In this document: positions 1 through 64,000 of the stretch, piece after piece
Numbering within the stretch: the stretch's first letter is position 1
How the letters are laid out: each line of letters opens with the position of its first letter
NCBI RefSeq assembly: GCF_008973485.1
Contig: NZ_CP031223.1
Span: forward strand, 1,984,001-2,048,000
Source of the DNA: Psychrobacillus glaciei
GTDB taxonomy: Bacteria; Bacillota; Bacilli; Bacillales_A; Planococcaceae
Direction of reading: 5' to 3'
Length of the DNA stretch: 64,000 nucleotides
The notes under the pieces: model-generated
Seen by the model: the letters and a program-made list of their open reading frames with translations, nothing else
What the model was told of the DNA's origin: nothing
Databases searched by the model: none
Position numbers and translations under genes: made by a program

Positions 1-3
1 AGC

Positions 4-774
4 TTGGATAAAAAATTCGAATCCTATATTGACCAAATCGTAAAAGACTTAGACTGTGATAAAGAAGAGAAAAAAGAGATTTCCGAAGAGATTAGTGACC
101 ACTTAAAACTGTTAAAACAAGATTATATAGAACAAGGTTTCACAGATGAAAAAGCTATAAATAAAGCCTTGGAATGTTTTGGAGATGAAAAGCAGTTAAG
201 GCAAGGTTATAAAGAATCTATATCTCCATATTATAAATTATTCAAGATTAGTAACTGGATTATATTTTCACTGTCTTCTTTTGTAGTACTTTGGATGTTG
301 ATATTTCAAAGAATACTGCAACGAGTGAGAAATTATAGTCACGGTTTCAATCAAAGTGATTACTTTTTTTCCAATGAAGTGCAAGAAGGTTTCTTTGCTT
401 TTAATATAGACGCTTGGAAATTGAACATCAATTTAATACCATTTAAGAACACAATCAATTACATAATTAACCATGACAAGTTTAACTTAGATATTGTAAT
501 TAATAACACGTTAGGGAACATCCTAATTTTCATACCTTTAGGAATATTTCTTCCTATTCTATTTAAAAGGTACACTTCTTTCTCCAAAGCAATCGCTTTT
601 TCTATTATTGTTAGTTTCACAATAGAGTCAATACAACTTCTTTTACAAATAGGGCAATTCGATATAGATGATCTAATTTTAAACGGAATAGGCAGCATAG
701 TAGGATTCTTATTCATAAAATTAATTTTCAAATTCCAGAACATATTTCAAAAACCAAGATTATTTAGAAGTTGA
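4..774 (+). CDS. VanZ-like membrane protein with N-terminal permease-prefix domain
   Basis: The first 70 residues or so are charged and helical (DKKFESYIDQIVKDL and following), which resembles the prefix domain found before many Bacillus membrane proteins and often encoded behind a PadR regulator. A hydrophobic segment follows near residue 80. The C-terminal third carries closely spaced membrane helices with the pattern FIPLGIFLPILF, then SFTIESIQ and DIDDLILNGIG, typical of the VanZ family. VanZ itself gives low teicoplanin resistance; the role of these relatives is mostly unknown. I use the TTG at 4, but the window begins just upstream, so the ribosome site and any longer start cannot be judged. 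Confidence 0.75.
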   Translation: MDKKFESYIDQIVKDLDCDKEEKKEISEEISDHLKLLKQDYIEQGFTDEKAINKALECFGDEKQLRQGYKESISPYYKLFKISNWIIFSLSSFVVLWMLIFQRILQRVRNYSHGFNQSDYFFSNEVQEGFFAFNIDAWKLNINLIPFKNTINYIINHDKFNLDIVINNTLGNILIFIPLGIFLPILFKRYTSFSKAIAFSIIVSFTIESIQLLLQIGQFDIDDLILNGIGSIVGFLFIKLIFKFQNIFQKPRLFRS

Positions 775-840
775 TAAGTAAGCATAATTGTATTTATCTA
801 TAAATCTATCAGACATGGAATTATACTTTCTATTCATCCT

Positions 841-880
841 CTTTAACTAACGGATGCTTTACTTCAATAAGGAATATGGT
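841..880. repeat. Palindromic spacer half-unit, copy 1
   Basis: The sequence AACTAACGGATGCTTTACTT is a left half-unit of the spacer family that separates the accessory genes. The arms AACTAA and TTTACTT flank a short GATGC-like loop. It lies in the 180-bp gap between the VanZ-like gene and the next broken gene. Confidence 0.6.
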
Positions 881-931
881 TTTTTATGGTAAAATAATTA
901 TCGAGGGGTTCTTTTTTAAAAAAAATTTATT

Positions 932-1419
932 ATGTATAAGTATTTTATTTTTTTTTGTTTACAGTAGTAGGTTATAGTAATCAGGAGAAGGCTGTAACAG
1001 GTGAATTCCTTTTGATTAATTTTGGATTCGACTTAAAATCAAATGAAACTTATTATCTTGTTGTTCCAATTGAATGGACAGGCGAATCGGTTGTGACAAT
1101 TAAGTCCCTAGAGTTGATTAAAAGAGATGAAAAGCCTATTACATACGGGGAAGATGGTATAAAGTATGAAATTTTCGGTGCTGACCCATTAAAGCAGTCT
1201 GGGATACATGGTGAATCAGATGTAGGGGAGTTAAAAGACATCAACAATTTAGAAATCAATGGTGAAGGAAAAATTGTGTTCAAATTTTCAATGAGAGATG
1301 TAAAAAAAGATAGTGAACGAAGGGTTAAAATCAGCTTCAGCGTTAATGGAGAAGAATGTGAAAAAATTGTTGAATGGAACACTCTAGAACAATTAACTAC
1401 GGATAACAAATATAAATAG
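932..1419 (+). pseudogene. Small exported protein with frameshift in its signal-peptide T-tract
   Basis: An ATG at 932 opens a hydrophobic stretch (MYKYFIFF) that runs into nine Ts at 948 to 956 and then stops at once. The 150-codon body, beginning VVGYSNQEKAVTG, lies one frame away. One additional T would join a normal signal peptide to the body. The body looks like a secreted beta-rich domain (alternating hydrophobic residues, no recognised motif) and I do not know its function. Either the gene is inactive, it switches by slippage in the T-tract, or the homopolymer length is a sequence error. Without the signal peptide only a weak TTG at 955 is available and it has no ribosome site. Confidence 0.55.
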
Positions 1420-1437
1420 TTACATATATACATTGTT

Positions 1438-1510
1438 TCATGTAACGGGTGCCTTTCTACAATAAGCGGAGACTATTTTTCACTAACGTCGCAAGTTATT
1501 GATAGAAAAT
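1438..1510. repeat. Palindromic spacer, copy 2 (both halves)
   Basis: GTAACGGGTGCCTTTCTAC, then a purine-rich stretch and a T-run, then CACTAACGTCGCAAGTTATT. This is a complete left half, middle and right half of the spacer family, between two broken exported-protein genes. Confidence 0.6.
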
Positions 1511-1565
1511 CATGTCCTTGTTTCGAGTAAAGTTAATGTTCCAAAAAGTAAAGGAGGTATAAAAA

Positions 1566-2121
1566 ATGAAATTGAGTAAGTATATTATTAACTTTTTCCT
1601 TTTTAATAATTACTCTCTCTGCTTGTTCATCAACTGAAAACTCAATATCCAATGAAATCGAAGGGATAGAATTAAAATTAACCATCAATAAACAAAAAAT
1701 ATCGTCTGATGATGAAGTTAATGCTAAAGTAACGTTAACAAACCACAATGATACACAGAGAGAAATTTTTGTACCAATTCCAAAAGATATAGATGAAGGG
1801 ATATCAGCCGTAATGGTTGAACGAAAAGGTGAAATGTTATCGCAATTACTAAATCCAAATAATAATCAAGATATACCAAATATCAAAGGGCGTTCATTCT
1901 ATGATTTTGTTCTGGTGGAATTAGGGGCTTATGAAACAATTGAACAAGAGTTTCGTTGGAATAAGAAGTTATTGAACCAAGAAAGTATGGAATTTGAAGA
2001 AGCGGATAGCGGGGAATATCTACTAAGCACCTTTATTATTTTAGACGAATTAAATAATCAAAAAGAATATTACGAACCTGAAAAGCAATCGATTTCTAAA
2101 ATAAACTTTACAGTTAAATAA
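1566..2121 (+). pseudogene. Lipoprotein with frameshift inside its signal peptide
   Basis: An ATG at 1566 follows AAAGGAGGTATAAAAA, an excellent ribosome site. The first nine codons (MKLSKYIIN) are in one frame. The rest of the signal peptide, with the lipobox LSAC followed by SSTEN, is in the next frame, which stays open to 2121. Removing one T from the T5 run at 1593 to 1597 would restore a standard lipoprotein of about 184 residues. The mature part has an immunoglobulin-like pattern (KVTLTNHNDTQREIFVPI), similar in style to the BsuPI family, but this is not certain. It is one of several exported-protein genes here broken near the N-terminus. Confidence 0.65.
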
Positions 2122-2148
2122 CCGTTGTTTTCTCTTTTTCTTATTGTG

Positions 2149-2190
2149 CTAACGGAGTGCTTTAGTAGAACAAGGCTGGTCAGTTCAATA
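2149..2190. repeat. Palindromic spacer half-unit, copy 3
   Basis: GCTAACGGAGTGCTTTAGT followed by AGAACAAGGCTGGTCAG. The left half-unit lies directly after the lipoprotein pseudogene. The open frame across it (2125 to 2346) looks accidental. The rest of the gap up to 2390 shows nothing recognisable. Confidence 0.55.
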
Positions 2191-2394
2191 AGTGTCGTTG
2201 GGGGTTGGAGATTTTTCTTAATTCATAGAGGTCTAGGGGCGTTGATCCAACAAGGGATTAATGCTCTTTTTGATTGTTTAATTATTAATCTTGCTGAGAT
2301 GATAATTTTAATTTCAATTCTTGAAATTAATTGGTTAAAAATGTGACGATTTCATTTTAAATTGCGTCTAAGTATATAGAAAGAGGTGAACAGT

Positions 2395-2916
2395 TTGGAA
2401 CAAGAAGAAGTACATAAATGGTTTGATGAATATGGAGAATCCATTTTAACTTATACACTGTTAATGGTGAGAGATTATCAACAAGCAGAGGATTTAACAC
2501 AAGAGACTTTTATAAAAGCTTATAAAAATCAACACAAATTTGCACAGAAATCTACTGTGAAAACGTGGTTATTCTCTATCGCTTTTAATGTGACAAAAGA
2601 CTATTATCGGAAAAAACACCCGTTACACCATTATTTGGGTTTAACAATGGCAGAGAAAGACTACAAACCAATACCTGAACAAATCGTAGCGATGAATGAT
2701 CAAACTGAACAATTATATAGGTCGCTTCAACAATTAAAGCCTACTTATAGGCATGTAATCATTTTACGGATGTTAAAAGAATTCTCTACAGCAGAATCAG
2801 CCCTCGTTCTAAACTGGTCTGAAAGTAAAGTGAAAATGACTTTAAAAAGAGGCTTAGCGGAACTTAAAAATGAATTGATAAAAGGAGGGTTTACCAATGA
2901 AATCTTTCTTAGATGA
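2395..2916 (+). CDS. ECF-type RNA polymerase sigma factor
   Basis: A 173-residue protein of the extracytoplasmic-function sigma-70 group. Region 2 is recognisable by the sequence around QAEDLTQETFIKAY and TVKTWLFSIAFNVTKDYYR. Region 4 carries LKPTYRHVIILRMLKEFS and the helix-turn-helix stretch LNWSESKVKMTLKRGL. I chose TTG 2395 because AGAGGTG lies about five bases upstream; the in-frame GTG 2386 overlaps that ribosome site. The gene overlaps the next one by 20 bp, so it is translated together with a membrane-anchored partner that probably acts as its anti-sigma factor, as is usual for ECF pairs. The signal and target promoters cannot be read from the sequence. Confidence 0.85.
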   Translation: MEQEEVHKWFDEYGESILTYTLLMVRDYQQAEDLTQETFIKAYKNQHKFAQKSTVKTWLFSIAFNVTKDYYRKKHPLHHYLGLTMAEKDYKPIPEQIVAMNDQTEQLYRSLQQLKPTYRHVIILRMLKEFSTAESALVLNWSESKVKMTLKRGLAELKNELIKGGFTNEIFLR

Positions 2917-3943
2917 ACAATTTAGTAATTTAGAACAAGAACTAAAAATGAAAGACGAATCCAAAAGTATATTAAGAAATAAAATTTTGCAGAATACACA
3001 AATAAGCAAAAAACGTAATATGAGAACTTATACTTGGATTATAACAGCGATATGTACCTTTGTTTTAATAATGTCGCCTTTCTATTCATCAACGATGGCT
3101 AGTCTTGTTGCAAAAATTGTACCAATATCTATTACTCCTAGTTTTTCTGATAGACAACATAATTCCGATTTAACGTCTCAACTGGTTAAATTACTCGAAG
3201 AGGAAGGATATAAGGTGAATTCAATTGGGATAATACCATCAACAAATACAATTGAAATTTCACTCATTTTGAAAGATTCTACATTGAAAAAGGCAACAGA
3301 TGACCTTGAACCAAAGATAAAGAATTATCTATATGAAAATGGCTATGACAAATATGAAATAAAAGTTTCAGAAGCAACTGAAGCACCTCCAAACAAGCCG
3401 TGGGATGAAAGTCTTTTTAACAAGGTACGTGAGATTGTGAAGGAAGTATTTGCATCGTATGGATATGCTAAAGAAGCGGATTTTGAATTAGCGGGCCTTA
3501 CAAAATCATGGTTTTCAAACACTGTCACAATTGATATGCCTGACCATATTCAAGAGTCAACGGAAATTATTGCGGATATCGAAAAAGAAATAGAATCTCA
3601 GAATTTAGATGTAAAAGATATTAAAGTAAATACTTTCAACTTTGAACATCGTCGACAAGATAATCGTTGGGCATATATTGCATCTGATATATATGATGCG
3701 ATGGCAGGAAAATCGATTTATCAGCTGACGGGGGTATCTTATAAAGTGAAGAAAGGGCATTCCTATGTTTGGATTAAAACAGATTTGGATGAATTACCTT
3801 CTGAAGAAATAGTTCGAGAAATTGAATTGGCTATACAAGAATATTTTGCTTTACCAGAAACGAAAGAGCAAATTCAAAATGACAATTATACGATTCAATT
3901 ATTGTTAAAGAATGAAAAACCATTTGTTAAAATAACAAACTAA
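2897..3943 (+). CDS. Membrane-anchored probable anti-sigma partner, DUF4030-like
   Basis: A 348-residue protein with a roughly 50-residue cytoplasmic N-terminus, one membrane segment (TYTWIITAICTFVLIMS, about residues 44 to 60) and a long extracellular part. The extracellular part contains repeated alpha/beta units (for example VNSIGIIPSTNTIEISLIL and VKDIKVNTFNFEHRRQDNRW) resembling the DUF4030 family of Bacillus. The start at 2897 overlaps the sigma gene and has AAGGAGGG upstream. Position and topology suggest that the N-terminal tail holds the sigma factor at the membrane. That is inference from gene order; I see no zinc-binding ZAS motif. Confidence 0.65.
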   Translation: MKSFLDEQFSNLEQELKMKDESKSILRNKILQNTQISKKRNMRTYTWIITAICTFVLIMSPFYSSTMASLVAKIVPISITPSFSDRQHNSDLTSQLVKLLEEEGYKVNSIGIIPSTNTIEISLILKDSTLKKATDDLEPKIKNYLYENGYDKYEIKVSEATEAPPNKPWDESLFNKVREIVKEVFASYGYAKEADFELAGLTKSWFSNTVTIDMPDHIQESTEIIADIEKEIESQNLDVKDIKVNTFNFEHRRQDNRWAYIASDIYDAMAGKSIYQLTGVSYKVKKGHSYVWIKTDLDELPSEEIVREIELAIQEYFALPETKEQIQNDNYTIQLLLKNEKPFVKITN

Positions 3944-4150
3944 ATATGAGCCAAACACTGTACTTATAGGGGGTGTCTCATTTTAGTTATTTACAGAGCT
4001 ATCTGTATTTCACTCTTGAAAAGTAAATTTTTTCGCAGTTAAACAATTCGTTTGTACTAACACAGCGGACAGATGACTATTTAAAAGAGTTTATGAAGAA
4101 TTGTACTTAAACTAACAGGGGAAATAAGTAACAATATACTAAAAAAGCTT
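3944..4150. other. Intergenic stretch with weak spacer traces
   Basis: No gene is visible. GTACTAACACAGCGGACAG and, further on, CTTAAACTAACAGGGG resemble decayed right half-units of the palindromic spacer. Confidence 0.3.
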
Positions 4151-4154
4151 AAAT

Positions 4155-4439
4155 TTAAAGGATATGGAGTTAGAATCACTAGAAATTGTTCGCGAGATGA
4201 AAAACTTAGAACGTCTAATAATTTTTAAAACGAAAAGTATCGGATTTAACTCCACTTGAAAACTTAAAAGAATTAACTTACTTGGATATTCGTCACACGG
4301 ATGTAACTACTATAAAGCCATTATTAAAACTAGGAAAGCTGAAGTACCTCTATTAAATAAAGTTATCGTAAAGGATTGGGAATTATTAGCGGATAAAAAA
4401 GGCCTTCGAATATCCGAGGAAACTATCTTGGCGGAATAG
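4155..4439 (+). pseudogene. Leucine-rich-repeat protein remnant
   Basis: Read through two frameshifts, this stretch gives ESLEIVREMKNLERLIIF, then DLTPLENLKELTYLDI and TTIKPLLKLGKLKYL, then an end beginning VIVKDWELLADKKGL. Leucine spacing of LENLKELTYLDIRHTDV type is characteristic of leucine-rich repeats of the internalin style. No start codon or signal peptide remains. The frame breaks near 4235 and 4355 show it is a decayed 3' piece of a once longer gene. Confidence 0.6.
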
Positions 4440-4481
4440 CTGACTCTACACTAGATAAGCATATGTATAATTTAAAACGAT

Positions 4482-4531
4482 AGGTACCAGGTTCTATAAC
4501 AATTCAGAGTTGTTTTAGAACCTGGTACCTT
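4482..4531. repeat. Long palindrome with GGTACCAGG arms
   Basis: Left arm AGGTACCAGGTTCTATAACA and right arm TGTTTTAGAACCTGGTACCT are near-perfect inverted repeats around a short loop. It lies between two convergent broken genes, so it could act as a bidirectional terminator. A related palindrome occurs at 23785 to 23845. Confidence 0.7.
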
Positions 4532-4548
4532 ATATTACTCTTAGTGAA

Positions 4549-4905
4549 TTAATTCTTTTTCATTGGTACTGATAATTGTACCGTTTCATTTTTATTAAAC
4601 CAAAATCTATATTCATAAAGTTTCACAGGGTTATTTTTATCAAAAGTGTATAATATGTTAGCTAATATACCTTCTTTTATCGCCATTTCTACTTCTGCAT
4701 CCAGTTCCCAACTCATTCTTTCTAAAGTCTTGATTATCAAATCTATTTTATCTTTATCTGTAATCATAATAACATCTTCATAAATTCCTTATTCATTAAC
4801 TTTTTTTACATCGGCTCTTGTTAATAGTTCTTCTGTTTCAGAACAAGGAACAATCATAATTCCAAACAATAGAAGAGAAGTTAAACCAATAAATTTTTCA
4901 ATCAT
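4549..4905 (-). pseudogene. Small lipoprotein gene interrupted by an in-frame stop
   Basis: On the minus strand an ATG at 4905 begins MIEKFIGLTSLLLFGIMIV followed by PCSETEE, a signal peptide with a cysteine suitable for lipid attachment. After 38 codons a TAA at 4789 to 4791 stops the frame. The same frame then continues without interruption for 80 more codons (DLIIKTLERMSWELDAEVEM and on) to 4549. A fragment could restart at the ATG at 4767. There are no clear relatives. The simplest reading is a nonsense mutation in a 118-residue lipoprotein. It is the third exported-protein gene in the first 5 kb that is broken early. Confidence 0.55.
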
Positions 4906-5072
4906 AGCACTTCCTTATTTAATTTTCTAAATCTTGTCTCTTTTTCAATAGCCTTTCCTAAGCTAAAATTTATTCATAGAAATATTTTCTATTATTCCCA
5001 ATATTAGAATGTTATAAGTGTTCTAATTTTAATATAATGAAAAAAATCTAGAATGATAGGAGAAATTTTCTT

Positions 5073-5741
5073 GTGATAAAAAAATACTCTACATTATTAA
5101 TACTTTTAGTTCTGGCTATATCTATTATTCTTATTATAAATAAGGAAAACAATAATATAAATAGTAATAGTAAAGTTGAAGATTCTAATAAGTATTCCAT
5201 AGATCTATCAAATACTCTAAAAGGATCTTATATGAACTTATTTGATGAGAACGATAGATTGGTCAAATCCTACTCTGAAGAACAAATCAAAAAACAATTA
5301 ATTGACACGAAACTCTATAAACGGGCTCATGAAGATGGAGAAATATTTGCAGACTTTATTGATGAAAATGGTTTGATTATCAATCCACCAGAAGAAATCA
5401 AAGAAGAGGTAAAAGAACTTTCAAAATCAAATGAGTTTAAACTTTATGTACTCCATAGTTTTTCATTTAACAAAAATATATTTGTTGGGAGAAATAATAA
5501 AGCTTTTAGTAAACCTCAAAGTATAATTATTGAACCAATAGAAAAGTTTGAATCTATGTCAATTATCTTAGAAAACTCTACAGGTAATAAAATCAGAAAA
5601 ATTGAAATCGGAAATTATCTAGGGGCATTAATTGTACCTCTAGAAGATTTTGAATTAGAGGATTCTTATTCCATACAATTAATTAACAATAAACAAGATA
5701 AACCTATCTATCTATATGGCGGAATTGTTATTTATAAATGA
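5073..5741 (+). CDS. Membrane-anchored extracellular protein of unknown function
   Basis: A 222-residue protein starting at GTG 5073, eleven bases after TAGGAG. Residues 8 to 24 form a single hydrophobic anchor (LLILLVLAISIILII). The rest is hydrophilic, lysine and asparagine rich, and likely outside the cell. It contains EEQIKKQLIDTKLYKRAH and a C-terminal beta-like stretch ending YLYGGIVIYK. I do not recognise the family. It stands alone between a minus-strand pseudogene and the IS3 element. Confidence 0.55.
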   Translation: MIKKYSTLLILLVLAISIILIINKENNNINSNSKVEDSNKYSIDLSNTLKGSYMNLFDENDRLVKSYSEEQIKKQLIDTKLYKRAHEDGEIFADFIDENGLIINPPEEIKEEVKELSKSNEFKLYVLHSFSFNKNIFVGRNNKAFSKPQSIIIEPIEKFESMSIILENSTGNKIRKIEIGNYLGALIVPLEDFELEDSYSIQLINNKQDKPIYLYGGIVIYK

Positions 5742-5945
5742 CGAAACATATATTTGCTTAAGTATTTTCTTGTTCTCTTAACCTACTTTCAAAGAAAAGA
5801 TCCCCGTTGTGCAATTTCATATTTTTAAAAGAATAATTACTTGGGGACTCCTCTTTCAATGCAACGTTAATTTTATTAAAGCTGTTTAGAAATTCATCAT
5901 CAATTTCAACTTCGGTTATCCTTTAGTTGAACAAGGATAGTAGTA
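5742..5945. other. Gap between hypothetical gene and IS3 element
   Basis: There is no supported gene. Near 5920 the sequence CCTTTAGTTGAACAAGGATAG is a right half-unit of the palindromic spacer, cut by the insertion sequence. Confidence 0.35.
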
Positions 5946-5958
5946 TGTCAACACTAAA

Positions 5959-6816
5959 TCAAACAACTTTATTAAGGGCTAAGATTTTATAAGCGACCGG
6001 ACTTAGATAACCCAGTTTACTGTGCGACCGGATATTATTGTACCAATTGACATAATCGAAAAGTTCAAGAGACAGCTGTTCAAGGGTAGGGTAGTGCGAT
6101 CCGTTGATGAGTTCTGTTTTTAAAATCTTAAAAGTCGCTTCTGCCACCGCATTATCATAAGGATTTCCTTTTTGACTTAGAGATCGCTTAATCTTAAATG
6201 TACTTAATAATTCATCGATACCAACATTTTTAAATTCAGATCCACGATCTGTATGGAACATTTTTACGTTTTGCAGAGGATATCTAACAGACTTAAAGGC
6301 ACGCTGAACTAGAGCTGCGTCCTTTTGTTCTCCGACACTATACCCGACGATTTCTCTGTTATATAAATCGATTAAAAAACAAATATAATTCCAGTTTCCT
6401 CCTACTCTCACATACGTTAAGTCACTTACTAACACAGACATCTCTTTATCCACGTTAAATGCTCGATTTAATACATTTCGAACTGATTCTTCATTTGGAG
6501 GGGTAGACATTGGTTTATAGGATGGTTTTGTATATTTCGATTGAATTCCTAGTTCGTCCATCAATCGACCAATACGTCGTCTAGAGACTGTTAAACCAGC
6601 TTTTTTTAAGGCATCTTTTATTTTTCTGGTTCCATATACTTTACGATTCTCTTCGAAAATCACTACTATTTTATCTTTTAATTTTTGCTCTTCAGCTAGC
6701 TTTTCTTGTTCTTTTTGAATGGCTATTCCCGTGTCATGATAAAAAGTACTACGAGCTATTTTTAGGACTTTACACATTGCTAATACAGAATATTTGTGAC
6801 GATTTTCTTGAATCAC
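5959..6816 (-). CDS. IS3-family transposase OrfB (catalytic part)
   Basis: A 285-residue DDE integrase-type transposase. It opens with the HTH_21-like region (FEENRKVYGTRKIKDALKK, then RRRIGRLMDELG). The rve domain shows the first Asp in VLVSDLTYVRVGGNW, the second in MFHTDRGSEF and the catalytic Glu in NAVAEATFKILKTEL. It starts at GTG 6816, directly behind OrfA in the -1 frame. In this family OrfA and OrfB are normally joined by programmed -1 slippage; the candidate site at the end of OrfA (ACGAAAATAG) has only four As. The full-length fusion is probably the active enzyme. Confidence 0.9.
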   Translation of the reverse strand: MIQENRHKYSVLAMCKVLKIARSTFYHDTGIAIQKEQEKLAEEQKLKDKIVVIFEENRKVYGTRKIKDALKKAGLTVSRRRIGRLMDELGIQSKYTKPSYKPMSTPPNEESVRNVLNRAFNVDKEMSVLVSDLTYVRVGGNWNYICFLIDLYNREIVGYSVGEQKDAALVQRAFKSVRYPLQNVKMFHTDRGSEFKNVGIDELLSTFKIKRSLSQKGNPYDNAVAEATFKILKTELINGSHYPTLEQLSLELFDYVNWYNNIRSHSKLGYLSPVAYKILALNKVV

Positions 6817-6818
6817 AT

Positions 6819-7100
6819 CTATTTTCGTCCCATGATCAGCGCGGCTTGCTTTAAAATGTCGACTTCCATTTCGAGTTGCTTATTTCTCTTACGCAAGTCA
6901 ATCAGTTCTTGCTCAACCGAAGATCGGTTGTCTTTCTCTTTAAAGGAGCCTGACTGTTTGAATTGAGTAATCCATCTGTCTAAAGCAGACGCGGTTAATT
7001 CATATTCTCGGGCAATATCTTGACGGCTTTTTCCATTTTCATATAGGGCCACCACTTGTTTTTTAAATTCTGTAGAAAACGTTCTTCTTTTACTGGACAT
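6819..7100 (-). CDS. IS3-family transposase OrfA (DNA-binding part)
   Basis: A 93-residue protein with the HTH_Tnp_1 domain (TFSTEFKKQVVALYENGKS, then DIAREYELTASALDRWI), followed by a leucine-zipper-like coiled coil (ELIDLRKRNKQLEMEVDILK). It starts at ATG 7100 behind AGAAGGAGAATCTACT. It binds the element ends and regulates or fuses to OrfB. Length and domain order are usual for IS150-like elements. Confidence 0.9.
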   Translation of the reverse strand: MSSKRRTFSTEFKKQVVALYENGKSRQDIAREYELTASALDRWITQFKQSGSFKEKDNRSSVEQELIDLRKRNKQLEMEVDILKQAALIMGRK

Positions 7101-7257
7101 AGTAGATTCTCCTTCTTGTTATCTATTATTCTACTTGCCCTTAATTTTACTGTCCAACTAAGTGTAGACTATTCAATTATTTTAAAAAATATCACAGCAT
7201 CCAGTAACCTACATTTATTGTTATGACGCACTTTTTATTTATAAACAAGTAGATACT

Positions 7258-7314
7258 TTAACAAATGGTGTGCTTTACTTCAATAAGGAGTAAAGCCTTT
7301 TTACTAACGTAGCA
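7258..7314. repeat. Palindromic spacer, copy cut by intron A
   Basis: AATGGTGTGCTTTACTTC leads into a terminator-like hairpin (GCTTTACT pairing with AGTAAAGC, then a T-run), followed by ACTAACGTAGCA where group II intron A begins. The second half of the palindrome (GTTTAGTACAAG) resumes at 8169 after the intron. Confidence 0.7.
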
Positions 7315-8168
7315 GCGCGACAAGTTTTGTTATAAGCACTAATGTGTGAAAAAACAAGGGATTTCTTCGGAAATCCTAACTTTATAACCGAGGATAGGAA
7401 TGATAAAACCACGTATTTTGAAACTATCCCATTGATACTCCTGCATGCGTCATAATAGACAGATTATGGGGTCTGAAGCTCAGGTAAAGTCGGCAGAACA
7501 AAGGCTGAAGCCACTCCTCACGGAAAAGGTATGCCAATGGATATGTCGGATGGCTGAAAAACTAAATATGGTGAGAATTTTCTTACGGAAAAGAACAGAC
7601 GAACTTCCGAATGTACGGGTCTAAAGTTAGAGCATAAGGAAACTTGTGTACCATCCAACGATGGGGTGAGTGACGTGGAGTAAAAATTGCTGCTCTGAAA
7701 CACGTTATACCGAACAATGGCGGTATCCAGCTCATAGGCTTACAGGAAGCACCTAAGTTTAGAAAAAGATAGCTAGGTTATAAGGTACTTGGAAAATAAG
7801 GAACGTTGGATCAAGGGCTGTCACCCGAAACGGTTGCTATAAGCTAAATGGCGAAATGCATTTGTCCTTATGAGGGTAGGGGTACGACCAGTGAAACCTC
7901 TGTAATGGAGGTGGAGGAACAGCCCCAAGTCTAGCGATAGGTAATAATTATTTTTCAACTGTGCATTGCACCGGTCTGGTAAGAACGTGGGAACATCATT
8001 TCATATAAGAATGATGCCACAGTGCAAGCTCTTCGATGAAGAGTAACTTGAAACTTATAATTAATAATACCATCGTTAGATGGAACGCGGAATGCTTGGA
8101 AACTGGCACGTTCCGTGCGGAGTAGGGGAAAAGCCAGAGATAACTTCAAACGTTTACCTATTACTAAC
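7315..8168 (+). mobile_element. Group II intron A, ORF-less ribozyme copy
   Basis: This is an 854-bp copy of the HNH-type intron whose full version lies at 12725 to 15369. Both ends are near identical to that copy: the start GCGCGACAAGTTTTG and the 3' part with the domain V hairpin (GGAACGCGGAATGCTTGG to CACGTTCC) and domain VI. The whole reverse-transcriptase frame is missing. The domain IV tip is now the short perfect hairpin CTCTTC-GAT-GAAGAG near 8029 to 8043. It probably keeps a foldable ribozyme core and may depend on the maturase of copy B. The exon junction is the loop of the palindromic spacer. Confidence 0.75.
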
Positions 8169-8274
8169 GTTTAGTACAAGAGTGTTGTTTAACTTGTGTT
8201 CAATAATCGGGATATTTAGAAGAAAATGGAAGTTTAAATAGTGAGCAATTGAAATACATAATAAGGGGGACATT

Positions 8275-8901
8275 ATGAAATTTTATCTTTCATCTTTTAA
8301 AATAGGAAATGAAGAACGGAAACTAATCGAATTAACGGAAAATGGGAATAAAAAAGTTGCATATATCAATAATGCGTTAGACTTTGCGACTGATTTAGAA
8401 AGAAAAAATAAAAGTGATGTTGCAGACGTAAGTGAACTGCAAAGAATAGGTTTCACAGTGGATATTTTAGACTTGAAAATGTACTTCGATAACCACGAAG
8501 GGTTGAAAGATAAGCTTGATCTATACGATATTATTTGGGTAAGAGGTGGCAATACTTTTGTTCTTGCACAAGCAATGAGATTAAGCGGTTTCGATGAAAT
8601 CATTAAAAAATATTATAGAGAAAAAAGAGATATTCTATATGGGGGATATAGTGCAGGTGGTTGTATCCTTGGACCAACTTTAAAAGGCATACACTTAGCA
8701 GACGAACCTGAGCAGAAACCTTATGGAAATGAACAACAAGCTATATGGGAAGGTTTATGCATTTTGGATTATGTAATTGCCCCACATTATAAATCAGATT
8801 ACAAAGAATCTAACGATATGGACCGAGCAATTGAATTTATGATCGAGAATAAAATTCTATTTAAAGCATTGAGGGATGGAGAAGTAATCATAATTGAATA
8901 G
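8275..8901 (+). CDS. Peptidase E-like serine hydrolase (S51 family)
   Basis: A 208-residue class I glutamine-amidotransferase-like protein of peptidase family S51. Signature elements are the strand-turn WVRGGNTF (residues 88 to 95), the nucleophile elbow GGYSAGGC with Ser126, and His171 in IAPHYKSD. Members cleave Asp-X dipeptides or related small peptides in the cytoplasm. It starts at ATG 8275 behind AAGGGGGACATT. It is a single gene flanked by palindromic spacers, so its neighbours give no functional hint. Confidence 0.8.
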   Translation: MKFYLSSFKIGNEERKLIELTENGNKKVAYINNALDFATDLERKNKSDVADVSELQRIGFTVDILDLKMYFDNHEGLKDKLDLYDIIWVRGGNTFVLAQAMRLSGFDEIIKKYYREKRDILYGGYSAGGCILGPTLKGIHLADEPEQKPYGNEQQAIWEGLCILDYVIAPHYKSDYKESNDMDRAIEFMIENKILFKALRDGEVIIIE

Positions 8902-8960
8902 CCTAATCCCAAATTCTAAAAAGTTCCGCAATAGGGTGCGATTATTTAATAAGCGTCTCT

Positions 8961-9005
8961 GTTCTTATTCAACTAACGTGTGCATTTCGTGCCTGCTTTT
9001 TTTAA
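8961..9005. repeat. Palindromic spacer half-unit
   Basis: TTCTTATTCAACTAACGTG followed by TGCATTTCGTGCCTGC and a T-run. It lies between the peptidase E and kinase genes. Confidence 0.5.
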
Positions 9006-9069
9006 TGAGTAATGGAGTTAAGTACTTCTGTTAATGTACTTAAATCAATAAAGCTAATGGAGGAAAAAA

Positions 9070-9714
9070 ATGGAGAAAGTTCTAAATAAGATAGTCAATT
9101 TGGTTAACAGTAAGAATGAAAAAATCATCATTGGAATTTCGGGTCCTGGTGCATCTGGAAAGACAACGTTTGCCCATAATCTTATAAAACTTCTGGGAGA
9201 TGAAGATGTGAATTATATCAATACGGACCCATATATCATCGGCTCTCATCTTAGGAAGTACACTTTAATTAACTATGAATATAAGAATCAACACCATCAA
9301 GATAAAATGACAGCCTGTCATCCTGCTGCTCATAATATATATGCTTTAGAGAGAGATGTACAAATGGTGAGAGATGCTTTAGATTTTTATACAATAGGCA
9401 CAAATTATACAGAGAGTAAGTTAATTTCTTCACAAAACAAAGTAAATATTATAGAAGGTATGACCGTTGCCTTTACAGATCCCAATTTGTATGATCTAAA
9501 AGTTTACTTACATACAGATGGGGAAACCGAGCTGATGAGAAGGGGTATACGTGATGTTTCTGAAAGAGGAACAGATATAAATTATTTAAGAAAATCTCAT
9601 GAAGAGCGTAGAATTCAATATGATTTATTTATGCATCCCTACTATCAAAATTTCGATATAGTTTTAAAAAATTCAAATGAAAGCTATATACTTGAAAAAA
9701 GTTGTTTTAATTAA
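9070..9714 (+). CDS. P-loop kinase related to uridine kinase
   Basis: A 214-residue cytoplasmic protein with a Walker A loop GPGASGKT at residues 25 to 32 in the context IIIGISGPGASGKTTF. It also has the aspartate-rich NTDPYIIG region and KVNIIEGMTVAF, the pattern of the uridine kinase/phosphoribulokinase-like family. The substrate is unknown. ATG 9070 is preceded by TGGAGGAAAAA. It stands alone between spacers, as a cassette-like single gene. Confidence 0.75.
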   Translation: MEKVLNKIVNLVNSKNEKIIIGISGPGASGKTTFAHNLIKLLGDEDVNYINTDPYIIGSHLRKYTLINYEYKNQHHQDKMTACHPAAHNIYALERDVQMVRDALDFYTIGTNYTESKLISSQNKVNIIEGMTVAFTDPNLYDLKVYLHTDGETELMRRGIRDVSERGTDINYLRKSHEERRIQYDLFMHPYYQNFDIVLKNSNESYILEKSCFN

Positions 9715-9732
9715 TTTGTTTTGTGAAATAGT

Positions 9733-9815
9733 GTACTTAAACTAACGGAGACTTTACTTCAATAAAGAGTAGAGCCTTTTTTACTAACGCAGCAGTTTGG
9801 TTGAACAAAGAGGTT
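9733..9815. repeat. Palindromic spacer, complete copy
   Basis: ACTTAAACTAACGGAGACTT, then a terminator-like hairpin (CTTTACTTCAATAAAGAG with a following T-run), then ACTAACGCAGCAGTTTGGTT and GAACAAAGAGG. It is one of the clearest copies: left half, terminator, right half. Confidence 0.75.
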
Positions 9816-9888
9816 TCTTTAGTAAGAACATAGAAATAGTTATTAAACAGATGATATTAGCATTGCTATTGTTTAGGAGGATAAAGGA

Positions 9889-10080
9889 ATGACCCAAAAC
9901 AAACAAGATAAAATCCAAAAGCAAAAAAAAATTCAAGGTGTATATAGAAAGATAAAACAACAGTGTTGAGGAAATAAAGACGATAAAAGTGATAACGAAA
10001 TAGGTGTATTAATTGTAAAAAATTGTGTTGTTTTAGGGATTATACTTCTTGTACTGAATGCATTTATTGATGATTTTTAG
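9889..10080 (+). pseudogene. Small membrane protein interrupted by TGA
   Basis: AGGAGG lies eight bases before an ATG at 9889. The frame gives a basic N-terminus (KQDKIQKQKKIQGVYRK), then Cys-TGA at 9967 to 9969, and continues in the same frame to 10080 with a membrane helix (VVLGIILLVLNAFIDDF). Without the TGA it would encode a 63-residue protein with one C-terminal membrane span. I read this as a nonsense mutation; nothing suggests selenocysteine insertion. Confidence 0.5.
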
Positions 10081-10130
10081 ATTTGGTTTACTGGAAATTA
10101 GAGCGTACAAATTTGTGAAAAAATGCACTT

Positions 10131-10329
10131 AAACTACCAAGAAAATTAGTTTCTTCAAGAAAAGGAAAATGACAATACTTAAGAAGACCCCTGCTTAATC
10201 GTAAAAAAAAAGAGGAGAGCGGATATTAATAAGTCTATTGATTTCGGTGGACTACTAGTATTGACTCCTATAACCATTTTCATTCTCTGTGGTGAAGCGC
10301 TGATTTTGCGCTTCATGGATGGCTAACGG
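10131..10329 (+). repeat. 200-bp long repeat, copy 1, with short membrane-peptide frame
   Basis: Near-identical copies lie at 12465 and 18492, and parts of a fourth flank the IS110 element. The repeat starts AACTACCAAGAAAATTAG and ends GGATGGCTAACGGG. Inside, 10225 to 10326 is an open frame of 33 codons (INKSIDFGGLLVLTPITI, then FILCGEALILRFMDG), a single hydrophobic helix. It has GGAG seven bases before an ATT codon but no standard start. The frame is undamaged in all three full copies. Whether it is translated is unknown. Confidence 0.7.
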
Positions 10330-10400
10330 GGACTTTACTTCCAGAAGGAGTAAAGCCTTTTTGCTTGTTGAACTAACGCCGCAGGTTAGTGAAGTAAGGC
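10322..10400. repeat. Palindromic spacer, complete copy
   Basis: GCTAACGGGGACTTTACTT, then a terminator-like stem (CTTTACT and AGTAAAG) with a T-run, then GCTTGTTGAACTAACGCC and GCAGGTTAGTGAAG. It is directly fused to the end of the long repeat. Confidence 0.7.
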
Positions 10401-10461
10401 TTTGCTATAATAAAAATGTGAAAAGATGTTTTTTGAAATCAAATTCTAGGAGTGAAATTAA

Positions 10462-11223
10462 ATGCCGTTGACTTTTGCTCATCCAGCAGTAGTTTTACCT
10501 TTTTCAAGAAATAGTAAATATGTTAATTTCTTTGCATTGGTATTAGGTAGCATGTCACCTGATTTTGAGTATTTTCTACGAGGAAAGCCATATGGTGAGA
10601 TTGGTCATACATTCTTTGGATTTATAGCTTTTAATCTTCCTATCTTAGTAGTCGTTCATTTTATTTATCAAATATGTATACATAGGACCTTAGTTAGTCA
10701 TTTGCCATCTGTATTGCAAGATACATATAATCAAAAAACAAGTTCACCCAGTTTGTTGAAAATATTTGTATTTTTGTTTTCTGCATTATTTGGAATGCTA
10801 ACCCATGTAGTCTGGGATTCGTTCACTCATTTTGGAGGATTTATGGTGACAAACTTATCAATCCTTTCTTATACTGTTCATATTTTTGATTTTAATATCC
10901 CAATCTTTAAGTTTCTTCAGCACGGTAGCACAATAGTTGGTACTACTGTGATTATAGTATATATGTACTTTCGAACAGCAAGGAGTAGATGTAATAGTAA
11001 TGAGACTACAAGACCGAAACAAAAATTCAAGTATTGGGGTCGAATAACATTGTTAACTGCACTTTTGTTTTGTTTATGGTATTTCATTGATAGAGTTTCG
11101 ATTGAATTTTATGGCATTATTGTTGTTCGAATAATAGATTCAGCTTTGATTAGTTTGTTAGTTGTTTCATTATATTTTAATCACTTTAATAGAGCAAAGA
11201 CAGGAGATCCTTTATTAAAGTAA
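10462..11223 (+). CDS. DUF4184-family membrane protein
   Basis: A 253-residue integral membrane protein of the DUF4184 type. It begins MPLTFAHPAVVLPF and contains the conserved stretches LVLGSMSPDFEYFLRG and GHTFFGFIAFNLPI. A later histidine/aspartate motif, MLTHVVWDSFTHFGG, resembles the metal-binding pattern of YdjM-like membrane hydrolases. There are about five membrane helices. The biochemical role is not known. ATG 10462 is preceded by TAGGAGTGAAATTA. It is a single gene between palindromic spacers. Confidence 0.8.
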   Translation: MPLTFAHPAVVLPFSRNSKYVNFFALVLGSMSPDFEYFLRGKPYGEIGHTFFGFIAFNLPILVVVHFIYQICIHRTLVSHLPSVLQDTYNQKTSSPSLLKIFVFLFSALFGMLTHVVWDSFTHFGGFMVTNLSILSYTVHIFDFNIPIFKFLQHGSTIVGTTVIIVYMYFRTARSRCNSNETTRPKQKFKYWGRITLLTALLFCLWYFIDRVSIEFYGIIVVRIIDSALISLLVVSLYFNHFNRAKTGDPLLK

Positions 11224-11326
11224 TGGGTGCTTTAGTAAAACAAGACCATCAAAAATGATGCTCTTGTTTTATGTACAATGTGAAATGTTACACTTAAACT
11301 AACACAGCAGTTTAGTTGAAGAAGGA
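11222..11326. repeat. Palindromic spacer, complete copy
   Basis: ATGGGTGCTTTAGTAAAAC, then a terminator hairpin (AACAAGACCATC pairing with GATGCTCTTGTT), then CTTAAACTAACACAGCAG and TTTAGTTGAAGAAGG. It begins immediately at the stop codon of the DUF4184 gene. Confidence 0.75.
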
Positions 11327-11361
11327 ATGGTAAAATTAAAGAAACATAATGAGGTGTGGCT

Positions 11362-11941
11362 ATGCTTTTAAATGACTATATTAATGAGAATTTCGCTAAC
11401 TTAAACCTTAGACCACCATTGTAATATAACTGGGAAATTGGCATACGGTTCGAATTAGGGGTGGAGTGGGATAGAGAATACAATTACGAAAAAAGTCCTT
11501 GGAAATTTTTGTTGTTGTAGATGTGAACGATTTTGGAGATGGAAAAACCTATAAGCATAAAGCGAGGATCTTTTCTCCCTATGTCTATGAAAAATCAATC
11601 TTATATAATTGAAGCATGCAGAAATGCTTTATATTTTCCCAGAGGATGATGAAGAAGAAAAATATAAAACCCATAGGTTTACTCTTAAATGCAAAGCATC
11701 TGATATGAAATATGTTTCATTGTTAAAGGCAGTATGCAATCAGGATTTAGGAATCCAACCAAGTATTTTTCATAGGATATATTTTTTAAATATCAAAAGG
11801 AGAACCATTTTTCACGTGTACGATGATAGAGGATGTGATTTGCTTGCTACCTCAATTGAATATATACGAGACATTTATAATACATACAATGATTGGATAT
11901 TAAATTACGACAAGGATGCAATAGATAAAGTGTCTAAATAA
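11362..11941 (+). pseudogene. DUF3885-family gene with multiple lesions
   Basis: ATG 11362 follows TGAGGTGTGG and opens MLLNDYINENFANLNL. A TAA replaces the aromatic codon before YNWEIGIRFELG. An internal deletion joins ENSPW-like sequence to VVVDVNDFGDGKTYK out of frame, and a further shift follows. The last 100 codons (KYKTHRFTLKCKASD, FHVYDDRGCDL, YNDWILNYD) are intact from 11609. A second, also broken paralogue lies at 21561 to 22122. DUF3885 proteins are small soluble proteins of unknown role common in Bacillus. This copy cannot make a full protein. Confidence 0.75.
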
Positions 11942-11955
11942 GAATTAATCCTTAT

Positions 11956-12047
11956 TGTAACGGAGGCTTTAGTAGAAGATTATTTTGCTGTAAATAATCT
12001 TCTTTTTTCTTGTTCAACTAAAGATGTAGTTTAATTTAACAAGAAAA
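11956..12047. repeat. Palindromic spacer, complete copy
   Basis: TGTAACGGAGGCTTTAGTAG, then a terminator hairpin (AGAAGATTATTT pairing with AAATAATCTTCT, T-run), then CTTGTTCAACTAAAGATG and TAGTTTAATTTAACAAG. Confidence 0.7.
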
Positions 12048-12088
12048 TAGGGAAATTAAACATATACCAGAACGGATGGGGGTTAATT

Positions 12089-12439
12089 ATGTCTGAATAC
12101 ATTATTGATTTATCTAGCGATGTAGATAATGAAGAAGATTTCGAAATGACAGGAGATAACATTGCTTTAATAAACGTTATGGATATGAGTGGGGATGAAA
12201 TAACGCAGAATTGTAGAGTACAAATTACTTTAAGTAAAAATGCTTTACTCGGATTAGGTACTGAGTTAATACGGTTAGCACACGAATATAAGGATAGTAA
12301 ACATTTTCATATAGAACCAATAAACAAAGAATATGTAGTCCAATCTAAGGGGATTATGCTTCACCCAGAGAGTTGTGAACTTATCTTGGGTTGTGGAGAT
12401 TTCGACTCATTTACTGAATATACAAAAGAAGAGGTTTAA
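12089..12439 (+). CDS. Conserved-looking soluble protein of unknown function
   Basis: A 116-residue acidic protein without signal peptide or membrane segment. It shows alternating beta-like segments (NIALINVMDM, NCRVQITLSKNALLGLG) and a C-terminal part rich in Cys, Gly and acidic residues (SCELILGCGDFDSF). ATG 12089 follows GGATGGGGGTTAATT. Size and composition recall immunity-type proteins of Bacillus, but I cannot name a family and no toxin gene is adjacent. It lies between a palindromic spacer and the second long repeat. Confidence 0.55.
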   Translation: MSEYIIDLSSDVDNEEDFEMTGDNIALINVMDMSGDEITQNCRVQITLSKNALLGLGTELIRLAHEYKDSKHFHIEPINKEYVVQSKGIMLHPESCELILGCGDFDSFTEYTKEEV

Positions 12440-12464
12440 TTGAGATTGTGAAACATTGTACTTA

Positions 12465-12660
12465 AACTACCATGAAAATTAGTTTCTTCAAGGAAAGAAA
12501 AATGACAATACTTAAGAAGACCCCTGCTTAATCGTAAAAAAAGAGGAGAGCGGATATTAATAAGTCTATTGATTTCGGTGGACTACTAGTATTGACTCCT
12601 CTAACCATTTTCATTCTCTGTGGTGAAGCGCTGATTTTGCGCTTCATGGATGGCTAACGG
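12465..12660 (+). repeat. 200-bp long repeat, copy 2
   Basis: Nearly identical to the copy at 10131. The 33-codon hydrophobic frame occupies 12556 to 12657 and differs by a single residue (Ile to Leu). The poly-A upstream of its GAGGAG is two bases shorter than in copy 1, yet the frame downstream is kept. Confidence 0.7.
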
Positions 12661-12724
12661 GTGCTTTAGTGAAAATCGTTGAGCAGATCAGACAGCTCTT
12701 TTATCTTATTGAACTAACGCAGCA
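12652..12724. repeat. Palindromic spacer, copy cut by intron B
   Basis: GCTAACGGGTGCTTTAGTG, a middle segment with GAGCAGATCAGACAGCTC, then TTATTGAACTAACGCAGCA, where intron B begins. The palindrome resumes after the intron at 15370 with GTTTAGTTCAATAAG. Confidence 0.75.
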
Positions 12725-15369
12725 GCGCGACAAGTTTTGTTATAAGCACTAATGTGTGAAAATACAAGGGATTCCTTCGGAAATCCTAACTTTATAACCG
12801 AGGATAGGAATGAAAAAACCACGTATTTTGAAACTATCCCATTGATACTCCTGCATGCGTCATAATAGACAGATTATGGGGTCTGAAGCTCAGGTGAAGT
12901 CGGCAGAACAAAGGCTGAAGCCACTCCTCAAGGAAAAGGTATGCCAATGGATATGCCGGATGGCTGAAAAACTAAATATGGTGAGAATTTTCTTGTGGAA
13001 AAGAACAGACGAACTTCCGGAGGTACAGGTCTAAAGTTAGAACATAAGGAAACTTGTGTACCATCCAACGATGGGGTGAGTGACGTAGAGTAAAAATTGC
13101 TTCTATGAAACACGTTATACCGAACAATGGCGGTATCCAGCTCACAGGCCTACAGGAAGCACCTAAGTTTAGAAAAAATATAGCTAGGTTGTAAGGGACT
13201 TGGAAAGTAAGGAACGTTGACTCAAGGGCTGTCACCCGAAACGGTTGCTATAAGCGGTATAGCGAAATGCATTTGTCCTTATGAGGGTAGGGGTACGACC
13301 AGTGAAAGCTCTGTAATGGAGGTGGAGGAACAGCCCCAAGTCTAGCGATAAGTAATAATTATTTTTCAACTGTGCATTGCACCGGTCGGGTAAGAACGTG
13401 GGAACATCACTTCAAAAGGAATGATGCCACAGTGCAAGCTCTTCGATATTGGGATTATTACGGGATGACAGACACCTTTACAGACTTACATCAACGAGCC
13501 AAAAATAAAGAATCATTCCATCTGCTATACGACATCATCACGTCGAGGAACAATATTTTATTAGCGTACCGAATAATTAAGTCAAATAAAGGGTCGAAGA
13601 CTCCTGGAACAGATGGTAAAACTATTGTAGACATAGAAAAACGTTCGGAGAACGAATTAGTAGAAGAAATACAAAGTAAGCTTAAAAATTATCGCCCAAT
13701 GAAAGTTAGACGCAAACTAATAGAAAAAGATAACGGTAAGATACGACCATTGGGTATTCCATGCATTCTTGATAGAATCATACAACAATGCTTTAAACAA
13801 GTGTTAGAGCCGATTGCAGAGGCTAATTTTTATAATCATAGCTATGGATTTAGACCTTTACGGTCTACTCATCATGCGATGGCGAGAATTCAATTTCTAG
13901 TTAATCAGTCGAAACTCCATTACGTTGTAGATGTTGATATAAAAGGGTTTTTTGATAATATCAATCATACCTTGCTTATTAAACAGTTATGGAATTTAGG
14001 TATTCGGGATAGACAGGTTCTAGCCTGTATATCTAAAATGCTAAAAGCAGAAGTGGATGGAGAAGGTATTCCAACAAAAGGTTCTCCGCAAGGTGGCCTA
14101 CTTTCACCGTTATTGTCTAACATTGTACTAAATGAATTGGACCAATGGATTGCGAATCAATGGGAACTATTCCCCCTCCATAAAAACTTAAAAACTAGAG
14201 AAGGTCAACTTCTTGCAAAAAAGCGAACTCACTTAAAAGAAGGCTACATTGTTAGATACGCTGATGACCTCAAAATCATCTGTCGAGATTGGAAAACTGC
14301 TGAAAAGTGGTATCATACTGTAAAGCTTTATCTAAAAGACCGTTTAAAACTTGATATTTCACCAGAAAAATCGAAGATTATTAATCTACGCAAGAATGAG
14401 TCTGCTTTCCTTGGTTACACAATACGTGCGAATCTTAAAGGAAAAAAGCGAGTCGCCCATACGTTTGTCAAAGCCGAAAAGATGCAGAAAATTAAGGCGG
14501 ATGCAAAGAAACGACTAGAAATACTCCGAACATCGCCAACTACTCAAAATGCTATGCGCTTTAATAGTTTTGTCTTAGGGTTACACAATTATTTTAACAG
14601 AGCTACTCACGTCAACTTAGCGTTCTCACGCCTTGCCTACGAAATAGGTGCATCTATGTACAATCGTCTTAAACCTGTCGGTAAATATGAACATCCCAAC
14701 AATCCGCCACCTGTCTATAAAAAGTTTTATGGCTTAGGCTCTAAAACGTATAAAATCGCCGGGGTATACCTCTTTCCTCTCGGGATCATTAAAACTAAAA
14801 ATGTGATTGGTTTTACTCAAAGTATAACTCCATTTACCCAAGAAGGTCGAGTACAATTAATCAAACGGTTGAGTAAAGACATAAGACATGAAATAGTATT
14901 GTTAATGGAATCAAAAATACCGACACGAAGTGTCGAATATATGGATAATCGGATTAGCAGATACAGTATGAAGAAAGGGAAATGTGAAATAACAGGCATG
15001 TTCCTAACAGCACAAAACGTATACTGTCACCATTATATACCTAAGCATCTTGGTGGAAGCGATAAATTTAATAATTTACGTATCCTCCAAAAAGAGGTAC
15101 ATGAATTAATCCATATAACCGACAAAATTAAGGCGAATACTCTCATAAGAATTTTGGGTATCACTGAATCGATGTTAGAAAAAATCAATAAATATCGAGA
15201 AAAATGTGAGCTAGAAATAATCAAATAACCCAAATCAACATGAGTAACTTGAAACTTATAATTAATAATACCATCGCTAGATGGAACGCGGAATGCTTGG
15301 AAACTGGCACGTTCCGTGCGGAGTAGGGGAAAAGCTGGAGATAACATCAAATGCTTACCTATTACTAAC
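12725..15369 (+). mobile_element. Group II intron B, full-length with HNH-type maturase
   Basis: This is a 2.6-kb intron starting GCGCGACAAGTTTTG. Its 5' ribozyme part is about 640 nt, the reverse transcriptase lies in domain IV, and the 3' end contains a domain V hairpin (15281 to 15330 region) and domain VI ending CCTATTACTAAC. It is inserted in the loop of a right half-palindrome (GCAGCA^GTTTAGTT). Copies A, C and D of the same family lie at 7315, 32807 and 22264, all in spacer palindromes and all in the same orientation. This is the only copy with an intact protein and so the likely driver. Confidence 0.85.
13372..15228 (+). CDS. ltrA: Group II intron reverse transcriptase/maturase with HNH endonuclease
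   Basis: A 618-residue multifunctional intron protein. The N-terminal RT0/RT1 region (SNKGSKTPGTDGKTI) is followed by the palm with DIKGFFDNINHTLL, GSPQGGLLSPLLSNI and the catalytic box YADD at residues 296 to 299. The maturase X domain follows (FNSFVLGLHNYFNRATHV). The C-terminal HNH nuclease is shown by CEITGMFLTAQNVYCHHYIP and DKFNNLRILQKEVHEL. It helps the RNA fold and splice, then copies it into new DNA sites. It starts at GTG 13372 inside domain IV. Identical N-terminal segments are found in the truncated copy C. Confidence 0.92.
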   Translation: MHCTGRVRTWEHHFKRNDATVQALRYWDYYGMTDTFTDLHQRAKNKESFHLLYDIITSRNNILLAYRIIKSNKGSKTPGTDGKTIVDIEKRSENELVEEIQSKLKNYRPMKVRRKLIEKDNGKIRPLGIPCILDRIIQQCFKQVLEPIAEANFYNHSYGFRPLRSTHHAMARIQFLVNQSKLHYVVDVDIKGFFDNINHTLLIKQLWNLGIRDRQVLACISKMLKAEVDGEGIPTKGSPQGGLLSPLLSNIVLNELDQWIANQWELFPLHKNLKTREGQLLAKKRTHLKEGYIVRYADDLKIICRDWKTAEKWYHTVKLYLKDRLKLDISPEKSKIINLRKNESAFLGYTIRANLKGKKRVAHTFVKAEKMQKIKADAKKRLEILRTSPTTQNAMRFNSFVLGLHNYFNRATHVNLAFSRLAYEIGASMYNRLKPVGKYEHPNNPPPVYKKFYGLGSKTYKIAGVYLFPLGIIKTKNVIGFTQSITPFTQEGRVQLIKRLSKDIRHEIVLLMESKIPTRSVEYMDNRISRYSMKKGKCEITGMFLTAQNVYCHHYIPKHLGGSDKFNNLRILQKEVHELIHITDKIKANTLIRILGITESMLEKINKYREKCELEIIK

Positions 15370-15462
15370 GTTTAGTTCAATAAGAAAGAATGGAGATTAG
15401 AAGGAAAAAAATACATAAATGTAGAAAGTAATCTGTTAAAGATATTGGAAGGAGTTGATAGA

Positions 15463-15882
15463 ATGAGGGAAAAGTTGCTAAGGGTTGGAACTACTTATAT
15501 TCCAGTAACTAATGTAGAAAATTCTTATGAATGGTATGTTAACAAATTGGGGGCAGAGTTAAGTTATAAAGACGAAGACAAAGCAATTCTTAATTTCGCA
15601 AACCAAAGTATTTTTCTTGTTAAATCTAAAGAAAGTCAAAGTTCTAACTTCTATGATTGTTATGGTACAGAACGTTTTTCTATAACATTTGAAGTTAATG
15701 GACTAACTGCATTAGAGGCAATTCATAGAGATTTTACCGATAAAGAAATAAGAGTTGGAGAAATTGAAAACAGAGGACACTCTGGTAGGAACTTTGTTTT
15801 CTTTGATTTAGATGGTAATAAATTTGATGTGTGGAGTGAATTAAGTCCACTTTTCAAAGAAAAATATCTTATCACGCAATAG
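15463..15882 (+). CDS. VOC (glyoxalase/bleomycin-resistance fold) protein
   Basis: A 139-residue single-domain vicinal-oxygen-chelate protein. It opens with the beta-alpha unit VGTTYIPVTNVENSYEWYVN followed by KLGAELSYK. The second half gives RFSITFEVNGLTALEAIH and ends in the typical FFDLDGNKFDVW. Members bind metals or hydrophobic drugs and catalyse varied reactions; this one cannot be assigned a substrate. I chose ATG 15463 because GGAAGGAG lies nine bases upstream; an in-frame TTG at 15445 lacks a ribosome site. It is the first gene downstream of intron B. Confidence 0.8.
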   Translation: MREKLLRVGTTYIPVTNVENSYEWYVNKLGAELSYKDEDKAILNFANQSIFLVKSKESQSSNFYDCYGTERFSITFEVNGLTALEAIHRDFTDKEIRVGEIENRGHSGRNFVFFDLDGNKFDVWSELSPLFKEKYLITQ

Positions 15883-15918
15883 AAAGAACTATTTTAATCT
15901 TTAACTAACGAGGTGCTT

Positions 15919-16601
15919 GTGCGGCCGAGCCTAGGTCGTATCATATAGCGGGTGGGATTCCCGTCGAGAAAGAACTAGCCATTCACTCGTAGCGAGTCTT
16001 GGAGGGCTAATGGTAACATTAGCCTTTAAGCGTAGACAGTTAGGTGGCGGGCCGAAAGCCAAATGGTTGAAGGGATTGAGCTCCATAATGTTAGTAAATC
16101 GAGAGGGCTGATGCCTTAAGCACAGCAGAAAGCTACATTTTATCCATCGTTAAAGGCAAGAAGGATAAAACCTCTCTGGAGTCAGAGACCTTGGCACGTC
16201 ACACATGGATATGATACGGCAACTCGGGAGGCCCTACCGGTCTTTTCTTCTTATAGAAGAGTATGGTGTACAAGCGATACTAAGCAAGGAAACCAAATGC
16301 CGATGTAGGGAGTCGGATAGCAGCGTAGTACCTATGAAGTTGGGTAATGCCGATGGAGGAAAGGCTGCTACCAGGTTATCACCCTTACTAGTGACACATT
16401 TACTACACACAGAGGTAGAGATAATAAATGGAAACTAAACTATTAAGGATAGCAGAATAAGCAAATCTGATCGAAAGAGATTAGGTACATCTTGTGAATG
16501 GTGACTTGGAGGAGCCGTGTGCGTAAATAGCGCAAGCACGGTTCTGTGAGGGGGGAGGAACACAATCTACCACAAGGTAGAAAGGTTCCCTTCTACTCGA
16601 C
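15919..16601 (+). mobile_element. Group II intron E, ORF-less, inserted in a spacer palindrome
   Basis: A 683-nt intron beginning GTGCGGCCGAGCC and ending CTTCTACTCGAC. Domain V is clear at 16512 to 16544 (GAGCCGTGTGCG pairing with CGCAAGCACGGTTC). It carries no reverse transcriptase; the 77-codon frame at 16205 is structural RNA sequence. The exons are ACTAACGAGGTGCTT and TACTTCAAGAA, so it sits precisely in a left half-unit of the spacer, a different site from introns A to D. A 5' fragment of the same family lies at 42423. Confidence 0.8.
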
Positions 16602-16756
16602 TACTTCAAGAAAAAAGGAAAGTTTTTTTCTTGAAAATAAGAAAGTAAAAAGTACAGTTTTAGAATAAAAGTTAGAAAATAAAGGAATCCACAATAAGCA
16701 CATAGCATATTTTGTCATAATGATAAATATTCCCTGATAACAAGGAGGTGTTCTTT

Positions 16757-17305
16757 TTGCAAAATAAAATTAAAATAATTATCTCTATCAGCCTTATTTT
16801 AGTGGTTTCTTATCTTATAAACATAGCATTAAAAGATGATATTAAGGAAATTGAAAAAGCTGTTTATTCTTTAAACCAACCATTTACTAAAATTGCTTAT
16901 ATAAAGCTTTTAGATAATAACCAAGCCATTGTATTTTATGAACATGATTCTGCTAATATAGATTATTTTGGAAATATAAGATTAAAGAAAAATATATTTG
17001 GATGGAAATTGGGTAACGGTAGTAGTAGTCAAACCGCAAATGATCATAAATTAGGTTGGAGCTTTTCAAATTTGAAGTATGATTTTTCAAAGTATACTGA
17101 TGTACTAAGTGGAAAAATTTTAGATTCTGAAATAAAAGAAGTTTTTGTTGTTTCTAAGAATAATAAGGGATATCAAGCTAAAATTGTTAAATATAACAAT
17201 GGAGAAAGGTTCTGGTACTTAATAACGGATGGAGAAGAATTACCAGGATCTACTATAACAGGTCTTTCTATTGATGGGAAAATAATAGAGGAGATAAAAA
17301 TGTAA
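16757..17305 (+). CDS. Membrane-anchored protein of unknown function
   Basis: A 182-residue protein with an N-terminal anchor (KIIISISLILVVSYLINIAL, residues 5 to 24) and an extracellular beta-rich domain containing FTKIAYIKLLDNNQAIVFYE and a WKLGNGSSSQT loop. I start at TTG 16757 because AAGGAGGTG ends seven bases upstream; the in-frame GTG 16748 is part of that ribosome site. The family resembles small anchored proteins common in Bacillus, role unknown. Upstream, 16602 to 16740 is A/T-rich with no gene. Confidence 0.6.
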   Translation: MQNKIKIIISISLILVVSYLINIALKDDIKEIEKAVYSLNQPFTKIAYIKLLDNNQAIVFYEHDSANIDYFGNIRLKKNIFGWKLGNGSSSQTANDHKLGWSFSNLKYDFSKYTDVLSGKILDSEIKEVFVVSKNNKGYQAKIVKYNNGERFWYLITDGEELPGSTITGLSIDGKIIEEIKM

Positions 17306-17320
17306 TTAATTTCTCCTTAA

Positions 17321-17531
17321 TTTACTAACAGATGCTTATTTTAAAATCTAAGAGTAGCAAGGTAACTCTTTTTTCTTGTTCAACTAAAGGTCCAGTTTAG
17401 TTCAAGAAGCAGGTTTTTTAAGATTGAGTTGAATAAGTTAATATATGTAAATTATTGAACGGAAAAGGTGCTTTACTTCAAGGATGGTTGGACTTTTTCT
17501 TGAACTAACTGGTCAGGTTAGCTAAACAAGG
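17321..17531. repeat. Two palindromic spacers in tandem
   Basis: First copy: TTACTAACAGATGCTTATTT, hairpin AAGAGTAGCAAGGTAACTCTT with a T-run, then TTCTTGTTCAACTAAAGG and TCCAGTTTAGTTCAAGAAGC. Second copy: AAAGGTGCTTTACTTCAAGG, then TTTTTCTTGAACTAACTGG and TCAGGTTAGCTAAACAAGG. About 50 bp without a gene lie between them, as if a gene once between the copies had been lost. Confidence 0.65.
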
Positions 17532-17575
17532 GTGTAGAATAAATCACTAATAATACATTTTAAAAGAGGGATATT

Positions 17576-17866
17576 ATGAACAACTACCAAATTGTAAAAG
17601 AAGTAATTAATGATTGGGACCCGAAGCACCTTTTACGTTACACATCTGTGGATGAATATGACCCAGAAATAAGTCGCATTGTATTGCTATTACCAACTGC
17701 AACATCTGTTGAAAAACTAGCTGAAGTAATACATGAGGTCTTTGATAAAATGTTTTCGGTGAGTGAAGTACATTCGATTAATAATTGTTATCCAAGTGCA
17801 TTAAAAATTTGGAACAAAATTAATAACAGTGAATTTCCGGATGTAAAAAAACGACATAATCTCTAA
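17576..17866 (+). CDS. DUF1871-family small protein
   Basis: A 96-residue acidic soluble protein with the DUF1871 pattern: VVINDWDP-like N-terminus (KEVINDWDPKHLL), YDPEISRIVLLLPTATSVEKL in the middle and AEVIHEVFDKMF later. B. subtilis YugE is a relative; the function is unknown. ATG 17576 follows AAAGAGGGATATT. It is a single gene between palindromic spacers. Confidence 0.7.
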   Translation: MNNYQIVKEVINDWDPKHLLRYTSVDEYDPEISRIVLLLPTATSVEKLAEVIHEVFDKMFSVSEVHSINNCYPSALKIWNKINNSEFPDVKKRHNL

Positions 17867-17895
17867 AAAAGAACAATAGTCAAAAGCGATATTAT

Positions 17896-17983
17896 TAAGC
17901 TAGCGGTGTGCTTTAGTTATAGATCATGGGTTGCAAATGCATCTCTTTTTTTCTTGTTGAACTAATGTCACAGAGTGAAACAA
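17896..17983. repeat. Palindromic spacer, complete copy
   Basis: AAGCTAGCGGTGTGCTTTAG, a middle segment with a T-run, then TTCTTGTTGAACTAATGTC and ACAGAGTGAAACAATTG. The right half is more worn than in other copies. Confidence 0.55.
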
Positions 17984-18047
17984 TTGTGATTATTAACCGT
18001 AGAATAATAATATAAGTATTCTGCATTCAATGAGAGGTAATGTTATT

Positions 18048-18476
18048 GTGTTTGGTATTGAACCGATAGTCTGGCTTAAGTTGATCTTCGTGATAGTAAT
18101 TTTTTCATTATTGTTTATTATTTTTGGTTCAGTTATGAGAAGGTGGTTGAAAGTTGAAAAGAAGAAGCGTTTTTCACATAACCACGTGAATGACAGACAC
18201 CAAAAAATCGATTGGACGATTAGAATAATTTTCATCGCTTTTATAATATTGGGATCTTTTATTAATGTCACTAGAGATTATACAGAACGAATTTGGTTCT
18301 TAGAGCCATGGTATTTATTATTCGGTTTAACTATATTGTCCGAGGCGGTTCGAGCATTGATGGAATGGAAAAATGGGGATAATAAAAACGCATATATTTT
18401 TACTTTAAGTCAGTTAATATTTAGTATGATATTAGCAATTTCAATATTAAGAACTAACTTGTTTGGTATGTTTTAA
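18048..18476 (+). CDS. DUF4181-like membrane protein
   Basis: A 142-residue protein with about four membrane helices, including WLKLIFVIVIFSLLFII near the start and GLTILSEAVRALMEW and ILAISILRTNLFGMF at the end. The loop with RRWLKVEKKKRFSHNHVN and the YTERIWFLEPWYLL stretch match the DUF4181 family seen in Bacillus; function unknown. I prefer GTG 18048 because GAGAGGT sits about nine bases upstream; the in-frame ATG 18030 lacks a ribosome site. Confidence 0.65.
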   Translation: MFGIEPIVWLKLIFVIVIFSLLFIIFGSVMRRWLKVEKKKRFSHNHVNDRHQKIDWTIRIIFIAFIILGSFINVTRDYTERIWFLEPWYLLFGLTILSEAVRALMEWKNGDNKNAYIFTLSQLIFSMILAISILRTNLFGMF

Positions 18477-18491
18477 CGAACTTTGTTCTTC

Positions 18492-18693
18492 AACTACCAT
18501 GAAAATTAATTTCTTCAAGAAATGAAAAATGCAAACTCAAACGCTTAAGAATTCCCCAGCTTAATCATTAAAAAAAGAGGAGAGCGTACATTAATAAGGC
18601 TATTGATTTCAGTGGACTACTAGTATTGACTCCACTAACCATTTTCATTCTCTGTGGTGAAGAGCTGATTTTGCGCTTCATGGATGGCTAACG
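18492..18693 (+). repeat. 200-bp long repeat, copy 3
   Basis: A more diverged copy of the 10131 repeat. The 33-codon frame is kept at 18590 to 18691 with four residue changes (Ser to Ala, Gly to Ser, Ile to Leu, Ala to Glu) and one silent change. GGAG is again seven bases before the ATT codon. Confidence 0.7.
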
Positions 18694-18774
18694 GGTGTTT
18701 TAGTCGAAGAACATGGTTTGCTAAGGCTACTCTTTTTTCTTATTGAACTAACAGGGCAGGATAGTTCAAGAAGG
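18686..18774. repeat. Palindromic spacer, complete copy
   Basis: GGCTAACGGGTGTTTTAGTC, a middle segment, then TTCTTATTGAACTAACAGG and GCAGGATAGTTCAAGAAGG. Confidence 0.7.
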
Positions 18775-18834
18775 AATTTCTCTAAACTTGGAAGAATTTA
18801 TATTCAAAAATATGTTAAGGAGCTTGTGAATTAT

Positions 18835-19335
18835 ATGGAATCCATTAGCAAAATCGAAGTGAAGCTACGAGATATCATAGAGGAAAATCTTCCTATCTTT
18901 TTCGAACAACAACTAGATTCAACGGCGAACTATATGGCTGCCTTTACAACAAAAGACCCCACTGATAAGGACGCATTTTTTGACCATTGGACAAAAATTA
19001 TCGCTGACGAGACCATCACAATTAAGACTATATTATTCAATGGCATTGCCACTGGACACGTCTCGAACTTTGAACAGTTCGGCGAACCCGAAGTAAGCTA
19101 CTGGATCGGGAAGGAATCTTGGGGTCAAGGTATTGCAACTAAAGCGTTGTCAGAGTTTCTGGAGTATATTAAGGTACGTCCGCTCTATGCTCGTGCCGCT
19201 AAAGATAACCTCGCCTCCATCAGGGTATTGGAAAAATGCGGGTTTAAAATCATCTCTGAAGATAAGGGTTTTTCCAACGCAAGAGGCAAGGATGTTGAAG
19301 AATTTATTTTGAAGCTTGAACCTTATGATATGTAA
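18835..19335 (+). CDS. GNAT-family N-acetyltransferase
   Basis: A 166-residue RimJ/RimL-type acetyltransferase. The acetyl-CoA binding region is visible as PEVSYWIGKESWGQGIATKA (motif A) followed by RPLYARAAKDNLASIRVLEK and CGFKIISED, which are typical of ribosomal or small-molecule N-acetyltransferases. I chose ATG 18835, about a dozen bases after AAGGAG; the open frame extends upstream to 18718 but only through spacer sequence. Substrate unknown. Confidence 0.85.
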   Translation: MESISKIEVKLRDIIEENLPIFFEQQLDSTANYMAAFTTKDPTDKDAFFDHWTKIIADETITIKTILFNGIATGHVSNFEQFGEPEVSYWIGKESWGQGIATKALSEFLEYIKVRPLYARAAKDNLASIRVLEKCGFKIISEDKGFSNARGKDVEEFILKLEPYDM

Positions 19336-19507
19336 TTTAATACCCTACAACGATTGGAGCGGTTCTTAACTAAGAAACCTTCTGTTTTTTAACTCCTATG
19401 AAAATTAAAATTTTCGATTTAGAGAAAAAGGCAATACGAAAGCAGCCGCAATTAACTTGTTTTTTAAAAAAGTGCAGCGCCTAAATGTGGAGTAAATTAT
19501 TGGTGGA

Positions 19508-20732
19508 CTAGGAGGCATTTGGTTCAGTGATTGTCACGTTGCATCCTAGGTTTTTAAGTCTGCGAATAGAATAGCGTACAATAGATTGTTCTTTTTGCTT
19601 GTCAAAGTAATCTTCATCTAAGTCTACGGACATTTCTTTGCGAGTTAAGAGATAGTAGGCAATCCTTAAAATTGCATGGGCAACAGGTATTCCTGCACGT
19701 TTTTTACCTTTTCGTGATGCTGACCTTCTATACATGGCACCAAGGTAGGTTTTAGATCCTCTGACAGAATGAGCAGCTTCAACTAAAGCAGACTTCAGAT
19801 ATTTGTTTTCTTTTTTCATGTTAGTTAATTTTCTTTTTCCTGCACTTTCGTTGTGTCCAGGTACTAATCCTGCCCAAGAACATAAGTAAGCTGCACTAGG
19901 AAATTGCTTCTCCATATCGGTCCCGACTTCTGCTAAGATTTGTTCGGCTATTCGAGTGGCAATGTCAGGAATGGAATCTAACCGTTTAATATCATCTTGG
20001 TGAGAGGATAGTCTAGTGGCTACCTCCAGATTTAACAGTTCAATCTGGTCACCCAGAAAATCAATATGATTTAGAATGGTTTTAATCATTAGACGTTGAT
20101 GTGGATTGATATATCCACGAAAAGCGAGTTAAAGCTCATCCTTTTTCTTCTTCATTGTTCTTCGAGCGAAGCCCGCTAGCTTTTCAGGATCATCCTCGCC
20201 ATCTGCGATGGCACGAAGCATGTCACGAGAGGAGACACCCATTATGTCGGAGACAACGGATCCAAGTTTACTATTTGCTCCTTCTAGTACCTTTTGAATT
20301 TGATAATGTTGTCTAGCACGCTCTTCAATAATACTTCGACGGTATCGAACTAACTCTCGCAGTTCTCGCTGATTTCTGTCGGGAATGAAACTTGCTTTAA
20401 GTAGACCGTGACGAAGAAGTTTGGGAATCCATTCGGCATCCTTAATATCGGTTTTGCGACCTGTTACTGCTTTCATATGTTGGGCATTCCCTACTAAAAA
20501 CCAAACATTCCCATATTCTGGTAAGTTAACAATAGTTTTCCAAAATAAACCTGTACTTTTCCATTGCTACTTGGGTAAAACCATGCTCCTTGATCCAGTC
20601 GATTAACTGTAATAGAAATATAGTTTTAGTGGAAAACGTTTGAATCTCCTTTCCTTTTGGAGTCATAATGCAAGCGGTAATGGGATCCTTGTGAACATCC
20701 ATTCCACATGCGCGTTCAATGATTACTTCCAT
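19508..20732 (-). pseudogene. IS110-family transposase, broken by frameshift and nonsense
   Basis: ATG 20732 opens with the RuvC-like DEDD motif (CGMDVHKDPITACIM). One additional A in the run at 20557 to 20560 shifts the frame; corrected, it continues TGLFWKTIVNLPEYG and then TGRKTDIKDAEWIPKLL. An in-frame TAA at 20129 to 20131 replaces what should be Lys. The C-terminal transposase_20 domain is intact from 20089 (PDIATRIAEQILAEVG, SWAGLVPGHNESAGK). The length after correction, about 408 residues, is normal. The stop codon coincides with the element's left edge. Confidence 0.85.
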
Positions 20733-20744
20733 TGTAATCATCCT

Positions 20745-20920
20745 TTCAACGGCAAATAGTATTGGAGGCTGGTGCAACAACCAGAGTAGGATTAATCTCC
20801 CATGAGTGCTTCCCGCAAGGGAGCGACATTCTCTGATGTACCGTGGTCGTTGGAGTCAGACTAACGATGAGCTCTATGGCACCATAGTTGGTCGACCTTT
20901 CTCTCCCAGCAGTAGTATTC
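20745..20920 (-). ncRNA. Candidate bridge-RNA region of the IS110 element
   Basis: IS110 elements carry a non-coding segment before the transposase that, in studied members, is transcribed as a bridge RNA pairing with target and donor DNA. Here about 175 bp upstream of the frame hold several stem-forming stretches, for example CCCGCAAGGG-like pairing near 20810 and CTATGGCACCATAG near 20873. I infer the RNA from family knowledge and position only and have not identified its guide loops. Confidence 0.4.
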
Positions 20921-20934
20921 CATACCCGTTTTTC

Positions 20935-21010
20935 ATATTTTCATTCTCTGTGGTGGAGCGCTGATTTTGCGCTACATGAATGGCTAACGGGTGCTTTAGT
21001 TGAAGTAGGA
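20935..21010. repeat. 3' part of the fourth long repeat plus spacer half-unit
   Basis: ATTTTCATTCTCTGTGGTGG to CTACATGAATGGC is the end of the long repeat (its frame reads FILCGGALILRYMNG), followed by TAACGGGTGCTTTAGTTGAA. The matching 5' part is left of the IS110 element (near 19390, AACTCCTATGAAAATTAA), strongly diverged. Confidence 0.6.
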
Positions 21011-21179
21011 CCACTAAAAATGATCAACGTTTTTTATGAAACGGAATACTAAATCACAAAGAAAGAATCCACTTTGATCAATCTTTTTCAAAAGGATTCT
21101 TTTATTTTTGGGTAATATAAGGGAGAAGAGGTACTTTTCATCTTGCTCATTTTTATCGTATGTCTATATATTTCTTCAA

Positions 21180-21305
21180 TTATATATACTCTCCAAATAA
21201 CTCAGGCTTCCAACTGTGAATAGTGTGACTTTCTAAAGCGAAAATATCTGCTAAGTAAATTTCCGTCGTTTCTAACCGTTCATGTCCCAACGATCTCATA
21301 ATGTC
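21180..21305 (-). pseudogene. Tyrosine recombinase C-terminal remnant, copy 1
   Basis: The minus strand gives DIMRSLGHERLETTEIYLAD and ends WKPELFGEYI. LGHxxLETTxIY is the conserved end of phage-integrase/Xer-type tyrosine recombinases, with the box II HxxR region lost. Two further remnants of the same protein lie at 30907 and 43095. Flanking sequence to about 21475 contains a related, unidentified plus-strand open stretch (IVVYNRVLEKDTTRTEL). Confidence 0.65.
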
Positions 21306-21491
21306 GTAATTAACGCAAAAATGATTGAAAATCGAGCAAATATTATGGAATAAAAGAAGAAATTGTTGTTTACAATCGAGTTTTAGAGAAGGATACAACG
21401 AGAACCGAACTTTCATATATTATTTTTCAAAAAGATAATTGGCGACCAAATTGGATGATTATGTTAATATTTGAATAAGATTGTGAAGGTT

Positions 21492-21527
21492 TACACTTAA
21501 ACTAACGCCGCAGTTTAGTTTAATAAC
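21492..21527. repeat. Palindromic spacer right half-unit
   Basis: ACACTTAAACTAACGCCG followed by CAGTTTAGTTTAATAAC, an intact right half directly upstream of the second DUF3885 gene. Confidence 0.7.
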
Positions 21528-21560
21528 AATGGTATAAGAAAAAGTTAATAAGGTGCAAAA

Positions 21561-22122
21561 ATGCTATTTAACGACTTTATGAATGAGAATTTCCCGAACT
21601 TAGATCTGAAACCTCCTTTGTTTTATAACTGGGACATTGGTATTCGGTTCGAATTAGGAGTGGAATATGATAGTGACTATTGTTACGAAAACAGTCCTTA
21701 TCTTAAAGGAGTCTACAAAAGGGTTATTACTTTGTTTAAGTCAATGCATCTTCTCTAGATACGTACAGGATAAATCAGTTTTGAATAAGTTGAAGCACAC
21801 TACACTTCCTTATGTTTTTCCCGAAGAAGATGAAGATGGAAAGTACAAGACGCATAGATTTATTCTTAAATGTAAAACATCGGATATTAAATATATTCCT
21901 TTGTTAAAAGCTATTTGTAATCAAAATATAGGAATTAAACCCATGATTTTTCATGATGTTTTTTTTATAAACATTAAAAACGAGACCATTTTTCATGTTT
22001 ATGATGATAGAGGCTGTGATTTAATGGCGACCTCGACTGAAATAATAAGAGATGTTTATGACAAATACAACGACTCGATATTAGATTACGACAGAAATAA
22101 AATAGACGAGGTATTCAAATAA
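21561..22122 (+). pseudogene. DUF3885-family gene, second copy, internal deletion
   Basis: ATG 21561 opens MLFNDFMNENFPNLDLKP and runs through YNWDIGIRFELGVEYD to LFKSMH. An internal deletion joins this out of frame to FSRYVQDKSVLNKLKHT, and the rest (KYKTHRFILKCKTSD, FHVYDDRGCDLMATS) is open to 22122. Compared with the paralogue at 11362, the segment around VVVDVNDFGDGKTYK is missing. Both copies are therefore broken in the same central region by different events. The right-hand half might be translated on its own. Confidence 0.75.
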
Positions 22123-22263
22123 GCATGTCTCCATTGCAGTCAATGTTAGACAACCAGAACAAAATGATTGGGAAAGGTCACATTTACCTTGGGAATAATA
22201 AAAAAAAATTCCTAATGCCTGATAGCTATAATAATCACTTTTTCTTCCTCAACTAACGTGTGT

Positions 22264-22620
22264 GCGCGACAAGTTCTGTTATAAGCGCTTTTTAGCGAGA
22301 AACAACAGGAGATTTATAAAAATAAATTTCAACTTTACAACGGAGGATAGGAATGATGGAGCCATGTTTCCTAAAACTATCCCATTAATACTCCTGCATG
22401 CGTCATGATTGACTGGTCATGGGGTGTGAAGCACAGGTAGATTCGGTTGAACTAGGCTGAAGCCATTCTTATGGATAAGGTATGCCGAAGGATAGACTGC
22501 ATGGCTGAAAACTAGATATGGTGAGAATAGTTCCTATATAAAGGAACTGACGAACTTCCGAAGGTACGGTTCTAAGTTAGGACATGAGGAAACTTGTATA
22601 CCTAGTACAAGGATGAAACA
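22264..22620 (+). mobile_element. Group II intron D, diverged 5' fragment
   Basis: GCGCGACAAGTTCTG starts after CTCAACTAACGTGT, a spacer right half. The next 350 bp follow the 5' ribozyme of introns A to C with many substitutions (CTCCTGCATGCGTCATGATT, ACGAACTTCCGAAGGTACGG) and then end abruptly. There is no reverse transcriptase and no domain V. It looks older than the other copies. Confidence 0.75.
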
Positions 22621-22830
22621 GAGGATATTTATGAGAAGCTCCCTATTAATCTTAACATCCTATTACTTCGAGCCACCCTTTCTAAATCACAAGATGCATA
22701 TAGGAATTTAACATCAAACATATTTGAACAAAAAACTGGAGCTACAGTTAAACTAATCCCTAATACGAGTCATATGATACATTGGAAAAAAACGGAAGTT
22801 GTTATTGAAGAGATAAAAGAAAAATGGTAA
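22621..22830 (+). pseudogene. Alpha/beta-hydrolase C-terminal fragment
   Basis: Seventy open codons without a start read LNILLLRATLSKSQDAYR, then KLIPNTSHMIHWKKTEVV. This is the last part of an alpha/beta-hydrolase, with the strand before the acid residue and the catalytic-His region (SHMIHW). It is joined directly to the truncated intron D, so the event that removed the intron's 3' end probably also removed the hydrolase N-terminus. Confidence 0.6.
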
Positions 22831-22844
22831 TACACTTTTTCAAA

Positions 22845-22873
22845 TTAGGGTGCAGGTTAGTTTAATAAGAACG
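22845..22873. repeat. Palindromic spacer half-unit
   Basis: TTAGGGTGCAGGTTAGTTTAA, a worn unit between two pseudogenes. Confidence 0.4.
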
Positions 22874-22896
22874 AAGGCCATCGAGGAGGGCGTTAT

Positions 22897-23190
22897 ATGA
22901 ATTTTCCAACTGAATTAGACGGTTCTATGGTAATACATATCCTTTAAATTCTGTTTCTAATCAATAATGGGATAGTTGGAACAATCAACTATATAAACGA
23001 GATAATTAATGAATTATCTATTACTGCTATTGCAATTTGTCAGTATAAAGGAATTGAAGAATTTTACTTGTTCTCTTGTGATGCAGAATGAGAAGTAATA
23101 GGAGCCACAGTTTATTACAAAATTTAGGAAGCAAAGAAGAGTGCTATGAAAGATCATAATGTAAAAGAAAATGAATGGCTGACTATATAG
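22897..23190 (+). pseudogene. Decayed small hypothetical gene
   Basis: ATG 22897 follows CGAGGAGGGCG. The readable stretch INELSITAIAICQYKGIEE, then FYLFSCDAE, is interrupted by stops at two Trp or Glu positions and ends AMKDHNVKENEWLTI. This resembles a family of roughly 70-residue Bacillus proteins of unknown role. After it, 23198 to 23265 carries a worn piece of the long repeat (CAACTACAATGAAAAG). Confidence 0.45.
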
Positions 23191-23526
23191 TCTTCTTCAA
23201 CTACAATGAAAAGAAAGATGACAATACGAAAGAAGACCCCAGTTTAATCGTAAAAAAATGTTTTAATGGCAATGTTTGAAGAAATTATAGTGAATTTAAA
23301 CATACAAGGATTGAAAAAAGTTTTTTCTCTGTAATGGACATGAAGGTGCATATTAGAAGTCAGTTTTTGTAAAGAATATTAACTTGAAATATCCAGAGTT
23401 GATATTCTTTACAACATATCGTCATTTAGCATGGGAAGAAGTTATATAGGAAGTTGGACTAGAAGGACTTAAGGAGGTACATGCAGGTTTGTTATCCATA
23501 TGTACAGCAATGTGGTTATGTCCTGA
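23191..23526. other. Intergenic debris
   Basis: There is a partial long-repeat copy at 23198 to 23265, then A/T-rich sequence with short broken open stretches (for example FTTYRHLAWEEVI near 23410). No gene can be supported. Confidence 0.3.
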
Positions 23527-23754
23527 ATTGGTGAAATTGGATTCGATGTACCAACAGAAAACAGGAAATTTGCGGATTATATCTTTTGGGACAAGTTCAC
23601 AAAAGATGGTTGTTGGGGGAAATTTGAAAATAGTATCTACACACCAAAACAACTTGCTGAAATGGGAGAGACGTTTTGGACTTCATTTACTTCCAAACGA
23701 AATGAGAATTTGAAATTAATTCTTGAGGAAGCATATCTTAAAATAATGTCCTGA
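23527..23754 (+). pseudogene. C-terminal fragment of an unidentified protein
   Basis: Seventy-five codons run without a start from 23527: GFDVPTENRKFADYIFWDKF, then KDGCWGKFENSIYTPKQLAE and ending LILEEAYLKIMS. The N-terminal part is out of frame just upstream. Composition looks like a real soluble protein but I cannot name it. Confidence 0.4.
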
Positions 23755-23784
23755 GTTCTATATTAAAGAAGTAATGTCTTTTCT

Positions 23785-23845
23785 AGTGTTCGGTACCAGG
23801 AATCCGCACAATTCTGTATAGTTTGCGTACCTGGAACCGAACACT
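23785..23845. repeat. Long palindrome with GGTACCAGG arms, second copy
   Basis: AGTGTTCGGTACCAGG pairs with CCTGGAACCGAACACT around a 29-base centre. It shares the GGTACCAGG core with the palindrome at 4482 to 4531. It lies between a broken gene and the AraC gene. Confidence 0.65.
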
Positions 23846-23878
23846 GTAGCTTTCTCAACTTTATTAGGAGGGTACTGA

Positions 23879-24667
23879 ATGCTTTATCTAAATCCAGATG
23901 ATTTTTTGTTGAAACCAGCATTAGCCACCATTCATTGTGAACCGAATTGGAAGTGGAAGAAAAGAGATACCCCTTTGCCTAACTTTGATTTATTTTATGT
24001 TTGGAGTGGTGAGGGTACTGTGTTTTTAAACAAAAAGCCACATCATGTAGGAAAAGGTCATTGTTTTTTGTTCAGACCAGGTGATGAAACAGAAGCAACA
24101 CATAACCCGCAAGATCCCCTTGTATTAACTTATATTCATTTTGATATAGCTGAAACACCCCGATTGATTCCATCCGCACATCGAATTTTTGACAATACGA
24201 TTGGCTTTGAATCACTGTTAACTCAATACATTCGTTTGTTTTTAGTCAAAACATATGGAGCGGAAATTGAGGGGAAGTTAATCTTGAAGCAATTAATTAT
24301 TCATTTATTAAGAGAAGAACAAGAAAAGGAAAAAGAGCTGGGTAATACAAGCAATATCTTATTGGAAGCGATTTTAGAAATAGCTAATTATATCCAGCAA
24401 CACCCTGGGGAACCACATACGATTGAAAGTTTATCTGCCCGTGCAAATTTTTCCCCGAGGTATTTTTCCAAAAAGTTTAAACAAATTATCGGGCATACAG
24501 TTAAATCGTATATTGTCTATTCTCGCATAAAACGTGCAGAACATTTACTACATATTAGCGGGATGACAGTAACGGAAACCGCATATGCCCTTGGCTATAA
24601 TGATTTGCACTTTTTTAGTAGACAATTTAAGCAATATACCGGTAAAAACCCTTCTGAAGTAAGGTGA
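23879..24667 (+). CDS. AraC-family transcriptional regulator
   Basis: A 262-residue regulator. The N-terminal half is a cupin-type ligand domain (NFDLFYVWSGEGTVFLNK, then GKGHCFLFRPGDETEAT). The C-terminal 100 residues carry two helix-turn-helix units (HTIESLSARANFSPRYFSK and MTVTETAYALGYNDLHFFSR), ending QYTGKNPSEVR. ATG 23879 follows TAGGAGGGTACTGA. A terminator and a 183-bp gap separate it from the amino-acid cluster that follows on the same strand, so that cluster is its likely target. The ligand is unknown. Confidence 0.85.
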   Translation: MLYLNPDDFLLKPALATIHCEPNWKWKKRDTPLPNFDLFYVWSGEGTVFLNKKPHHVGKGHCFLFRPGDETEATHNPQDPLVLTYIHFDIAETPRLIPSAHRIFDNTIGFESLLTQYIRLFLVKTYGAEIEGKLILKQLIIHLLREEQEKEKELGNTSNILLEAILEIANYIQQHPGEPHTIESLSARANFSPRYFSKKFKQIIGHTVKSYIVYSRIKRAEHLLHISGMTVTETAYALGYNDLHFFSRQFKQYTGKNPSEVR

Positions 24668-24689
24668 AAAATTTCATATTTATTATAAC

Positions 24690-24733
24690 AGGTTGCTATG
24701 GGTTCTTTATCAAATCCCGTAGCAACTTTTTTT
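24690..24733 (+). terminator. Rho-independent terminator of the AraC gene
   Basis: GTTGCTATGGG pairs with CCCGTAGCAAC across an A/T-rich loop and is followed by eight Ts. Confidence 0.85.
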
Positions 24734-24745
24734 TGGAGTAAAAAA

Positions 24746-24760
24746 GTGCAAATATTGCAC
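24746..24760. promoter_or_regulatory. Small palindrome upstream of the DAP cluster
   Basis: GTGCAA-ATA-TTGCAC is a perfect 6-bp inverted repeat about 90 bp before the aminotransferase start. Position makes it a candidate operator for the neighbouring AraC protein or another regulator, but AraC sites are usually direct repeats, so this is only a suggestion. Confidence 0.35.
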
Positions 24761-24850
24761 CAATAAATCTAAATAAATTTGCTTCTCAAAGTATTAATAT
24801 GAAAACTAAGAAAGAAAAATAAACAAAGAAAAAAATGCGGGGGAATCAGT

Positions 24851-26092
24851 ATGGTAATAATGGATTATATACAACATTTATTTGCAGATCGAATAGGTGG
24901 TGCACAATTTGGCATGAAGGATGAAATTTATAAATTTGAAAAAATAAAAAGAGCAAAGAGGGAAGTATTGCAAAGAAATCCTGGGAAGACATTAATCGAT
25001 CTTGGTGTCGGTGAACCGGATGATATGGCACATGATATGATCGTTAGAAAATTAGCAGAAGAAGCAAAAAAACCAGAAAATCGTTTTTATGCTGATAACG
25101 GAATACGAGAATTTAAGCAAGCTGCAGCGACTTATATGAAGGCAGTATTTGGAGTAGATGATCTTGATCCTGAAGCAGAGATCAATCACGTTATTGGTTC
25201 AAAATCAGCATTGGCCATGATTCCAACAGCATTTATCAATCCTGGTGATATAACGATAATGCCATCACCAAATTATCCAATTTTAGGTGCACATACGAAA
25301 TATCTAGGTGGGGAAGTCGTACATTTACCCCTTCTGGAAGAAAATTCATTTCTTCCAGAACTGGATTCATTGTCTGCTAGTGTATTGAAAAAGGCTAAAT
25401 TACTCTATTTAAACTATCCAAACAATCCAACAGGTGCTGTAGCGAATCGAGAATTTTTCGATGAGGTAGTACGTTTCGCTAATAAACATGAGCTAATTGT
25501 TATCCATGATGCCGCCTATGCTGCACTTGTATTTGATGGTGAAAAACCGCTCAGTTTCTTATCAGTTCCAGGGGCGAAAGAAGTTGGCATAGAGCTGCAT
25601 ACTTTATCCAAATCTTTCAATATGACAGGGTGGCGCATCGGTTTTATCGCAGGTAACTCCAAACTTGTTTCTGCAATTGCGACAGTGAAAGATAATTATG
25701 ATTCTGGTCAATTTATTCCGATTCAAAAAGCTGCGTCCTATGCTTTATCACAACCTGACATAACGAAACAAATAGCTGAGAAATATTCAAGACGCCATGA
25801 TCTTTTATTGAACATTTTGAGGGAATGTGGATTTGATGCAAAAAAACCAAAAGGGTCTTTTTTCTTATATGCAAAGATTCCAATAGCAGTAGAAAAAGGT
25901 CCAACATTTCATTCAGCAGAAGAATTTAGCCAATATTTAATAAGTAAGCATTCAATTTCAACTGTTCCATGGGATGATGCCGGCCCATATGTACGATTTT
26001 CAGTGACCTTTCAGGCAGATGGATGGGAGGAGGAACTGCTAATCTTAGATGATATAAGAACAAGGCTGTGTACTTCCAAATTTATCTTTTAG
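24851..26092 (+). CDS. dapL: LL-diaminopimelate aminotransferase-like PLP enzyme
   Basis: A 413-residue fold-type I aminotransferase. It starts with a DapL-like N-terminus (YIQHLFADRIGGAQFGMKDE) and contains IDLGVGEPDD, SPNYPILGAHTKYLGG, NNPTG at 191 to 195, Asp220 and Tyr223 for the cofactor, and the Schiff-base Lys254 in TLSKSFNMTGWR. The DapL reaction converts tetrahydrodipicolinate and glutamate to LL-DAP in one step. Coupling to dapF just downstream supports that assignment, though related enzymes act on other amino acids. ATG 24851 follows GCGGGGGAATCAGT. It is the first gene of the four-gene cluster. Confidence 0.75.
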   Translation: MVIMDYIQHLFADRIGGAQFGMKDEIYKFEKIKRAKREVLQRNPGKTLIDLGVGEPDDMAHDMIVRKLAEEAKKPENRFYADNGIREFKQAAATYMKAVFGVDDLDPEAEINHVIGSKSALAMIPTAFINPGDITIMPSPNYPILGAHTKYLGGEVVHLPLLEENSFLPELDSLSASVLKKAKLLYLNYPNNPTGAVANREFFDEVVRFANKHELIVIHDAAYAALVFDGEKPLSFLSVPGAKEVGIELHTLSKSFNMTGWRIGFIAGNSKLVSAIATVKDNYDSGQFIPIQKAASYALSQPDITKQIAEKYSRRHDLLLNILRECGFDAKKPKGSFFLYAKIPIAVEKGPTFHSAEEFSQYLISKHSISTVPWDDAGPYVRFSVTFQADGWEEELLILDDIRTRLCTSKFIF

Positions 26093-26106
26093 AGGGGGAT
26101 GAAGAG

Positions 26107-26988
26107 ATGAACTTTACTAAAATGCATGGATTGGGCAATAATTATGTCATTTTTAATCAATTGGACGATCCGAATAATGTACTGGAAGAGCAGATGTATC
26201 CAGAACTTTCAAGAAGAGTTTCCAATGTGAATTTTGGAATTGGCTCCGATGGTATTATTCTCATTTGCCCTTCGCAGATGGCTGATTTTAAAATGAGAAT
26301 TTTTAATGAAGATGGTTCTGAGGCTAAAAATTGCGGAAATGGCCTGCGCTGTGTTGCAAAGTTTTTAGTTGATTCTGCGTATGCAACGGAACCTCGCTTT
26401 ACGATTGAAACATTGGGTGGTGTGGTCAGCGTTGAGGTAGAGGTGGAATTGGATAAAAAGCAATCTATTCAATACGTTAACGTGGATATGGGTGAACCAA
26501 AACTATTGAAAGGAATGATTCCTATGGAAGGTGATCCATTCATGCCCGCAATGAACGAACCCCATACCTTTGGAGAAGATAAGTATCATCTGAGCTGCGT
26601 CTCGATGGGCAATCCGCATGCGATCATCTTTGTGGATGAGGTGAATGCCGTTCCGTTAGAGAAAATAGGCCCTGTCATAGAACATGACAGCCTATTCCCA
26701 GAACGGGTAAACGTAGGAATAGTTCAAATTAAAGGGCGTCAGGAGATTGATTACCGAGTGTGGGAAAGAGGATCAGGTCTAACAATGGCTTGTGGTACAG
26801 GTGCTTGCGCTGCAGTTGTTGCAGCTACAATGAATCAATTGCTTGATCGAAATGAGGCGGTAACTGTGCATCTTCCTGGAGGAGATTTGACAGTAACTTG
26901 GGATGAACAAGGTCATGTTTGGAAAAGAGGTGAAGCTTCTTATATTTGCCATGGTGAATTAGATTTTCAATATTCGTTTTCTGCTTAA
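26107..26988 (+). CDS. dapF: Diaminopimelate epimerase
   Basis: A 293-residue enzyme converting LL-DAP to meso-DAP for peptidoglycan and lysine. Both catalytic cysteines are present: Cys76 in AKNCGNGLRC and Cys229 in TMACGTGACAA. The N-terminus MNFTKMHGLGNNYV is typical. ATG 26107 lies 14 bp after the aminotransferase stop, behind AGAGGGGGATGAAG; the longer open frame upstream overlaps the preceding gene and is not used. Its pairing with a DapL-like gene forms a short route to meso-DAP. Confidence 0.92.
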   Translation: MNFTKMHGLGNNYVIFNQLDDPNNVLEEQMYPELSRRVSNVNFGIGSDGIILICPSQMADFKMRIFNEDGSEAKNCGNGLRCVAKFLVDSAYATEPRFTIETLGGVVSVEVEVELDKKQSIQYVNVDMGEPKLLKGMIPMEGDPFMPAMNEPHTFGEDKYHLSCVSMGNPHAIIFVDEVNAVPLEKIGPVIEHDSLFPERVNVGIVQIKGRQEIDYRVWERGSGLTMACGTGACAAVVAATMNQLLDRNEAVTVHLPGGDLTVTWDEQGHVWKRGEASYICHGELDFQYSFSA

Positions 26989-27024
26989 AAAAATATTAAA
27001 AAACACCGAGGAGTGTGGAAGAGT

Positions 27025-28350
27025 ATGAACAGAGAAAGCATACTAAAAATGGTAAAAGAACAAAATGTGCGGTACATTCGGTTACAATTTACGGATTTAT
27101 TTGGGACGATAAAAAATGTCGAAATTCCAGCCAGTCAGTTAACGAAAGCTTTAGACAATAAAATGATGTTCGATGGCTCATCTATTGAGGGCTTTGTGCG
27201 TATTGAAGAATCGGATATGTTATTATATCCTGACCTCGATACGTTCGTTATCTTTCCTTGGACGGCAGAAAAAGGAAAGGTAGCCCGATTCATCTGTGAT
27301 ATATATCATCCTGATGGAACTCCATTTGATGGAGATCCTCGTCTAAATTTAAAAAGAGTGTTAAAAGATATGGAAGAGCTAGGGTTTACCAATTTCAACC
27401 TTGGACCTGAGCCCGAATTTTTCTTGTTCAAACTGGATGACAAAGGTGAACCAACACTCGAATTGAATGATAAAGGCGGTTATTTCGATCTTGCGCCTAC
27501 CGATCTAGGGGAAAATTGTAGACGTGATATTGTATTGGAATTAGAAGAAATGGGTTTTGAAATTGAGGCATCCCACCATGAGGTTGCTCCAGGTCAACAC
27601 GAAATAGACTTTAAATATCAAGATGCCATAAGAGCTTGCGATGACATTCAAACCTTTAAACTCGTAGTCAAAACAATTGCCCGTAAACACGGGTTGCTGG
27701 CAACGTTTATGCCAAAGCCATTGTTCGGTATAAATGGATCAGGCATGCACTGTAACTTAAGCTTATTTAAAGGAGGAAAGAATACTTTTTATGATCCAAA
27801 TGGGGTGTTGGAATTAAGTGATACAGCAAGAAGCTTTTTGGCAGGAATATTAAAACATGCACCGAGTTTCACAGCTGTTACAAATCCTACTGTTAATTCT
27901 TATAAAAGGTTAGTTCCGGGATATGAGGCACCGTGTTATGTAGCATGGTCGGCAAGAAACAGAAGCCCGCTTATTCGTATTCCAGCTTCACGTGGCTTGA
28001 GTACTCGTGTAGAAGTTCGTAGTGTTGACCCTGCTGCAAATCCTTATCTAGCAATGGCTGTCCTACTAGCTGCGGGATTAGATGGGATAAAAAATAATGC
28101 AACGGCTCCAGAACCAGTAGACCGAAATATTTATGCTATGTCGAAAGAGCAACGTAAGGAATATGGCATTATTGATCTGCCTTCTACGTTGACACAAGCT
28201 CTCGAATTGTTAAAGACAAATGAAGTGATCACGAATGCTTTAGGCAGACATTTGTTTGAACATTTTGTAGAAGCAAAAGAAATCGAATGGGATATGTTTA
28301 GAACGACTGTACATCCTTGGGAACGTGAGCAATATATGAGACAGTATTAA
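27025..28350 (+). CDS. glnA: Glutamine synthetase type I
   Basis: A 441-residue GSI enzyme joining ammonia to glutamate. Signatures are [29 protein letters not shown], the [10 protein letters not shown] metal region, [21 protein letters not shown] and the C-terminal [15 protein letters not shown]. The length fits the short Gram-positive GSI-alpha form. I chose ATG 27025; AGGAG lies eleven bases upstream and the in-frame GTG 27013 sits inside that ribosome site. No glnR gene is beside it, unlike the usual glnRA operon, so it is probably a second, pathway-specific synthetase supplying glutamine for the amidotransferase that follows. Confidence 0.88.
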
Positions 28351-28397
28351 GGGAAATCACATTTTAAGGAAAATCCTAAAAGAAAGAGTGATGTCGA

Positions 28398-30248
28398 GTG
28401 TGTGGAATAGTAGGTTGGGTAGATTGGCGTAATGATTTGACACGACATGTATCCGTAATGGAAAAAATGGCAGAAACCATGTCTAAGCGAGGTCCAGATG
28501 CTTTAAATGTATGGAGTTCACAGCAAATTTCATTCGGACATACACGTCTCACCGTTGTTGATCCTATTGGTGGTACTCAGCCAATGGAAAAGGAAAAAAA
28601 CTGGTGGGCTTATCGGATTGTATATAATGGAGAGCTTTATAATACGGAAGATATTCGGAAGGAATTATTGAAAAGAGGGTATTCTTTTCGTTCTTACTCT
28701 GATACGGAAGTGCTACTCACAGCATATATCGAATGGGGAGAAGCATGTGTTAAGCATTTAAATGGAATTTTTGCCTTTGCTATTTGGGATGAATGCAAAG
28801 AACAGGTTTATATCGCAAGAGATCGTCTAGGTGTGAAACCTCTTTTTTATCATAAAGAAAATGGATCGCTTTTATTTGGTTCAGAGATCAAAGCAATTCT
28901 GGCTCACCCAAAGATAAAGGCTGAGGTAGATCGGGAAGGGCTCAAAGAAATATTCAGCTTAGGTCCATCTCGAACTCCCGGTCATGGTGTATTTAGAGGC
29001 ATACACGAACTTCGCCCAGCACATGCACTTATCTTTAAAAGAAACGGGTTTAAACAATGGCGTTATTGGAATGTAGATAGTCATAAACACCACCATTCAC
29101 TTGATGAAACAGTAGAACAAGTTTCTTTTCTTGTAAAAGATGCCATCGAACGTCAGTTAGTTGCCGATGTACCTGTTTGTACCTTTTTGTCAGGTGGAGT
29201 TGATTCGAGTGCCATTAGTGCCATTGCTGCTGATTATTTTATAAAGCATGGACGGGGACAGCTTCACACATATTCTATTGATTATGAACAAAATAGTCAA
29301 TATTTTAAAGCAAATTCTTTTCAGCCAGATGAAGATGCATCTTGGATTATAAAAATGGAGCAATATTTAAAAACAAATCATCATGCAACCGTTATGGATA
29401 ATGAGAAATTAGTAGAATTTCTGGATAAATCCGTATTGATGAGAGATTTACCTGGTATGGCTGATGTAGACGCATCCCTATTATGGTTTTGTGAACAAAT
29501 TAAACAGGATTATACCGTTGCTTTATCAGGAGAATGTGCGGATGAAATATTCGGCGGCTATCCATGGTTTTATCGAGACGACATTTTACATGTGAATGGA
29601 TTTCCCTGGATAAGATCACTAGAGCAAAGACAGCAGCTATTACTTCCTCATTGGCAAAAGAAGCTCCATTTAAACGAATATGTAATGGATAGGTACAATG
29701 AAACGATTGCTGAAGCTCCACCATTAGAAGGGGAAACATCCGTTGAAGCACGACGTCGGGAAATGTTTTATTTAAATATGATTTGGTTTATGCCAACATT
29801 ATTGGAACGAAAAGATCGAATGAGCATGGGTGCAGGCTTAGAAGTACGTGTCCCATTTGCTGATCATCGGCTTGTTGAATATGCATGGAACATCCCTTGG
29901 GAGATGAAAATGCTAAATGGTCGAGAGAAGGGAATATTGCGAAAGGCGTTAGAAGGAGTTCTTCCGAATGATGTTCTTTATCGTAAAAAGAGCCCATATC
30001 CGAAAACCCATCATCCCGAATATTTGAAACTAGTAAAGACGAAGTTAAAAAACATCCTCGACAACCAATCATCCCCAATATTAGAAATCATGTCAAAGCA
30101 AAAAGTTCAAGATATCATCGATTCAGATGGCTCTTCGTTCAAAAATCCTTGGTTTGGCCAGCTTATGACTGGCCCACAACTTATCGCTCATATCTCTCAA
30201 ATTAACACGTGGCTCGAACGATACAATATTAACATTATAGACAACTAA
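28398..30248 (+). CDS. asnB: Glutamine-dependent asparagine synthetase-type amidotransferase
   Basis: A 616-residue class II amidotransferase. Cys2 after the GTG start at 28398 is the glutaminase nucleophile (MCGIVGWVDW); RGPDA at 31 to 35 and NGELYN at 78 to 83 bind glutamine. The synthetase domain has the ATP-pyrophosphatase loop SGGVDSS at 265 to 271 and ECADEIFGGYPWF later. Canonical members make asparagine. In B. subtilis, AsnB also amidates meso-DAP in peptidoglycan, which would suit the dapL/dapF/glnA neighbours. 616 residues is close to AsnO-type length. It is the last gene of the cluster. Confidence 0.85.
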   Translation: MCGIVGWVDWRNDLTRHVSVMEKMAETMSKRGPDALNVWSSQQISFGHTRLTVVDPIGGTQPMEKEKNWWAYRIVYNGELYNTEDIRKELLKRGYSFRSYSDTEVLLTAYIEWGEACVKHLNGIFAFAIWDECKEQVYIARDRLGVKPLFYHKENGSLLFGSEIKAILAHPKIKAEVDREGLKEIFSLGPSRTPGHGVFRGIHELRPAHALIFKRNGFKQWRYWNVDSHKHHHSLDETVEQVSFLVKDAIERQLVADVPVCTFLSGGVDSSAISAIAADYFIKHGRGQLHTYSIDYEQNSQYFKANSFQPDEDASWIIKMEQYLKTNHHATVMDNEKLVEFLDKSVLMRDLPGMADVDASLLWFCEQIKQDYTVALSGECADEIFGGYPWFYRDDILHVNGFPWIRSLEQRQQLLLPHWQKKLHLNEYVMDRYNETIAEAPPLEGETSVEARRREMFYLNMIWFMPTLLERKDRMSMGAGLEVRVPFADHRLVEYAWNIPWEMKMLNGREKGILRKALEGVLPNDVLYRKKSPYPKTHHPEYLKLVKTKLKNILDNQSSPILEIMSKQKVQDIIDSDGSSFKNPWFGQLMTGPQLIAHISQINTWLERYNINIIDN

Positions 30249-30312
30249 AATGTTCCAGAATCTTGTTCTCTGCCAAATATAAATGAAAATCACAAAAGAG
30301 GGTAGGATAGAA

Positions 30313-30643
30313 ATGGATGATTTATTTTACTTAAACAAGGAAAACGTGTTTATAAAAGATGTTACTCCGACTATGATGGTCAACTCAAAATTAAATAGAA
30401 CACTTCCTATTTCTGAAATTCTTTATACACATATTCAAACAATGATTAAGTATCGTTCGAACCAAAACAAAGCCTGGGAGTCTAATTTCCCAAATTTCAA
30501 AAGATACTTATATCAACGATCTAATTAAAAGTGAAACAGATAAATTCAGTATTACGCAACTTGCAGGACTTGATAATACTGATGCGGTAATTAAAAAATA
30601 TTACGAAAGAAATTTTATTGAAACAGACGTTTTTATGAATTGA
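30313..30643 (+). pseudogene. Frameshifted gene of unknown function
   Basis: ATG 30313 (behind AGGATAGAA) reads MDDLFYLNKENVFIKD, then RTLPISEILYTHIQTMIKYR. One base out of register near 30500 (an A-run in TTTCAAAAGATAC) shifts it; the continuation is FSITQLAGLDNTDAVIKKYY, ending ETDVFMN at 30643. Corrected length is about 109 residues. The last part looks like a helix-turn-helix followed by a recognition helix, but I do not recognise a family. Confidence 0.45.
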
Positions 30644-30906
30644 GGGATTAATATTTTTTCATAATGTAGGTGAATTAAAAATAGTAAGCCTATTACTTAT
30701 CACGAAATCGTAATTTTCCCGAATGTAACGTAAGTTCTAAAAAGAAAATATGGAGAAACTTCGCATGAGTGGAAGGGAGAGGAGTTTTCCAACCGTTTTA
30801 ATTTTGTTGAAAAGTTCGGATTTTTATTACATTAGTTAAGACGTTACTGCTCTTAAAAGCGATAACGTCTTTTATATCATCTTTATTTAAAACTATAGAA
30901 ATACGT
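30644..30906. other. Intergenic stretch with a terminator
   Basis: There is no gene. A hairpin AGACGTTA pairing with TAACGTCT plus a T-run at about 30838 to 30876 is a probable rho-independent terminator; the rest is A/T-rich. Confidence 0.5.
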
Positions 30907-31250
30907 TTAAATATATTCACCAAATAACTCCGGCTTCCAAATATGAATGGCATGATTTTTTTTGCAGATACTTTCTCTAAATTTTGAATTAACGCAAATA
31001 ATCAACTCTACTTAAAACGGCCAAAATCCTCATATGACGGGGGTTCGGCTGTTTTTATTATTTCCTAAGGTTAAGGAAATAAGGATTAACGCAAAAACAC
31101 CAGAATATCGATCAAAGATGAAAGAATAAAGGAAGAAAAGTTGTTTTAGATGGTGTTGAACCTAAACGAATGGGTTTTGAAGAATCACCTGCGTTGATTT
31201 TGGCAGAGATTAATCCTCTTTTTTTTGAACTTCTTGAACTCCCATGAAAA
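30907..31250. pseudogene. Decayed recombinase unit, copy 2
   Basis: On the minus strand, 30907 to 30985 reads HAIHIWKPELFGEYI, matching the C-terminus of the recombinase remnant at 21180. Next comes a hairpin (ACGGCCAAAATCC with GGGGTTCGGCTGTT, 31016 to 31060), then TAACGCAAAAACACCAGAA, and on the plus strand a small-gene remnant (VVLDGVEPKRMGFEESPAL). The same order is seen at 43095 to 43400 and partly at 21180 to 21475, so this is a repeated, decayed unit. Confidence 0.6.
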
Positions 31251-31398
31251 TAAAAAAATGCTTAAAATCTAATAAACTGCATAACAAAAGAGATACCGTA
31301 AAATTATGATGACATCTGCCTTACATATAATGTTTTTTATAATAAGTGTCTCGTAATTGGATATTTATGTTAATATATGTATTAGATTGTGAAGGTTT

Positions 31399-31432
31399 AC
31401 ACTTAAACTAATCCCGCAGTTTAGTTGTAGAA
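31399..31432. repeat. Palindromic spacer right half-unit
   Basis: ACACTTAAACTAATCCCGC followed by AGTTTAGTTGTAG, directly upstream of the next broken exported-protein gene. Confidence 0.6.
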
Positions 31433-31446
31433 AGGGAGAGAAAAAA

Positions 31447-31942
31447 GTGAAAAAAATACTGAAATACATAATAATCGGCATGGTTTCTTTTTTTTTTGAT
31501 TTTTTTCGGATTTTCCAACTCATTGAGATGGGCTAAGCAAGGAGAGTTTTTAAAATACGATAATGGTGTGACAATTGAAGTTTATAATTCAAGTAAACAA
31601 GTAATAACGGATTTAAACTTCTATTTTTCGTTTGATGGTAATCAAGTATATCAGGATTTAGGTACTATCAATCAATTAGAACCCGGTGAAACCACTAGTC
31701 GTTATAGTCATAAAATAAAAGACACAGGTAATGATAGAAGTTTATACTTACATTATCCAATTAACAAAACTGAGGCAGAAGTTGAGAGTCTAGCTTATTT
31801 ACCGTCTTATAAACCAAGTAAGATTGTTGTTATTTTAGAAATAACCGGAACTGATAATAAGGAGAAACTTTTATTTAGGGTAAAAGGGTATGAAGATGTT
31901 TTTGGCAAATATGAATTTGATTTGACTTCCGTTAGAGAGTGA
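31447..31942 (+). pseudogene. Exported protein with frameshift in its signal-peptide T-tract
   Basis: GTG 31447, behind AAAGGGAGAG, starts a signal peptide (KKILKYIIIGMVSFFF) that runs into ten Ts at 31488 to 31497. The continuation FFGFSNSLRWAKQGEF lies in the next frame and is open to 31942. Losing one T would give a 164-residue exported protein whose mature part has a beta-sandwich pattern (TIEVYNSSKQVITDLNFYFS). This is the same kind of lesion as at 932 and 1566: a small secreted protein, a T homopolymer, a one-base shift. Confidence 0.65.
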
Positions 31943-31970
31943 TTGCTTAGAGGGTACCAAGGAGTGATTA

Positions 31971-32107
31971 TTCAACTAACTGGTGCTTTAGCATAACAAG
32001 ACCATCATCTCGATGGTCTTGTTATTTATACAAAACATCAAGTAAGTCTCAGAAATCCTTTGTGAAATGTTACACTTAAACTAACGTCGCAGTTTAGTTG
32101 AAGAAGG
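31971..32107. repeat. Palindromic spacer, complete copy with strong terminator
   Basis: TTCAACTAACTGGTGCTTTAG, terminator hairpin AACAAGACCATC pairing with GATGGTCTTGTT, then CTTAAACTAACGTCGC and AGTTTAGTTGAAGAAGG. It is the clearest example of the left half, terminator and right half arrangement. Confidence 0.8.
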
Positions 32108-32197
32108 ATATTTTCTGTTTAAGCGAATTAGAATTTCAAACAACCCCTTACACTAATACAGGTATTGAAAATAATACAAACATAGGAGGTATGAGAT

Positions 32198-32635
32198 ATG
32201 AAAATCAATAGAATAGATCATGTGAGTATAAACGTAAATAATCTTTCAGAGGCTAAAGCTTTTTTTCTTGATTTAGGACTTCAAGTGCAAGCGGAATGGG
32301 AATTGGATGGAGAACAGTTGGACAGAATAGTTGGGCTTAATAATGTTAAAACGGCATGTGTAGGATTGGGGATGCCAGATGGTGAGGTATGGATAGAGCT
32401 AGTTAAATTTTATACGCCGTCAGATGAAAAAGATATTCAACAACCTTTTGCAAATACGCTGGGTATACGACATATTTGCTTTGCTGTTGAAGATATTGAA
32501 GCTATTGTTGCAAGATTAAAAAAGAATGGCACGGAAATCTTTAGTGAGATACAGCAATATGAAGAAAGTTATAAGTTATGCTACGTTCGTGGTCCAGAGG
32601 GAATTATTTTAGAGTTGGCGGAGAAAATCAGATAA
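32198..32635 (+). CDS. VOC-family protein (glyoxalase/dioxygenase fold)
   Basis: A 145-residue protein with two beta-alpha-beta-beta-beta units: INRIDHVSINVNNLSEAKAF with His8 at the usual metal position, GEVWIELVKF with a glutamate, LGIRHICFAVEDIEAIVA with a second His, and GPEGIILELAEK with a last Glu. These are the four positions that bind metal in glyoxalase I-like enzymes, so it is probably catalytically competent, substrate unknown. ATG 32198 follows AGGAGGTATGAGAT. It is a single gene between palindromic spacers. Confidence 0.85.
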   Translation: MKINRIDHVSINVNNLSEAKAFFLDLGLQVQAEWELDGEQLDRIVGLNNVKTACVGLGMPDGEVWIELVKFYTPSDEKDIQQPFANTLGIRHICFAVEDIEAIVARLKKNGTEIFSEIQQYEESYKLCYVRGPEGIILELAEKIR

Positions 32636-32690
32636 ATATTGAATGGGACTTTAAATGATTTAGTTCTCTAACTTTAAAGATTTCTTCTTA

Positions 32691-32806
32691 AACTATCGGG
32701 TGATTTAGTTAAACAAGACCATTTCGATGGTCTATTTTTTTTAACCAAAACATCAGGTAGATCACAGAAATCCATTGTGAAATGTTACACTTAAGCTAAC
32801 GAGGCA
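32691..32806. repeat. Palindromic spacer, copy cut by intron C
   Basis: AACTATCGGGTGATTTAGTT, hairpin AACAAGACCATTTCGATGGT with a T-run, then CTTAAGCTAACGAGGCA, where intron C begins. Confidence 0.7.
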
Positions 32807-34360
32807 GCGCAACAAGTTTTGTTATAAGCACTAATGTATGAAAAAACAAGGGATTTCTCCGGTAATCCTAACTTTATAACCGAGGATAGAAATGATAAAA
32901 CCATGTATTTTGAAACTATTCCATTAAGATTCCTGCATGCGTCATAATGGACAGATTATGGGTTCTGAAGCCACTCCTCAAGGAAAAGGTGTGCCAATGG
33001 ATATGCCGGATGGCTGAAGAACTAAATATGGTGAGAATTTTCTTGTGGAAAAGAACAGACGAACTTCCGGAGGTACGGGTCTAAAGTTGGAACATAAAGA
33101 AACTTGTGTACCATCAAACGATGGGGTGAGTGACGTAGAGTAAAAATTGCTTCAACGAAACACGTTATACCGAACAACGGCGGTATCCAGCTCATAGGAA
33201 GCACCTAAGTTTAGAAAAAAATATAACTAAATTGTAAGGGACTTGGAAAGTAAGGAACGTTGACTCAAGGGCTTTCACCCGAAACGGTTGCTATAAGCGG
33301 TATGACGAAATGCATTTGTCCTTATGAGGGTAGGGGTACGACCAGTGAAATCTCTGTAATGGAGGTGGAGGAACAGCCCCAAGTCTAGCGATAGTAGTAA
33401 TTATTTTTCAACTGTGCATTGCACCGGTCGGGTAAGAACGGGGGAACATCACTTCAAGAGGAATGATGCCACAGTGCAAGCTCTACGATATTGGGATTAT
33501 TACGGGATGACAGACACCTTTACAGACTTATATCAACGAGCCAAAAATAAAGAATCATTCCATTCTCTAAATGACATCATCACGTCGAGGAACAATATTT
33601 TATTAGCGTATCGAACAATCAAGTCAAATAAAGGGTCGAAGACCCCCGGAACAGATGGTAATCCTATTGTAGACATAGAGGAACGATCGGAGAACGAATT
33701 AGTAGAAGAAATACAAAGTAGGCTAAAAAATTATTGCCCAAAGAAAGTTAGACGTAAACTAATCGAAAAAGATAATGGTAAGATGCGTCCACTAGGTATT
33801 CCATGCATTCTGGATAGAATCATACAACAGTGGTTTTAACAAGAGTTAGAACCGACTTCGGAGGCTCATTTTTATTATCACAACTACAGATTTAGACTTT
33901 TACGGTCTAATCATCATGCGATGGCAAGAATTCAATTTCTAGTTAATCAGTCGAAACAGCATTACGTTGTAGACGTTGATATAAAAGGATTCTTTGATAA
34001 TATCAATCATATCTTACTTATTAAGCAGTTATGGAATTTAGGTATTCAGGATAGACAAGTTCTATCCTGTATATCAAAAATCTAAAAGCCGAAGTGGATG
34101 GAGAAAGTATCCCAATAAAAGGGTTACCCAAGGTGGCCTACTTTCGCCATTATTGTCTAGTATTGTATTGGACCAATGGGTAACGAATCAATAGGAACTA
34201 TTCCCCCTCCATAAAAACTTTAAAACTAGGGAAGGTTAACTTCTTGCAAAGAAGCGCACTCACTTAAAAGAAGGCTACATAGTTAGGTAGACTGATGACT
34301 TTAAAATCATCTGTCGAGATTGGAAAACTGCTGAAAAGTGGTATCATGCTGTTAAACTAT
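32807..34360 (+). mobile_element. Group II intron C, 3'-truncated and decayed
   Basis: The start GCGCAACAAGTTTTG and 5' ribozyme match intron B, with a short deletion near 32970. The reverse-transcriptase region follows to about 34360, where similarity to intron B stops inside the palm domain. Domains V and VI are absent, so it cannot splice. Confidence 0.8.
33414..34360 (+). pseudogene. Truncated group II intron maturase
   Basis: The first 141 codons match the intact maturase at 13372 (SNKGSKTPGTDGNPI, RPLGIPCILDRIIQQ). A TAA at 33837 replaces an AAA codon. Beyond it, similarity to RT domains continues with further stops and small deletions (VDVDIKGFFDNINH remains readable) until the truncation near 34360; the YADD box is damaged. 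Confidence 0.85.
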
Positions 34361-34447
34361 TTTTACAATACCTATTAATACCTATAATAGATATTGTTTG
34401 AAATTAAACTTGATGAAATAATTTCAGAGACGAAGTGAGGAAATAAG

Positions 34448-34806
34448 ATGATACTATTGATAAGTTGTACATTAATTTTTCTATTATGTTAAGTTGTACA
34501 TTATACATTCTCGAATGAAAATCGGAATTCCAACATGGATGGAATGATGATATCTATGTCAAACTCCATGATGGTGAGTGTTTCTATAGGGACTATACTT
34601 GGAACCTTTATTCAAAATAAAAATTTAACCATGCCTACAATAGTACCTGTATTAATAGGAATGGTAGTGGGGTATTTAAATGGAAACCCGTCTCACTTAT
34701 GGCTGCATTAGATAGAAATGTTGGAGGTATTCTGGGTGGAATGATGGGTTCTTTGCTAGGAGTTATGTTACAGCCTAAGTCTGCAGAACTAATGAGGCGG
34801 CAATAA
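34448..34806 (+). pseudogene. Small multi-pass membrane protein, broken
   Basis: ATG 34448 reads ILLISCTLIFLLC then TAA. The same frame continues with NMDGMMISMSNSMMVSVSIG and TMPTIVPVLIGMVVGYL. A frameshift near 34680 leads to SLMAALDRNVGGILGGMMGS, ending LQPKSAELMRRQ. Corrected, it would be a 118-residue protein with three or four methionine- and glycine-rich membrane helices. Function unknown. Confidence 0.55.
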
Positions 34807-34935
34807 TTTTCATATCTTTCTCTAAGCAAATTCTCCATAATAAAGGGCAGATTGCTTGAACCTGCCCTTTATTATTATTCATGTTGTAATACTTAATGAA
34901 GTGGAAAATATCAAATATTATTCACCAGGTAGAGA

Positions 34936-35064
34936 TTAGTAACTACTCATAAAAGAAGCGCCTACGATGATAAGGAGAATAAACAATACGACAATCAATG
35001 CAAAGCTTGAACCCATGTTACTACTGCCACCGCTATAGTTTCCTTCATATGAACCTTCACTCAT
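34936..35064 (-). CDS. YjcZ-family sporulation peptide
   Basis: A 42-residue peptide too short for routine gene finding. The N-terminus is Gly/Ser/Tyr-rich (SEGSYEGNYSGGSSNM) and the C-terminal helix FALIVVLFILLIIVGASF is the hallmark of the YjcZ/YhdX group of small sporulation proteins in Bacillales. The ribosome site TAGGAGGTGAAAATAT before ATG 35064 is perfect. It supports a spore-forming host. Likely membrane-inserted in the developing spore or mother cell. Confidence 0.85.
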   Translation of the reverse strand: MSEGSYEGNYSGGSSNMGSSFALIVVLFILLIIVGASFMSSY

Positions 35065-35069
35065 ATATT

Positions 35070-35652
35070 TTCACCTCCTATATTAAGATTAAGGATTACT
35101 TGAATACATCCTTAAAAATATGTTATGTCAAAAATATGAATGTACTTGGACTAATTTGATAAGTTTCACTAGCTCCGCAATAATATTACAAAATATTAAT
35201 ATAATCTAAATATTAATATTTTTAATTTTACTTAAAGAAATGTCCTTGAAAGAGATAAAATTAGATGATAACCCATCCAAAGCTAAGAAGTTCTCGTTCT
35301 TCCATACTTTTTGAAATGTTAAGTAAAAATAGAGTAGTTAGTATAAAACAGTTTTATTATGATTGTGAATTCCTACATTAAAACTGAAGATAGAACAACA
35401 AGAGGGGTGACGAAAGGCTTATTGATGAAGCGTAATTTATAGAAAGCAGGGATTCTATTTATTAAAAAGTAGGTACCCAAGCAAAGTAGTATTTGTTAAA
35501 GAAGTATCAAAGAACAACTAAACGTCTTTGATACTTCTTTTTTAAAAATTTTTATAAAGGGATTACTGTCATATCATTAATTATGACTTGAAAAGATTTT
35601 GGTTCTTCTTGAGCTACCATTGGAAGCTCAAGAAGGGTTTATTGCTAACCTT
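35070..35652. other. Intergenic stretch with terminator
   Basis: There is no supported gene. A strong hairpin AAGTATCAAAGA with TCTTTGATACTT and a T-run lies at 35501 to 35543. The remainder is A/T-rich. Confidence 0.5.
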
Positions 35653-36843
35653 TTATGCTGATTTCTTTTGTTTTTGATCTAAACGATGACTTAAGAAAGT
35701 TAGCATACTTGCACCGACTGCAACTATCCCACCGACCAATGCTACATTCATTAAATTCCCTTGATGATATACAATTCCGCCTAATGCAGAACCAAAAGCG
35801 ATACCTACATTGCTTGCCACTGGCATAAGTGAAGCAGCGAGACCTGTTGCTTTTGGCTGATAAATTCCCGCAAGGTCTATCAAATAAAGCTGAGTAGATG
35901 TTGTTAAAAGGATGGCCATTAACGACATCAAGCCAATGTTTACCAGTCCTAAAATAAAATGATTTGAAGTCCAAAATATACTTGTCAGAACAACTGCCTG
36001 CATGAGAAAAACAAATCGAAGGCGACCGATTGCATTGTGGCTAGCAATTTTACCAGCGAGGATGTTGCTGAAAATCGAGATAAATCCGTAACCAAATAAG
36101 ATTAAACTAATTGAATGATTTGGTACTTCCATTCCCTTCAAAATAGGAACAAGGTACGTAAAGACTGTATAAGTAGCGCCAAATCCGAGAGCTGGAATGA
36201 AAAAAGCCATTAAAATTCTTGGATTGGTCATTAAAGAGAACTGATCCCGTATCGAACTGCGTATTTGGCTGAGTCTATTAGGCAAGACGAAAAAGGATGC
36301 CAAAAACGCCAATCCTCCTAGGAGAGTAGTTAATATAAAAGTGGCATTCCAGCCGTACGAATTGGCAATGACAACTCCAATTGGCACTCCAACGACATTT
36401 GCAAGTGTAAAACCACCGAAAACGAATGATATAGCGAGACCGCGTTTTTTAATCGGCATGGTTTCGCTTGCAACAATCATGGCTAGAGAGATTAATACTC
36501 CTGTTACAATCGCTGTCATAATCCGAAGTGCAAGGAGCGTGATGTAACTTGTCGAGATTATACACAATGCATTCAGGACGATGAAAGAACCTATCAAAAA
36601 TAACATCCATTTACGTTTCGGAAAATGACTTGTAGCTGACATTACTAGTGGAGTGGAGATGGCAAATGTAATTGCAAACGCAGAAACAAGTGTGCCAGCT
36701 TTTGCATTTGTCATTTGAAGGCTCGAGGAAATATCGGTTAAGATTCCGACAATAACAAATTCGCTTGTCCCAAGAACAAATGTTAATAAAGTAAGTGTTA
36801 AGATGAGCAACCAATGTCGCTTGGATAACTTTGTGGAGTGCAT
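35653..36843 (-). CDS. MFS transporter, DHA1/sugar-efflux type
   Basis: A 396-residue protein with 12 predicted membrane helices. The first helix has TFVLGTSEFVIVGIL, typical of the AraJ/YdhP-like drug:H+ antiporter-1 group. Motif A follows helix 2 (SHFPKRKWMLFLIG) and a glycine-rich segment (GVPIGVVIANSYGWNATF) occurs around helix 5. These proteins export sugars, arabinose polymers or drugs. ATG 36843 follows AAAGAGGTATTT. It is a single gene on the minus strand; the promoter lies toward 36900. Confidence 0.85.
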   Translation of the reverse strand: MHSTKLSKRHWLLILTLTLLTFVLGTSEFVIVGILTDISSSLQMTNAKAGTLVSAFAITFAISTPLVMSATSHFPKRKWMLFLIGSFIVLNALCIISTSYITLLALRIMTAIVTGVLISLAMIVASETMPIKKRGLAISFVFGGFTLANVVGVPIGVVIANSYGWNATFILTTLLGGLAFLASFFVLPNRLSQIRSSIRDQFSLMTNPRILMAFFIPALGFGATYTVFTYLVPILKGMEVPNHSISLILFGYGFISIFSNILAGKIASHNAIGRLRFVFLMQAVVLTSIFWTSNHFILGLVNIGLMSLMAILLTTSTQLYLIDLAGIYQPKATGLAASLMPVASNVGIAFGSALGGIVYHQGNLMNVALVGGIVAVGASMLTFLSHRLDQKQKKSA

Positions 36844-36904
36844 AAATACCTCTTTTCTTAGATGATTGTATATGTGTCAAATAGTAGATACACGACCTAT
36901 ACAT

Positions 36905-37559
36905 CTTACCATAAAATATTTTTGCGAGAAAAATCCTTTCATATCAAATATAGGTAATTGTAATAACAGGTTTGACAATGCAAAAGGAGTAAGCTGAACT
37001 CTATTTAAGAAAGTATATATCTGATGAAAATGGTAGTTGGGTTCGGGGTTAAACAATTACCTTATCTACAAATTTGTTATTTTCATAGTTTGGTATATGT
37101 AAGGTTATTTTAGTTTCTCCACTGTTCTCTGCCTCAGTTTTGTCTCAGCTGATCAAGTGTTGGAACCACCAAATGCAGTGGGCATACATCTGATTCCTTA
37201 TCTCCATGAAATTCATTAATTTCCCTACCCCGATTATTACCCTGCGAGTAATATTACTCTCCTTATACTGAAGAATGGTGCCAATGGAGTAATAGTGCCC
37301 CTTTGCTTATTAGACTTGCTTACTGGGAAAACAATAGAAACAGCACTTGAAAAGAAAATCATCCAAAGTAAAACCAATATTGTGGATGCCAAGCATAAAA
37401 AAGCACGTTAAAATTAAAAATGACCGAAAGAATTTTTACAAGAGAAAACCAAAAATGTTCGAAAAACCGTTTATCAATATGAAGAAATCATGAAAGAAAA
37501 ATTCCCGCCGTAAACCACTTATAACGAAGTAAAAGATAAGGTACCATACTGTGAAAAAA
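36905..37559. other. Gene-poor stretch with fragment near 37270
   Basis: It is mostly non-coding. An open piece VIVPLCLLDLLTGKTIETAL (37290 to 37410) and KTVYQYEEIMKEKFPP (37460 to 37515) may belong to the decayed transposase that follows or to other debris. I cannot assign either. Confidence 0.3.
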
Positions 37560-38250
37560 TTATAATAGTCAGAAAAATTAACCGGAAATCGCCCATATTA
37601 CCGCTGCGATAGTGACAATAGAATAAAAAATATAGGAAATATATGTAAAAAACGTTTAAAAAAAGCACGCGGCCAGGCATCGGAAATGATAGGGTAATTG
37701 GGACGTTGCTTACTCTGAAAAGAGAAATATTGAGTGCACAAAGGAAAACGAAATGAGGACAGTCCCAAAGTTAAACCCAATTCTTTCACAAGGTCCACGA
37801 AAAAAAAAGATAAGTTTGAGTTTAATAAAGATGCAGATAAGTTTGTTTGTAAAGCAAGTCTCCTCGCTACCTGAAATGCTCTCACTGGTAAAAAAAAGGA
37901 GCGAACAAAATCAAAGCTAGACGTATTATTTTGATATCGAAAAGTGTAAAGTCTGACCTATGGGAAGGGATGATATTAAGAAGGTGCAAAAAGTAAAACA
38001 TACTCTGTGACGATTAAATCAACTGAACACACCGAACAATAGACATTTCAACAGACATCTGAATTTAAAAAAATGTCAAATTACGCTATAAAATTGAAGC
38101 GAAGAATAGCGAATTAAAACATGGAAATGGGTATGATAGGCATCTTCTGCGAGTCTATTTAGCATGGAAATACATGGAGCCACAGCGACATTTGAGGTCA
38201 ATCTCAAGCGAATACTCACATTGTTAGAAAAAAAGAATAGAAAAGATCAA
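37560..38250 (+). pseudogene. IS1182-like transposase remnant
   Basis: Read through many frameshifts, the end of a DDE transposase is recognisable: FNKDADKFVCKA, SVTIKSTEHTEQ, then KIEAKNSELKHG-like sequence, GNGYDR, GATATFEVNL-like sequence and a basic C-terminus. The order (metal-binding-like Cys region, YKIEAKNSELK, HGYD, NLKRI) matches IS1182-family transposases. No inverted repeats remain. A hairpin (AATAGGAAACTT with AAGTTGCCTATT, 38257 to 38312) just behind it could be its terminator. Confidence 0.55.
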
Positions 38251-38417
38251 CAAAAATAGGAAACTTCTTTTTCAAAATCGAAAAAAGTTGCCTATTTTTG
38301 TTTGAAAAACCAACACCACTTTTAAAAACGTAAGTTTTTCAGTGCCTTTGGATTTCCTAAACGGCCATTCATTTCTTATCGATAATGAACGATCAAACTA
38401 TATAAAGATTGGCAAAC

Positions 38418-38660
38418 TTATCTTCTTTTTGTATTTAGTAAGACGAATATTTTTTTCAATTGTGCTTGTACCTGAGTTTCAAATTGCGCTTGTAACTGAG
38501 CTTGAGCTTCAAGTTGCACTTGCAACTGAGCTTGTAACTGAACTTGAGCTTCAGCTTGAGCCTGTGCTTGTGTATCACGGTTCGTAATGCGTGGGTTTAC
38601 ATGAACTTTAATTTTAGGTGCATCATTTTTTTTATGATTCCAATCATTAGCTTGTTCCAT
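38418..38660 (-). CDS. Small Gln/Ala-repeat protein, first of a pair
   Basis: An 80-residue protein. The first 28 residues contain KIKVHVNPRITNRDTQ. Residues 31 to 68 are almost only Gln, Ala, Leu and Glu in an irregular QLQAQ repeat (QAQLQVQLEAQAQLQAQF), ending LKKIFVLLNTKRR. The repeat would form a long amphipathic helix or coiled coil. AGGAGGTGATTTAAA before ATG 38660 is a perfect ribosome site. The neighbour at 38717 is a paralogue. A role in spore surface layers or protein self-assembly is possible but not shown. Confidence 0.65.
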   Translation of the reverse strand: MEQANDWNHKKNDAPKIKVHVNPRITNRDTQAQAQAEAQVQLQAQLQVQLEAQAQLQAQFETQVQAQLKKIFVLLNTKRR

Positions 38661-38716
38661 TTTAAATCACCTCCTACAAATTAATTGATTTCAGTTAATT
38701 CAGTCATTATTGACAG

Positions 38717-38920
38717 CTAGCTTAGTAGGACAATAATTTTTTGTAACTGGGCTATGAACTGAGCTTGGAATTGAGTTTGAGCTTCAAATTGAGCTTGCAA
38801 CTGGGCTTGTAACTGAGCTTGAGCTTCAAATTGAGCTTGCAACTGAGCTTGTAACTGAGTATCTACATTGTTAATAACTGGATTGACAATTACTTCAATA
38901 TCTCTTTGATTATCATACAT
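38717..38920 (-). CDS. Small Gln/Ala-repeat protein, second of a pair
   Basis: A 67-residue paralogue of the protein at 38418. It starts at ATG 38920 behind AAAGGAGTGATAAAT; the longer open frame to 38977 lacks a ribosome site. The N-terminus shares the pattern with its partner (IEVIVNPVINNVDTQ against IKVHVNPRITNRDTQ), then two 19-residue repeats with QLQAQFEAQAQ, and a hydrophobic tail LQKIIVLLS. The conserved head and tail with a variable repeat number suggest a real, evolving family, function unknown. Confidence 0.65.
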   Translation of the reverse strand: MYDNQRDIEVIVNPVINNVDTQLQAQLQAQFEAQAQLQAQLQAQFEAQTQFQAQFIAQLQKIIVLLS

Positions 38921-39146
38921 ATTTATCACTCCTTTTATATTTATTTTTGTGCCTCTTAATATAGAAAGAATGTTCATTAGTGACTTTTTATTGAAAAGGA
39001 AAAGTCTTTATATGTTATGAGTTTCTAGAGAACCTGGAAAGGCTAATCACTTAGAAACATATCTATATTTGTTATTTTCTTTTTTTTACGTTGAAAGCTT
39101 TTAATATAAATACAAATGAACCGCAAGGCAATAACGAAATTACTTT

Positions 39147-39178
39147 AAAGCTGATCATACTGTGGTCAGCTTTTTTTA
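39147..39178 (+). terminator. Terminator immediately before the group IIC intron
   Basis: AAAGCTGATCAT pairs imperfectly with TGTGGTCAGCTTT around a short loop, followed by seven Ts and then the intron start. Group IIC introns typically insert just behind such hairpins. Confidence 0.8.
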
Positions 39179-41049
39179 GTGCGCCAGGCATGGCGACTAT
39201 CTAGGTGGTGAAAGTCCACTGTGGGGGTACACATCAACTAACCACTAGAGAAGCGCAAGGTACTTATCGCGAGGTAAGGGCTGAAGGAAGCGTGTATCAA
39301 AATCTTGGCTCAACGAACAGAAATCTGATACCAAGGCTTTATAGGTGGATAAGGCTCCTAAACAAGTCAAAGTCCAAAAGATGTGCGTAACCCTATAAAG
39401 TAAATCAGGTGAGTAAAAGAGGAAAGATAGTTGTCTTACCCTGGGAGGTCTCACGGACAGCTGAGGAGTCCCCTATAAAGAAAGCTGGTCGGAAAAGGTT
39501 TATCGTGAGAAGTCAGCCGAAGCCATAGTAATGATGAAAATCATGAAGGGCTGAACAATTTATAGTGTTTCTACACCATGATTGCACGAAAGATAAACTT
39601 CTGAATGTGTTAATGAGGAAAGTATGAGCGTATCTCAGAGGATACTCAAAAGAGAAGTGTCTTATCGTCACGTGAAAGGAAAGGAAGAAACGAGTGTGGA
39701 GCTTTTAGAAGAAATCCTAAACAATCAAAATATGAATCAAGCCTATAAGCGAGTGTACCGTAATAAAGGCACGAGTGGAATAGACGGAGTGACTGTGGAA
39801 GATTTGAAGGTACACCTAAGGGAACATAAGGATGAACTGCGGGATCAAATTCGGAAAAGGAAATACCAGCCAACGCCGGCATTACGAGTCGAGATTCCAA
39901 AAGAAAATGGAAATATGCGTAAACTAGGTATTCCAACAGTTGTCGACAGAGTGGTACAACAAGCGATTAGCCAAATACTCGGCCCCATATTCGAAAAACA
40001 ATTCAGCGAATACAGCTATGGTTTCCGACCAAGAAGAAGCTGCGAAATGGCAATTATCCAGGCTTTGGAATATATAAATGACGGACATGAATGGTTAGTA
40101 GATATTGACTTAGAGCGATTCTTTGATACAGTTCATCACGACAAGCTGATGAGAATCATCTCCCATACGATTAAAGATGGAGATGTAATTTCCCTCATAC
40201 GGAAATACCTTATAAGTGGTGTGATGGTCAATGGAAAGTATGAAGCTACACCAGTAGGAACACCGCAAGGTGGCAACCTTAGTCCACTTTTAAGCAATAT
40301 TATGTTGAATGAACTGGACAAGGAACTGGAGGCAAGAGGACTGCGTTTCGTAAGATACGCAGATGATAGCCTTATTTTCGTCAAAAGTGAGAAAGCAGCA
40401 AACAGAGTACTTTCTTCCATTACAGAATTTATCGAGAACAAATTGGGATTGAAAGTGAATACGGGAAAAAGTAGAATCTCACGACCTAGTGAAACAAAAT
40501 TTCTAGGATTCGGTTTCTATTATGATTCTACTAAGCAGAGGTTTCAACCAAGACCACATGGAATGTCGATTCAGAAATTTCAAAGGAAACTGCGCCAGCT
40601 AACAAAAAGAAACTGGGGCATCTCACTTGATGACAGAATCATCAAGCTGAAACAAGTCATTTTCGGTTGGACCAACTATTTCAAGATAGCCAACATGAAG
40701 AAAATCCTTGGGACAATAGACGCAAAGCTCCGTTCTAGAATTCGGATAATTATTTGGAAGCAGTGGAAGAACAATAAAAAGAGAATAAAGTCTCTCGTTC
40801 AACTTGGCATACCAAAGGAAGAAGCCAAAGGTTTAACCTACTGTAGAAAAGGTTACCGATTCATTGGGTTATCGAAGGTCGTACACAGAGCCTTGTCTAA
40901 CAAGCGACTAAGGCAGAGGGGAATCCCCTTTGCCTTAGACCACTATCTAAAAGTACACACTGAAATATAAATTGAACCGCCGTATACGGAACCGTACGTA
41001 CGGTGGTGTGAGAGGGGCGGAAAGTTATTAACTTTCCCTTCTACTCGAT
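39179..41049 (+). mobile_element. Group II intron (IIC-like), apparently intact
   Basis: An 1871-nt intron beginning GTGCGCCAGGCATGG and ending CCCTTCTACTCGAT. Domain V is at about 40975 to 41010 (GAACCGCCGTATACGG with CCGTACGTACGG). The reverse transcriptase lacks an endonuclease domain and the intron follows a terminator hairpin, both features of subgroup IIC. It is unrelated to the introns in the spacer palindromes and seems complete. Confidence 0.85.
39624..40970 (+). CDS. ltrA: Group II intron reverse transcriptase/maturase without endonuclease
   Basis: A 448-residue intron protein. RT boxes are clear: NKGTSGIDGVTVEDL, KENGNMRKLGIPTVVDRVVQ, FRPRRSCEMAI, DIDLERFFDTVHHDKLM, GTPQGGNLSPLLSNIML and the catalytic YADD at 245 to 248. 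The maturase domain includes FGWTNYFKIANMKK and ends with a short basic tail. There is no HNH domain, matching IIC introns, which use nicked or single-stranded targets. ATG 39624 follows TTAATGAGGAAAGT. Confidence 0.93.
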   Translation: MSVSQRILKREVSYRHVKGKEETSVELLEEILNNQNMNQAYKRVYRNKGTSGIDGVTVEDLKVHLREHKDELRDQIRKRKYQPTPALRVEIPKENGNMRKLGIPTVVDRVVQQAISQILGPIFEKQFSEYSYGFRPRRSCEMAIIQALEYINDGHEWLVDIDLERFFDTVHHDKLMRIISHTIKDGDVISLIRKYLISGVMVNGKYEATPVGTPQGGNLSPLLSNIMLNELDKELEARGLRFVRYADDSLIFVKSEKAANRVLSSITEFIENKLGLKVNTGKSRISRPSETKFLGFGFYYDSTKQRFQPRPHGMSIQKFQRKLRQLTKRNWGISLDDRIIKLKQVIFGWTNYFKIANMKKILGTIDAKLRSRIRIIIWKQWKNNKKRIKSLVQLGIPKEEAKGLTYCRKGYRFIGLSKVVHRALSNKRLRQRGIPFALDHYLKVHTEI

Positions 41050-41480
41050 TTTGTTAATAGATCGAATATGATAGAGGTAAATACAAGTTATGTCGAATCT
41101 TATATCAACTCAAAGGGTAAGTTATGACGATAGAAACGCAACAAATACAAGCAATTTATAGTTCGCATAATATAGAGGAATATTTTGTTGCACGGTTTGG
41201 TTAAGGAGGTTTATTGGAATAAATATATTAAATACTCGATAGAATAGATTTAAAAGAACTTCTAAACTAGTAAAAATGAGATGTTTCTTTCAGAAGGGTA
41301 AAACCACAAATATTACTTATTCAGTTAATTACAAAATGAATAGAAATAGAAAAACTTATGGATCTGACGGCAACAGTTAGCGGAAGGAGGAATTTTTGCC
41401 TATTGTAGAGAAATATTATACGAAACATTTTCAATATCTTGCGATCGTAATGTAAACGAATATAAGGGGAATGAGTTTTT
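41050..41480. other. Debris behind the IIC intron
   Basis: A 26-codon frame at 41124 to 41204 (MTIETQQIQAIYSSHN, then EEYFVARFG) may be the start of a lost gene; nothing else is recognisable. Confidence 0.3.
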
Positions 41481-42343
41481 ATGGTTAAAGAAATTCTAAG
41501 ATTATATGAACAGAATAAATCAATTCATAATTTATAGGTGTCAATATTAAATAGAGAAATATTTAGTTCTTAAGAGAAGATAAGTTCTCACTTAATAAAT
41601 ATTCGCTCAATGACAAAGAGCATCGTTTCACTCTTAATTGGGATTCCTTTAAAAAAAGAATTTATAAAGTCTCTTGAAACTCCGATTACTTCCTACCTGG
41701 TGCTCTTAGTCATATATCTATAAGAGATTTACTAACAATGAGTTCGGGTTTCGATGTAGATGACAAAAATTTATATGTACTGGTTCTATAAAGTGATGAT
41801 TAGGTAAGAGACACCTTAAGCCTTTCATTGGCAGGAAGAGGTACATTTAGATATAAAGGAGTTGATTATCACCTCCTATCTGCAATTATTAGTAAGTCAA
41901 CAGGTTTAACGTTGTCCAATTTTGCTCAGACAAACCTCTTTTCACCACTTGAAATAGTAGATGTTGAATGGGGAAGTGACCCTCAAGGTGTAACTGTCGG
42001 CAGTATGGGCTTAAAGATCTGTTTTGAAAGTTTAATAAAAATATCTCAAATACTTGTTAATAATGGTTTGGAAAATAAAAATGAAATTATTTCTAAGCAT
42101 TGGATAAATGTGTCTACCACAAATGGAATCCCAACAAATTTAAGTTACGGTGATTATGGATTTGGATGGTAGATAAAAACGGTTAAAGATTATGAAGTTG
42201 ATCGTACTTTAGGTTCAGGAGGTCAATAAATTCTCTTATATTATAAGGAAAGGATTTCCATTATTATAACTGCTGACCCAAAAGCATTTAGTCACTTAGA
42301 GAGTGAAACTTTATCAAATATGATTCTCGATATAATTACTTAA
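41481..42343 (+). pseudogene. Beta-lactamase-family serine hydrolase, heavily broken
   Basis: The remains of a class C/penicillin-binding-like hydrolase. RSMTKSIVSLLIG carries the SxxK nucleophile motif; then SHISIRDLLTMSSGFDV, RYKGVDYHLLSAIISK (the YxN-like region) and SYGDYGFGW. In-frame TAG and TAA codons follow GFGW and GSGGQ, and the frame ends SETLSNMILDIIT at 42343. At least two frameshifts and four stops are present, so no enzyme is made. The 114-codon open segment at 41828 to 42172 is only the middle of it. Confidence 0.75.
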
Positions 42344-42407
42344 TAAATCATTGTTGGGGAATTGATTTACTCTAAAAGATATATTGAAATAAAACAATCT
42401 TTCTTCA

Positions 42408-42553
42408 AGTAACATGGTGTTTGTGAAGCCGAGCCTAGTTCCTATGATATATCGGTTGGGATTGTCGTCGAGAAAGAACTAGCTACATACACGTAGCGAG
42501 AGTTGGAGGGCTAACGGTAACATTATCCTTAAATGTAGACAGTTAGGTTGTAC
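42408..42553 (+). mobile_element. Group II intron F, 5' fragment related to intron E
   Basis: GTGAAGCCGAGCCTAG at 42423 to about 42550 follows the first 130 bp of intron E at 15919 (GTCGAGAAAGAACTAG, TAGCGAG.GTTGGAGGGCTAA). The upstream exon AAGTAACATGGTGTTT is a worn spacer left half, as for intron E. Everything downstream of the first domain is missing. Confidence 0.75.
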
Positions 42554-42584
42554 AAGGAAAATATTAAATAAGTGGGTGATATAA

Positions 42585-42805
42585 ATGTTATTAACTCCTA
42601 TAGGTGCTATTAAATTATTTGTTAATGATGAAGAAGTAGGATTTACTGCGATAAAATTAGAGAATTTAGAACTGCATTGTCCAGAAGAATAGATGTTGAC
42701 TATAGGCTTTGCAGATTATTTTCTGAGGGATATAATACCATGTATTTTGGTTTTATGGAACAAGATGGACAATGGTTATTTGCTTATTTAGTAACCGATG
42801 CTTAA
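42585..42805 (+). pseudogene. Frameshifted small gene
   Basis: ATG 42585 behind GTGGGTGAT reads LLTPIGAIKLFVNDEEVGFT. A shift then leads to FRTALSRRIDVDYRLCR and LFSEGYNTMYFGFMEQDGQW, ending LVTDA. Corrected length is about 72 residues. The family is not recognised. Confidence 0.45.
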
Positions 42806-42909
42806 AAATTCAGATTATTTTTTTCTAGATGTTAATTGTAGAGCTCTATGTTAATAAGGTCTGTTGATTTAATGGATGTTTGCTTAATTGAAGGAGGGAG
42901 TGGACGCTT

Positions 42910-43098
42910 ATGATAATATGGCTTCGACACTTACCTCAAATAAGTATGGATTTGGTAGAATGGACCCCTTTTATAAAGAATAATTGGTTTCGAAAGCATT
43001 ATATGAAGTTTGTTTATTTACTCCAGATCACCATTTTTCTGGTGTCCCTTTTCTTTGATGCATGGTTTAGAACTATCAATACATTCACTCTCATCTAA
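42910..43098 (+). CDS. Short membrane protein, probably truncated
   Basis: ATG 42910 has GAAGGAGGGAGTG upstream. It has 62 residues: a polar start (LRHLPQISMDLVEWTPFIKN), then WFRKHYMKFVYLLQITIFLV and SLFFDAWF. The pattern resembles the N-terminal part of DUF3267-type membrane zinc-peptidase-like proteins, whose HExxH part would follow and is missing. The end coincides with the third recombinase unit, so truncation by that unit is likely. Confidence 0.4.
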   Translation: MIIWLRHLPQISMDLVEWTPFIKNNWFRKHYMKFVYLLQITIFLVSLFFDAWFRTINTFTLI

Positions 43099-43400
43099 AT
43101 AGATATCTGTTGTTTTTAATCTTTTCTACGCAAGTGATCTCATAAGTAAATAACCAGCTGTACTTAAAATCGCCAAAACCCTTATATAACTTGGTTTCGG
43201 CTATTTAATATTTTCCCATCAGGTTAAGAAAAGAAGGTTATACTCAAAAAGGATTGAAAATTGAACGAAGATGAAGATAAAGCTATTTTCGAAAGAGTTT
43301 AGCCTGAATAAAAGAGTTTTGAGGAAACTGATGAAAAAAATATGAACGTTGATTATGGAAGGAATTAACGCCATTTTTGTTGAATTGATTAAACTAAAGG
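43095..43400. pseudogene. Decayed recombinase unit, copy 3
   Basis: The minus strand near 43095 to 43150 gives MRSLA-stop-KRLKTTDIYLDE, aligning with MRSLGHERLETTEIYLAD of copy 1. A hairpin AATCGCCAAAACCC with GGTTTCGGCTATT lies at 43168 to 43210, then a stretch like the TAACGCAAAAA segment. A plus-strand small-gene remnant (FEETDEK, MEGINAIFVELIK) corresponds to that of copy 2. Confidence 0.55.
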
Positions 43401-43471
43401 TGCAGTATCTTTTAAATAAGGTAAAACTAAAAAATGATATATTTCATTTCAATTTAAAAGGGGGATAATTG

Positions 43472-44023
43472 TTGAAAAGATTATTATTTTTTATTTTATT
43501 CGCTTTTGTTTTGAATGCTTGTCACCAACCAATTAAAGATTCAAATGAAGTTGACTTTATTCGCTCAAACGAGTCTACTGTTCAAACTATGCCAGAAGAT
43601 ATGCCTAATGATTTTGGGTTTTCTATTCAGTTTGGTATGGGAAAAAAGAATGAAATCAACACATTCGAAGGCACAGTGACCAAGGATCTAATAACAGATG
43701 GAATCACAACGGCAGCTGTAACTTTTACGGATGAAGAAATGAATGAGATTTATGAGAAAATGAAAGAACTTAATATAATAGAAACGAAAAAAATTATACC
43801 TGAACCTATAGATGGAACCAATTGTATACAAGAACCACACGAAGAAGATGAATGGAAAATAACCATCAACGGAGAAACTATATCTCATACAGTTTCAGGG
43901 GCGTACTGTGAACCTACCAACGATGCAAAGCAACTAATTGAGTTGCGTAATTACGTATTTAGTATAATTAGAAGTAAGGAAGAATATATAGAACTTCCCG
44001 AATCCAAAGGAAGGTATCAATAA
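43472..44023 (+). CDS. Lipoprotein of unknown function
   Basis: A 183-residue protein with signal peptide KRLLFFILFAFVLNAC and the lipobox LNAC with Cys at residue 17 when TTG 43472 is the start; AAAGGGGGATAATTG is upstream. The mature part is acidic, with GMGKKNEINTFEGTVTKD and a pair of cysteines (GTNCIQE and SGAYCEP) that could form a disulfide. Unlike the other small exported proteins in this window its signal peptide is intact. Function unknown. Confidence 0.7.
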   Translation: MKRLLFFILFAFVLNACHQPIKDSNEVDFIRSNESTVQTMPEDMPNDFGFSIQFGMGKKNEINTFEGTVTKDLITDGITTAAVTFTDEEMNEIYEKMKELNIIETKKIIPEPIDGTNCIQEPHEEDEWKITINGETISHTVSGAYCEPTNDAKQLIELRNYVFSIIRSKEEYIELPESKGRYQ

Positions 44024-44049
44024 TTATTAATCAAACAGATGCGTAACTT

Positions 44050-44470
44050 TAAGAAAGGTAACTCCTTTTTCTTATTTAAATAAATGACTAATGTACATAG
44101 ATGCTTAACCATTTCTATATTATCATTATTTTAATCATTCAGATGTATATATAAGATGTTATTCGATAACTACTTTTGTTGCCCGTCTTGGCAACTGGAA
44201 AGAGGAAAGTTTTTTTCATTTCTCTCATACTGAACGAATTAAATTAAAACAACAAGAGTTAGAATTGTATATTCAAGGATTTTTAAAGAGTAAGGAGATG
44301 ATTAAAAAAATTTTCCAACCATGTATTAGTATCTTTTAGTCTTTTCAAAAAAATATTAGAGCTCTGCAACAAGTGGGCAATGGGGTAGGTTATATCAAGA
44401 AGAAGGAATAATTAAAAAAGATGTCGAAATAGTTAATATCGAGAGTATTAAAGTAATGGACAGATGATAA
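44050..44470 (+). other. Gene remnants before lepB
   Basis: Two open pieces without start: TTFVARLGNWKEESFFHF followed by ERIKLKQQELELYIQGF (to 44338), and LYQEEGIIKKDVEIVNIESI (to 44466). They could be parts of one lost gene; no family is recognised. Confidence 0.3.
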
Positions 44471-44491
44471 AAAGAGAATGAGGTGTTGAAC

Positions 44492-45085
44492 TTGGTAAAA
44501 ACGAAAGAAAAAAATGAATTATTGGAATGGGTTAAGGCAATTGGAATTGCTATTTTATTTTCTTGGGGAATTCGGTTGTTCATATTAACGCCAATTGTGG
44601 TGGATGGAGCTTCTATGATGCCCACATTTGAAGATGGTGATATGGTAGTTGTTAATAAAATTGGACCAAGATTAACGGAGTATAAGCGATTTGATGTAAT
44701 TGTTTTTGAAGCAAAAGAAGACACTAATTATATTAAACGTATTATTGGTATTCCTGGTGATCACATCGCCTATCAAAACGATGAGCTTTTTATTAATAAT
44801 AAGAGATACGAGGAACCATATCTAGAGGAGTATAAAAAAGAGTTGAAAGATAATGATACGCTTACTACAGATTTTTCGTTAGAGAAGTTCCTAGATGAAA
44901 AAGTTGTACCAGATGGTTACTTTTTTGTAATGGGAGATAATCGTCTTTATAGCAAAGATAGCCGAGACCCAAGTATTGGATTTGTTTCAAAGGATAAAAT
45001 ATTAGGTACTGCAAAAATGGTTTTTTGGCCTTTTGATAACCTAGGGATTATAAATGATAAAGGGATTAGTAAGTCAATTAAGTAA
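44492..45085 (+). CDS. sipT: Type I signal peptidase
   Basis: A 197-residue membrane serine protease that removes signal peptides outside the membrane. One N-terminal anchor (IGIAILFSWGIRLFIL) precedes box B with the nucleophile Ser41 in VDGASMMPTF. The general-base Lys82 is in DTNYIKRIIGIPGDH, and MGDNRLYSKDSRDPSIGFV is the conserved box E. I prefer TTG 44492, about eight bases after GAGG; GTG 44483 and TTG 44486 overlap that site. Bacillales usually carry several paralogues, so the exact name (sipS, T, U or V type) is open. Confidence 0.88.
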   Translation: MVKTKEKNELLEWVKAIGIAILFSWGIRLFILTPIVVDGASMMPTFEDGDMVVVNKIGPRLTEYKRFDVIVFEAKEDTNYIKRIIGIPGDHIAYQNDELFINNKRYEEPYLEEYKKELKDNDTLTTDFSLEKFLDEKVVPDGYFFVMGDNRLYSKDSRDPSIGFVSKDKILGTAKMVFWPFDNLGIINDKGISKSIK

Positions 45086-45305
45086 TCCCGTATTCTTATT
45101 CAACTATCACCCTGCTCAATTGTTTAAAAAATAAAAATGAACAAAATAAAATAAACCAATTGAAACACTTTTTAGAAAAAGGTTGGGCCTCGTAGTAATC
45201 ATAATAGAGTTGGATTGAAAAATAAAAAGTAAGACTGGTAAAACCAATCAAAAAAGAATGTAGAAAATTATGGTATAGAATGTAGCTTTAAACGCGTTTA
45301 ATAAT

Positions 45306-45334
45306 TTGACAAATCAGTTAGACTTATGTTAAAT
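45306..45334 (+). promoter_or_regulatory. Sigma-A promoter of the ileS leader
   Basis: TTGACA at 45306 to 45311, a 17-bp spacer, then TTAAAT at 45329 to 45334. It lies about 30 bp before the T-box leader. Between lepB and here there is no gene. Confidence 0.7.
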
Positions 45335-45361
45335 TCATCCATAATAAAACCATACAAATTC

Positions 45362-45620
45362 GTTGATGAGAAAAAGTAGTAAGTGAAACTGTTCCAAAGA
45401 GAGCCGGCAGATGCTGAAAGCCGGTGTTCAGTTCATTTATGAAAATCCTCTCTGAGAAGTCGAGCTGAAATTGAGTAAGTGAGACCGGGTGTCTACCGTT
45501 AAAAGGAACACGTATGATTGTACGTGGCTAAGTGCTATTGTGGAGGAGCGAATGCTTGCAATAGAATTAGGGTGGTATCACGGTTAAACCCGTCCCTTTT
45601 CCAGGGACGGGTTTTTTTGT
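45362..45620 (+). promoter_or_regulatory. T-box leader, isoleucine specifier
   Basis: Stem I begins near GATGAGAAAAAGTAG. The specifier loop holds ATC at 45445 to 45447 (GAAAATCCTCTCTGAG). The T-box sequence GGGTGGTATCACGG lies at 45570 to 45583 and the terminator AACCCGTCCC with GGGACGGGTT plus T-run at 45588 to 45619. Uncharged tRNA-Ile should stabilise the antiterminator and turn on ileS. Confidence 0.9.
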
Positions 45621-45653
45621 ATGTTTTATTAATAAAAATAGGAGTGATATCAA

Positions 45654-48600
45654 ATGGTCAAAGCAAACGAAAAAGAATCGGTAATCGAGCGAGAAGAGCG
45701 GATTCGAGCGCAATGGGAGAAAGATAATATTTTTAAAAAGTCCATAGACGATAGAGAAGATTTCCCTTCATTTGTATTTTATGAAGGACCACCTACTGCA
45801 AATGGATTGCCGCATGTTGGTCACGCACTAGGTAGGACGATCAAAGATGTAGTTGCACGATATAAAACTATGACTGGACATCAAGTAATACGAAAGGCAG
45901 GTTGGGATACGCATGGATTACCAGTGGAGCTTGGAGTAGAAAAGCAATTAGGTATCTCAGGAAAAAGTGATATTGAAAAATATGGTGTAGAAGCTTTTAT
46001 TGAAAAATGTAAAGAAAGTGTTTTTGTATATGAAAAACAGTGGCGAGAGTTTACAGAACAGCTAGGTTACTGGGTTGAAATGGATGATCCTTATTTAACT
46101 TTAAGTAATGATTATATTGAAAGTGAATGGAATATACTTGGCACAATTCATGAAAAAGGGTTACTACGAAAAGGTCACAGAGTATCCCCTTATTGTCCTA
46201 GTTGTCAAACTTCTCTTAGCTCACATGAAGTGTCACAAGGATATAAAAACGTAAAGGATTTATCTGCTACGGCTAAATTTAAAATAAAAGATCGTGAAAA
46301 TGAGTACTTTCTTGGATGGACGACAACCCCTTGGACTTTACCAGCAAATGTTGCACTAGCAGTTAATCCTGCGTTGGAATATGTTCGCGCAAAACAAGGG
46401 CAAGATATTTTTATTGTTGCGAAAGCTTTAGTAAGCTCTGTATTAAAGGATAACTATGAAATACTTTCTGAACATCTAGGTGCAGATTTAAAAGACATTC
46501 CATATACGCCATTATTTGATTTTGTAAATGTGGAAATCGGACATCAAGTGGTCACTGCGGATTATGTATCTGCAGAAAGTGGAACAGGGATTGTCCATAT
46601 AGCTCCTGCTTACGGTGAAGATGACTACAAAGTGGTGAAGGAAAATGGGTTATCCTTCGTAAATGTTGTAGATGAAAAAGGAAAGTATACTTCGGAAGTT
46701 ATTGGTTTTGAAGGTCGATTTGTGAAAGATTGTGATGTAGATATTGTTCGCTATCTTGCGGAGAAGGGTTTACTTTACAGTAAAGAAAAGTACGAACATA
46801 GTTACCCTCATTGTTGGCGTTGTGATTCACCTCTATTGTATTATGCAAATGAAAGCTGGTTCATCCAAACAACAGCATTAAAAGAACAATTTATACAAAA
46901 TAATGATACAGTTACCTGGTATCCCGAACATATCAAACAAGGCCGATTCGGAAACTTTTTAGAACAAATGGTGGACTGGAATATTAGTCGTAAACGCTAT
47001 TGGGGCACACCGCTCAATGTTTGGGAATGCGAAGAATGTAATCATGAATATGCACCGAAAAGTATCGAAGAGCTAAAAAAGCATTCTATTCATCCTTTAG
47101 ATGACGTTGAATTGCATAAGCCTTACGTAGATCATGTAAAGCTTCACTGTTCATGTTGTGGAGGGACTATGAAAAGAACTCCTGAAGTAATTGATGTTTG
47201 GTTCGATAGCGGCTCTATGCCTTTTGCACAATATCATTATCCATTTAAGAATAAAGAGCTTTTTGAAAAACAATTCCCAGCTGATATAGTCATCGAAGGA
47301 ATTGATCAAACACGCGGATGGTTTTATAGCTTACTAGCTGTATCCACTTTATTTACCGGTAAAGCTCCGTACAAACGTGTACTATCGACGGGTCATATTT
47401 TGGATGAAAAGGGACAAAAAATGTCTAAGAGTAAGGGCAATGCTCTAGACCCTGTAGAGTTAATTCAAAAGTATGGAGCAGATGCACTAAGATGGGCATT
47501 ATTAGTAGACAGCGCACCTTGGAATACAAAAAGGTTCTCGGAACGAATCGTACAAGAAGCAAAGTCAAAACTAGTTGATACACTAGACAATGTGCATAGT
47601 TTTTATTCGTTATACGCTCATTTAGATAACTACAATCCTAAAGCTGTGTACGAAGTAGAGAAAAATAAATTGGACGTTTGGATTTTATCTCGTTTGCATA
47701 GCACGATTAATATCGTTCGAACAAACTTAGAGGATTATCATTTCACAAACGCTGCAAGAGAAATTGCAAAGTTACTAGAGCAAGTAAGCAATTGGTATGT
47801 AAGACGTTCAAGAGAACGATTTTGGTCTAGTGATATGAACCCAGAAAAGGCTGCTGCATATGAAACGCTTTATGAAGTATTAACAAAAACTAGTCAATTG
47901 TTAGCACCATTAACTCCATTTCTTGCAGAAGATGTGTTTATGAATTTAACAGGGGAAAGTGTTCATTTATCGGATTTTCCAGAAGCAGATGAACGACTTA
48001 TGAATGAGAAACTGGAAAAAGAAATGGATGCAGTTCTGCAAGTAGTAGAGTTAGGAAGAAGTATTCGAAATACTACTTCCTTGAAGGTAAAACAACCTTT
48101 AGGAAGTCTTTCATTTATGAGTTCTAAAAAGGATATAAACTGGAAATTATACGAAGATATCATTAAAGATGAGTTAAATGTGAAGGTATTTGAGCAAACG
48201 GAAAATGAAGGTAAGTTTGTAACTACAAAGCTAAAACTCGATTTCAAAAAATCGGGTGCGAAGTTTGGAAAGCAGTCGAATGCAATTAATGCTTGGCTTC
48301 AGTCAATAGAAGACAAAAAAGTAATAAAGTTTGTACAAGAGGGCTTTATGGAACATGAAAATAATATGGTAATGTTAGAAGATGTGCTGCTTGAAAACAT
48401 TGCGAAAGAAGGATATGCTTCAGCAACAAATGGTGAATATACAGTTACTTTAGATATTTCTTTAACAGAAGAACTGATCCAAGAAGGACTGGTTCGTGAA
48501 TTAATACGAGCAATACAAGCATATAGAAAACAATTGATGCTACCAATCGATATGCGTGTTGATATTGCTGTAAATACAGATGAAAAATTTCAACTAGTTA

Positions 48601-48734
48601 TTGAAAAGTTTAAGCATATGCTCCAACAAAACTTGTTAATGCGTAATTTACTGATTACAAACAATACTCTAGAGGGAACAGAACTTACAATAGGATCTCA
48701 CACAATTGCAATAGAAGTTACAACAGTAGACTGA
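45654..48734 (+). CDS. ileS: Isoleucyl-tRNA synthetase, long (type 2) form
   Basis: A 1026-residue class I synthetase charging tRNA-Ile. The HIGH box reads HVGH at 54 to 57 ([15 protein letters not shown]). The editing domain follows [18 protein letters not shown], and the KMSKS loop is at 589 to 593 ([10 protein letters not shown]). The length and the [10 protein letters not shown] context resemble the eukaryote-like second form (the group including mupirocin-resistant MupA), not the roughly 920-residue common bacterial form with its C-terminal zinc finger. It is a single gene under a T-box, separate from the division-gene region where the common ileS lies in Bacillales. It may be a second or a replacing copy. 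Confidence 0.9.
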
Positions 48735-48736
48735 TT

Positions 48737-48780
48737 TACAAAATCGGATATAGAAATTTTTCTATATCCGATTTCTTAGA
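48737..48780. terminator. Bidirectional terminator between ileS and phosphatase gene
   Basis: AAATCGGATATAGAAA pairs with TTTCTATATCCGATTT, with T- and A-runs on both sides. It fits the convergent arrangement. Confidence 0.85.
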
Positions 48781-48811
48781 CTTTATTAAACCCCATTGTT
48801 GATGTTCGTAT

Positions 48812-49516
48812 TTACTTAATCGAAAATACTTGTTTACTCGGCAACTCAAGACAATTCAATTGCCCCCCGTATATTGCTCCTCCATCAATGCCAATGATTC
48901 GATTGCTTCCAAAATATACATTGTGATTTTCATCATCTTGGTGTAATAGATTTGTTTCTGTATGGCCAAATATAACGGTCTTTTCACCGTTGTATCCCTT
49001 ATGAAACTCGTCTCTAATCCACACTAATATATATGGATCTGTCTCAGAGATAGGTGTTGTTGGGTGTACGCCAGCATGAACAAAAATATAATCTTCTGTT
49101 TCAATATAATTTTCTAGGCTTTGAATAAACTCTAAATGTTTCTTAAGTTCCTCCGATTCTAATCTAGGTTTTTGAAAATTTTCTTCACTAACTTCAATTT
49201 CTTTTTCGGAAAAACCATAGCTAAATAAGGTTTCATCCCCTCCACATCTCTTAACCCAGTGGTTCCAAGATCTCTCTACATCAGTCGTTAATGCTTTTAT
49301 CATCATATCTTCATGATTACCTTTTAGTAATCGAGCTCCTGCTTCTTTTAAACTCATCGCTTTTTCAATAACACCATTTGAATTAGGGCCGCGATCTACA
49401 TAATCACCTAATAAAATCAATTGGTCTATTTCTGGATCATAATCTGCTTCTGCAAGTAACTTTTCAAATTTCTCTAATTGACCGTGAATATCACTTATTA
49501 CAAGAGTTCTTTTCAT
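48812..49516 (-). CDS. PPP-type metallophosphoesterase
   Basis: A 234-residue dimetal phosphatase. Motifs: DIHG at 9 to 12 (VISDIHGQLEKF), GDYVDRG at 37 to 43, GNHED at 66 to 70, then YIFVHAGVHPTTPISE and VIFGHTETN with histidine ligands. It belongs with the small PPP phosphatases such as PrpE and PrpA, which act on phosphoproteins or diadenosine tetraphosphate; the substrate is not decided by sequence. ATG 49516 follows AGAAGAGAAAGAC. It is a single gene, convergent with ileS. Confidence 0.85.
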   Translation of the reverse strand: MKRTLVISDIHGQLEKFEKLLAEADYDPEIDQLILLGDYVDRGPNSNGVIEKAMSLKEAGARLLKGNHEDMMIKALTTDVERSWNHWVKRCGGDETLFSYGFSEKEIEVSEENFQKPRLESEELKKHLEFIQSLENYIETEDYIFVHAGVHPTTPISETDPYILVWIRDEFHKGYNGEKTVIFGHTETNLLHQDDENHNVYFGSNRIIGIDGGAIYGGQLNCLELPSKQVFSIK

Positions 49517-49684
49517 GTCTTTCTCTTCTTTCTATGTGTGTGTATTCTTCTAATTACTAATATCATATTAACCATATACAGTTAAATTGAAAAGCTTCGC
49601 ATCAAAAATAGGGGTTAGTATTTGAGTAAGTATATTAATTATAAATATTTATTTTTGAATTTTCGTTGTTTTCTAAATATTAAT

Positions 49685-49726
49685 TTGATATATTATCATC
49701 ATGACTTATTAAAGTAGTTTAATAAG
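49685..49726 (+). promoter_or_regulatory. Promoter with perfect palindromic operator
   Basis: TTGATA at 49685 and TATTAA at 49707 form a promoter with a 16-bp spacer. CTTATTAAA-GTAG-TTTAATAAG at 49705 to 49726 is a perfect 9-bp inverted repeat overlapping the -10 box, 26 bp before the ROK regulator start. That is the geometry of autorepression. Confidence 0.6.
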
Positions 49727-49751
49727 TTTTATATTTTAGGTGGTGGATAAT

Positions 49752-50786
49752 GTGAAGGACTTAATAAATACCCCAAAATCTATGAAGAAAGTGATTCTTT
49801 ACGGAATTCGTTCAACTCTTTTAGAGCTTGGTAGTGCAACAAAAGTTGAAATTAGCCAAAAATTAGGAATTAGTTTCCCGACAATAAGTAAATTCATAAC
49901 TCAGCTGGAGTTGGATGGGGAACTTGTTTTAGTTGGTGTAGATGATTCAAGTGGTGGAAGAAGACCAAAACGTTATGCATATAATCCGGAACATATGTTA
50001 GGCTTGGCTATATTTTTAGAAAGAACTGATACAAATTATACAATTTTTAATTGTTTGGGTGTAGTAAAGGATCAGGGAAAAACGTCAAGTGTATTAATAG
50101 AGGATGGTCTAAAATTATTAACCAAGTTTATGGAAGAAATAATAGCTAAATATCCGAAGATTAGCTCCATAGCAATTGGTATACCAGGTGCGGTTAATAA
50201 TGGGCGAATCTTTTATATACCAGGTTATGAGCATTTTCAAGATTTTGATATAAAAGGATACTTTGAAGAACATTTTTCTATACCTATAGTAGTTGAAAAC
50301 GATATGAATGCTGCAGTTCTTGGATATTACAATGATAGGAGGAAAAATGAAAACCAATCTCTTATATACTTGTATTCCGGACAAAATGGACCAGGTGCAG
50401 GGATTATAGTAAACGGAAATGTGGTGCGAGGAAGTACTTTTTTCTCTGGAGAGGTTTCATTCGTCCCTCAGTATGATGATCGAAACTTTCTGCAAGCCTT
50501 GGGAAATAGAGACGAGCATCAGAAAATGTTTATCCGTAAAGAACATGAGATAGATGCAATAAGCCGTTTAGTAGCTACGTTTGTAGCCATCATTAACCCT
50601 CATACGATTATTTTTTGTAATGATGAAGTGAATAAATTAATACTAGAAAAAATTATAATAGGGAGTTCAAAATATATCCCAGTAGAACATCTACCAGAGA
50701 TTACAATGAGTAATTGGGAACAAGATTATCTATATGGATTACAGAGTCTTGGACTTGAAATTATGATCACTGGAACAAGCAAGTAG
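49752..50786 (+). CDS. ROK-family transcriptional regulator
   Basis: A 344-residue repressor-like protein. The N-terminal winged helix carries SATKVEISQKLGISFPTISK and ELDGELVLVGVDDSSGGRRP. The ROK sugar-kinase-like domain follows (SSIAIGIPGAVNNGRIFYI, then IPIVVENDMNAAVLGYY and a GAGIIVNG phosphate loop). The CxCGxxGC zinc motif of true ROK kinases is absent, so it is a sensor and not a kinase. I start at GTG 49752, eight bases after AGGTGG. The MFS permease downstream could be a target. Confidence 0.85.
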   Translation: MKDLINTPKSMKKVILYGIRSTLLELGSATKVEISQKLGISFPTISKFITQLELDGELVLVGVDDSSGGRRPKRYAYNPEHMLGLAIFLERTDTNYTIFNCLGVVKDQGKTSSVLIEDGLKLLTKFMEEIIAKYPKISSIAIGIPGAVNNGRIFYIPGYEHFQDFDIKGYFEEHFSIPIVVENDMNAAVLGYYNDRRKNENQSLIYLYSGQNGPGAGIIVNGNVVRGSTFFSGEVSFVPQYDDRNFLQALGNRDEHQKMFIRKEHEIDAISRLVATFVAIINPHTIIFCNDEVNKLILEKIIIGSSKYIPVEHLPEITMSNWEQDYLYGLQSLGLEIMITGTSK

Positions 50787-50793
50787 AACGAAC

Positions 50794-51506
50794 ACGTCTG
50801 TTGATTAGTTAATTATTCCCAATAACATATGCGAATTAACTAAAGTTAACCAACAAAATATATTTTAGAAATAGGGAGGAGTATGCCTCCGCGCTTGCCG
50901 CACCTTGCATGAGCCAACTCGTGCTGCGCCCGAGTGGGTCTCATCCTTCGGCTCATGCGGCCCGACGCGCTCCGGCAATAAGTATCCTCATTTCTAAAAG
51001 GAAAATCCAATAAATGGCTGAATGAGACATAACAGGTTATGAGCGTGACATATTACCCTTTGAAAGCGACGAAACCTTTTCCGAGCGCGACAAACATCTC
51101 CTAGTAAAGCCTTTACTTGGCATGAGATGCACCTATTAATGGTGCACTATTTCAATGTTAAGCATATGCCTTAATATTGTAGGGTAATCGCACTGATTAT
51201 CTAGCAAACTTCATTGGATTGGAGCAGCAGGCGGCGACTCCAGACGGAGGCCAACAGGATGTTGGTCACGAAGGCGTTGCCACACGATGTGGCGCTCTTA
51301 GCCTTCGTACCTCGGAGACAGATGAGCCATCACAAGCGGCGCGCATGCGACGGTACTTGCTCATCGCTCCCCCCCGCGGAAATCCTAGCGGTTACTAAGA
51401 CGCACTATTTCTAAAGTGTCCAAAGTAAACCGAAAACGTGTAAATGCAAATGGATTCTATGAACCTTTTTTACTAAAATGTAAGAAGATAGTTAATCAAC
51501 AGACGT
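50794..51506. mobile_element. Possible inverted-repeat element with GC-rich cargo
   Basis: ACGTCTGTTGATTA at 50794 and its exact reverse complement TAATCAACAGACGT at 51493 to 51506 bound 713 bp. The flanking 9 bp TAGAACGAA is repeated directly on both sides (50784 to 50792 and 51508 to 51516), as if a target was duplicated. The interior has no gene. It has two GC-rich islands (50885 to 50985 and 51220 to 51400) and a run of degenerate GAGCGCGACA units near 51040 to 51095. The 66-codon frame at 51214 is not supported. Confidence 0.5.
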
Positions 51507-51567
51507 ATAGAACGAATTAGACATGAAATAGAACTCCAAAAATAAAATTTAAAGGTGGATTACATTT

Positions 51568-52764
51568 ATGGCTACATTCTTTTTAGTAATTATCTACTTA
51601 GCTTTCATTAGCTTAGGGTTGCCCGATTCATTGTTGGGCGTAGCATGGCCGGTGATGCAATTGGAATTTAAAGCACCACTTGAGACTGCTGGCTATCTTT
51701 TTATGACAATAGCAGGTGGTACAATTATTTCCAGTTTAGCAAGCGGAACGATATTAAAACGGTTCGGAACTGGAAAAGTTACCTTTGTCAGTTGCTTAAT
51801 GACTGCTGGTGCTTTGCTAGGTTTCGCTTTTGCTCCATCGTTTGTTTGGTTAATTATTTGTGCCATACCGCTTGGATTAGGTGCCGGATCTGTTGACGCG
51901 GGACTAAACAATTACGTTGCTACGCATTACAAAGCACACCATATGAGTTGGCTCCATTGCTTCTGGGGAGTTGGAGCTACAATTAGCCCCATCATTATGG
52001 CTCAATCAATTTCTGAGCAAAATTCTTGGAGACAGGGATACTTTGTTATTGCAGGAATTCAGTTTGCATTAGTTGTGATTCTTTTCTTCACTTTGCCTTT
52101 ATGGAATAAAGTTGCAAAAAACAACAATAGTATAGCTAGTGAAAAATCTGAGGAGTCAAAAAGTGCACTTTATAATAATACCAAGCCATTGCAAATTAGG
52201 GGAGTAAAGCTAGCCCTAGTATCATTTTTATTTTATTGTGGCGTAGAAGCAACGATGGGTCTTTGGGGGAGTAGCTTTCTCGTAAATGTTAAGGATTTAC
52301 CCGTAGCATCAGCTGCAAAATGGGTTTCTTTCTATTTCGGAGGAATAACAATCGGTAGATTTTTTGCAGGCTTTATTACGTTAAAGGTCAGTAACCGTAC
52401 AATCATTCGGGTTGGGCAAATTACAGCATTAGCCGGTGCGGGGCTTCTATTATTGCCATTACCTTCTAGTTTCTCACTTGTAGGATTTATCATGATTGGA
52501 TTGGGTTTAGCGCCGATATTTCCATCTATGTTGCATGAAACACCGACACGTTTTGGAAAGGAACATTCTCAGACAATTATGGGCTATCAAATGGCCGTTG
52601 CCTATACAGGTACTACGTTCATTCCGCCACTTCTTGGTTTCGGTGCATCTCATTTATCAATAGGCATTTTCCCGTTTTTTCTTGTTCTTTTTGCTGCAGC
52701 AATGCTATTAGGGTCAGAAAAATTAAATGTTTTATTGAATAAGGAGCAGAAAGTGGAATACTAA
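51568..52764 (+). CDS. MFS transporter (sugar-type permease)
   Basis: A 398-residue, 12-helix major-facilitator protein. Helix 1 contains YLAFISLGLPDSLLGVAWP, an opening typical of fucose/glucose-type MFS permeases. GLGAGSVDAGLNNYVA and the MSWLHCFWGVGATISP segment are conserved in that group. The central loop is polar (residues about 185 to 210). ATG 51568 follows AAGGTGGATTACATTT. Placed after the ROK regulator, it may import the sugar that the regulator senses; that link is inference. Confidence 0.85.
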   Translation: MATFFLVIIYLAFISLGLPDSLLGVAWPVMQLEFKAPLETAGYLFMTIAGGTIISSLASGTILKRFGTGKVTFVSCLMTAGALLGFAFAPSFVWLIICAIPLGLGAGSVDAGLNNYVATHYKAHHMSWLHCFWGVGATISPIIMAQSISEQNSWRQGYFVIAGIQFALVVILFFTLPLWNKVAKNNNSIASEKSEESKSALYNNTKPLQIRGVKLALVSFLFYCGVEATMGLWGSSFLVNVKDLPVASAAKWVSFYFGGITIGRFFAGFITLKVSNRTIIRVGQITALAGAGLLLLPLPSSFSLVGFIMIGLGLAPIFPSMLHETPTRFGKEHSQTIMGYQMAVAYTGTTFIPPLLGFGASHLSIGIFPFFLVLFAAAMLLGSEKLNVLLNKEQKVEY

Positions 52765-53148
52765 TAATTACCGGTTATATAAGAATTGGTTAAAAACTTC
52801 TGTTGAGGTTGTTTCGTAAATGTAAAACGCAAAGCATATTTGAAGGTTAGGGAAATGTGGAATACATGAACTCCAAACTGTTAAATTGAATATCAAAGAT
52901 TTGACGAAACCTCATCTGAATTAAAACATTAGATTTTGTATGAATGTACAGGAATAATATCCGCTCATTAATTTAGACCTTTGAATGATGTGGAGATATT
53001 AACTAATAGTAATATTTATATAATATTGCACGTCTGATGATTAGCTAGTTATTTCCAATAAAGGTATTGAAAATGACACCAATTCTGATTCGATAAATAA
53101 CTGCTATTAGCTGTAAATTTTTTATAGTAAAAAAAGGGGAGGTTCTAG
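52765..53148. other. Intergenic stretch with recurring ACGTCTG motif
   Basis: There is no gene. At 53030 the sequence ACGTCTGATGATTAGC continues with a TTATTTCCAATAA tail and matches the left end of the 50794 element; a weaker copy occurs at 54101. These may be solo ends or regulator sites. Confidence 0.4.
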
Positions 53149-54063
53149 ATGGAAACAAATCAAAGTATTCGTGATGCAATTGAAGTATCTATAAGATTTC
53201 TCGATTCTAATCCTGAATTTTACATCGGAAGTTGCGAAAACGGACGTAGAAAATGGAATGGGGCGTGGTGGCATATGGCAACTCTTTATGAAATGGGGGA
53301 GGTTAAACAAATTCCCAGTTCCGCTATTGCAAGAGCCAAATATTTGCTAGAAGTTCAAACTTGGCCAACTTTCGTCATATACCCCGATGATTATCCAACA
53401 AGTGAAGTCGATAAAATGAAGATGGACTGTTGCCATTGTGAGCTTGCTGAATATTATATGATTTTGATGGCCTATGGTTGTGATTTGGACAAGGAACTAC
53501 CTTGGATTCGCGAATGGTTCCTTAAGCATCAGCTGTCTGATGGAGGATTGAACTGCGAACCTACAGCTTATACTAATTCTCATAAGAGCTCTATTGTTTC
53601 GACATTACCTCCGCTTGAGGCTATTCTGTTGTATACGAACCGACCGTTCACTCCTGAGGAAACCGTTTTCTTGGATCAAGGTGCACGTTACTTGATTGAA
53701 CATCGTCTTGTATGTTCCAAAGAAAGTGGTAACATCATCGATATGGAGTGGCTGAATCCTTGTTTTCCAAGGTTTTTCGAATATGATATCTTGCGCGGTA
53801 TGTCCTACTTGGTAGAATGGTCCCGGCGCAGGAACAAACCGTTACCCACCGACTTACTTAAAGAAGGAATGCATCGATTATATAGCCATATCGAAGCAAC
53901 AGGCTTGCGCATAGGCAGGCAAGTATTCGATCCACAAGGAGCGTGGGGAGGACACACTTTTCCACTACTAGAAGAGGTAGCTAGAATTGGCGACGTTTCA
54001 CCTTATCTAACTAGACAATTGACTGGAATTATTGAGCAATTGGAGCATTTCACTAATGAGTGA
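53149..54063 (+). CDS. Alpha-toroid (prenyltransferase/terpene-cyclase-like fold) protein
   Basis: A 304-residue soluble protein with repeated helical pairs of the squalene-cyclase/prenyltransferase type, for example LKHQLSDGGLNCEPT and DPQGAWGGHTFPLLEEVA (QW-like repeats). There is a cysteine-rich segment MKMDCCHCELAEYY. It lacks the DxDD or DxTAE cyclase signature, so catalysis is doubtful. ATG 53149 follows AAAGGGGAGGTTCTAG. Same direction and about 385 bp after the MFS gene. Proteins of this kind are usually annotated as hypothetical prenyltransferases; I cannot say more. Confidence 0.6.
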   Translation: METNQSIRDAIEVSIRFLDSNPEFYIGSCENGRRKWNGAWWHMATLYEMGEVKQIPSSAIARAKYLLEVQTWPTFVIYPDDYPTSEVDKMKMDCCHCELAEYYMILMAYGCDLDKELPWIREWFLKHQLSDGGLNCEPTAYTNSHKSSIVSTLPPLEAILLYTNRPFTPEETVFLDQGARYLIEHRLVCSKESGNIIDMEWLNPCFPRFFEYDILRGMSYLVEWSRRRNKPLPTDLLKEGMHRLYSHIEATGLRIGRQVFDPQGAWGGHTFPLLEEVARIGDVSPYLTRQLTGIIEQLEHFTNE

Positions 54064-54100
54064 AACTGATAAAAAAATAAACTGCGAGCTATAAAAATGT

Positions 54101-54303
54101 ATACCAATTAGTTAATAATTTCCAATATAACTTTGGGGAAAATACGTCAATTATTTGAATTACTTAATAATCCTCGAGCACATACAACGATCTATCTTTA
54201 TGGTCCGGATGGCAATTCAGTTGAACTGATAACGCCAATTCGATTAGCTATAGAAGAAGATTTTGAAATGGTGACATTAGAAGAATGGTTGAAACGCCAA
54301 TAG
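54101..54303 (+). pseudogene. VOC-protein C-terminal fragment
   Basis: The last 50 codons read LLNNPRAHTTIYLYGPDGNS and VELITPIRLAIEEDFEM to 54303. HTTIYLYGPDGNSVELI is the final strand set of a VOC domain with its metal-binding Glu. There is no start. A copy of the TTAGTTAATAATTTCCAAT motif lies at its 5' edge, where the gene seems to have been cut. Confidence 0.55.
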
Positions 54304-54386
54304 AATATAGTATTCATTTAAAGATGCTGTTCGAAGAGCTCGAATTAATTTCTTAAGAAAAATTTATATTTACTCTCAAAAATGAT

Positions 54387-54415
54387 TTGACATTCGGAAT
54401 TTTTCATACTATTAT
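54387..54415 (+). promoter_or_regulatory. Sigma-A promoter of the trp operon
   Basis: TTGACA at 54387 to 54392, a 17-bp spacer and TATTAT at 54410 to 54415, a near-consensus promoter upstream of the T-box leader. Confidence 0.8.
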
Positions 54416-54429
54416 AAACAATAACTTTT

Positions 54430-54768
54430 ATGTTCGGATACGGGTAGAAGGCACCGGGAGCGGTGTCGCCCATTGAACAGATGAGCCGAGATAAGATGAG
54501 CATAGCTGAGAAATTGTTTGAATAAGAGGAGTAACACTAGTGTGCAATGAAGAGAGTCAGTGGTTGGTGGGAACTGATTTGTAACTAGAGTGAATGGGCT
54601 TATGAGAGCTACCTTGAGAATGATTATTCGTTTTAGGGGTAGACGTATTTCCTACGTTACAGGAGTTGAAGTGGGAGTGATATCGCTCCAACTAGAGGTG
54701 GCAACGCGGTCAACACCGTCCTCTTCAAAGGGATTTTTCTGAATTCCTTTGAAGAGGGCTTTTTTTAT
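54430..54768 (+). promoter_or_regulatory. T-box leader, tryptophan specifier, with extra 5' structure
   Basis: The T-box starts near 54510 (AATAAGAGGAGTAACAC) and has the conserved GAGAGTCAGTGGTTGGTG stretch. The specifier is TGG at 54595 to 54597 (GAATGGGCTTATGAGAG), the T-box sequence GAGGTGGCAACGCGG is at 54695 to 54708, and the terminator CCTCTTCAAAGGGA with TCCTTTGAAGAGG plus Ts ends near 54768. Upstream, 54432 to 54500 holds an additional G/C-rich hairpin (GGCACCGGGAGCGGTGTC) not usual for T-boxes. Low charged tRNA-Trp should allow read-through into trpE. Confidence 0.88.
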
Positions 54769-54813
54769 TTCTTTTAGAAGAAAATAGTTGAGATGAGCAG
54801 AGGAGAGAATTAG

Positions 54814-56187
54814 ATGAGAACTGAACAGGCAAGCTTTCGAACAACGATGAAAAAATTGAATGGGGATTCTTTGACTCCGATTTTAATTTTTAGAAGATTG
54901 AAAGGGGAACGGAAATTTTTATTGGAAAGTTCCGCGAAGCATGATAGCTCAGGTAGATATTCGTTTATAGGGGTAAATCCATTGAAATCGTATACTGGCC
55001 GTAATGGAAAATTAATTGAACACTTCTACGAGAATGGAAAAGAGTACACGCATGAAGGGAATGTATTTGACTTATTAAAAAGGTTAATACCAAGTATTCC
55101 AGATAATACAGGGCTACCATTTACAGGTGGAGCAGTTGGTTACATTAGCTATGAGGCAGGTAGGAATAAAAAGTCAACTTTAGAAGATGAAATCGGTTTA
55201 CCAAGTGTCTATTTCAATGTTTATGAAACGCTCGTTATTTTTGATCATCAATTAGATGAAGTAACTCTTATAAATACAGACATCGGATCAGAAAGAGAAA
55301 TACCTAATTTGGATTCTATAGAGGACCAAATTCTATTAAGAAGTGAAGAAAAAGAAGGCGAGATTCTAATATCTGAATACGCTTGTTCCGTAACACAACA
55401 ACAATTTGAAGACCTTGTACGTAAAGCAAAAGACTATATCGAAAAAGGTGAAGTGGAACAAGTTGTGTTATCTCGTAGATTAGTAGCTAATTTTACAGGT
55501 GATCCATTTTCGTTATATCGAAAACTAAGAAAACGTAATCCTTCCCCATATATGTACTATATGGAATTTGATGATCATGTTATCGTTGGAACTTCACCAG
55601 AAAGTCTTGTTCAGGTAATTGATCGAAAAGTTGTAACAAACCCCATTGCGGGAACCCGTAGAAGGGGTAGAACTGCAGAAGAGGATGTTTCACTCGAAAA
55701 AGAACTGTTAAGTGACCCTAAAGAGATTTCTGAACATAATATGCTTGTTGATCTTAGTATCAAGGAATTAGGAAAAGTTTGTGTGCCAGAATCTGTACAA
55801 GTAATAAACTATAAGAAATTAGTTCGGTATGAACATGTCATGCATATTGTATCGGAAGTAGAAGGAATATTATCACCGGTATTGCATCCGCTTGATGGAC
55901 TCATGTCATGTTTTCCAGCTGGAACTGTAACAGGATCACCAAAACAACGTTCAATAGAAATTATTGAAGAATTAGAGTTTATGCAACGTAGTTTTTATGG
56001 AGGCTCTATTGGATACATCGGATTTAATGGAAATATGGACTTTGCTCTAACGATACGTACAATGCTTTTAAAAGATGGGAAAGTTTTTGTACAAGCAGGT
56101 GCAGGTATTGTTGCAGAATCCAAACCTAAATTGGAATATAAAGAAACCTTTAATAAAGCACGCTCCTTATTAGAAGTGTTGAACTAA
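54814..56187 (+). CDS. trpE: Anthranilate synthase component I
   Basis: A 457-residue enzyme making anthranilate from chorismate with ammonia from a glutamine amidotransferase partner. The N-terminal regulatory part contains LLESSAKHDSSGRYSFIGVNP, whose SS pattern binds tryptophan for feedback. The catalytic chorismate-binding domain shows EQVVLSRRL, GTSPESLVQV, PIAGTRRRG, CFPAGTVTGSPK and ending VQAGAGIVAESKP. ATG 54814 follows AGAGGAGAGAATTAG. It is the first gene of trpEDCFBA. No trpG gene is in the operon, so the amidotransferase subunit must come from elsewhere, as with pabA in B. subtilis. Confidence 0.95.
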   Translation: MRTEQASFRTTMKKLNGDSLTPILIFRRLKGERKFLLESSAKHDSSGRYSFIGVNPLKSYTGRNGKLIEHFYENGKEYTHEGNVFDLLKRLIPSIPDNTGLPFTGGAVGYISYEAGRNKKSTLEDEIGLPSVYFNVYETLVIFDHQLDEVTLINTDIGSEREIPNLDSIEDQILLRSEEKEGEILISEYACSVTQQQFEDLVRKAKDYIEKGEVEQVVLSRRLVANFTGDPFSLYRKLRKRNPSPYMYYMEFDDHVIVGTSPESLVQVIDRKVVTNPIAGTRRRGRTAEEDVSLEKELLSDPKEISEHNMLVDLSIKELGKVCVPESVQVINYKKLVRYEHVMHIVSEVEGILSPVLHPLDGLMSCFPAGTVTGSPKQRSIEIIEELEFMQRSFYGGSIGYIGFNGNMDFALTIRTMLLKDGKVFVQAGAGIVAESKPKLEYKETFNKARSLLEVLN

Positions 56188-56228
56188 TTGTTTAGTATAT
56201 TGAAGAGCTGAGACGAGGAGAGATTGAG

Positions 56229-57260
56229 ATGAGAAGTTTTATAGAGAAAGTAGAAATGAACGAGCATTTACTGTATGAAGAAATGATTGAGGTTTCTCGT
56301 TTAATGTTTAATGAAACAACAGATTTACAACATATCTCCGATTTTCTACTTGCACTATCTAAAAAAGGAGAAACTGCTTCCGAAATAGCGGCACTTGCTT
56401 CCGTTATGAAATCATTTTCTTTAAAAATAGACTCCCCTAAAGGAGATTATATGGATAATTGTGGAACTGGTGGTGATAACTTAAACAGTTTCAACATCAG
56501 TACGACAGCTGCATTTGTATTAGCAGGAGAAGGAGCTTCTATTGCGAAACACGGAAATAGAAAAATTACAAGTGCAGCAGGTAGCACAGATGTTTTAGAG
56601 GCATTGGGTATCCCTTCCGATATCAATACAGAGGCATCAATGGATTTACTGGTACGTGAGGGACTTACTTTTCTATATGCTCCAACTATTCATCCAAAAT
56701 TAAAGCGAATAGGATTCGTACGACGACAGATTGGTAAAGCAACCATTTTTAATTTAATTGGGCCACTAACGAATCCAGTGTCTTTAAAAAGTCAATATAC
56801 GGGTATCAGTAGACCGGGATATACGATGGAATATGCATCCGTTTTACAGATGCTTGGAAGAGAAAGAGCGATTGTCGTGTGCGGAGCAAGAGGAATGGAT
56901 GAGGCATCTCTTGCAGGACAAAATGAATTTGCTTTAGTTGATAAAGGCGATTTAATTCCTTTTACATTAACACCAGAAGATGTTGGACTAACCTCTGCTC
57001 CAATATCAGCAATACGAGGTGGTAATGCACAGGAAAATGCGACAATTATGAAAACAGTACTCCAAGGAGAGCGTAGTCCATATTTTGATACGGTCATTTT
57101 TAACGCAGGAATTGGCTTTTTTACAAATGGTATGGTCAGTAATATTCCGGAAGGTATAAAACTTGCGACCGATAGTATTTTATCTGGAAAAGCTTTAGAA
57201 AAATTAGAAGCAGTTATTGCATTTACTAGAAGTGCCCGTAAACGGGAGGTAGTTCAATGA
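56229..57260 (+). CDS. trpD: Anthranilate phosphoribosyltransferase
   Basis: A 343-residue enzyme transferring phosphoribosyl from PRPP to anthranilate. Signature stretches are DNCGTGGDNLNSFNISTTAA, KHGNRKITSAAGSTDVLEAL, LGPLTNP-like IGPLTNPVSLKSQYTGI and VVCGARGMDEASL. Length is normal. ATG 56229 follows AGACGAGGAGAGATTGAG, 41 bp after trpE. The stop overlaps the start of trpC (ATGA). Confidence 0.95.
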   Translation: MRSFIEKVEMNEHLLYEEMIEVSRLMFNETTDLQHISDFLLALSKKGETASEIAALASVMKSFSLKIDSPKGDYMDNCGTGGDNLNSFNISTTAAFVLAGEGASIAKHGNRKITSAAGSTDVLEALGIPSDINTEASMDLLVREGLTFLYAPTIHPKLKRIGFVRRQIGKATIFNLIGPLTNPVSLKSQYTGISRPGYTMEYASVLQMLGRERAIVVCGARGMDEASLAGQNEFALVDKGDLIPFTLTPEDVGLTSAPISAIRGGNAQENATIMKTVLQGERSPYFDTVIFNAGIGFFTNGMVSNIPEGIKLATDSILSGKALEKLEAVIAFTRSARKREVVQ

Positions 57261-58048
57261 CGACTATTTTAGATAAGATTCTTCTTGAGAAAAAGAAACA
57301 GATTGAAATAATGTTAGAGAATGATGTTCCATTACAGGAGCATAAAATCACACGCCCATCTTTGTTCGATCAATTATATGGTACGGAGCATTTGCAAATC
57401 ATTTCGGAAATAAAGCGTGCATCTCCATCTAAGGGATTAATTGCAGCAGGAGTAAACCCTGTCGTACTAGCAAACGCCTATTATGAGGCAGGTGCTGTGT
57501 GTATTTCCGTCTTGACAGATACACCCTTTTTTCAAGGCTCATTCCAAGATTTAGCGGTAGTTTCTGATACAGTTCCTATCGCGTTATTATGTAAAGATTT
57601 TATACTTCATAAAGTACAAATTGATCAAGCGATTAATGCTGGTGCATCCGTCATTCTTTTAATAGTTGCAGCATTAAGCGAAAAAGAACTACAAAACCTT
57701 TATGAATATGCTACATCTGAAGGCTTAGAAGTATTGGTAGAGATACATGATTCAATTGAATTGGAAACTGCTTTAAAAATGGGAGCTAAGCTCATAGGAG
57801 TAAATAATCGAGATTTACGCAGTTTTGAAGTGGACTTATCCCGTACAACTGAGATTGCCTCGATATTCCCTTTCCATGAAAAGCGAGTATTGATAAGTGA
57901 AAGTGGTATTCGGAATGTCGAAGATGCTGCCCAAGTAGCAAGATATGGTGCAAGTGCAGTGCTTGTAGGAGAATCGCTTATGAAAATTGGAGATGTAAGA
58001 GCTACTATAAATGACTTAAAAGTGAAACGAGGGGTTATCACTCCATGA
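57257..58048 (+). CDS. trpC: Indole-3-glycerol phosphate synthase
   Basis: A 263-residue (beta/alpha)8 enzyme that closes the indole ring. The motif IISEIKRASPSKGLIAAG holds the catalytic Lys; LLCKDFILHKVQIDQA, IGVNNRDLRSFEVDL and LISESGIRNVEDA are the usual strand ends. ATG 57257 overlaps the trpD stop by 4 bp, with GGGAGGTAGTTCA upstream. Confidence 0.95.
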   Translation: MTTILDKILLEKKKQIEIMLENDVPLQEHKITRPSLFDQLYGTEHLQIISEIKRASPSKGLIAAGVNPVVLANAYYEAGAVCISVLTDTPFFQGSFQDLAVVSDTVPIALLCKDFILHKVQIDQAINAGASVILLIVAALSEKELQNLYEYATSEGLEVLVEIHDSIELETALKMGAKLIGVNNRDLRSFEVDLSRTTEIASIFPFHEKRVLISESGIRNVEDAAQVARYGASAVLVGESLMKIGDVRATINDLKVKRGVITP

Positions 58049-58659
58049 CGAAAGTAAAGATTTGTGGACTGATGGAAAAAGAGCATGTACAAGTAGCCAT
58101 AGATGCTGGAGCAGATGCTATTGGCTTTGTGTTTGCACCGAGTAAGCGAAAACTAACGATTAAACAAGCAAAACTACTTGCTGAAGATATTCCTCCGAAC
58201 ATTTTAAAAGTTGGTGTATTTGTGAATCCATCGAAAGAAGAGTTAGAAACTGCTTTTCGAGAAGTACAATTAGATCTGGTTCAATACCATGGCAATGAAA
58301 CACAAGAGATAATTCAATCAAACCGTTTCCCTTCCATTAAAGCAATTTCTATAATATTTGCAGAAGATGTTGAACGGGCAAAAGATTATACTACCAATTA
58401 TTACTTATTTGATGCCCCAGGTACGGATTATCAAGGGGGGAGCGGAGTTACTTTTGATTGGAAATTAATGAAGGTAAATAGCATAGCGGAAGACAAAATT
58501 ATTTTAGCTGGTGGATTGAATCCTTCCAATGTCAAAGAAGCAATTGAACGAGTTAATCCCTATATGTTGGATGTATCGAGTGGAGTAGAGATAGATGGAA
58601 GAAAAGATGCTGAGTTGATACGTGCGTTTATTCGCGCTGTTAAAGTGGAGGAGAGATGA
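58045..58659 (+). CDS. trpF: Phosphoribosylanthranilate isomerase
   Basis: A 204-residue (beta/alpha)8 isomerase of the tryptophan pathway. It begins [19 protein letters not shown] with catalytic Cys, has [27 protein letters not shown] and the second catalytic Asp within [16 protein letters not shown], and ends with [15 protein letters not shown] and [14 protein letters not shown]. Overlaps trpC by 4 bp, showing translational coupling. Confidence 0.95.
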
Positions 58660-58663
58660 ACAA

Positions 58664-59848
58664 ATGGTACAAACAAAAGTAGGGCGATATGGTCGTTTTG
58701 GTGGTCAGTATGTCCCGGAAACCTTGATGACTGCACTAATTGAATTAGAACAAGCTTATGAAGAAGCAATAACGGATCCTTCTTTTGCAAAAGAAGTGGA
58801 TTATTATTTAAAAGACTATGTAGGTCGTGAAACACCTCTATACTATGCAGAACGCTTAACAAAAGAACTTGGCGGGGCAAAGATTTACTTAAAAAGAGAA
58901 GATCTAAACCATACTGGAGCGCATAAAATCAATAATACGATTGGTCAGGCTCTTCTTGCAATGCGTATGGGTAAAAAGAAAATAGTTGCAGAAACAGGAG
59001 CAGGGCAACACGGAGTCGCAACAGCAACAGTTTGTGCGCTATTCGATTTAGAATGCGTTGTTTTCATGGGGAAAGAAGATGTGCGCAGACAGGAACTAAA
59101 TGTTTTCCGCATGGAATTACTCGGTGCAAAAGTCGTGTCAGTTGATCAAGGTTCGGGAACGCTTAAGGATGCGGTAAACGAAGCGCTTCGTTACTGGGTG
59201 TCCAATGTAGAGGATACTCATTATATTTTAGGCTCGGCACTTGGCCCACATCCATTTCCTCGAATTGTTCGGGATTTTCAACGCGTAATTGGAGTGGAAA
59301 CGCGGAAGCAAATTCTTGCTATTGAAGGAAGATTACCAGATGTTGTTGTTGCGTGTGTAGGTGGAGGGAGTAATGCAATAGGAATGTTTCACCCTTTTGT
59401 TGAAGATGAAGAAGTAGCGCTTTACGGCGTAGAAGCAGGCGGGAAAGGCATTTCTACTGGGAAACATGCCTCTGCTGTAGCGGAACCAAAAGAAGGTGTT
59501 TTACACGGTGCATATATGTATATTTTGCAGGATGAAAACGGGTTTATCCAAGAAGCACATTCTATTTCTGCAGGACTTGATTACCCTGCCGTTGGTCCAG
59601 AACATAGTTATTTACATGATATCGGTCGCGTGAAATATACTTCTGTTACAGATTTAGAAGCAATGGAAGGATTACAGCTACTCTCGAAAAAGGAAGGCAT
59701 CATTCCAGCATTGGAAAGTGCACATGCCCTTCATTTTGCAGCAGGATTAGCAAAAGAAATGAATTCAGAACAGATTTTAGTTATTTGTCTTTCAGGTCGG
59801 GGCGATAAAGATGTTCAGACGGTGAGAGATGTATTAGGAGGAAAATAA
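58664..59848 (+). CDS. trpB: Tryptophan synthase beta chain
   Basis: A 394-residue PLP enzyme joining indole and serine. [16 protein letters not shown] opens it. The PLP Lys is in [17 protein letters not shown] and the phosphate loop is [30 protein letters not shown] is the beta-elimination region. I use ATG 58664 (GTGGAGGAGAGATG upstream); the longer open frame from 58622 overlaps trpF and is not needed. Forms the alpha2-beta2 complex with trpA. Confidence 0.95.
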
Positions 59849-60637
59849 GTGGAGAAAAAGCGATTAACGGATGCGATTGTAGCAAGTAATCATAAAGGGG
59901 AAAAAGCGTTTATTCCATATATAATGGCTGGAGACGGTGGGATAGAAACACTAAAAACAAAACTTCTATTTCTCCAGAAAGCAGGTGTAACGGCTATTGA
60001 AGTCGGAATTCCTTTTTCGGATCCAGTAGCGGATGGAAAAACGATTCAACAAGCGGGTGAAAGGGCGATTTCAAAAGGAACGACCCTTCGCTTAATAATG
60101 AAGGAAATAGAAACATTTTATAAACAAATAACAGTACCACTTGTGCTAATGACCTATTACAATCCTTTATTAAGTTACGGAATAGATTTATTTGCAGCAG
60201 ATTGTGTGCGTATTGGCATTGGAGGAATAATTGTACCTGATTTGCCTTTAGAGGAAAGTGATATTCTTCGAAATGCACTTGTAGGGACAGACGTTGCACT
60301 CGTTCCCTTAGTTTCGTTAACAAGTCCACCTGATCGAATTGCTAAAATTACAGCAGTTGCAGAGGGGTTTATTTACGCAGTAACAGTCAATGGTATTACA
60401 GGTATACGTAATGCTTTTGATAAAACGTTGGAGCAGCATTTAGCGAATTTAAAAGAACAAAGCACTATTCCAGTTCTCGCAGGGTTCGGTATTTCTACGC
60501 CTGAACAAGTGGAAAGCATGGTTGCAATAGCGGATGGCGTTATCGTAGGAAGTGCAATTGTAGAAGCATTTCATCATCAAGATATAAATACAATTCAAAC
60601 GCTTATCCAAGCATCTAATAAGAACGTTTTTAACTAA
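59849..60637 (+). CDS. trpA: Tryptophan synthase alpha chain
   Basis: A 262-residue (beta/alpha)8 lyase releasing indole for the beta chain. AFIPYIMAGDGGIETLK, the catalytic Glu and Asp regions AIEVGIPFSDPVADGKTIQ and LVLMTYYNPLLSYGID, and GFGISTPEQVESM are typical. GTG 59849 begins directly after the trpB stop, with TAGGAGGAAAATAA upstream. Last gene of the operon. Confidence 0.95.
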   Translation: MEKKRLTDAIVASNHKGEKAFIPYIMAGDGGIETLKTKLLFLQKAGVTAIEVGIPFSDPVADGKTIQQAGERAISKGTTLRLIMKEIETFYKQITVPLVLMTYYNPLLSYGIDLFAADCVRIGIGGIIVPDLPLEESDILRNALVGTDVALVPLVSLTSPPDRIAKITAVAEGFIYAVTVNGITGIRNAFDKTLEQHLANLKEQSTIPVLAGFGISTPEQVESMVAIADGVIVGSAIVEAFHHQDINTIQTLIQASNKNVFN

Positions 60638-60639
60638 AG

Positions 60640-60678
60640 AAGAGTAGCTATTTCCATGGGGATAGCTACTCTTTTTAT
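60640..60678 (+). terminator. Terminator of the trp operon
   Basis: AGAGTAGCTATTTCC pairs with GGGGATAGCTACTCT and five Ts follow, three bases after the trpA stop. Confidence 0.9.
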
Positions 60679-60757
60679 GGAAATACTAACGTCTGCAAGT
60701 TGGAGAGTGAATGCAACAAGAGATAGTCGCATAGACAAAGCGTTATTACCACTTTCT

Positions 60758-61996
60758 TTATGCAGATTCCTCCTTTTCAATATCTTCCACTTTAACAAAC
60801 TTAAACACGAGGAATAAAAGAACTAGTCCGAGGACACCAACTGTAATATAGCTTACATTGAGATAATTTTTCATGACCAGTGACATGATTGGAGGACCTG
60901 CAGCAACGCCGATAAACCTTGCAGAGCTGTAGAAAGAAGTAACAGTTCCTCGCTCTTCTTTTTTTATGTTTCCCGTGATTATCGCGTCTAGCACTGGAAG
61001 TAATGCACCAATTGCTATACCCACTATGCTCGTCACAACTAAAAGGAGAAATAATTTTTCTTTTGTAAAGCCAACAAAAATTACACTAGCCGAAGTGACG
61101 ATCAAACAAATAATCATCATTCGTTTTATTACTGGCAAACTTCCTTTAATCTTTCGACCAGTAATAAAAGAAGCAATACAAAGTAATAAAAGGGGGATAG
61201 CTAGAACGAACCCTTTCTTGATTCCTTTTATATCATGTGCTTTTTCAAGGTTTTCGGATAAGAAGAATAACACACCGAATAGTATTAGCATCCCATATAT
61301 GCCCATTAGGAAAACAGTATATAACCATTTTCCTTCCAACTTAAAAGTTTTCTTAATGTTGCTTAGGAAATCTTTCAATTTAATTGGTTCATCCATTTCC
61401 TTGGGAACTTTCACAAAGAAAAAGATAAGAATAATGGATATCAGACTGAAGATAGAAATGGAGAAGAAAGGTAAAAACCATAAGAAGGCTGCAAAAACGG
61501 ATCCCAATATCGGACTTAACACTTTACCGAATGTGTTAGAAGTTTCAATGATTCCTAAACAGGAGCTTGTCTTTTCATCATCGCCCTTATACAAATCACC
61601 GACAAGTGGCAAAACAATCGGCATCGCACCTGAAGCTCCGACACCTTGTAAAACCCTTCCTATTATAATCCATGTATATGGATTATCCATTTTCCAAGAA
61701 GCAAAGCCAGCAATTAATCCTCCAATAAGTGCGAGTATTAAACTTGGCAAAATGACTTTTTTTCTGCCAAAACGATCGGATAGATAACCAGCAACAGGTA
61801 TGAGAAAAATAGCCGCAACTGAATAGCTAGTAATGATCATACTCGATTGAAAAGATGAAATTCCAACTTTTTTCTCTAATATAGGCAGCACCGGAATTAG
61901 CATAGAGTTGCCAAGGGTCATAACTAGAGGAATGGAGGCGAGACTTAAGATGCACCAAATACTAACTTTATTTTCAACATTGTTCGTGTTTTCCAT
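60758..61996 (-). CDS. MFS drug-efflux transporter
   Basis: A 412-residue antiporter with about 12 membrane helices. Motif A follows helix 2 (GYLSDRFGRKKVILPS), helix 4 has IGRVLQGVGASGAMP and motif C lies on helix 5 (ETSNTFGKVLSPILGSVF), features of drug:H+ antiporters such as the Blt/Bmr or tetracycline group. I use ATG 61996 because GAGGTG lies just upstream; the longer frame to 62017 lacks a site. Substrate unknown. Confidence 0.85.
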   Translation of the reverse strand: MENTNNVENKVSIWCILSLASIPLVMTLGNSMLIPVLPILEKKVGISSFQSSMIITSYSVAAIFLIPVAGYLSDRFGRKKVILPSLILALIGGLIAGFASWKMDNPYTWIIIGRVLQGVGASGAMPIVLPLVGDLYKGDDEKTSSCLGIIETSNTFGKVLSPILGSVFAAFLWFLPFFSISIFSLISIILIFFFVKVPKEMDEPIKLKDFLSNIKKTFKLEGKWLYTVFLMGIYGMLILFGVLFFLSENLEKAHDIKGIKKGFVLAIPLLLLCIASFITGRKIKGSLPVIKRMMIICLIVTSASVIFVGFTKEKLFLLLVVTSIVGIAIGALLPVLDAIITGNIKKEERGTVTSFYSSARFIGVAAGPPIMSLVMKNYLNVSYITVGVLGLVLLFLVFKFVKVEDIEKEESA

Positions 61997-62065
61997 TGGA
62001 CACCTCAAATAAATCATTAGTAAGAGGTATGATTCCCAAGCTTTGCGTTATTATGCTTCTACATC

Positions 62066-62692
62066 TTAAAACAGTGAGTGATATGCTCGAATACCAAAAT
62101 AAATTCCAAATCCAATCATAGATAATGAAGAAACCAACGAGATTATTTTCAATAATGGGCCTGATAATACCTTCCGAGATGTACTAGAAATAACCGACAT
62201 AAAAAGATCGACCAATGCTATTCCAAGTAAAATCGTTATACTAAAAAAGATAACTTCAATACCCGACGTATTTCCAGAGCCTCCAACAAGGATGGAGCCA
62301 TATATACCTAACCAAAAGAGAATGGTCAATGGGTTTAACAATGCCATTAAGAGACCTGCTAACATGGAATGTCGCAAACGAACAACCTTTTTATGTTTTG
62401 TATTAGTGGATATAGTATGTAAGGTTAAAATATTTTCAATTCCTGTATACATAAGCACAAAAAAGCCGAAAGACCATAAAAATGTTTTCATAAATGGAGA
62501 ATCGATAAACTGAGCAACGCCAAAGTAGACCATTAGCATATATAAAATGTCGGTCACGATAGCACCCATACTAAAGAACCAAGCATGGTAAAAACCATTT
62601 TTAATACCTGTATTTAATAAAGTTGCTTTTACCGGACCAATTGGTGCTGCTAAGGAAACACCTAGAAGGAAGTAGGTTGCCAATGAATTCAT
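62066..62692 (-). CDS. LysE/RhtB-family exporter
   Basis: A 208-residue protein with six predicted membrane helices. The signature GVSLAAPIGPVKATLLNTGI after helix 1 and SMLAGLLMALLNPLTILFWL in the middle are those of amino-acid exporters of the LysE family. I use ATG 62692, which has CGGAGGGCTCCATTTT upstream; the open frame to 62887 has no ribosome site and overlaps the divergent gene's promoter. Exported substrate not determined. Confidence 0.85.
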   Translation of the reverse strand: MNSLATYFLLGVSLAAPIGPVKATLLNTGIKNGFYHAWFFSMGAIVTDILYMLMVYFGVAQFIDSPFMKTFLWSFGFFVLMYTGIENILTLHTISTNTKHKKVVRLRHSMLAGLLMALLNPLTILFWLGIYGSILVGGSGNTSGIEVIFFSITILLGIALVDLFMSVISSTSRKVLSGPLLKIISLVSSLSMIGFGIYFGIRAYHSLF

Positions 62693-62885
62693 AAAATGGA
62701 GCCCTCCGTAAAAATGATTTCTTAGCATCATATTCGGACGCGACGGGATGTACGACTCATCAATGCAAATTTTATTTTCGTGGAATAAATTGAAAACAAT
62801 GGATAGTAAAAACGAATAGATATAGGTATACTGAAAAAAGTGACTGATAATTCTAATTTCCATAGAAAATGAAGGTGATCTTAAC

Positions 62886-63752
62886 ATGAATAATGTACTT
62901 GATACAGAGAAATTAGCACACTTTTTAGCAGAAATGAATAGTGAGCCTAAACATCATATTGGATATTGTGGCTCTGAGGAAAAAGAAATATTACATACAC
63001 TTCTTCATGAGTTTTCAGATTTGGATTTATCAGAGTCATTTGCTGTAGCATACGCCAATGATGAAATAGTAGGGGCATTAGGTTTTGATATCGATAAGGA
63101 AAGTAAAAGTGCAGAAGTGTGGGGACCGTTCATTAGAGATTGTCCAAATTTTAGTATGTTTGCAAACGATTTGTGGGAAAAGTTACATGAGCTTGTCCCT
63201 ATGGAAATAAAAACCTATAGTTTTTTTGTAAATAAACAAAATTCGAATGTGTGGAACTTTGCAGTAGAAAAGAATGCGATAGAAAAAGGAAGTCATCTAA
63301 TATTGGAAGCTTTACGACATAGCTTTCATAACCCTAAACATAAAGACATCGTAAAATATAAGTCTTCCTATAAAAACACCTTTTTTGAGCTACATGAACT
63401 TGCTTTTCCAAACACATATTATAATGCCAAAGAAATTGTAAATCGTCTAGATGAGGACAATTTATTACTAATCATGCAGGATGTAGATGAAAAGATAAAA
63501 GGATATGTATATGTAGAAGCAGATCCGGTGCATAGGGAAGGCACAATTGAATATATTGCTGTTTCTCCATCCTATCGTAAACAAGGGATTGGAAAGACAC
63601 TAATAAGAGCAGCATTAAGCCATCTTTTTTCTTATGAAGAGATAAAAGAGGTTTCTCTATGTGTAGGATCACATAATGAAAAAGCTATTCACTTATATCA
63701 AGCTGCTGGTTTTCATAAGAAACATGGACTGATTTCTTTTGTTACGGAATAA
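62886..63752 (+). CDS. Double-domain GNAT acetyltransferase
   Basis: A 288-residue protein with two GNAT-type halves. The first (residues 1 to 140, with EIVGALGFDIDKESKSAEVW) is degenerate. The second (150 to 288) has TIEYIAVSPSYRKQGIGKTL, the complete acetyl-CoA loop R/QxxGxG/A, and VGSHNEKAIHLYQAAGFHKK. It resembles Bacillus double acetyltransferases of unknown substrate. ATG 62886 follows GAAGGTGATCTTAAC. Divergent from the LysE gene. Confidence 0.82.
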   Translation: MNNVLDTEKLAHFLAEMNSEPKHHIGYCGSEEKEILHTLLHEFSDLDLSESFAVAYANDEIVGALGFDIDKESKSAEVWGPFIRDCPNFSMFANDLWEKLHELVPMEIKTYSFFVNKQNSNVWNFAVEKNAIEKGSHLILEALRHSFHNPKHKDIVKYKSSYKNTFFELHELAFPNTYYNAKEIVNRLDEDNLLLIMQDVDEKIKGYVYVEADPVHREGTIEYIAVSPSYRKQGIGKTLIRAALSHLFSYEEIKEVSLCVGSHNEKAIHLYQAAGFHKKHGLISFVTE

Positions 63753-63761
63753 TAATGAAAA

Positions 63762-63980
63762 CTACCCTTTTCGAGTAGTTCTCTCTTCGTAATTTGTTTC
63801 ATGTTTCGTATCTCCAAGAATTTGATTGTTTTCTTTTAAGTCCGGATCCATTCCCATCATCATATCATCGAATGGCGTATAGTTGCTACGAGGTAACCGT
63901 TTCTTTTTAATTAGCTGATAAACGATACGACCGATAAGTAATAGGGAAAGAACTAAGTAAACGATGCTTAATACATTCAA
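63762..63980 (-). CDS. Small membrane protein, DUF3951-like
   Basis: A 72-residue protein with one N-terminal membrane helix (VLSIVYLVLSLLLIGRIVYQ) and a cytoplasmic tail KKKRLPRSNYTPFDDMMMG. The NYTPFD motif after a short basic stretch is that of DUF3951-type Bacillus proteins, function unknown. I prefer TTG 63980, six bases after AGGGGTG; GTG 63989 overlaps that site. Its stop lies in a small hairpin shared with the convergent GNAT gene. Confidence 0.6.
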   Translation of the reverse strand: MNVLSIVYLVLSLLLIGRIVYQLIKKKRLPRSNYTPFDDMMMGMDPDLKENNQILGDTKHETNYEERTTRKG

Positions 63981-64000
63981 AATTTTCACCCCTTTTTTAT

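Follow-up and report, generated by a model that had tools for sequence, protein, structure and literature searches.

A stretch of 64,000 nucleotides from Psychrobacillus glaciei (the window; contig NZ_CP031223.1, positions 1,984,001 to 2,048,000) begins with a row of unrelated single genes separated by versions of one palindrome, and this raises the question whether the genes are cassettes and, if so, which enzyme moves them. We consider it likely, with a probability of about three in four, that the window is part of a multi-locus gene cassette system with palindromic half-sites and a dedicated Xer-like recombinase. A literature search found no earlier description of this array system.

The palindromic sites and their arrangement

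Across the array stretches of six genomes, all from one genus, the palindrome occurs in two versions, R, CTAACGnnGCAG(T/G)TTAGTT (n=732), and L, CTAACGGGTGCTTTAGTT (n=723). A full site is approximately CTTNTTNAACTAA, a centre of 8 or 9 bp, and TTAGTTNAANAAG, where the centre is CGnnGCAG in R, which stands before genes, and CGGGTGCT in L, which stands before terminators. Weight matrices for L and R were built from seed matches in array stretches, and, at the threshold applied to the window below, a scan of a 2.72 Mb set that takes in these training stretches gave 2646 matches prior to merging of overlaps, against 2 in the sequences read backwards. In the whole genome CTAACGNNNNNNTTTAGTT has 112 matches at no more than one mismatch, against 12 for the reversed pattern, and the 100 places listed form clusters on the plus strand at 0.59 and 1.95-2.02 Mb and on the minus strand from 2.24 Mb on, with few single strand exceptions. 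The outer boxes, AACTAAC and GTTTAGT, each agree with the attC boxes RYYYAAC/GTTRRRY at 6 of 7 positions; the motif falls short of the attC consensus but comes nearer to it than the sequence-only reading supposed. All the sites are versions of a single long-armed palindrome and not attC sites.

L and R mostly alternate in the order R-gene-L-terminator-R, and 1439 of the 1455 sites in the stretches of the six genomes lie on the majority strand of their own stretch (16 opposite). The intervals comprise 545 L-R (median 40 bp), 543 R-L (median 596 bp), 165 R-R and 148 L-L. L-R intervals of at most 200 bp make up 467 of the 545, and 466 of them, when folded, have a median minimum free energy of -12.7 as compared with -6.5 for shuffles and mostly contain a terminator-like hairpin, in line with the layout of half-unit, usual terminator hairpin and half-unit proposed previously. 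Of the R-L modules of 150-2500 bp, 478 have a frame, and in 443 of these the longest one lies on the array strand; 13 further modules of that size have none. Each stretch is hence a row of single-gene modules on one strand, every module having its own site; furthermore, site strand matches GC skew in 35 of 38 stretches. An array of one genome (G003) lies at 837-1157 kb, with gaps, arrays are present in several Bacilli genera, some of them on plasmids, and on one plasmid of 6 kb there is a single complete R-gene-L-hairpin-R module.

The array in the window

At the matrix threshold the window holds 25 sites (14 L, 11 R), all on the plus strand like every feature below, from 847 to 32712, which bears out the more than 20 spacers of one layout originally noticed between 0.8 and 32.8 kb; those at 5910, 17460 and 22844 are weak. 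From 32712 to 64000 there are zero sites at the same threshold.

The first sites are L at 847..866 (centre GGATGC, matrix score 43.6) and L at 2149..2169 (47.6), and a sigma-70 family factor and a DUF4030 protein (2386..3943; assigned by Pfam, as are the genes that follow) lie between L sites, with another L at 7262..7282 (38.2). Then come gene modules for a peptidase S51 (8275..8901) and a PRK/uridine kinase family kinase (9070..9714), the units 9742..9804 (L 9742-9761, terminator-like hairpin, R 9784-9804) and 10323..10393 (L 10323-10342, terminator-like hairpin, R 10373-10393), a DUF4184 module (10462..11223) and the unit 11220..11319 (L 11220-11239, terminator-like hairpin, R 11299-11319), all these sites being matrix matches. 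An Imm32-like module (12089..12439) lies between R at 12018..12038 (28.2) and L at 12654..12673 (29.1), and a VOC/glyoxalase module at 15445..15882. R at 17384..17404 (42.3) and R at 17505..17525 (21.3), the latter with the weak L 17460-17480 (15.0) upstream, precede a DUF1871 module (17576..17866), which is followed by L at 17900..17920 (35.5), a DUF4181 module (18030..18476) and the unit 18688..18768 (L 18688-18707, terminator-like hairpin, R 18748-18768). The listed frame of the next module, a GNAT acetyltransferase (18718..19335), begins 5' of that R site. Further on are L at 20984..21003 (36.7), R at 21502..21522 (46.8) with a DUF3885 module (21667..22122), and R at 31408..31428 (24.9) with a module that gave no match in the Pfam search (31496..31942), of which a 90.5% copy, beginning at R and ending at L, is found at L023:9697-10277 (C1:3209697-3210277). 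The unit 31976..32101 (L 31976-31995, terminator-like hairpin, R 32081-32101) and a second VOC/glyoxalase module (32198..32635) lead to the last L above threshold, 32693..32712 (34.8).

Five more window sites are split by group II introns. Left halves of R sites are found at 7303..7314 before the intron starting at 7315 (RF02004 7375-7560, RF00029 8083-8167), at 12712..12724 before that starting at 12725 (RF02004 12785-12970, RF00029 15284-15368; open frame 13372-15228) and at 32795..32806 before that starting at 32807, while the left part of an L site at 15904..15918 precedes an intron of a second type starting at 15919 (RF02005 15955-16191, RF00029 16510-16601), and the left part of a site at 22252..22263 precedes an intron fragment starting at 22264 (RF02004 22328-22511). 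In the analysed stretches all 33 of 33 group II introns are inserted in L or R sites.

Module boundaries and the point of exchange

Shared stretches of at least 85% identity and at least 150 bp (n=991) have their 5' ends at R in 154 and at L in 122 cases (expected 19.8 each) and their 3' ends at R in 212 and at L in 216 (expected 19.5 and 20.9), that is, 6 to 11 times above a chance expectation that assumes random placement and ignores the nearness of gene edges to sites. In 100 cases, representing 59 module families at 143 places, both ends are sites in both copies (31 R-R, 23 R-L, 18 L-L, 16 L-R and 12 mixed), and none of these 100 is inverted, the second copy having been tested regardless of strand. 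In pairs of at least 90% identity, and against a background of 0.33 and 0.34, identity at positions -3 and +19 is 0.81 and 0.35 at 74 R 3' ends and 0.14 and 0.82 at 74 R 5' ends. Identity consequently changes inside the R centre and not in the arms, whose variable positions -3 and +19 each go with the side on which they lie; the L centre is too uniform for a switch point to be placed. Positions +6 and +7 of R are half linked upstream (0.59 and 0.54, background 0.39 and 0.40), as compared with 0.84 and 0.79 at internal R sites, a control of only 19 pairs. Such half linkage is predicted by a staggered exchange, and mutation could be another cause.

Between species, at an identity of at least 88%, 19 internal R pairs stand against 95 and 94 R end pairs, so a shared stretch rarely extends beyond a single module. 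Near-identical examples (98% or more) are L009/L020, L020/L020, L026/L026 and L120/L120, and in L010/L024 and L019/L020 the same gene has different hairpins behind it. No clean case of presence and absence at the same locus came up: 1 of 99 indels of at least 150 bp has R at all three points, with short flanks (122-146 bp) of 85-88% identity, and 1 further indel has L/L/R. The L107/L108 indel was considered as gain or loss of a module and rejected, as it is a deletion inside a GNAT gene.

Because of these boundaries, the absence of inversion among them and the switch in the centre, genes and terminators behave as modules joined by site-specific recombination. Judged by sequence comparison, modules move as a gene plus a site with boundaries within the site, and since the L half is a boundary too, a feature not expected of integrons, gene and terminator look like modules in their own right. 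The previously proposed cassette behaviour is thus upheld in that shared sequence reaches the palindrome centre and no further and in that the arrays have a recombinase, but it needs amendment in that L is also a boundary and the terminator separate.

The array recombinase

A gene for an Xer-like tyrosine recombinase lies between an L half and an R half in the arrays, and all 6 of 6 L-R intervals of 954-958 bp contain it. This genome has two intact copies, one of them 29 kb before the window; intact genes lie outside the window, inside which the sequence-only reading had noted none. In relatives, both flanks of the recombinase are above background at 24 of 46 loci, 19 of these being an R/L pair, and at 22 of 46 one or both flanks are not. 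The protein scores 136 bits with PF00589 (cut-off 27.1), 223.3 with the XerA/XerD family model NF040815 (cut-off 220; 224.2 in Paenisporosarcina, but 199.8, below the cut-off, in Peribacillus) and 210.2 with TIGR02225, below the cut-off of 329.6. Among 23 recombinase proteins R137, K161, H227, H253 and Y262 are invariant and R230 nearly so, and we take this R, K, HxxR, H, Y set to be the catalytic residues of tyrosine recombinases. Family model and residues point to an Xer-like tyrosine recombinase, whereas an integron integrase was rejected, as the protein obtains 88.4 bits with TIGR02249 (cut-off 265) and 54.5 with NF011946 (cut-off 435), and no protein of this genome exceeds the TIGR02249 cut-off.

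Of the 17 genomes that have the recombinase, 16 carry at least five R cores, as do 3 of the 44 that lack it, a co-occurrence that does not amount to 17 independent cases, because 15 of the 17 belong to one genus. Outside that genus the recombinase occurs in 2 of 42 genomes, and more than one core is found only in these two. G002, G005 and G013 have 6, 30 and 8 R cores with no recombinase at E<=1e-60, and five further genomes have one R core and no recombinase.

Proposed mechanism and alternative explanations

We propose that each module, be it a gene, a terminator hairpin or the recombinase gene, has a right arm at its start and a left arm at its end, so that any two modules that meet would rebuild a full site. 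The dedicated recombinase, itself an L...R module, would bind the arms and carry out strand exchange inside the centre. Modules would be excised or inserted when two like sites in direct repeat recombine, and their constant orientation would follow from the asymmetry of the centre. The array recombinase is presumably the acting enzyme and duplex DNA its substrate, with circles as the probable moving form and plasmids as the probable means of spread. Of the two copies of one gene (L064/L065), one has R behind it and one has L, which like-with-like exchange leaves unexplained.

The most serious alternative, albeit an unlikely one, is a true integron lineage in which L-hairpin-R is a single attC, folded as a single strand, with cleavage at G^TT in the right box by a divergent IntI. 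The layout does equal 1L-2L...2R-1R, the L and R arms are able to pair, the R switch is possibly at GCAG^T, and the 6 of 7 box positions, the agreement of site strand with GC skew and the introns in sites, as of class C introns in attC, also fit. The integrase scores are however in poor agreement with it, as are the boundaries at L alone with different hairpins behind the same gene, the R sites without a detected L (165 R-R intervals), the several copies of the recombinase inside L...R, and the incomplete upstream linkage of R +6/+7.

Less probable still is the notion that L-hairpin-R units are short non-autonomous copies of an L-recombinase-R element that insert behind genes and carry none. 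It stems from the full recombinase module being exactly L...R and the commonest unit being L, 40 bp and R, but genes are carried along, as 31 R-R and 23 R-L shared stretches show in comparison with 16 L-R (a comparison biased because the 150 bp minimum excludes short L-hairpin-R units), and random insertion would hardly give one strand and alternation with single short genes. MITE-like insertions with empty sites were absent among indels and shared stretches of at least 150 bp, the usual L-hairpin-R unit being shorter.

It is very improbable, and disfavoured, that the palindromes amount to no more than dispersed repeats or terminators of an ordinary kind, with breakpoints from homologous recombination or gene edges: the hairpins resemble intrinsic terminators and similarity between gene homologues fades somewhere within the spacer in any case, but identity continues across non-coding DNA as far as the arm and changes only inside the centre, none of the 100 cases is inverted, and the sites track one recombinase. 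A terminator family unrelated to gene movement, the case named beforehand as refuting cassettes, likewise does not fit shared stretches that stop at the palindrome centre. Equally improbable is a system after the manner of the dif modules known from Acinetobacter plasmids, with housekeeping XerC/XerD as the enzymes, for though palindromic Xer-like sites bracket genes and the recombinase is of Xer type, the arrays carry a recombinase of their own, whose occurrence follows that of the sites, the site consensus with its near-identical inverted arms exceeds the reported 28 bp of dif, and there are tens to more than 100 R cores per chromosome.

Implications and comparison with known systems

In these soil bacteria, relatives of Bacillus, the rows resemble a system that shuffles genes in the manner of integrons and has a recombinase of its own. 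Whether it is a third kind of cassette platform, with an origin in Bacilli separate from that of integrons, in which one enzyme on duplex sites shuffles genes and terminators without attI, IntI or folded attC, seems to us evenly balanced. Cassette arrays are known chiefly from integrons, and here they reach up to hundreds of kilobases in several Bacilli genera. A review finds integrons particularly prevalent in Proteobacteria, and in its list of phyla Firmicutes is one name (PMC8618304). The array genes are little studied, and a large pool of small genes would be opened to annotation. If duplex palindromes are the substrate of the recombinase, the folded single strand on which integrons rely is no prerequisite for the evolution of cassette shuffling; furthermore, a compact recombinase with a short defined site is a possible tool, and the mechanism is directly testable since arms, centre and enzyme are all defined.

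Chromosomal integrons (IntI, attI, attC) share with these arrays the long one-strand rows of single genes, palindromic sites, a tyrosine recombinase and group II introns in the sites, but here the Xer-like enzyme scores under the cut-off for integron integrases, several recombinase modules lie between L and R inside the arrays and no attI platform with an integrase at one end was recognised, terminator and gene look separable, and the consensus is off at one position per outer box. Group IIC-attC introns likewise occupy fixed positions within a recombination palindrome, which there is attC and here L/R, the intron class being here assigned by Rfam alone. The dif (pdif) modules of Acinetobacter plasmids also have genes bracketed by two Xer-type sites and, like some modules here, reside on plasmids, but the present system has a recombinase of its own and far larger arrays on chromosomes, its centres alternate between two types, and its sites are longer and differently built than dif as described. 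The XerA/XerD family (NF040815, TIGR02225) provides the best family matches and the conserved catalytic residues, and what sets the present recombinase apart from it is its location inside predicted mobile L...R modules.

Site family and array organization

We read the arrays, in which R and L sites follow one another in the order R-gene-L-terminator hairpin-R, as a cassette system in which a dedicated recombinase would act on duplex palindromes and shuffle two alternating types of module, and give this reading a probability of about 0.75. The notion that the spacers share one palindrome came from the sequence-only reading, and the family is real. A loose core (CTAACGNNNNNNTTTAGTT, at most one mismatch) has 112 matches in the window genome of 4.35 Mb against 12 for the reversed control, a stricter core (CTAACGNNGCAGNTTAGTT) occurs in 25 of 61 genomes (that of the window and 60 relatives) and not at all in the control, and weight matrices give 2646 matches against 2 on reversed sequence in a 2.72 Mb set that includes the array stretches from which the matrices were seeded. 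In the window, which spans 1984001-2048000 of contig 1, the matrix scan finds 25 sites from 847 to 32712, all on the plus strand, and five more are split by introns; the second contig of the genome has a single R core, the short R-site consensus. The arms of both consensus sites are long inverted repeats that read roughly TTCTTATTGAACTAA and TTAGTTGAANAAG; the centre between them measures 9 bp in R (CGnnGCAG followed by T or G) and 8 bp in L (CGGGTGCT), the latter with a 9 bp variant. Minus-strand L matches are mostly R sites read backwards, and overlapping matrix matches were merged, with the best score kept, before the order of sites was counted.

R sites number 732 and L sites 723 in array stretches from six genomes of one genus, and all but 16 of them (1439) share the strand that predominates in their stretch. 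L is followed by R 545 times at a median distance of 40 bp (467 times within 200 bp) and R by L 543 times at a median of 596 bp, with 165 R-R and 148 L-L successions besides. The short L-R intervals are mostly hairpins: the 466 that were folded have a median of -12.7 kcal/mol, where shuffled sequence gives -6.5, 64% of them fold at least 4 kcal/mol below their own shuffles, and a run of T lies directly upstream of R in 357. The R-L intervals are where the genes lie: among 491 of 150-2500 bp only 13 have no frame, and the remaining 478 carry their longest frame on the array strand in 443 cases. Site strand and GC-skew sign agree in 35 of 38 stretches, and the three that disagree all belong to one genome (G015, contig 1, 2294001-2314000, 3288001-3304000 and 3652001-3660000), where they would be accounted for by inverted chromosome segments. 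Another genome, G003, has 136 R cores in all, a further array region on the minus strand (contig 1, 1242000-1320000), and one of about 320 kb, with gaps, on the plus strand (contig 1, 837000-1157000), which to our knowledge exceeds the best known chromosomal integrons in size.

Module boundaries and movement

The comparison, all against all at 150 bp or more and at least 85% identity, took in array stretches and recombinase loci, with six loci of one genome left out. Of 2652 shared stretches 991 were kept, after removal of those in sequences without sites, those that came to within 40 bases of the end of a sequence and those with over 15 matches per 100 bp bin. Their 5' ends fall at R 154 times and at L 122 times, where random placement of intervals predicts 19.8 each; for the 3' ends the counts are 212 at R and 216 at L, with 19.5 and 20.9 predicted; 715 of the 991 5' ends and 563 of the 3' ends are without a detected site. 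In 100 shared stretches, representing 59 families and 143 places, there are sites at both ends in both copies (31 R-R, 23 R-L, 18 L-L, 16 L-R and 12 mixed). At least 29 of these pairs lie inside one genome, 14 of them on opposite strands, and with the strand of the second copy left free the orientation relative to the array is kept in all 100 and inverted in none, the number of inversions among all 991 being 18. Since such counts are blind to units shorter than 150 bp, the probability of the cassette reading was lowered from 0.77 to its present value, and the notion that the L-hairpin-R units are copies of a non-autonomous element was made marginally less improbable, although we still consider it unlikely.

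The random expectation ignores the gene ends that lie near sites, and a position-by-position test of where identity switches therefore matters. For 74 R sites whose upstream side is shared (at least 90% identity), identity is 0.81 at position -3, 0.86 at +4, 0.59 at +6, 0.54 at +7, 0.53 at +12 and 0.35 at +19, and at 74 with the downstream side shared by the same measure it is 0.14, 0.65, 0.36, 0.39, 0.70 and 0.82, the background at unrelated R sites being 0.33, 0.62, 0.39, 0.40, 0.47 and 0.34. By these values the switch at R falls within the centre rather than in the arms, which is the mark of site-specific recombination. Where R lies within a shared stretch, identity is 0.84 at +6, 0.79 at +7 and 0.84 at +12, and this small control of 19 pairs speaks against high mutability alone at these bases. 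L sites switch too (47 and 75 pairs), their centre being too uniform for placing the cut.

Individual modules give the same boundaries a concrete form. In the window genome a 528 bp module at 586.5 kb recurs at 3.054 Mb with 98.5% identity from one R centre to the next, and two 418 bp copies within one array are 98% identical with ends alike. A gene found in two of the compared stretches (L010:11398-11955 and L024:4923-5481, 96.6%) is accompanied by quite different hairpins from the L centre onward, and in Paenisporosarcina HGH0030 two copies of a gene, 93% identical, differ in the site that comes next, R after one copy and L after the other. Indels bounded by sites were sought in two data sets, one of them judged among the matches listed, and three candidate pairs of stretches were rejected: L107/L108, with neighbours 98-99% identical, really differ by a deletion within a GNAT gene, the R-R insert of two modules in L081/L083 has for an upstream flank a mere 141 bp repeat, and L060/L092 are too diverged. 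Two Peribacillus frigoritolerans plasmids are, by comparison of their annotations, alike in listed genes and order over the stretch compared, except for one gene listed in one record only.

The recombinase and its distribution

No intact recombinase had been seen in the window, and indeed the family is absent there and found at five places elsewhere in the genome, three of which hold broken copies. The two intact copies are C1:1954086-1954919 (minus strand, contig 1), which ends 29 kb short of the window, and C1:2340688-2341521 (plus strand), which differs from it by one residue. The gene sits between an L and an R half. This is its place in most of 30 loci judged by eye, and all six L-R intervals of 954-958 bp in the six genomes contain it, some as broken copies. 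In the Psychrobacillus group the gene is oriented opposite to the array, in the Peribacillus group in the same direction. Its closest relatives (94-96%) are mostly from Psychrobacillus and also from Sporosarcina, Lysinibacillus, Solibacillus and Paenisporosarcina, and point to Psychrobacillus as the probable host genus. Among 46 relatives examined with a matrix trained on one genus, a site above background is found on both flanks in 24, with an R/L pair in 19 of these; the remaining 22, many of them in diverged groups, have none above background on at least one flank.

By family the predicted enzyme is Xer-like, scoring 223.3 bits with NF040815 (cut-off 220), 210 with XerD (329.6), 203 with XerC (335) and 88 with integron integrases (265), and judged from these scores only it would be without the extra helix of the last. 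The catalytic set is kept in 23 relatives, down to 63% identity. Phage records hold distant relatives only, at 33-35%.

The recombinase (E<=1e-60) is found in 17 of 61 genomes, all with R cores and 16 with at least five, whereas of the 44 genomes without it three have five or more (6, 30 and 8), five have one and 36 none. Fifteen of the 17 are among the 19 genomes of the window's genus; outside it the two carriers among 42 genomes have 70 and 69 R cores, while of the remaining 40 four have a single core and 36 none. In genome G005, with 30 R cores and no recombinase at this threshold, the arrays have possibly lost their enzyme.

Queried with an L-R unit, 18 of 72,556 plasmid records match, all from Bacilli and five over at least 80% of the query length, and no phage record does. 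A 5990 bp Sporosarcina plasmid carries R, an ASCH gene, L, a hairpin and R, plus one more L, and has an annotated MobV relaxase, yet its PLSDB type is non-mobilizable.

Introns and other elements

In stretches chosen for arrays or recombinases, a search by 5' ends located 33 group II introns of two types (17 and 16), and all 33 are directly preceded by the left arm of the palindrome. Their start points are fixed, behind CTAACGnnGCA or its counterpart in L, and behind GCAGGT or GTGCTT, which again marks these sites out as special. Insertion at terminators and at attC is reported for class C introns (PMC4424553). One other intron of the window (39263-41049), beyond the array, matches different Rfam types.

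A recurrent non-coding element, about 230 bp long and with CATTTTCATTCTCTGTGGTGAAGCGC...GCGCTTCATGGATGG as its end, stands in the window just upstream of an L site (10113-10349, 12446-12680 and 18473-18714, with its last part only at 20937-21010). The last part is also present in Peribacillus (stretch L089, near 1586 and 6529), an Rfam scan gave no match at the element, and it is possibly a regulatory RNA or a third type of module. Upstream of several sites, L sites included, TTGTGAANNNTTACACTTAAACTAAC takes the place of the usual CTTATTGAAC as a second leader type (window 11279-11303, 21478-21505, 31383-31411 and 32060-32085), and a short leader, TTGTTTAACTTGTGTTCAACAATCGGGCCATTT, stands directly 3' of R sites ahead of unrelated genes, both in the window (8185-8215) and on a Sporosarcina plasmid (stretch L191, 1-60 and 650-700).

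An operon at 23879-30248, which encodes an AraC regulator, an aminotransferase-like protein, a DAP epimerase and glutamine synthetase-like and asparagine synthase-like proteins (the family test covered the regulator and the epimerase), lies inside the array and has no site within, the flanking R sites being those at 22844 (weak) and 31408. Two minus-strand regions within the array (5959-7100 and 19508-20476) are by appearance candidate insertion-sequence transposases, and outside it, at 38466-38881, there are overlapping TTGTAACTGAGC-like repeats in a register of 12 to 18 bp.

Relation to known systems

Among the matches listed, the openly licensed literature holds no description of this cassette system, nor is there an account of it in the available parts of PMC8618304, PMC4424553, PMC3053210, PMC11919988 and PMC6449649. 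The arrays would work like those of an integron, but some of the defining features of an integron that were tested fail here.
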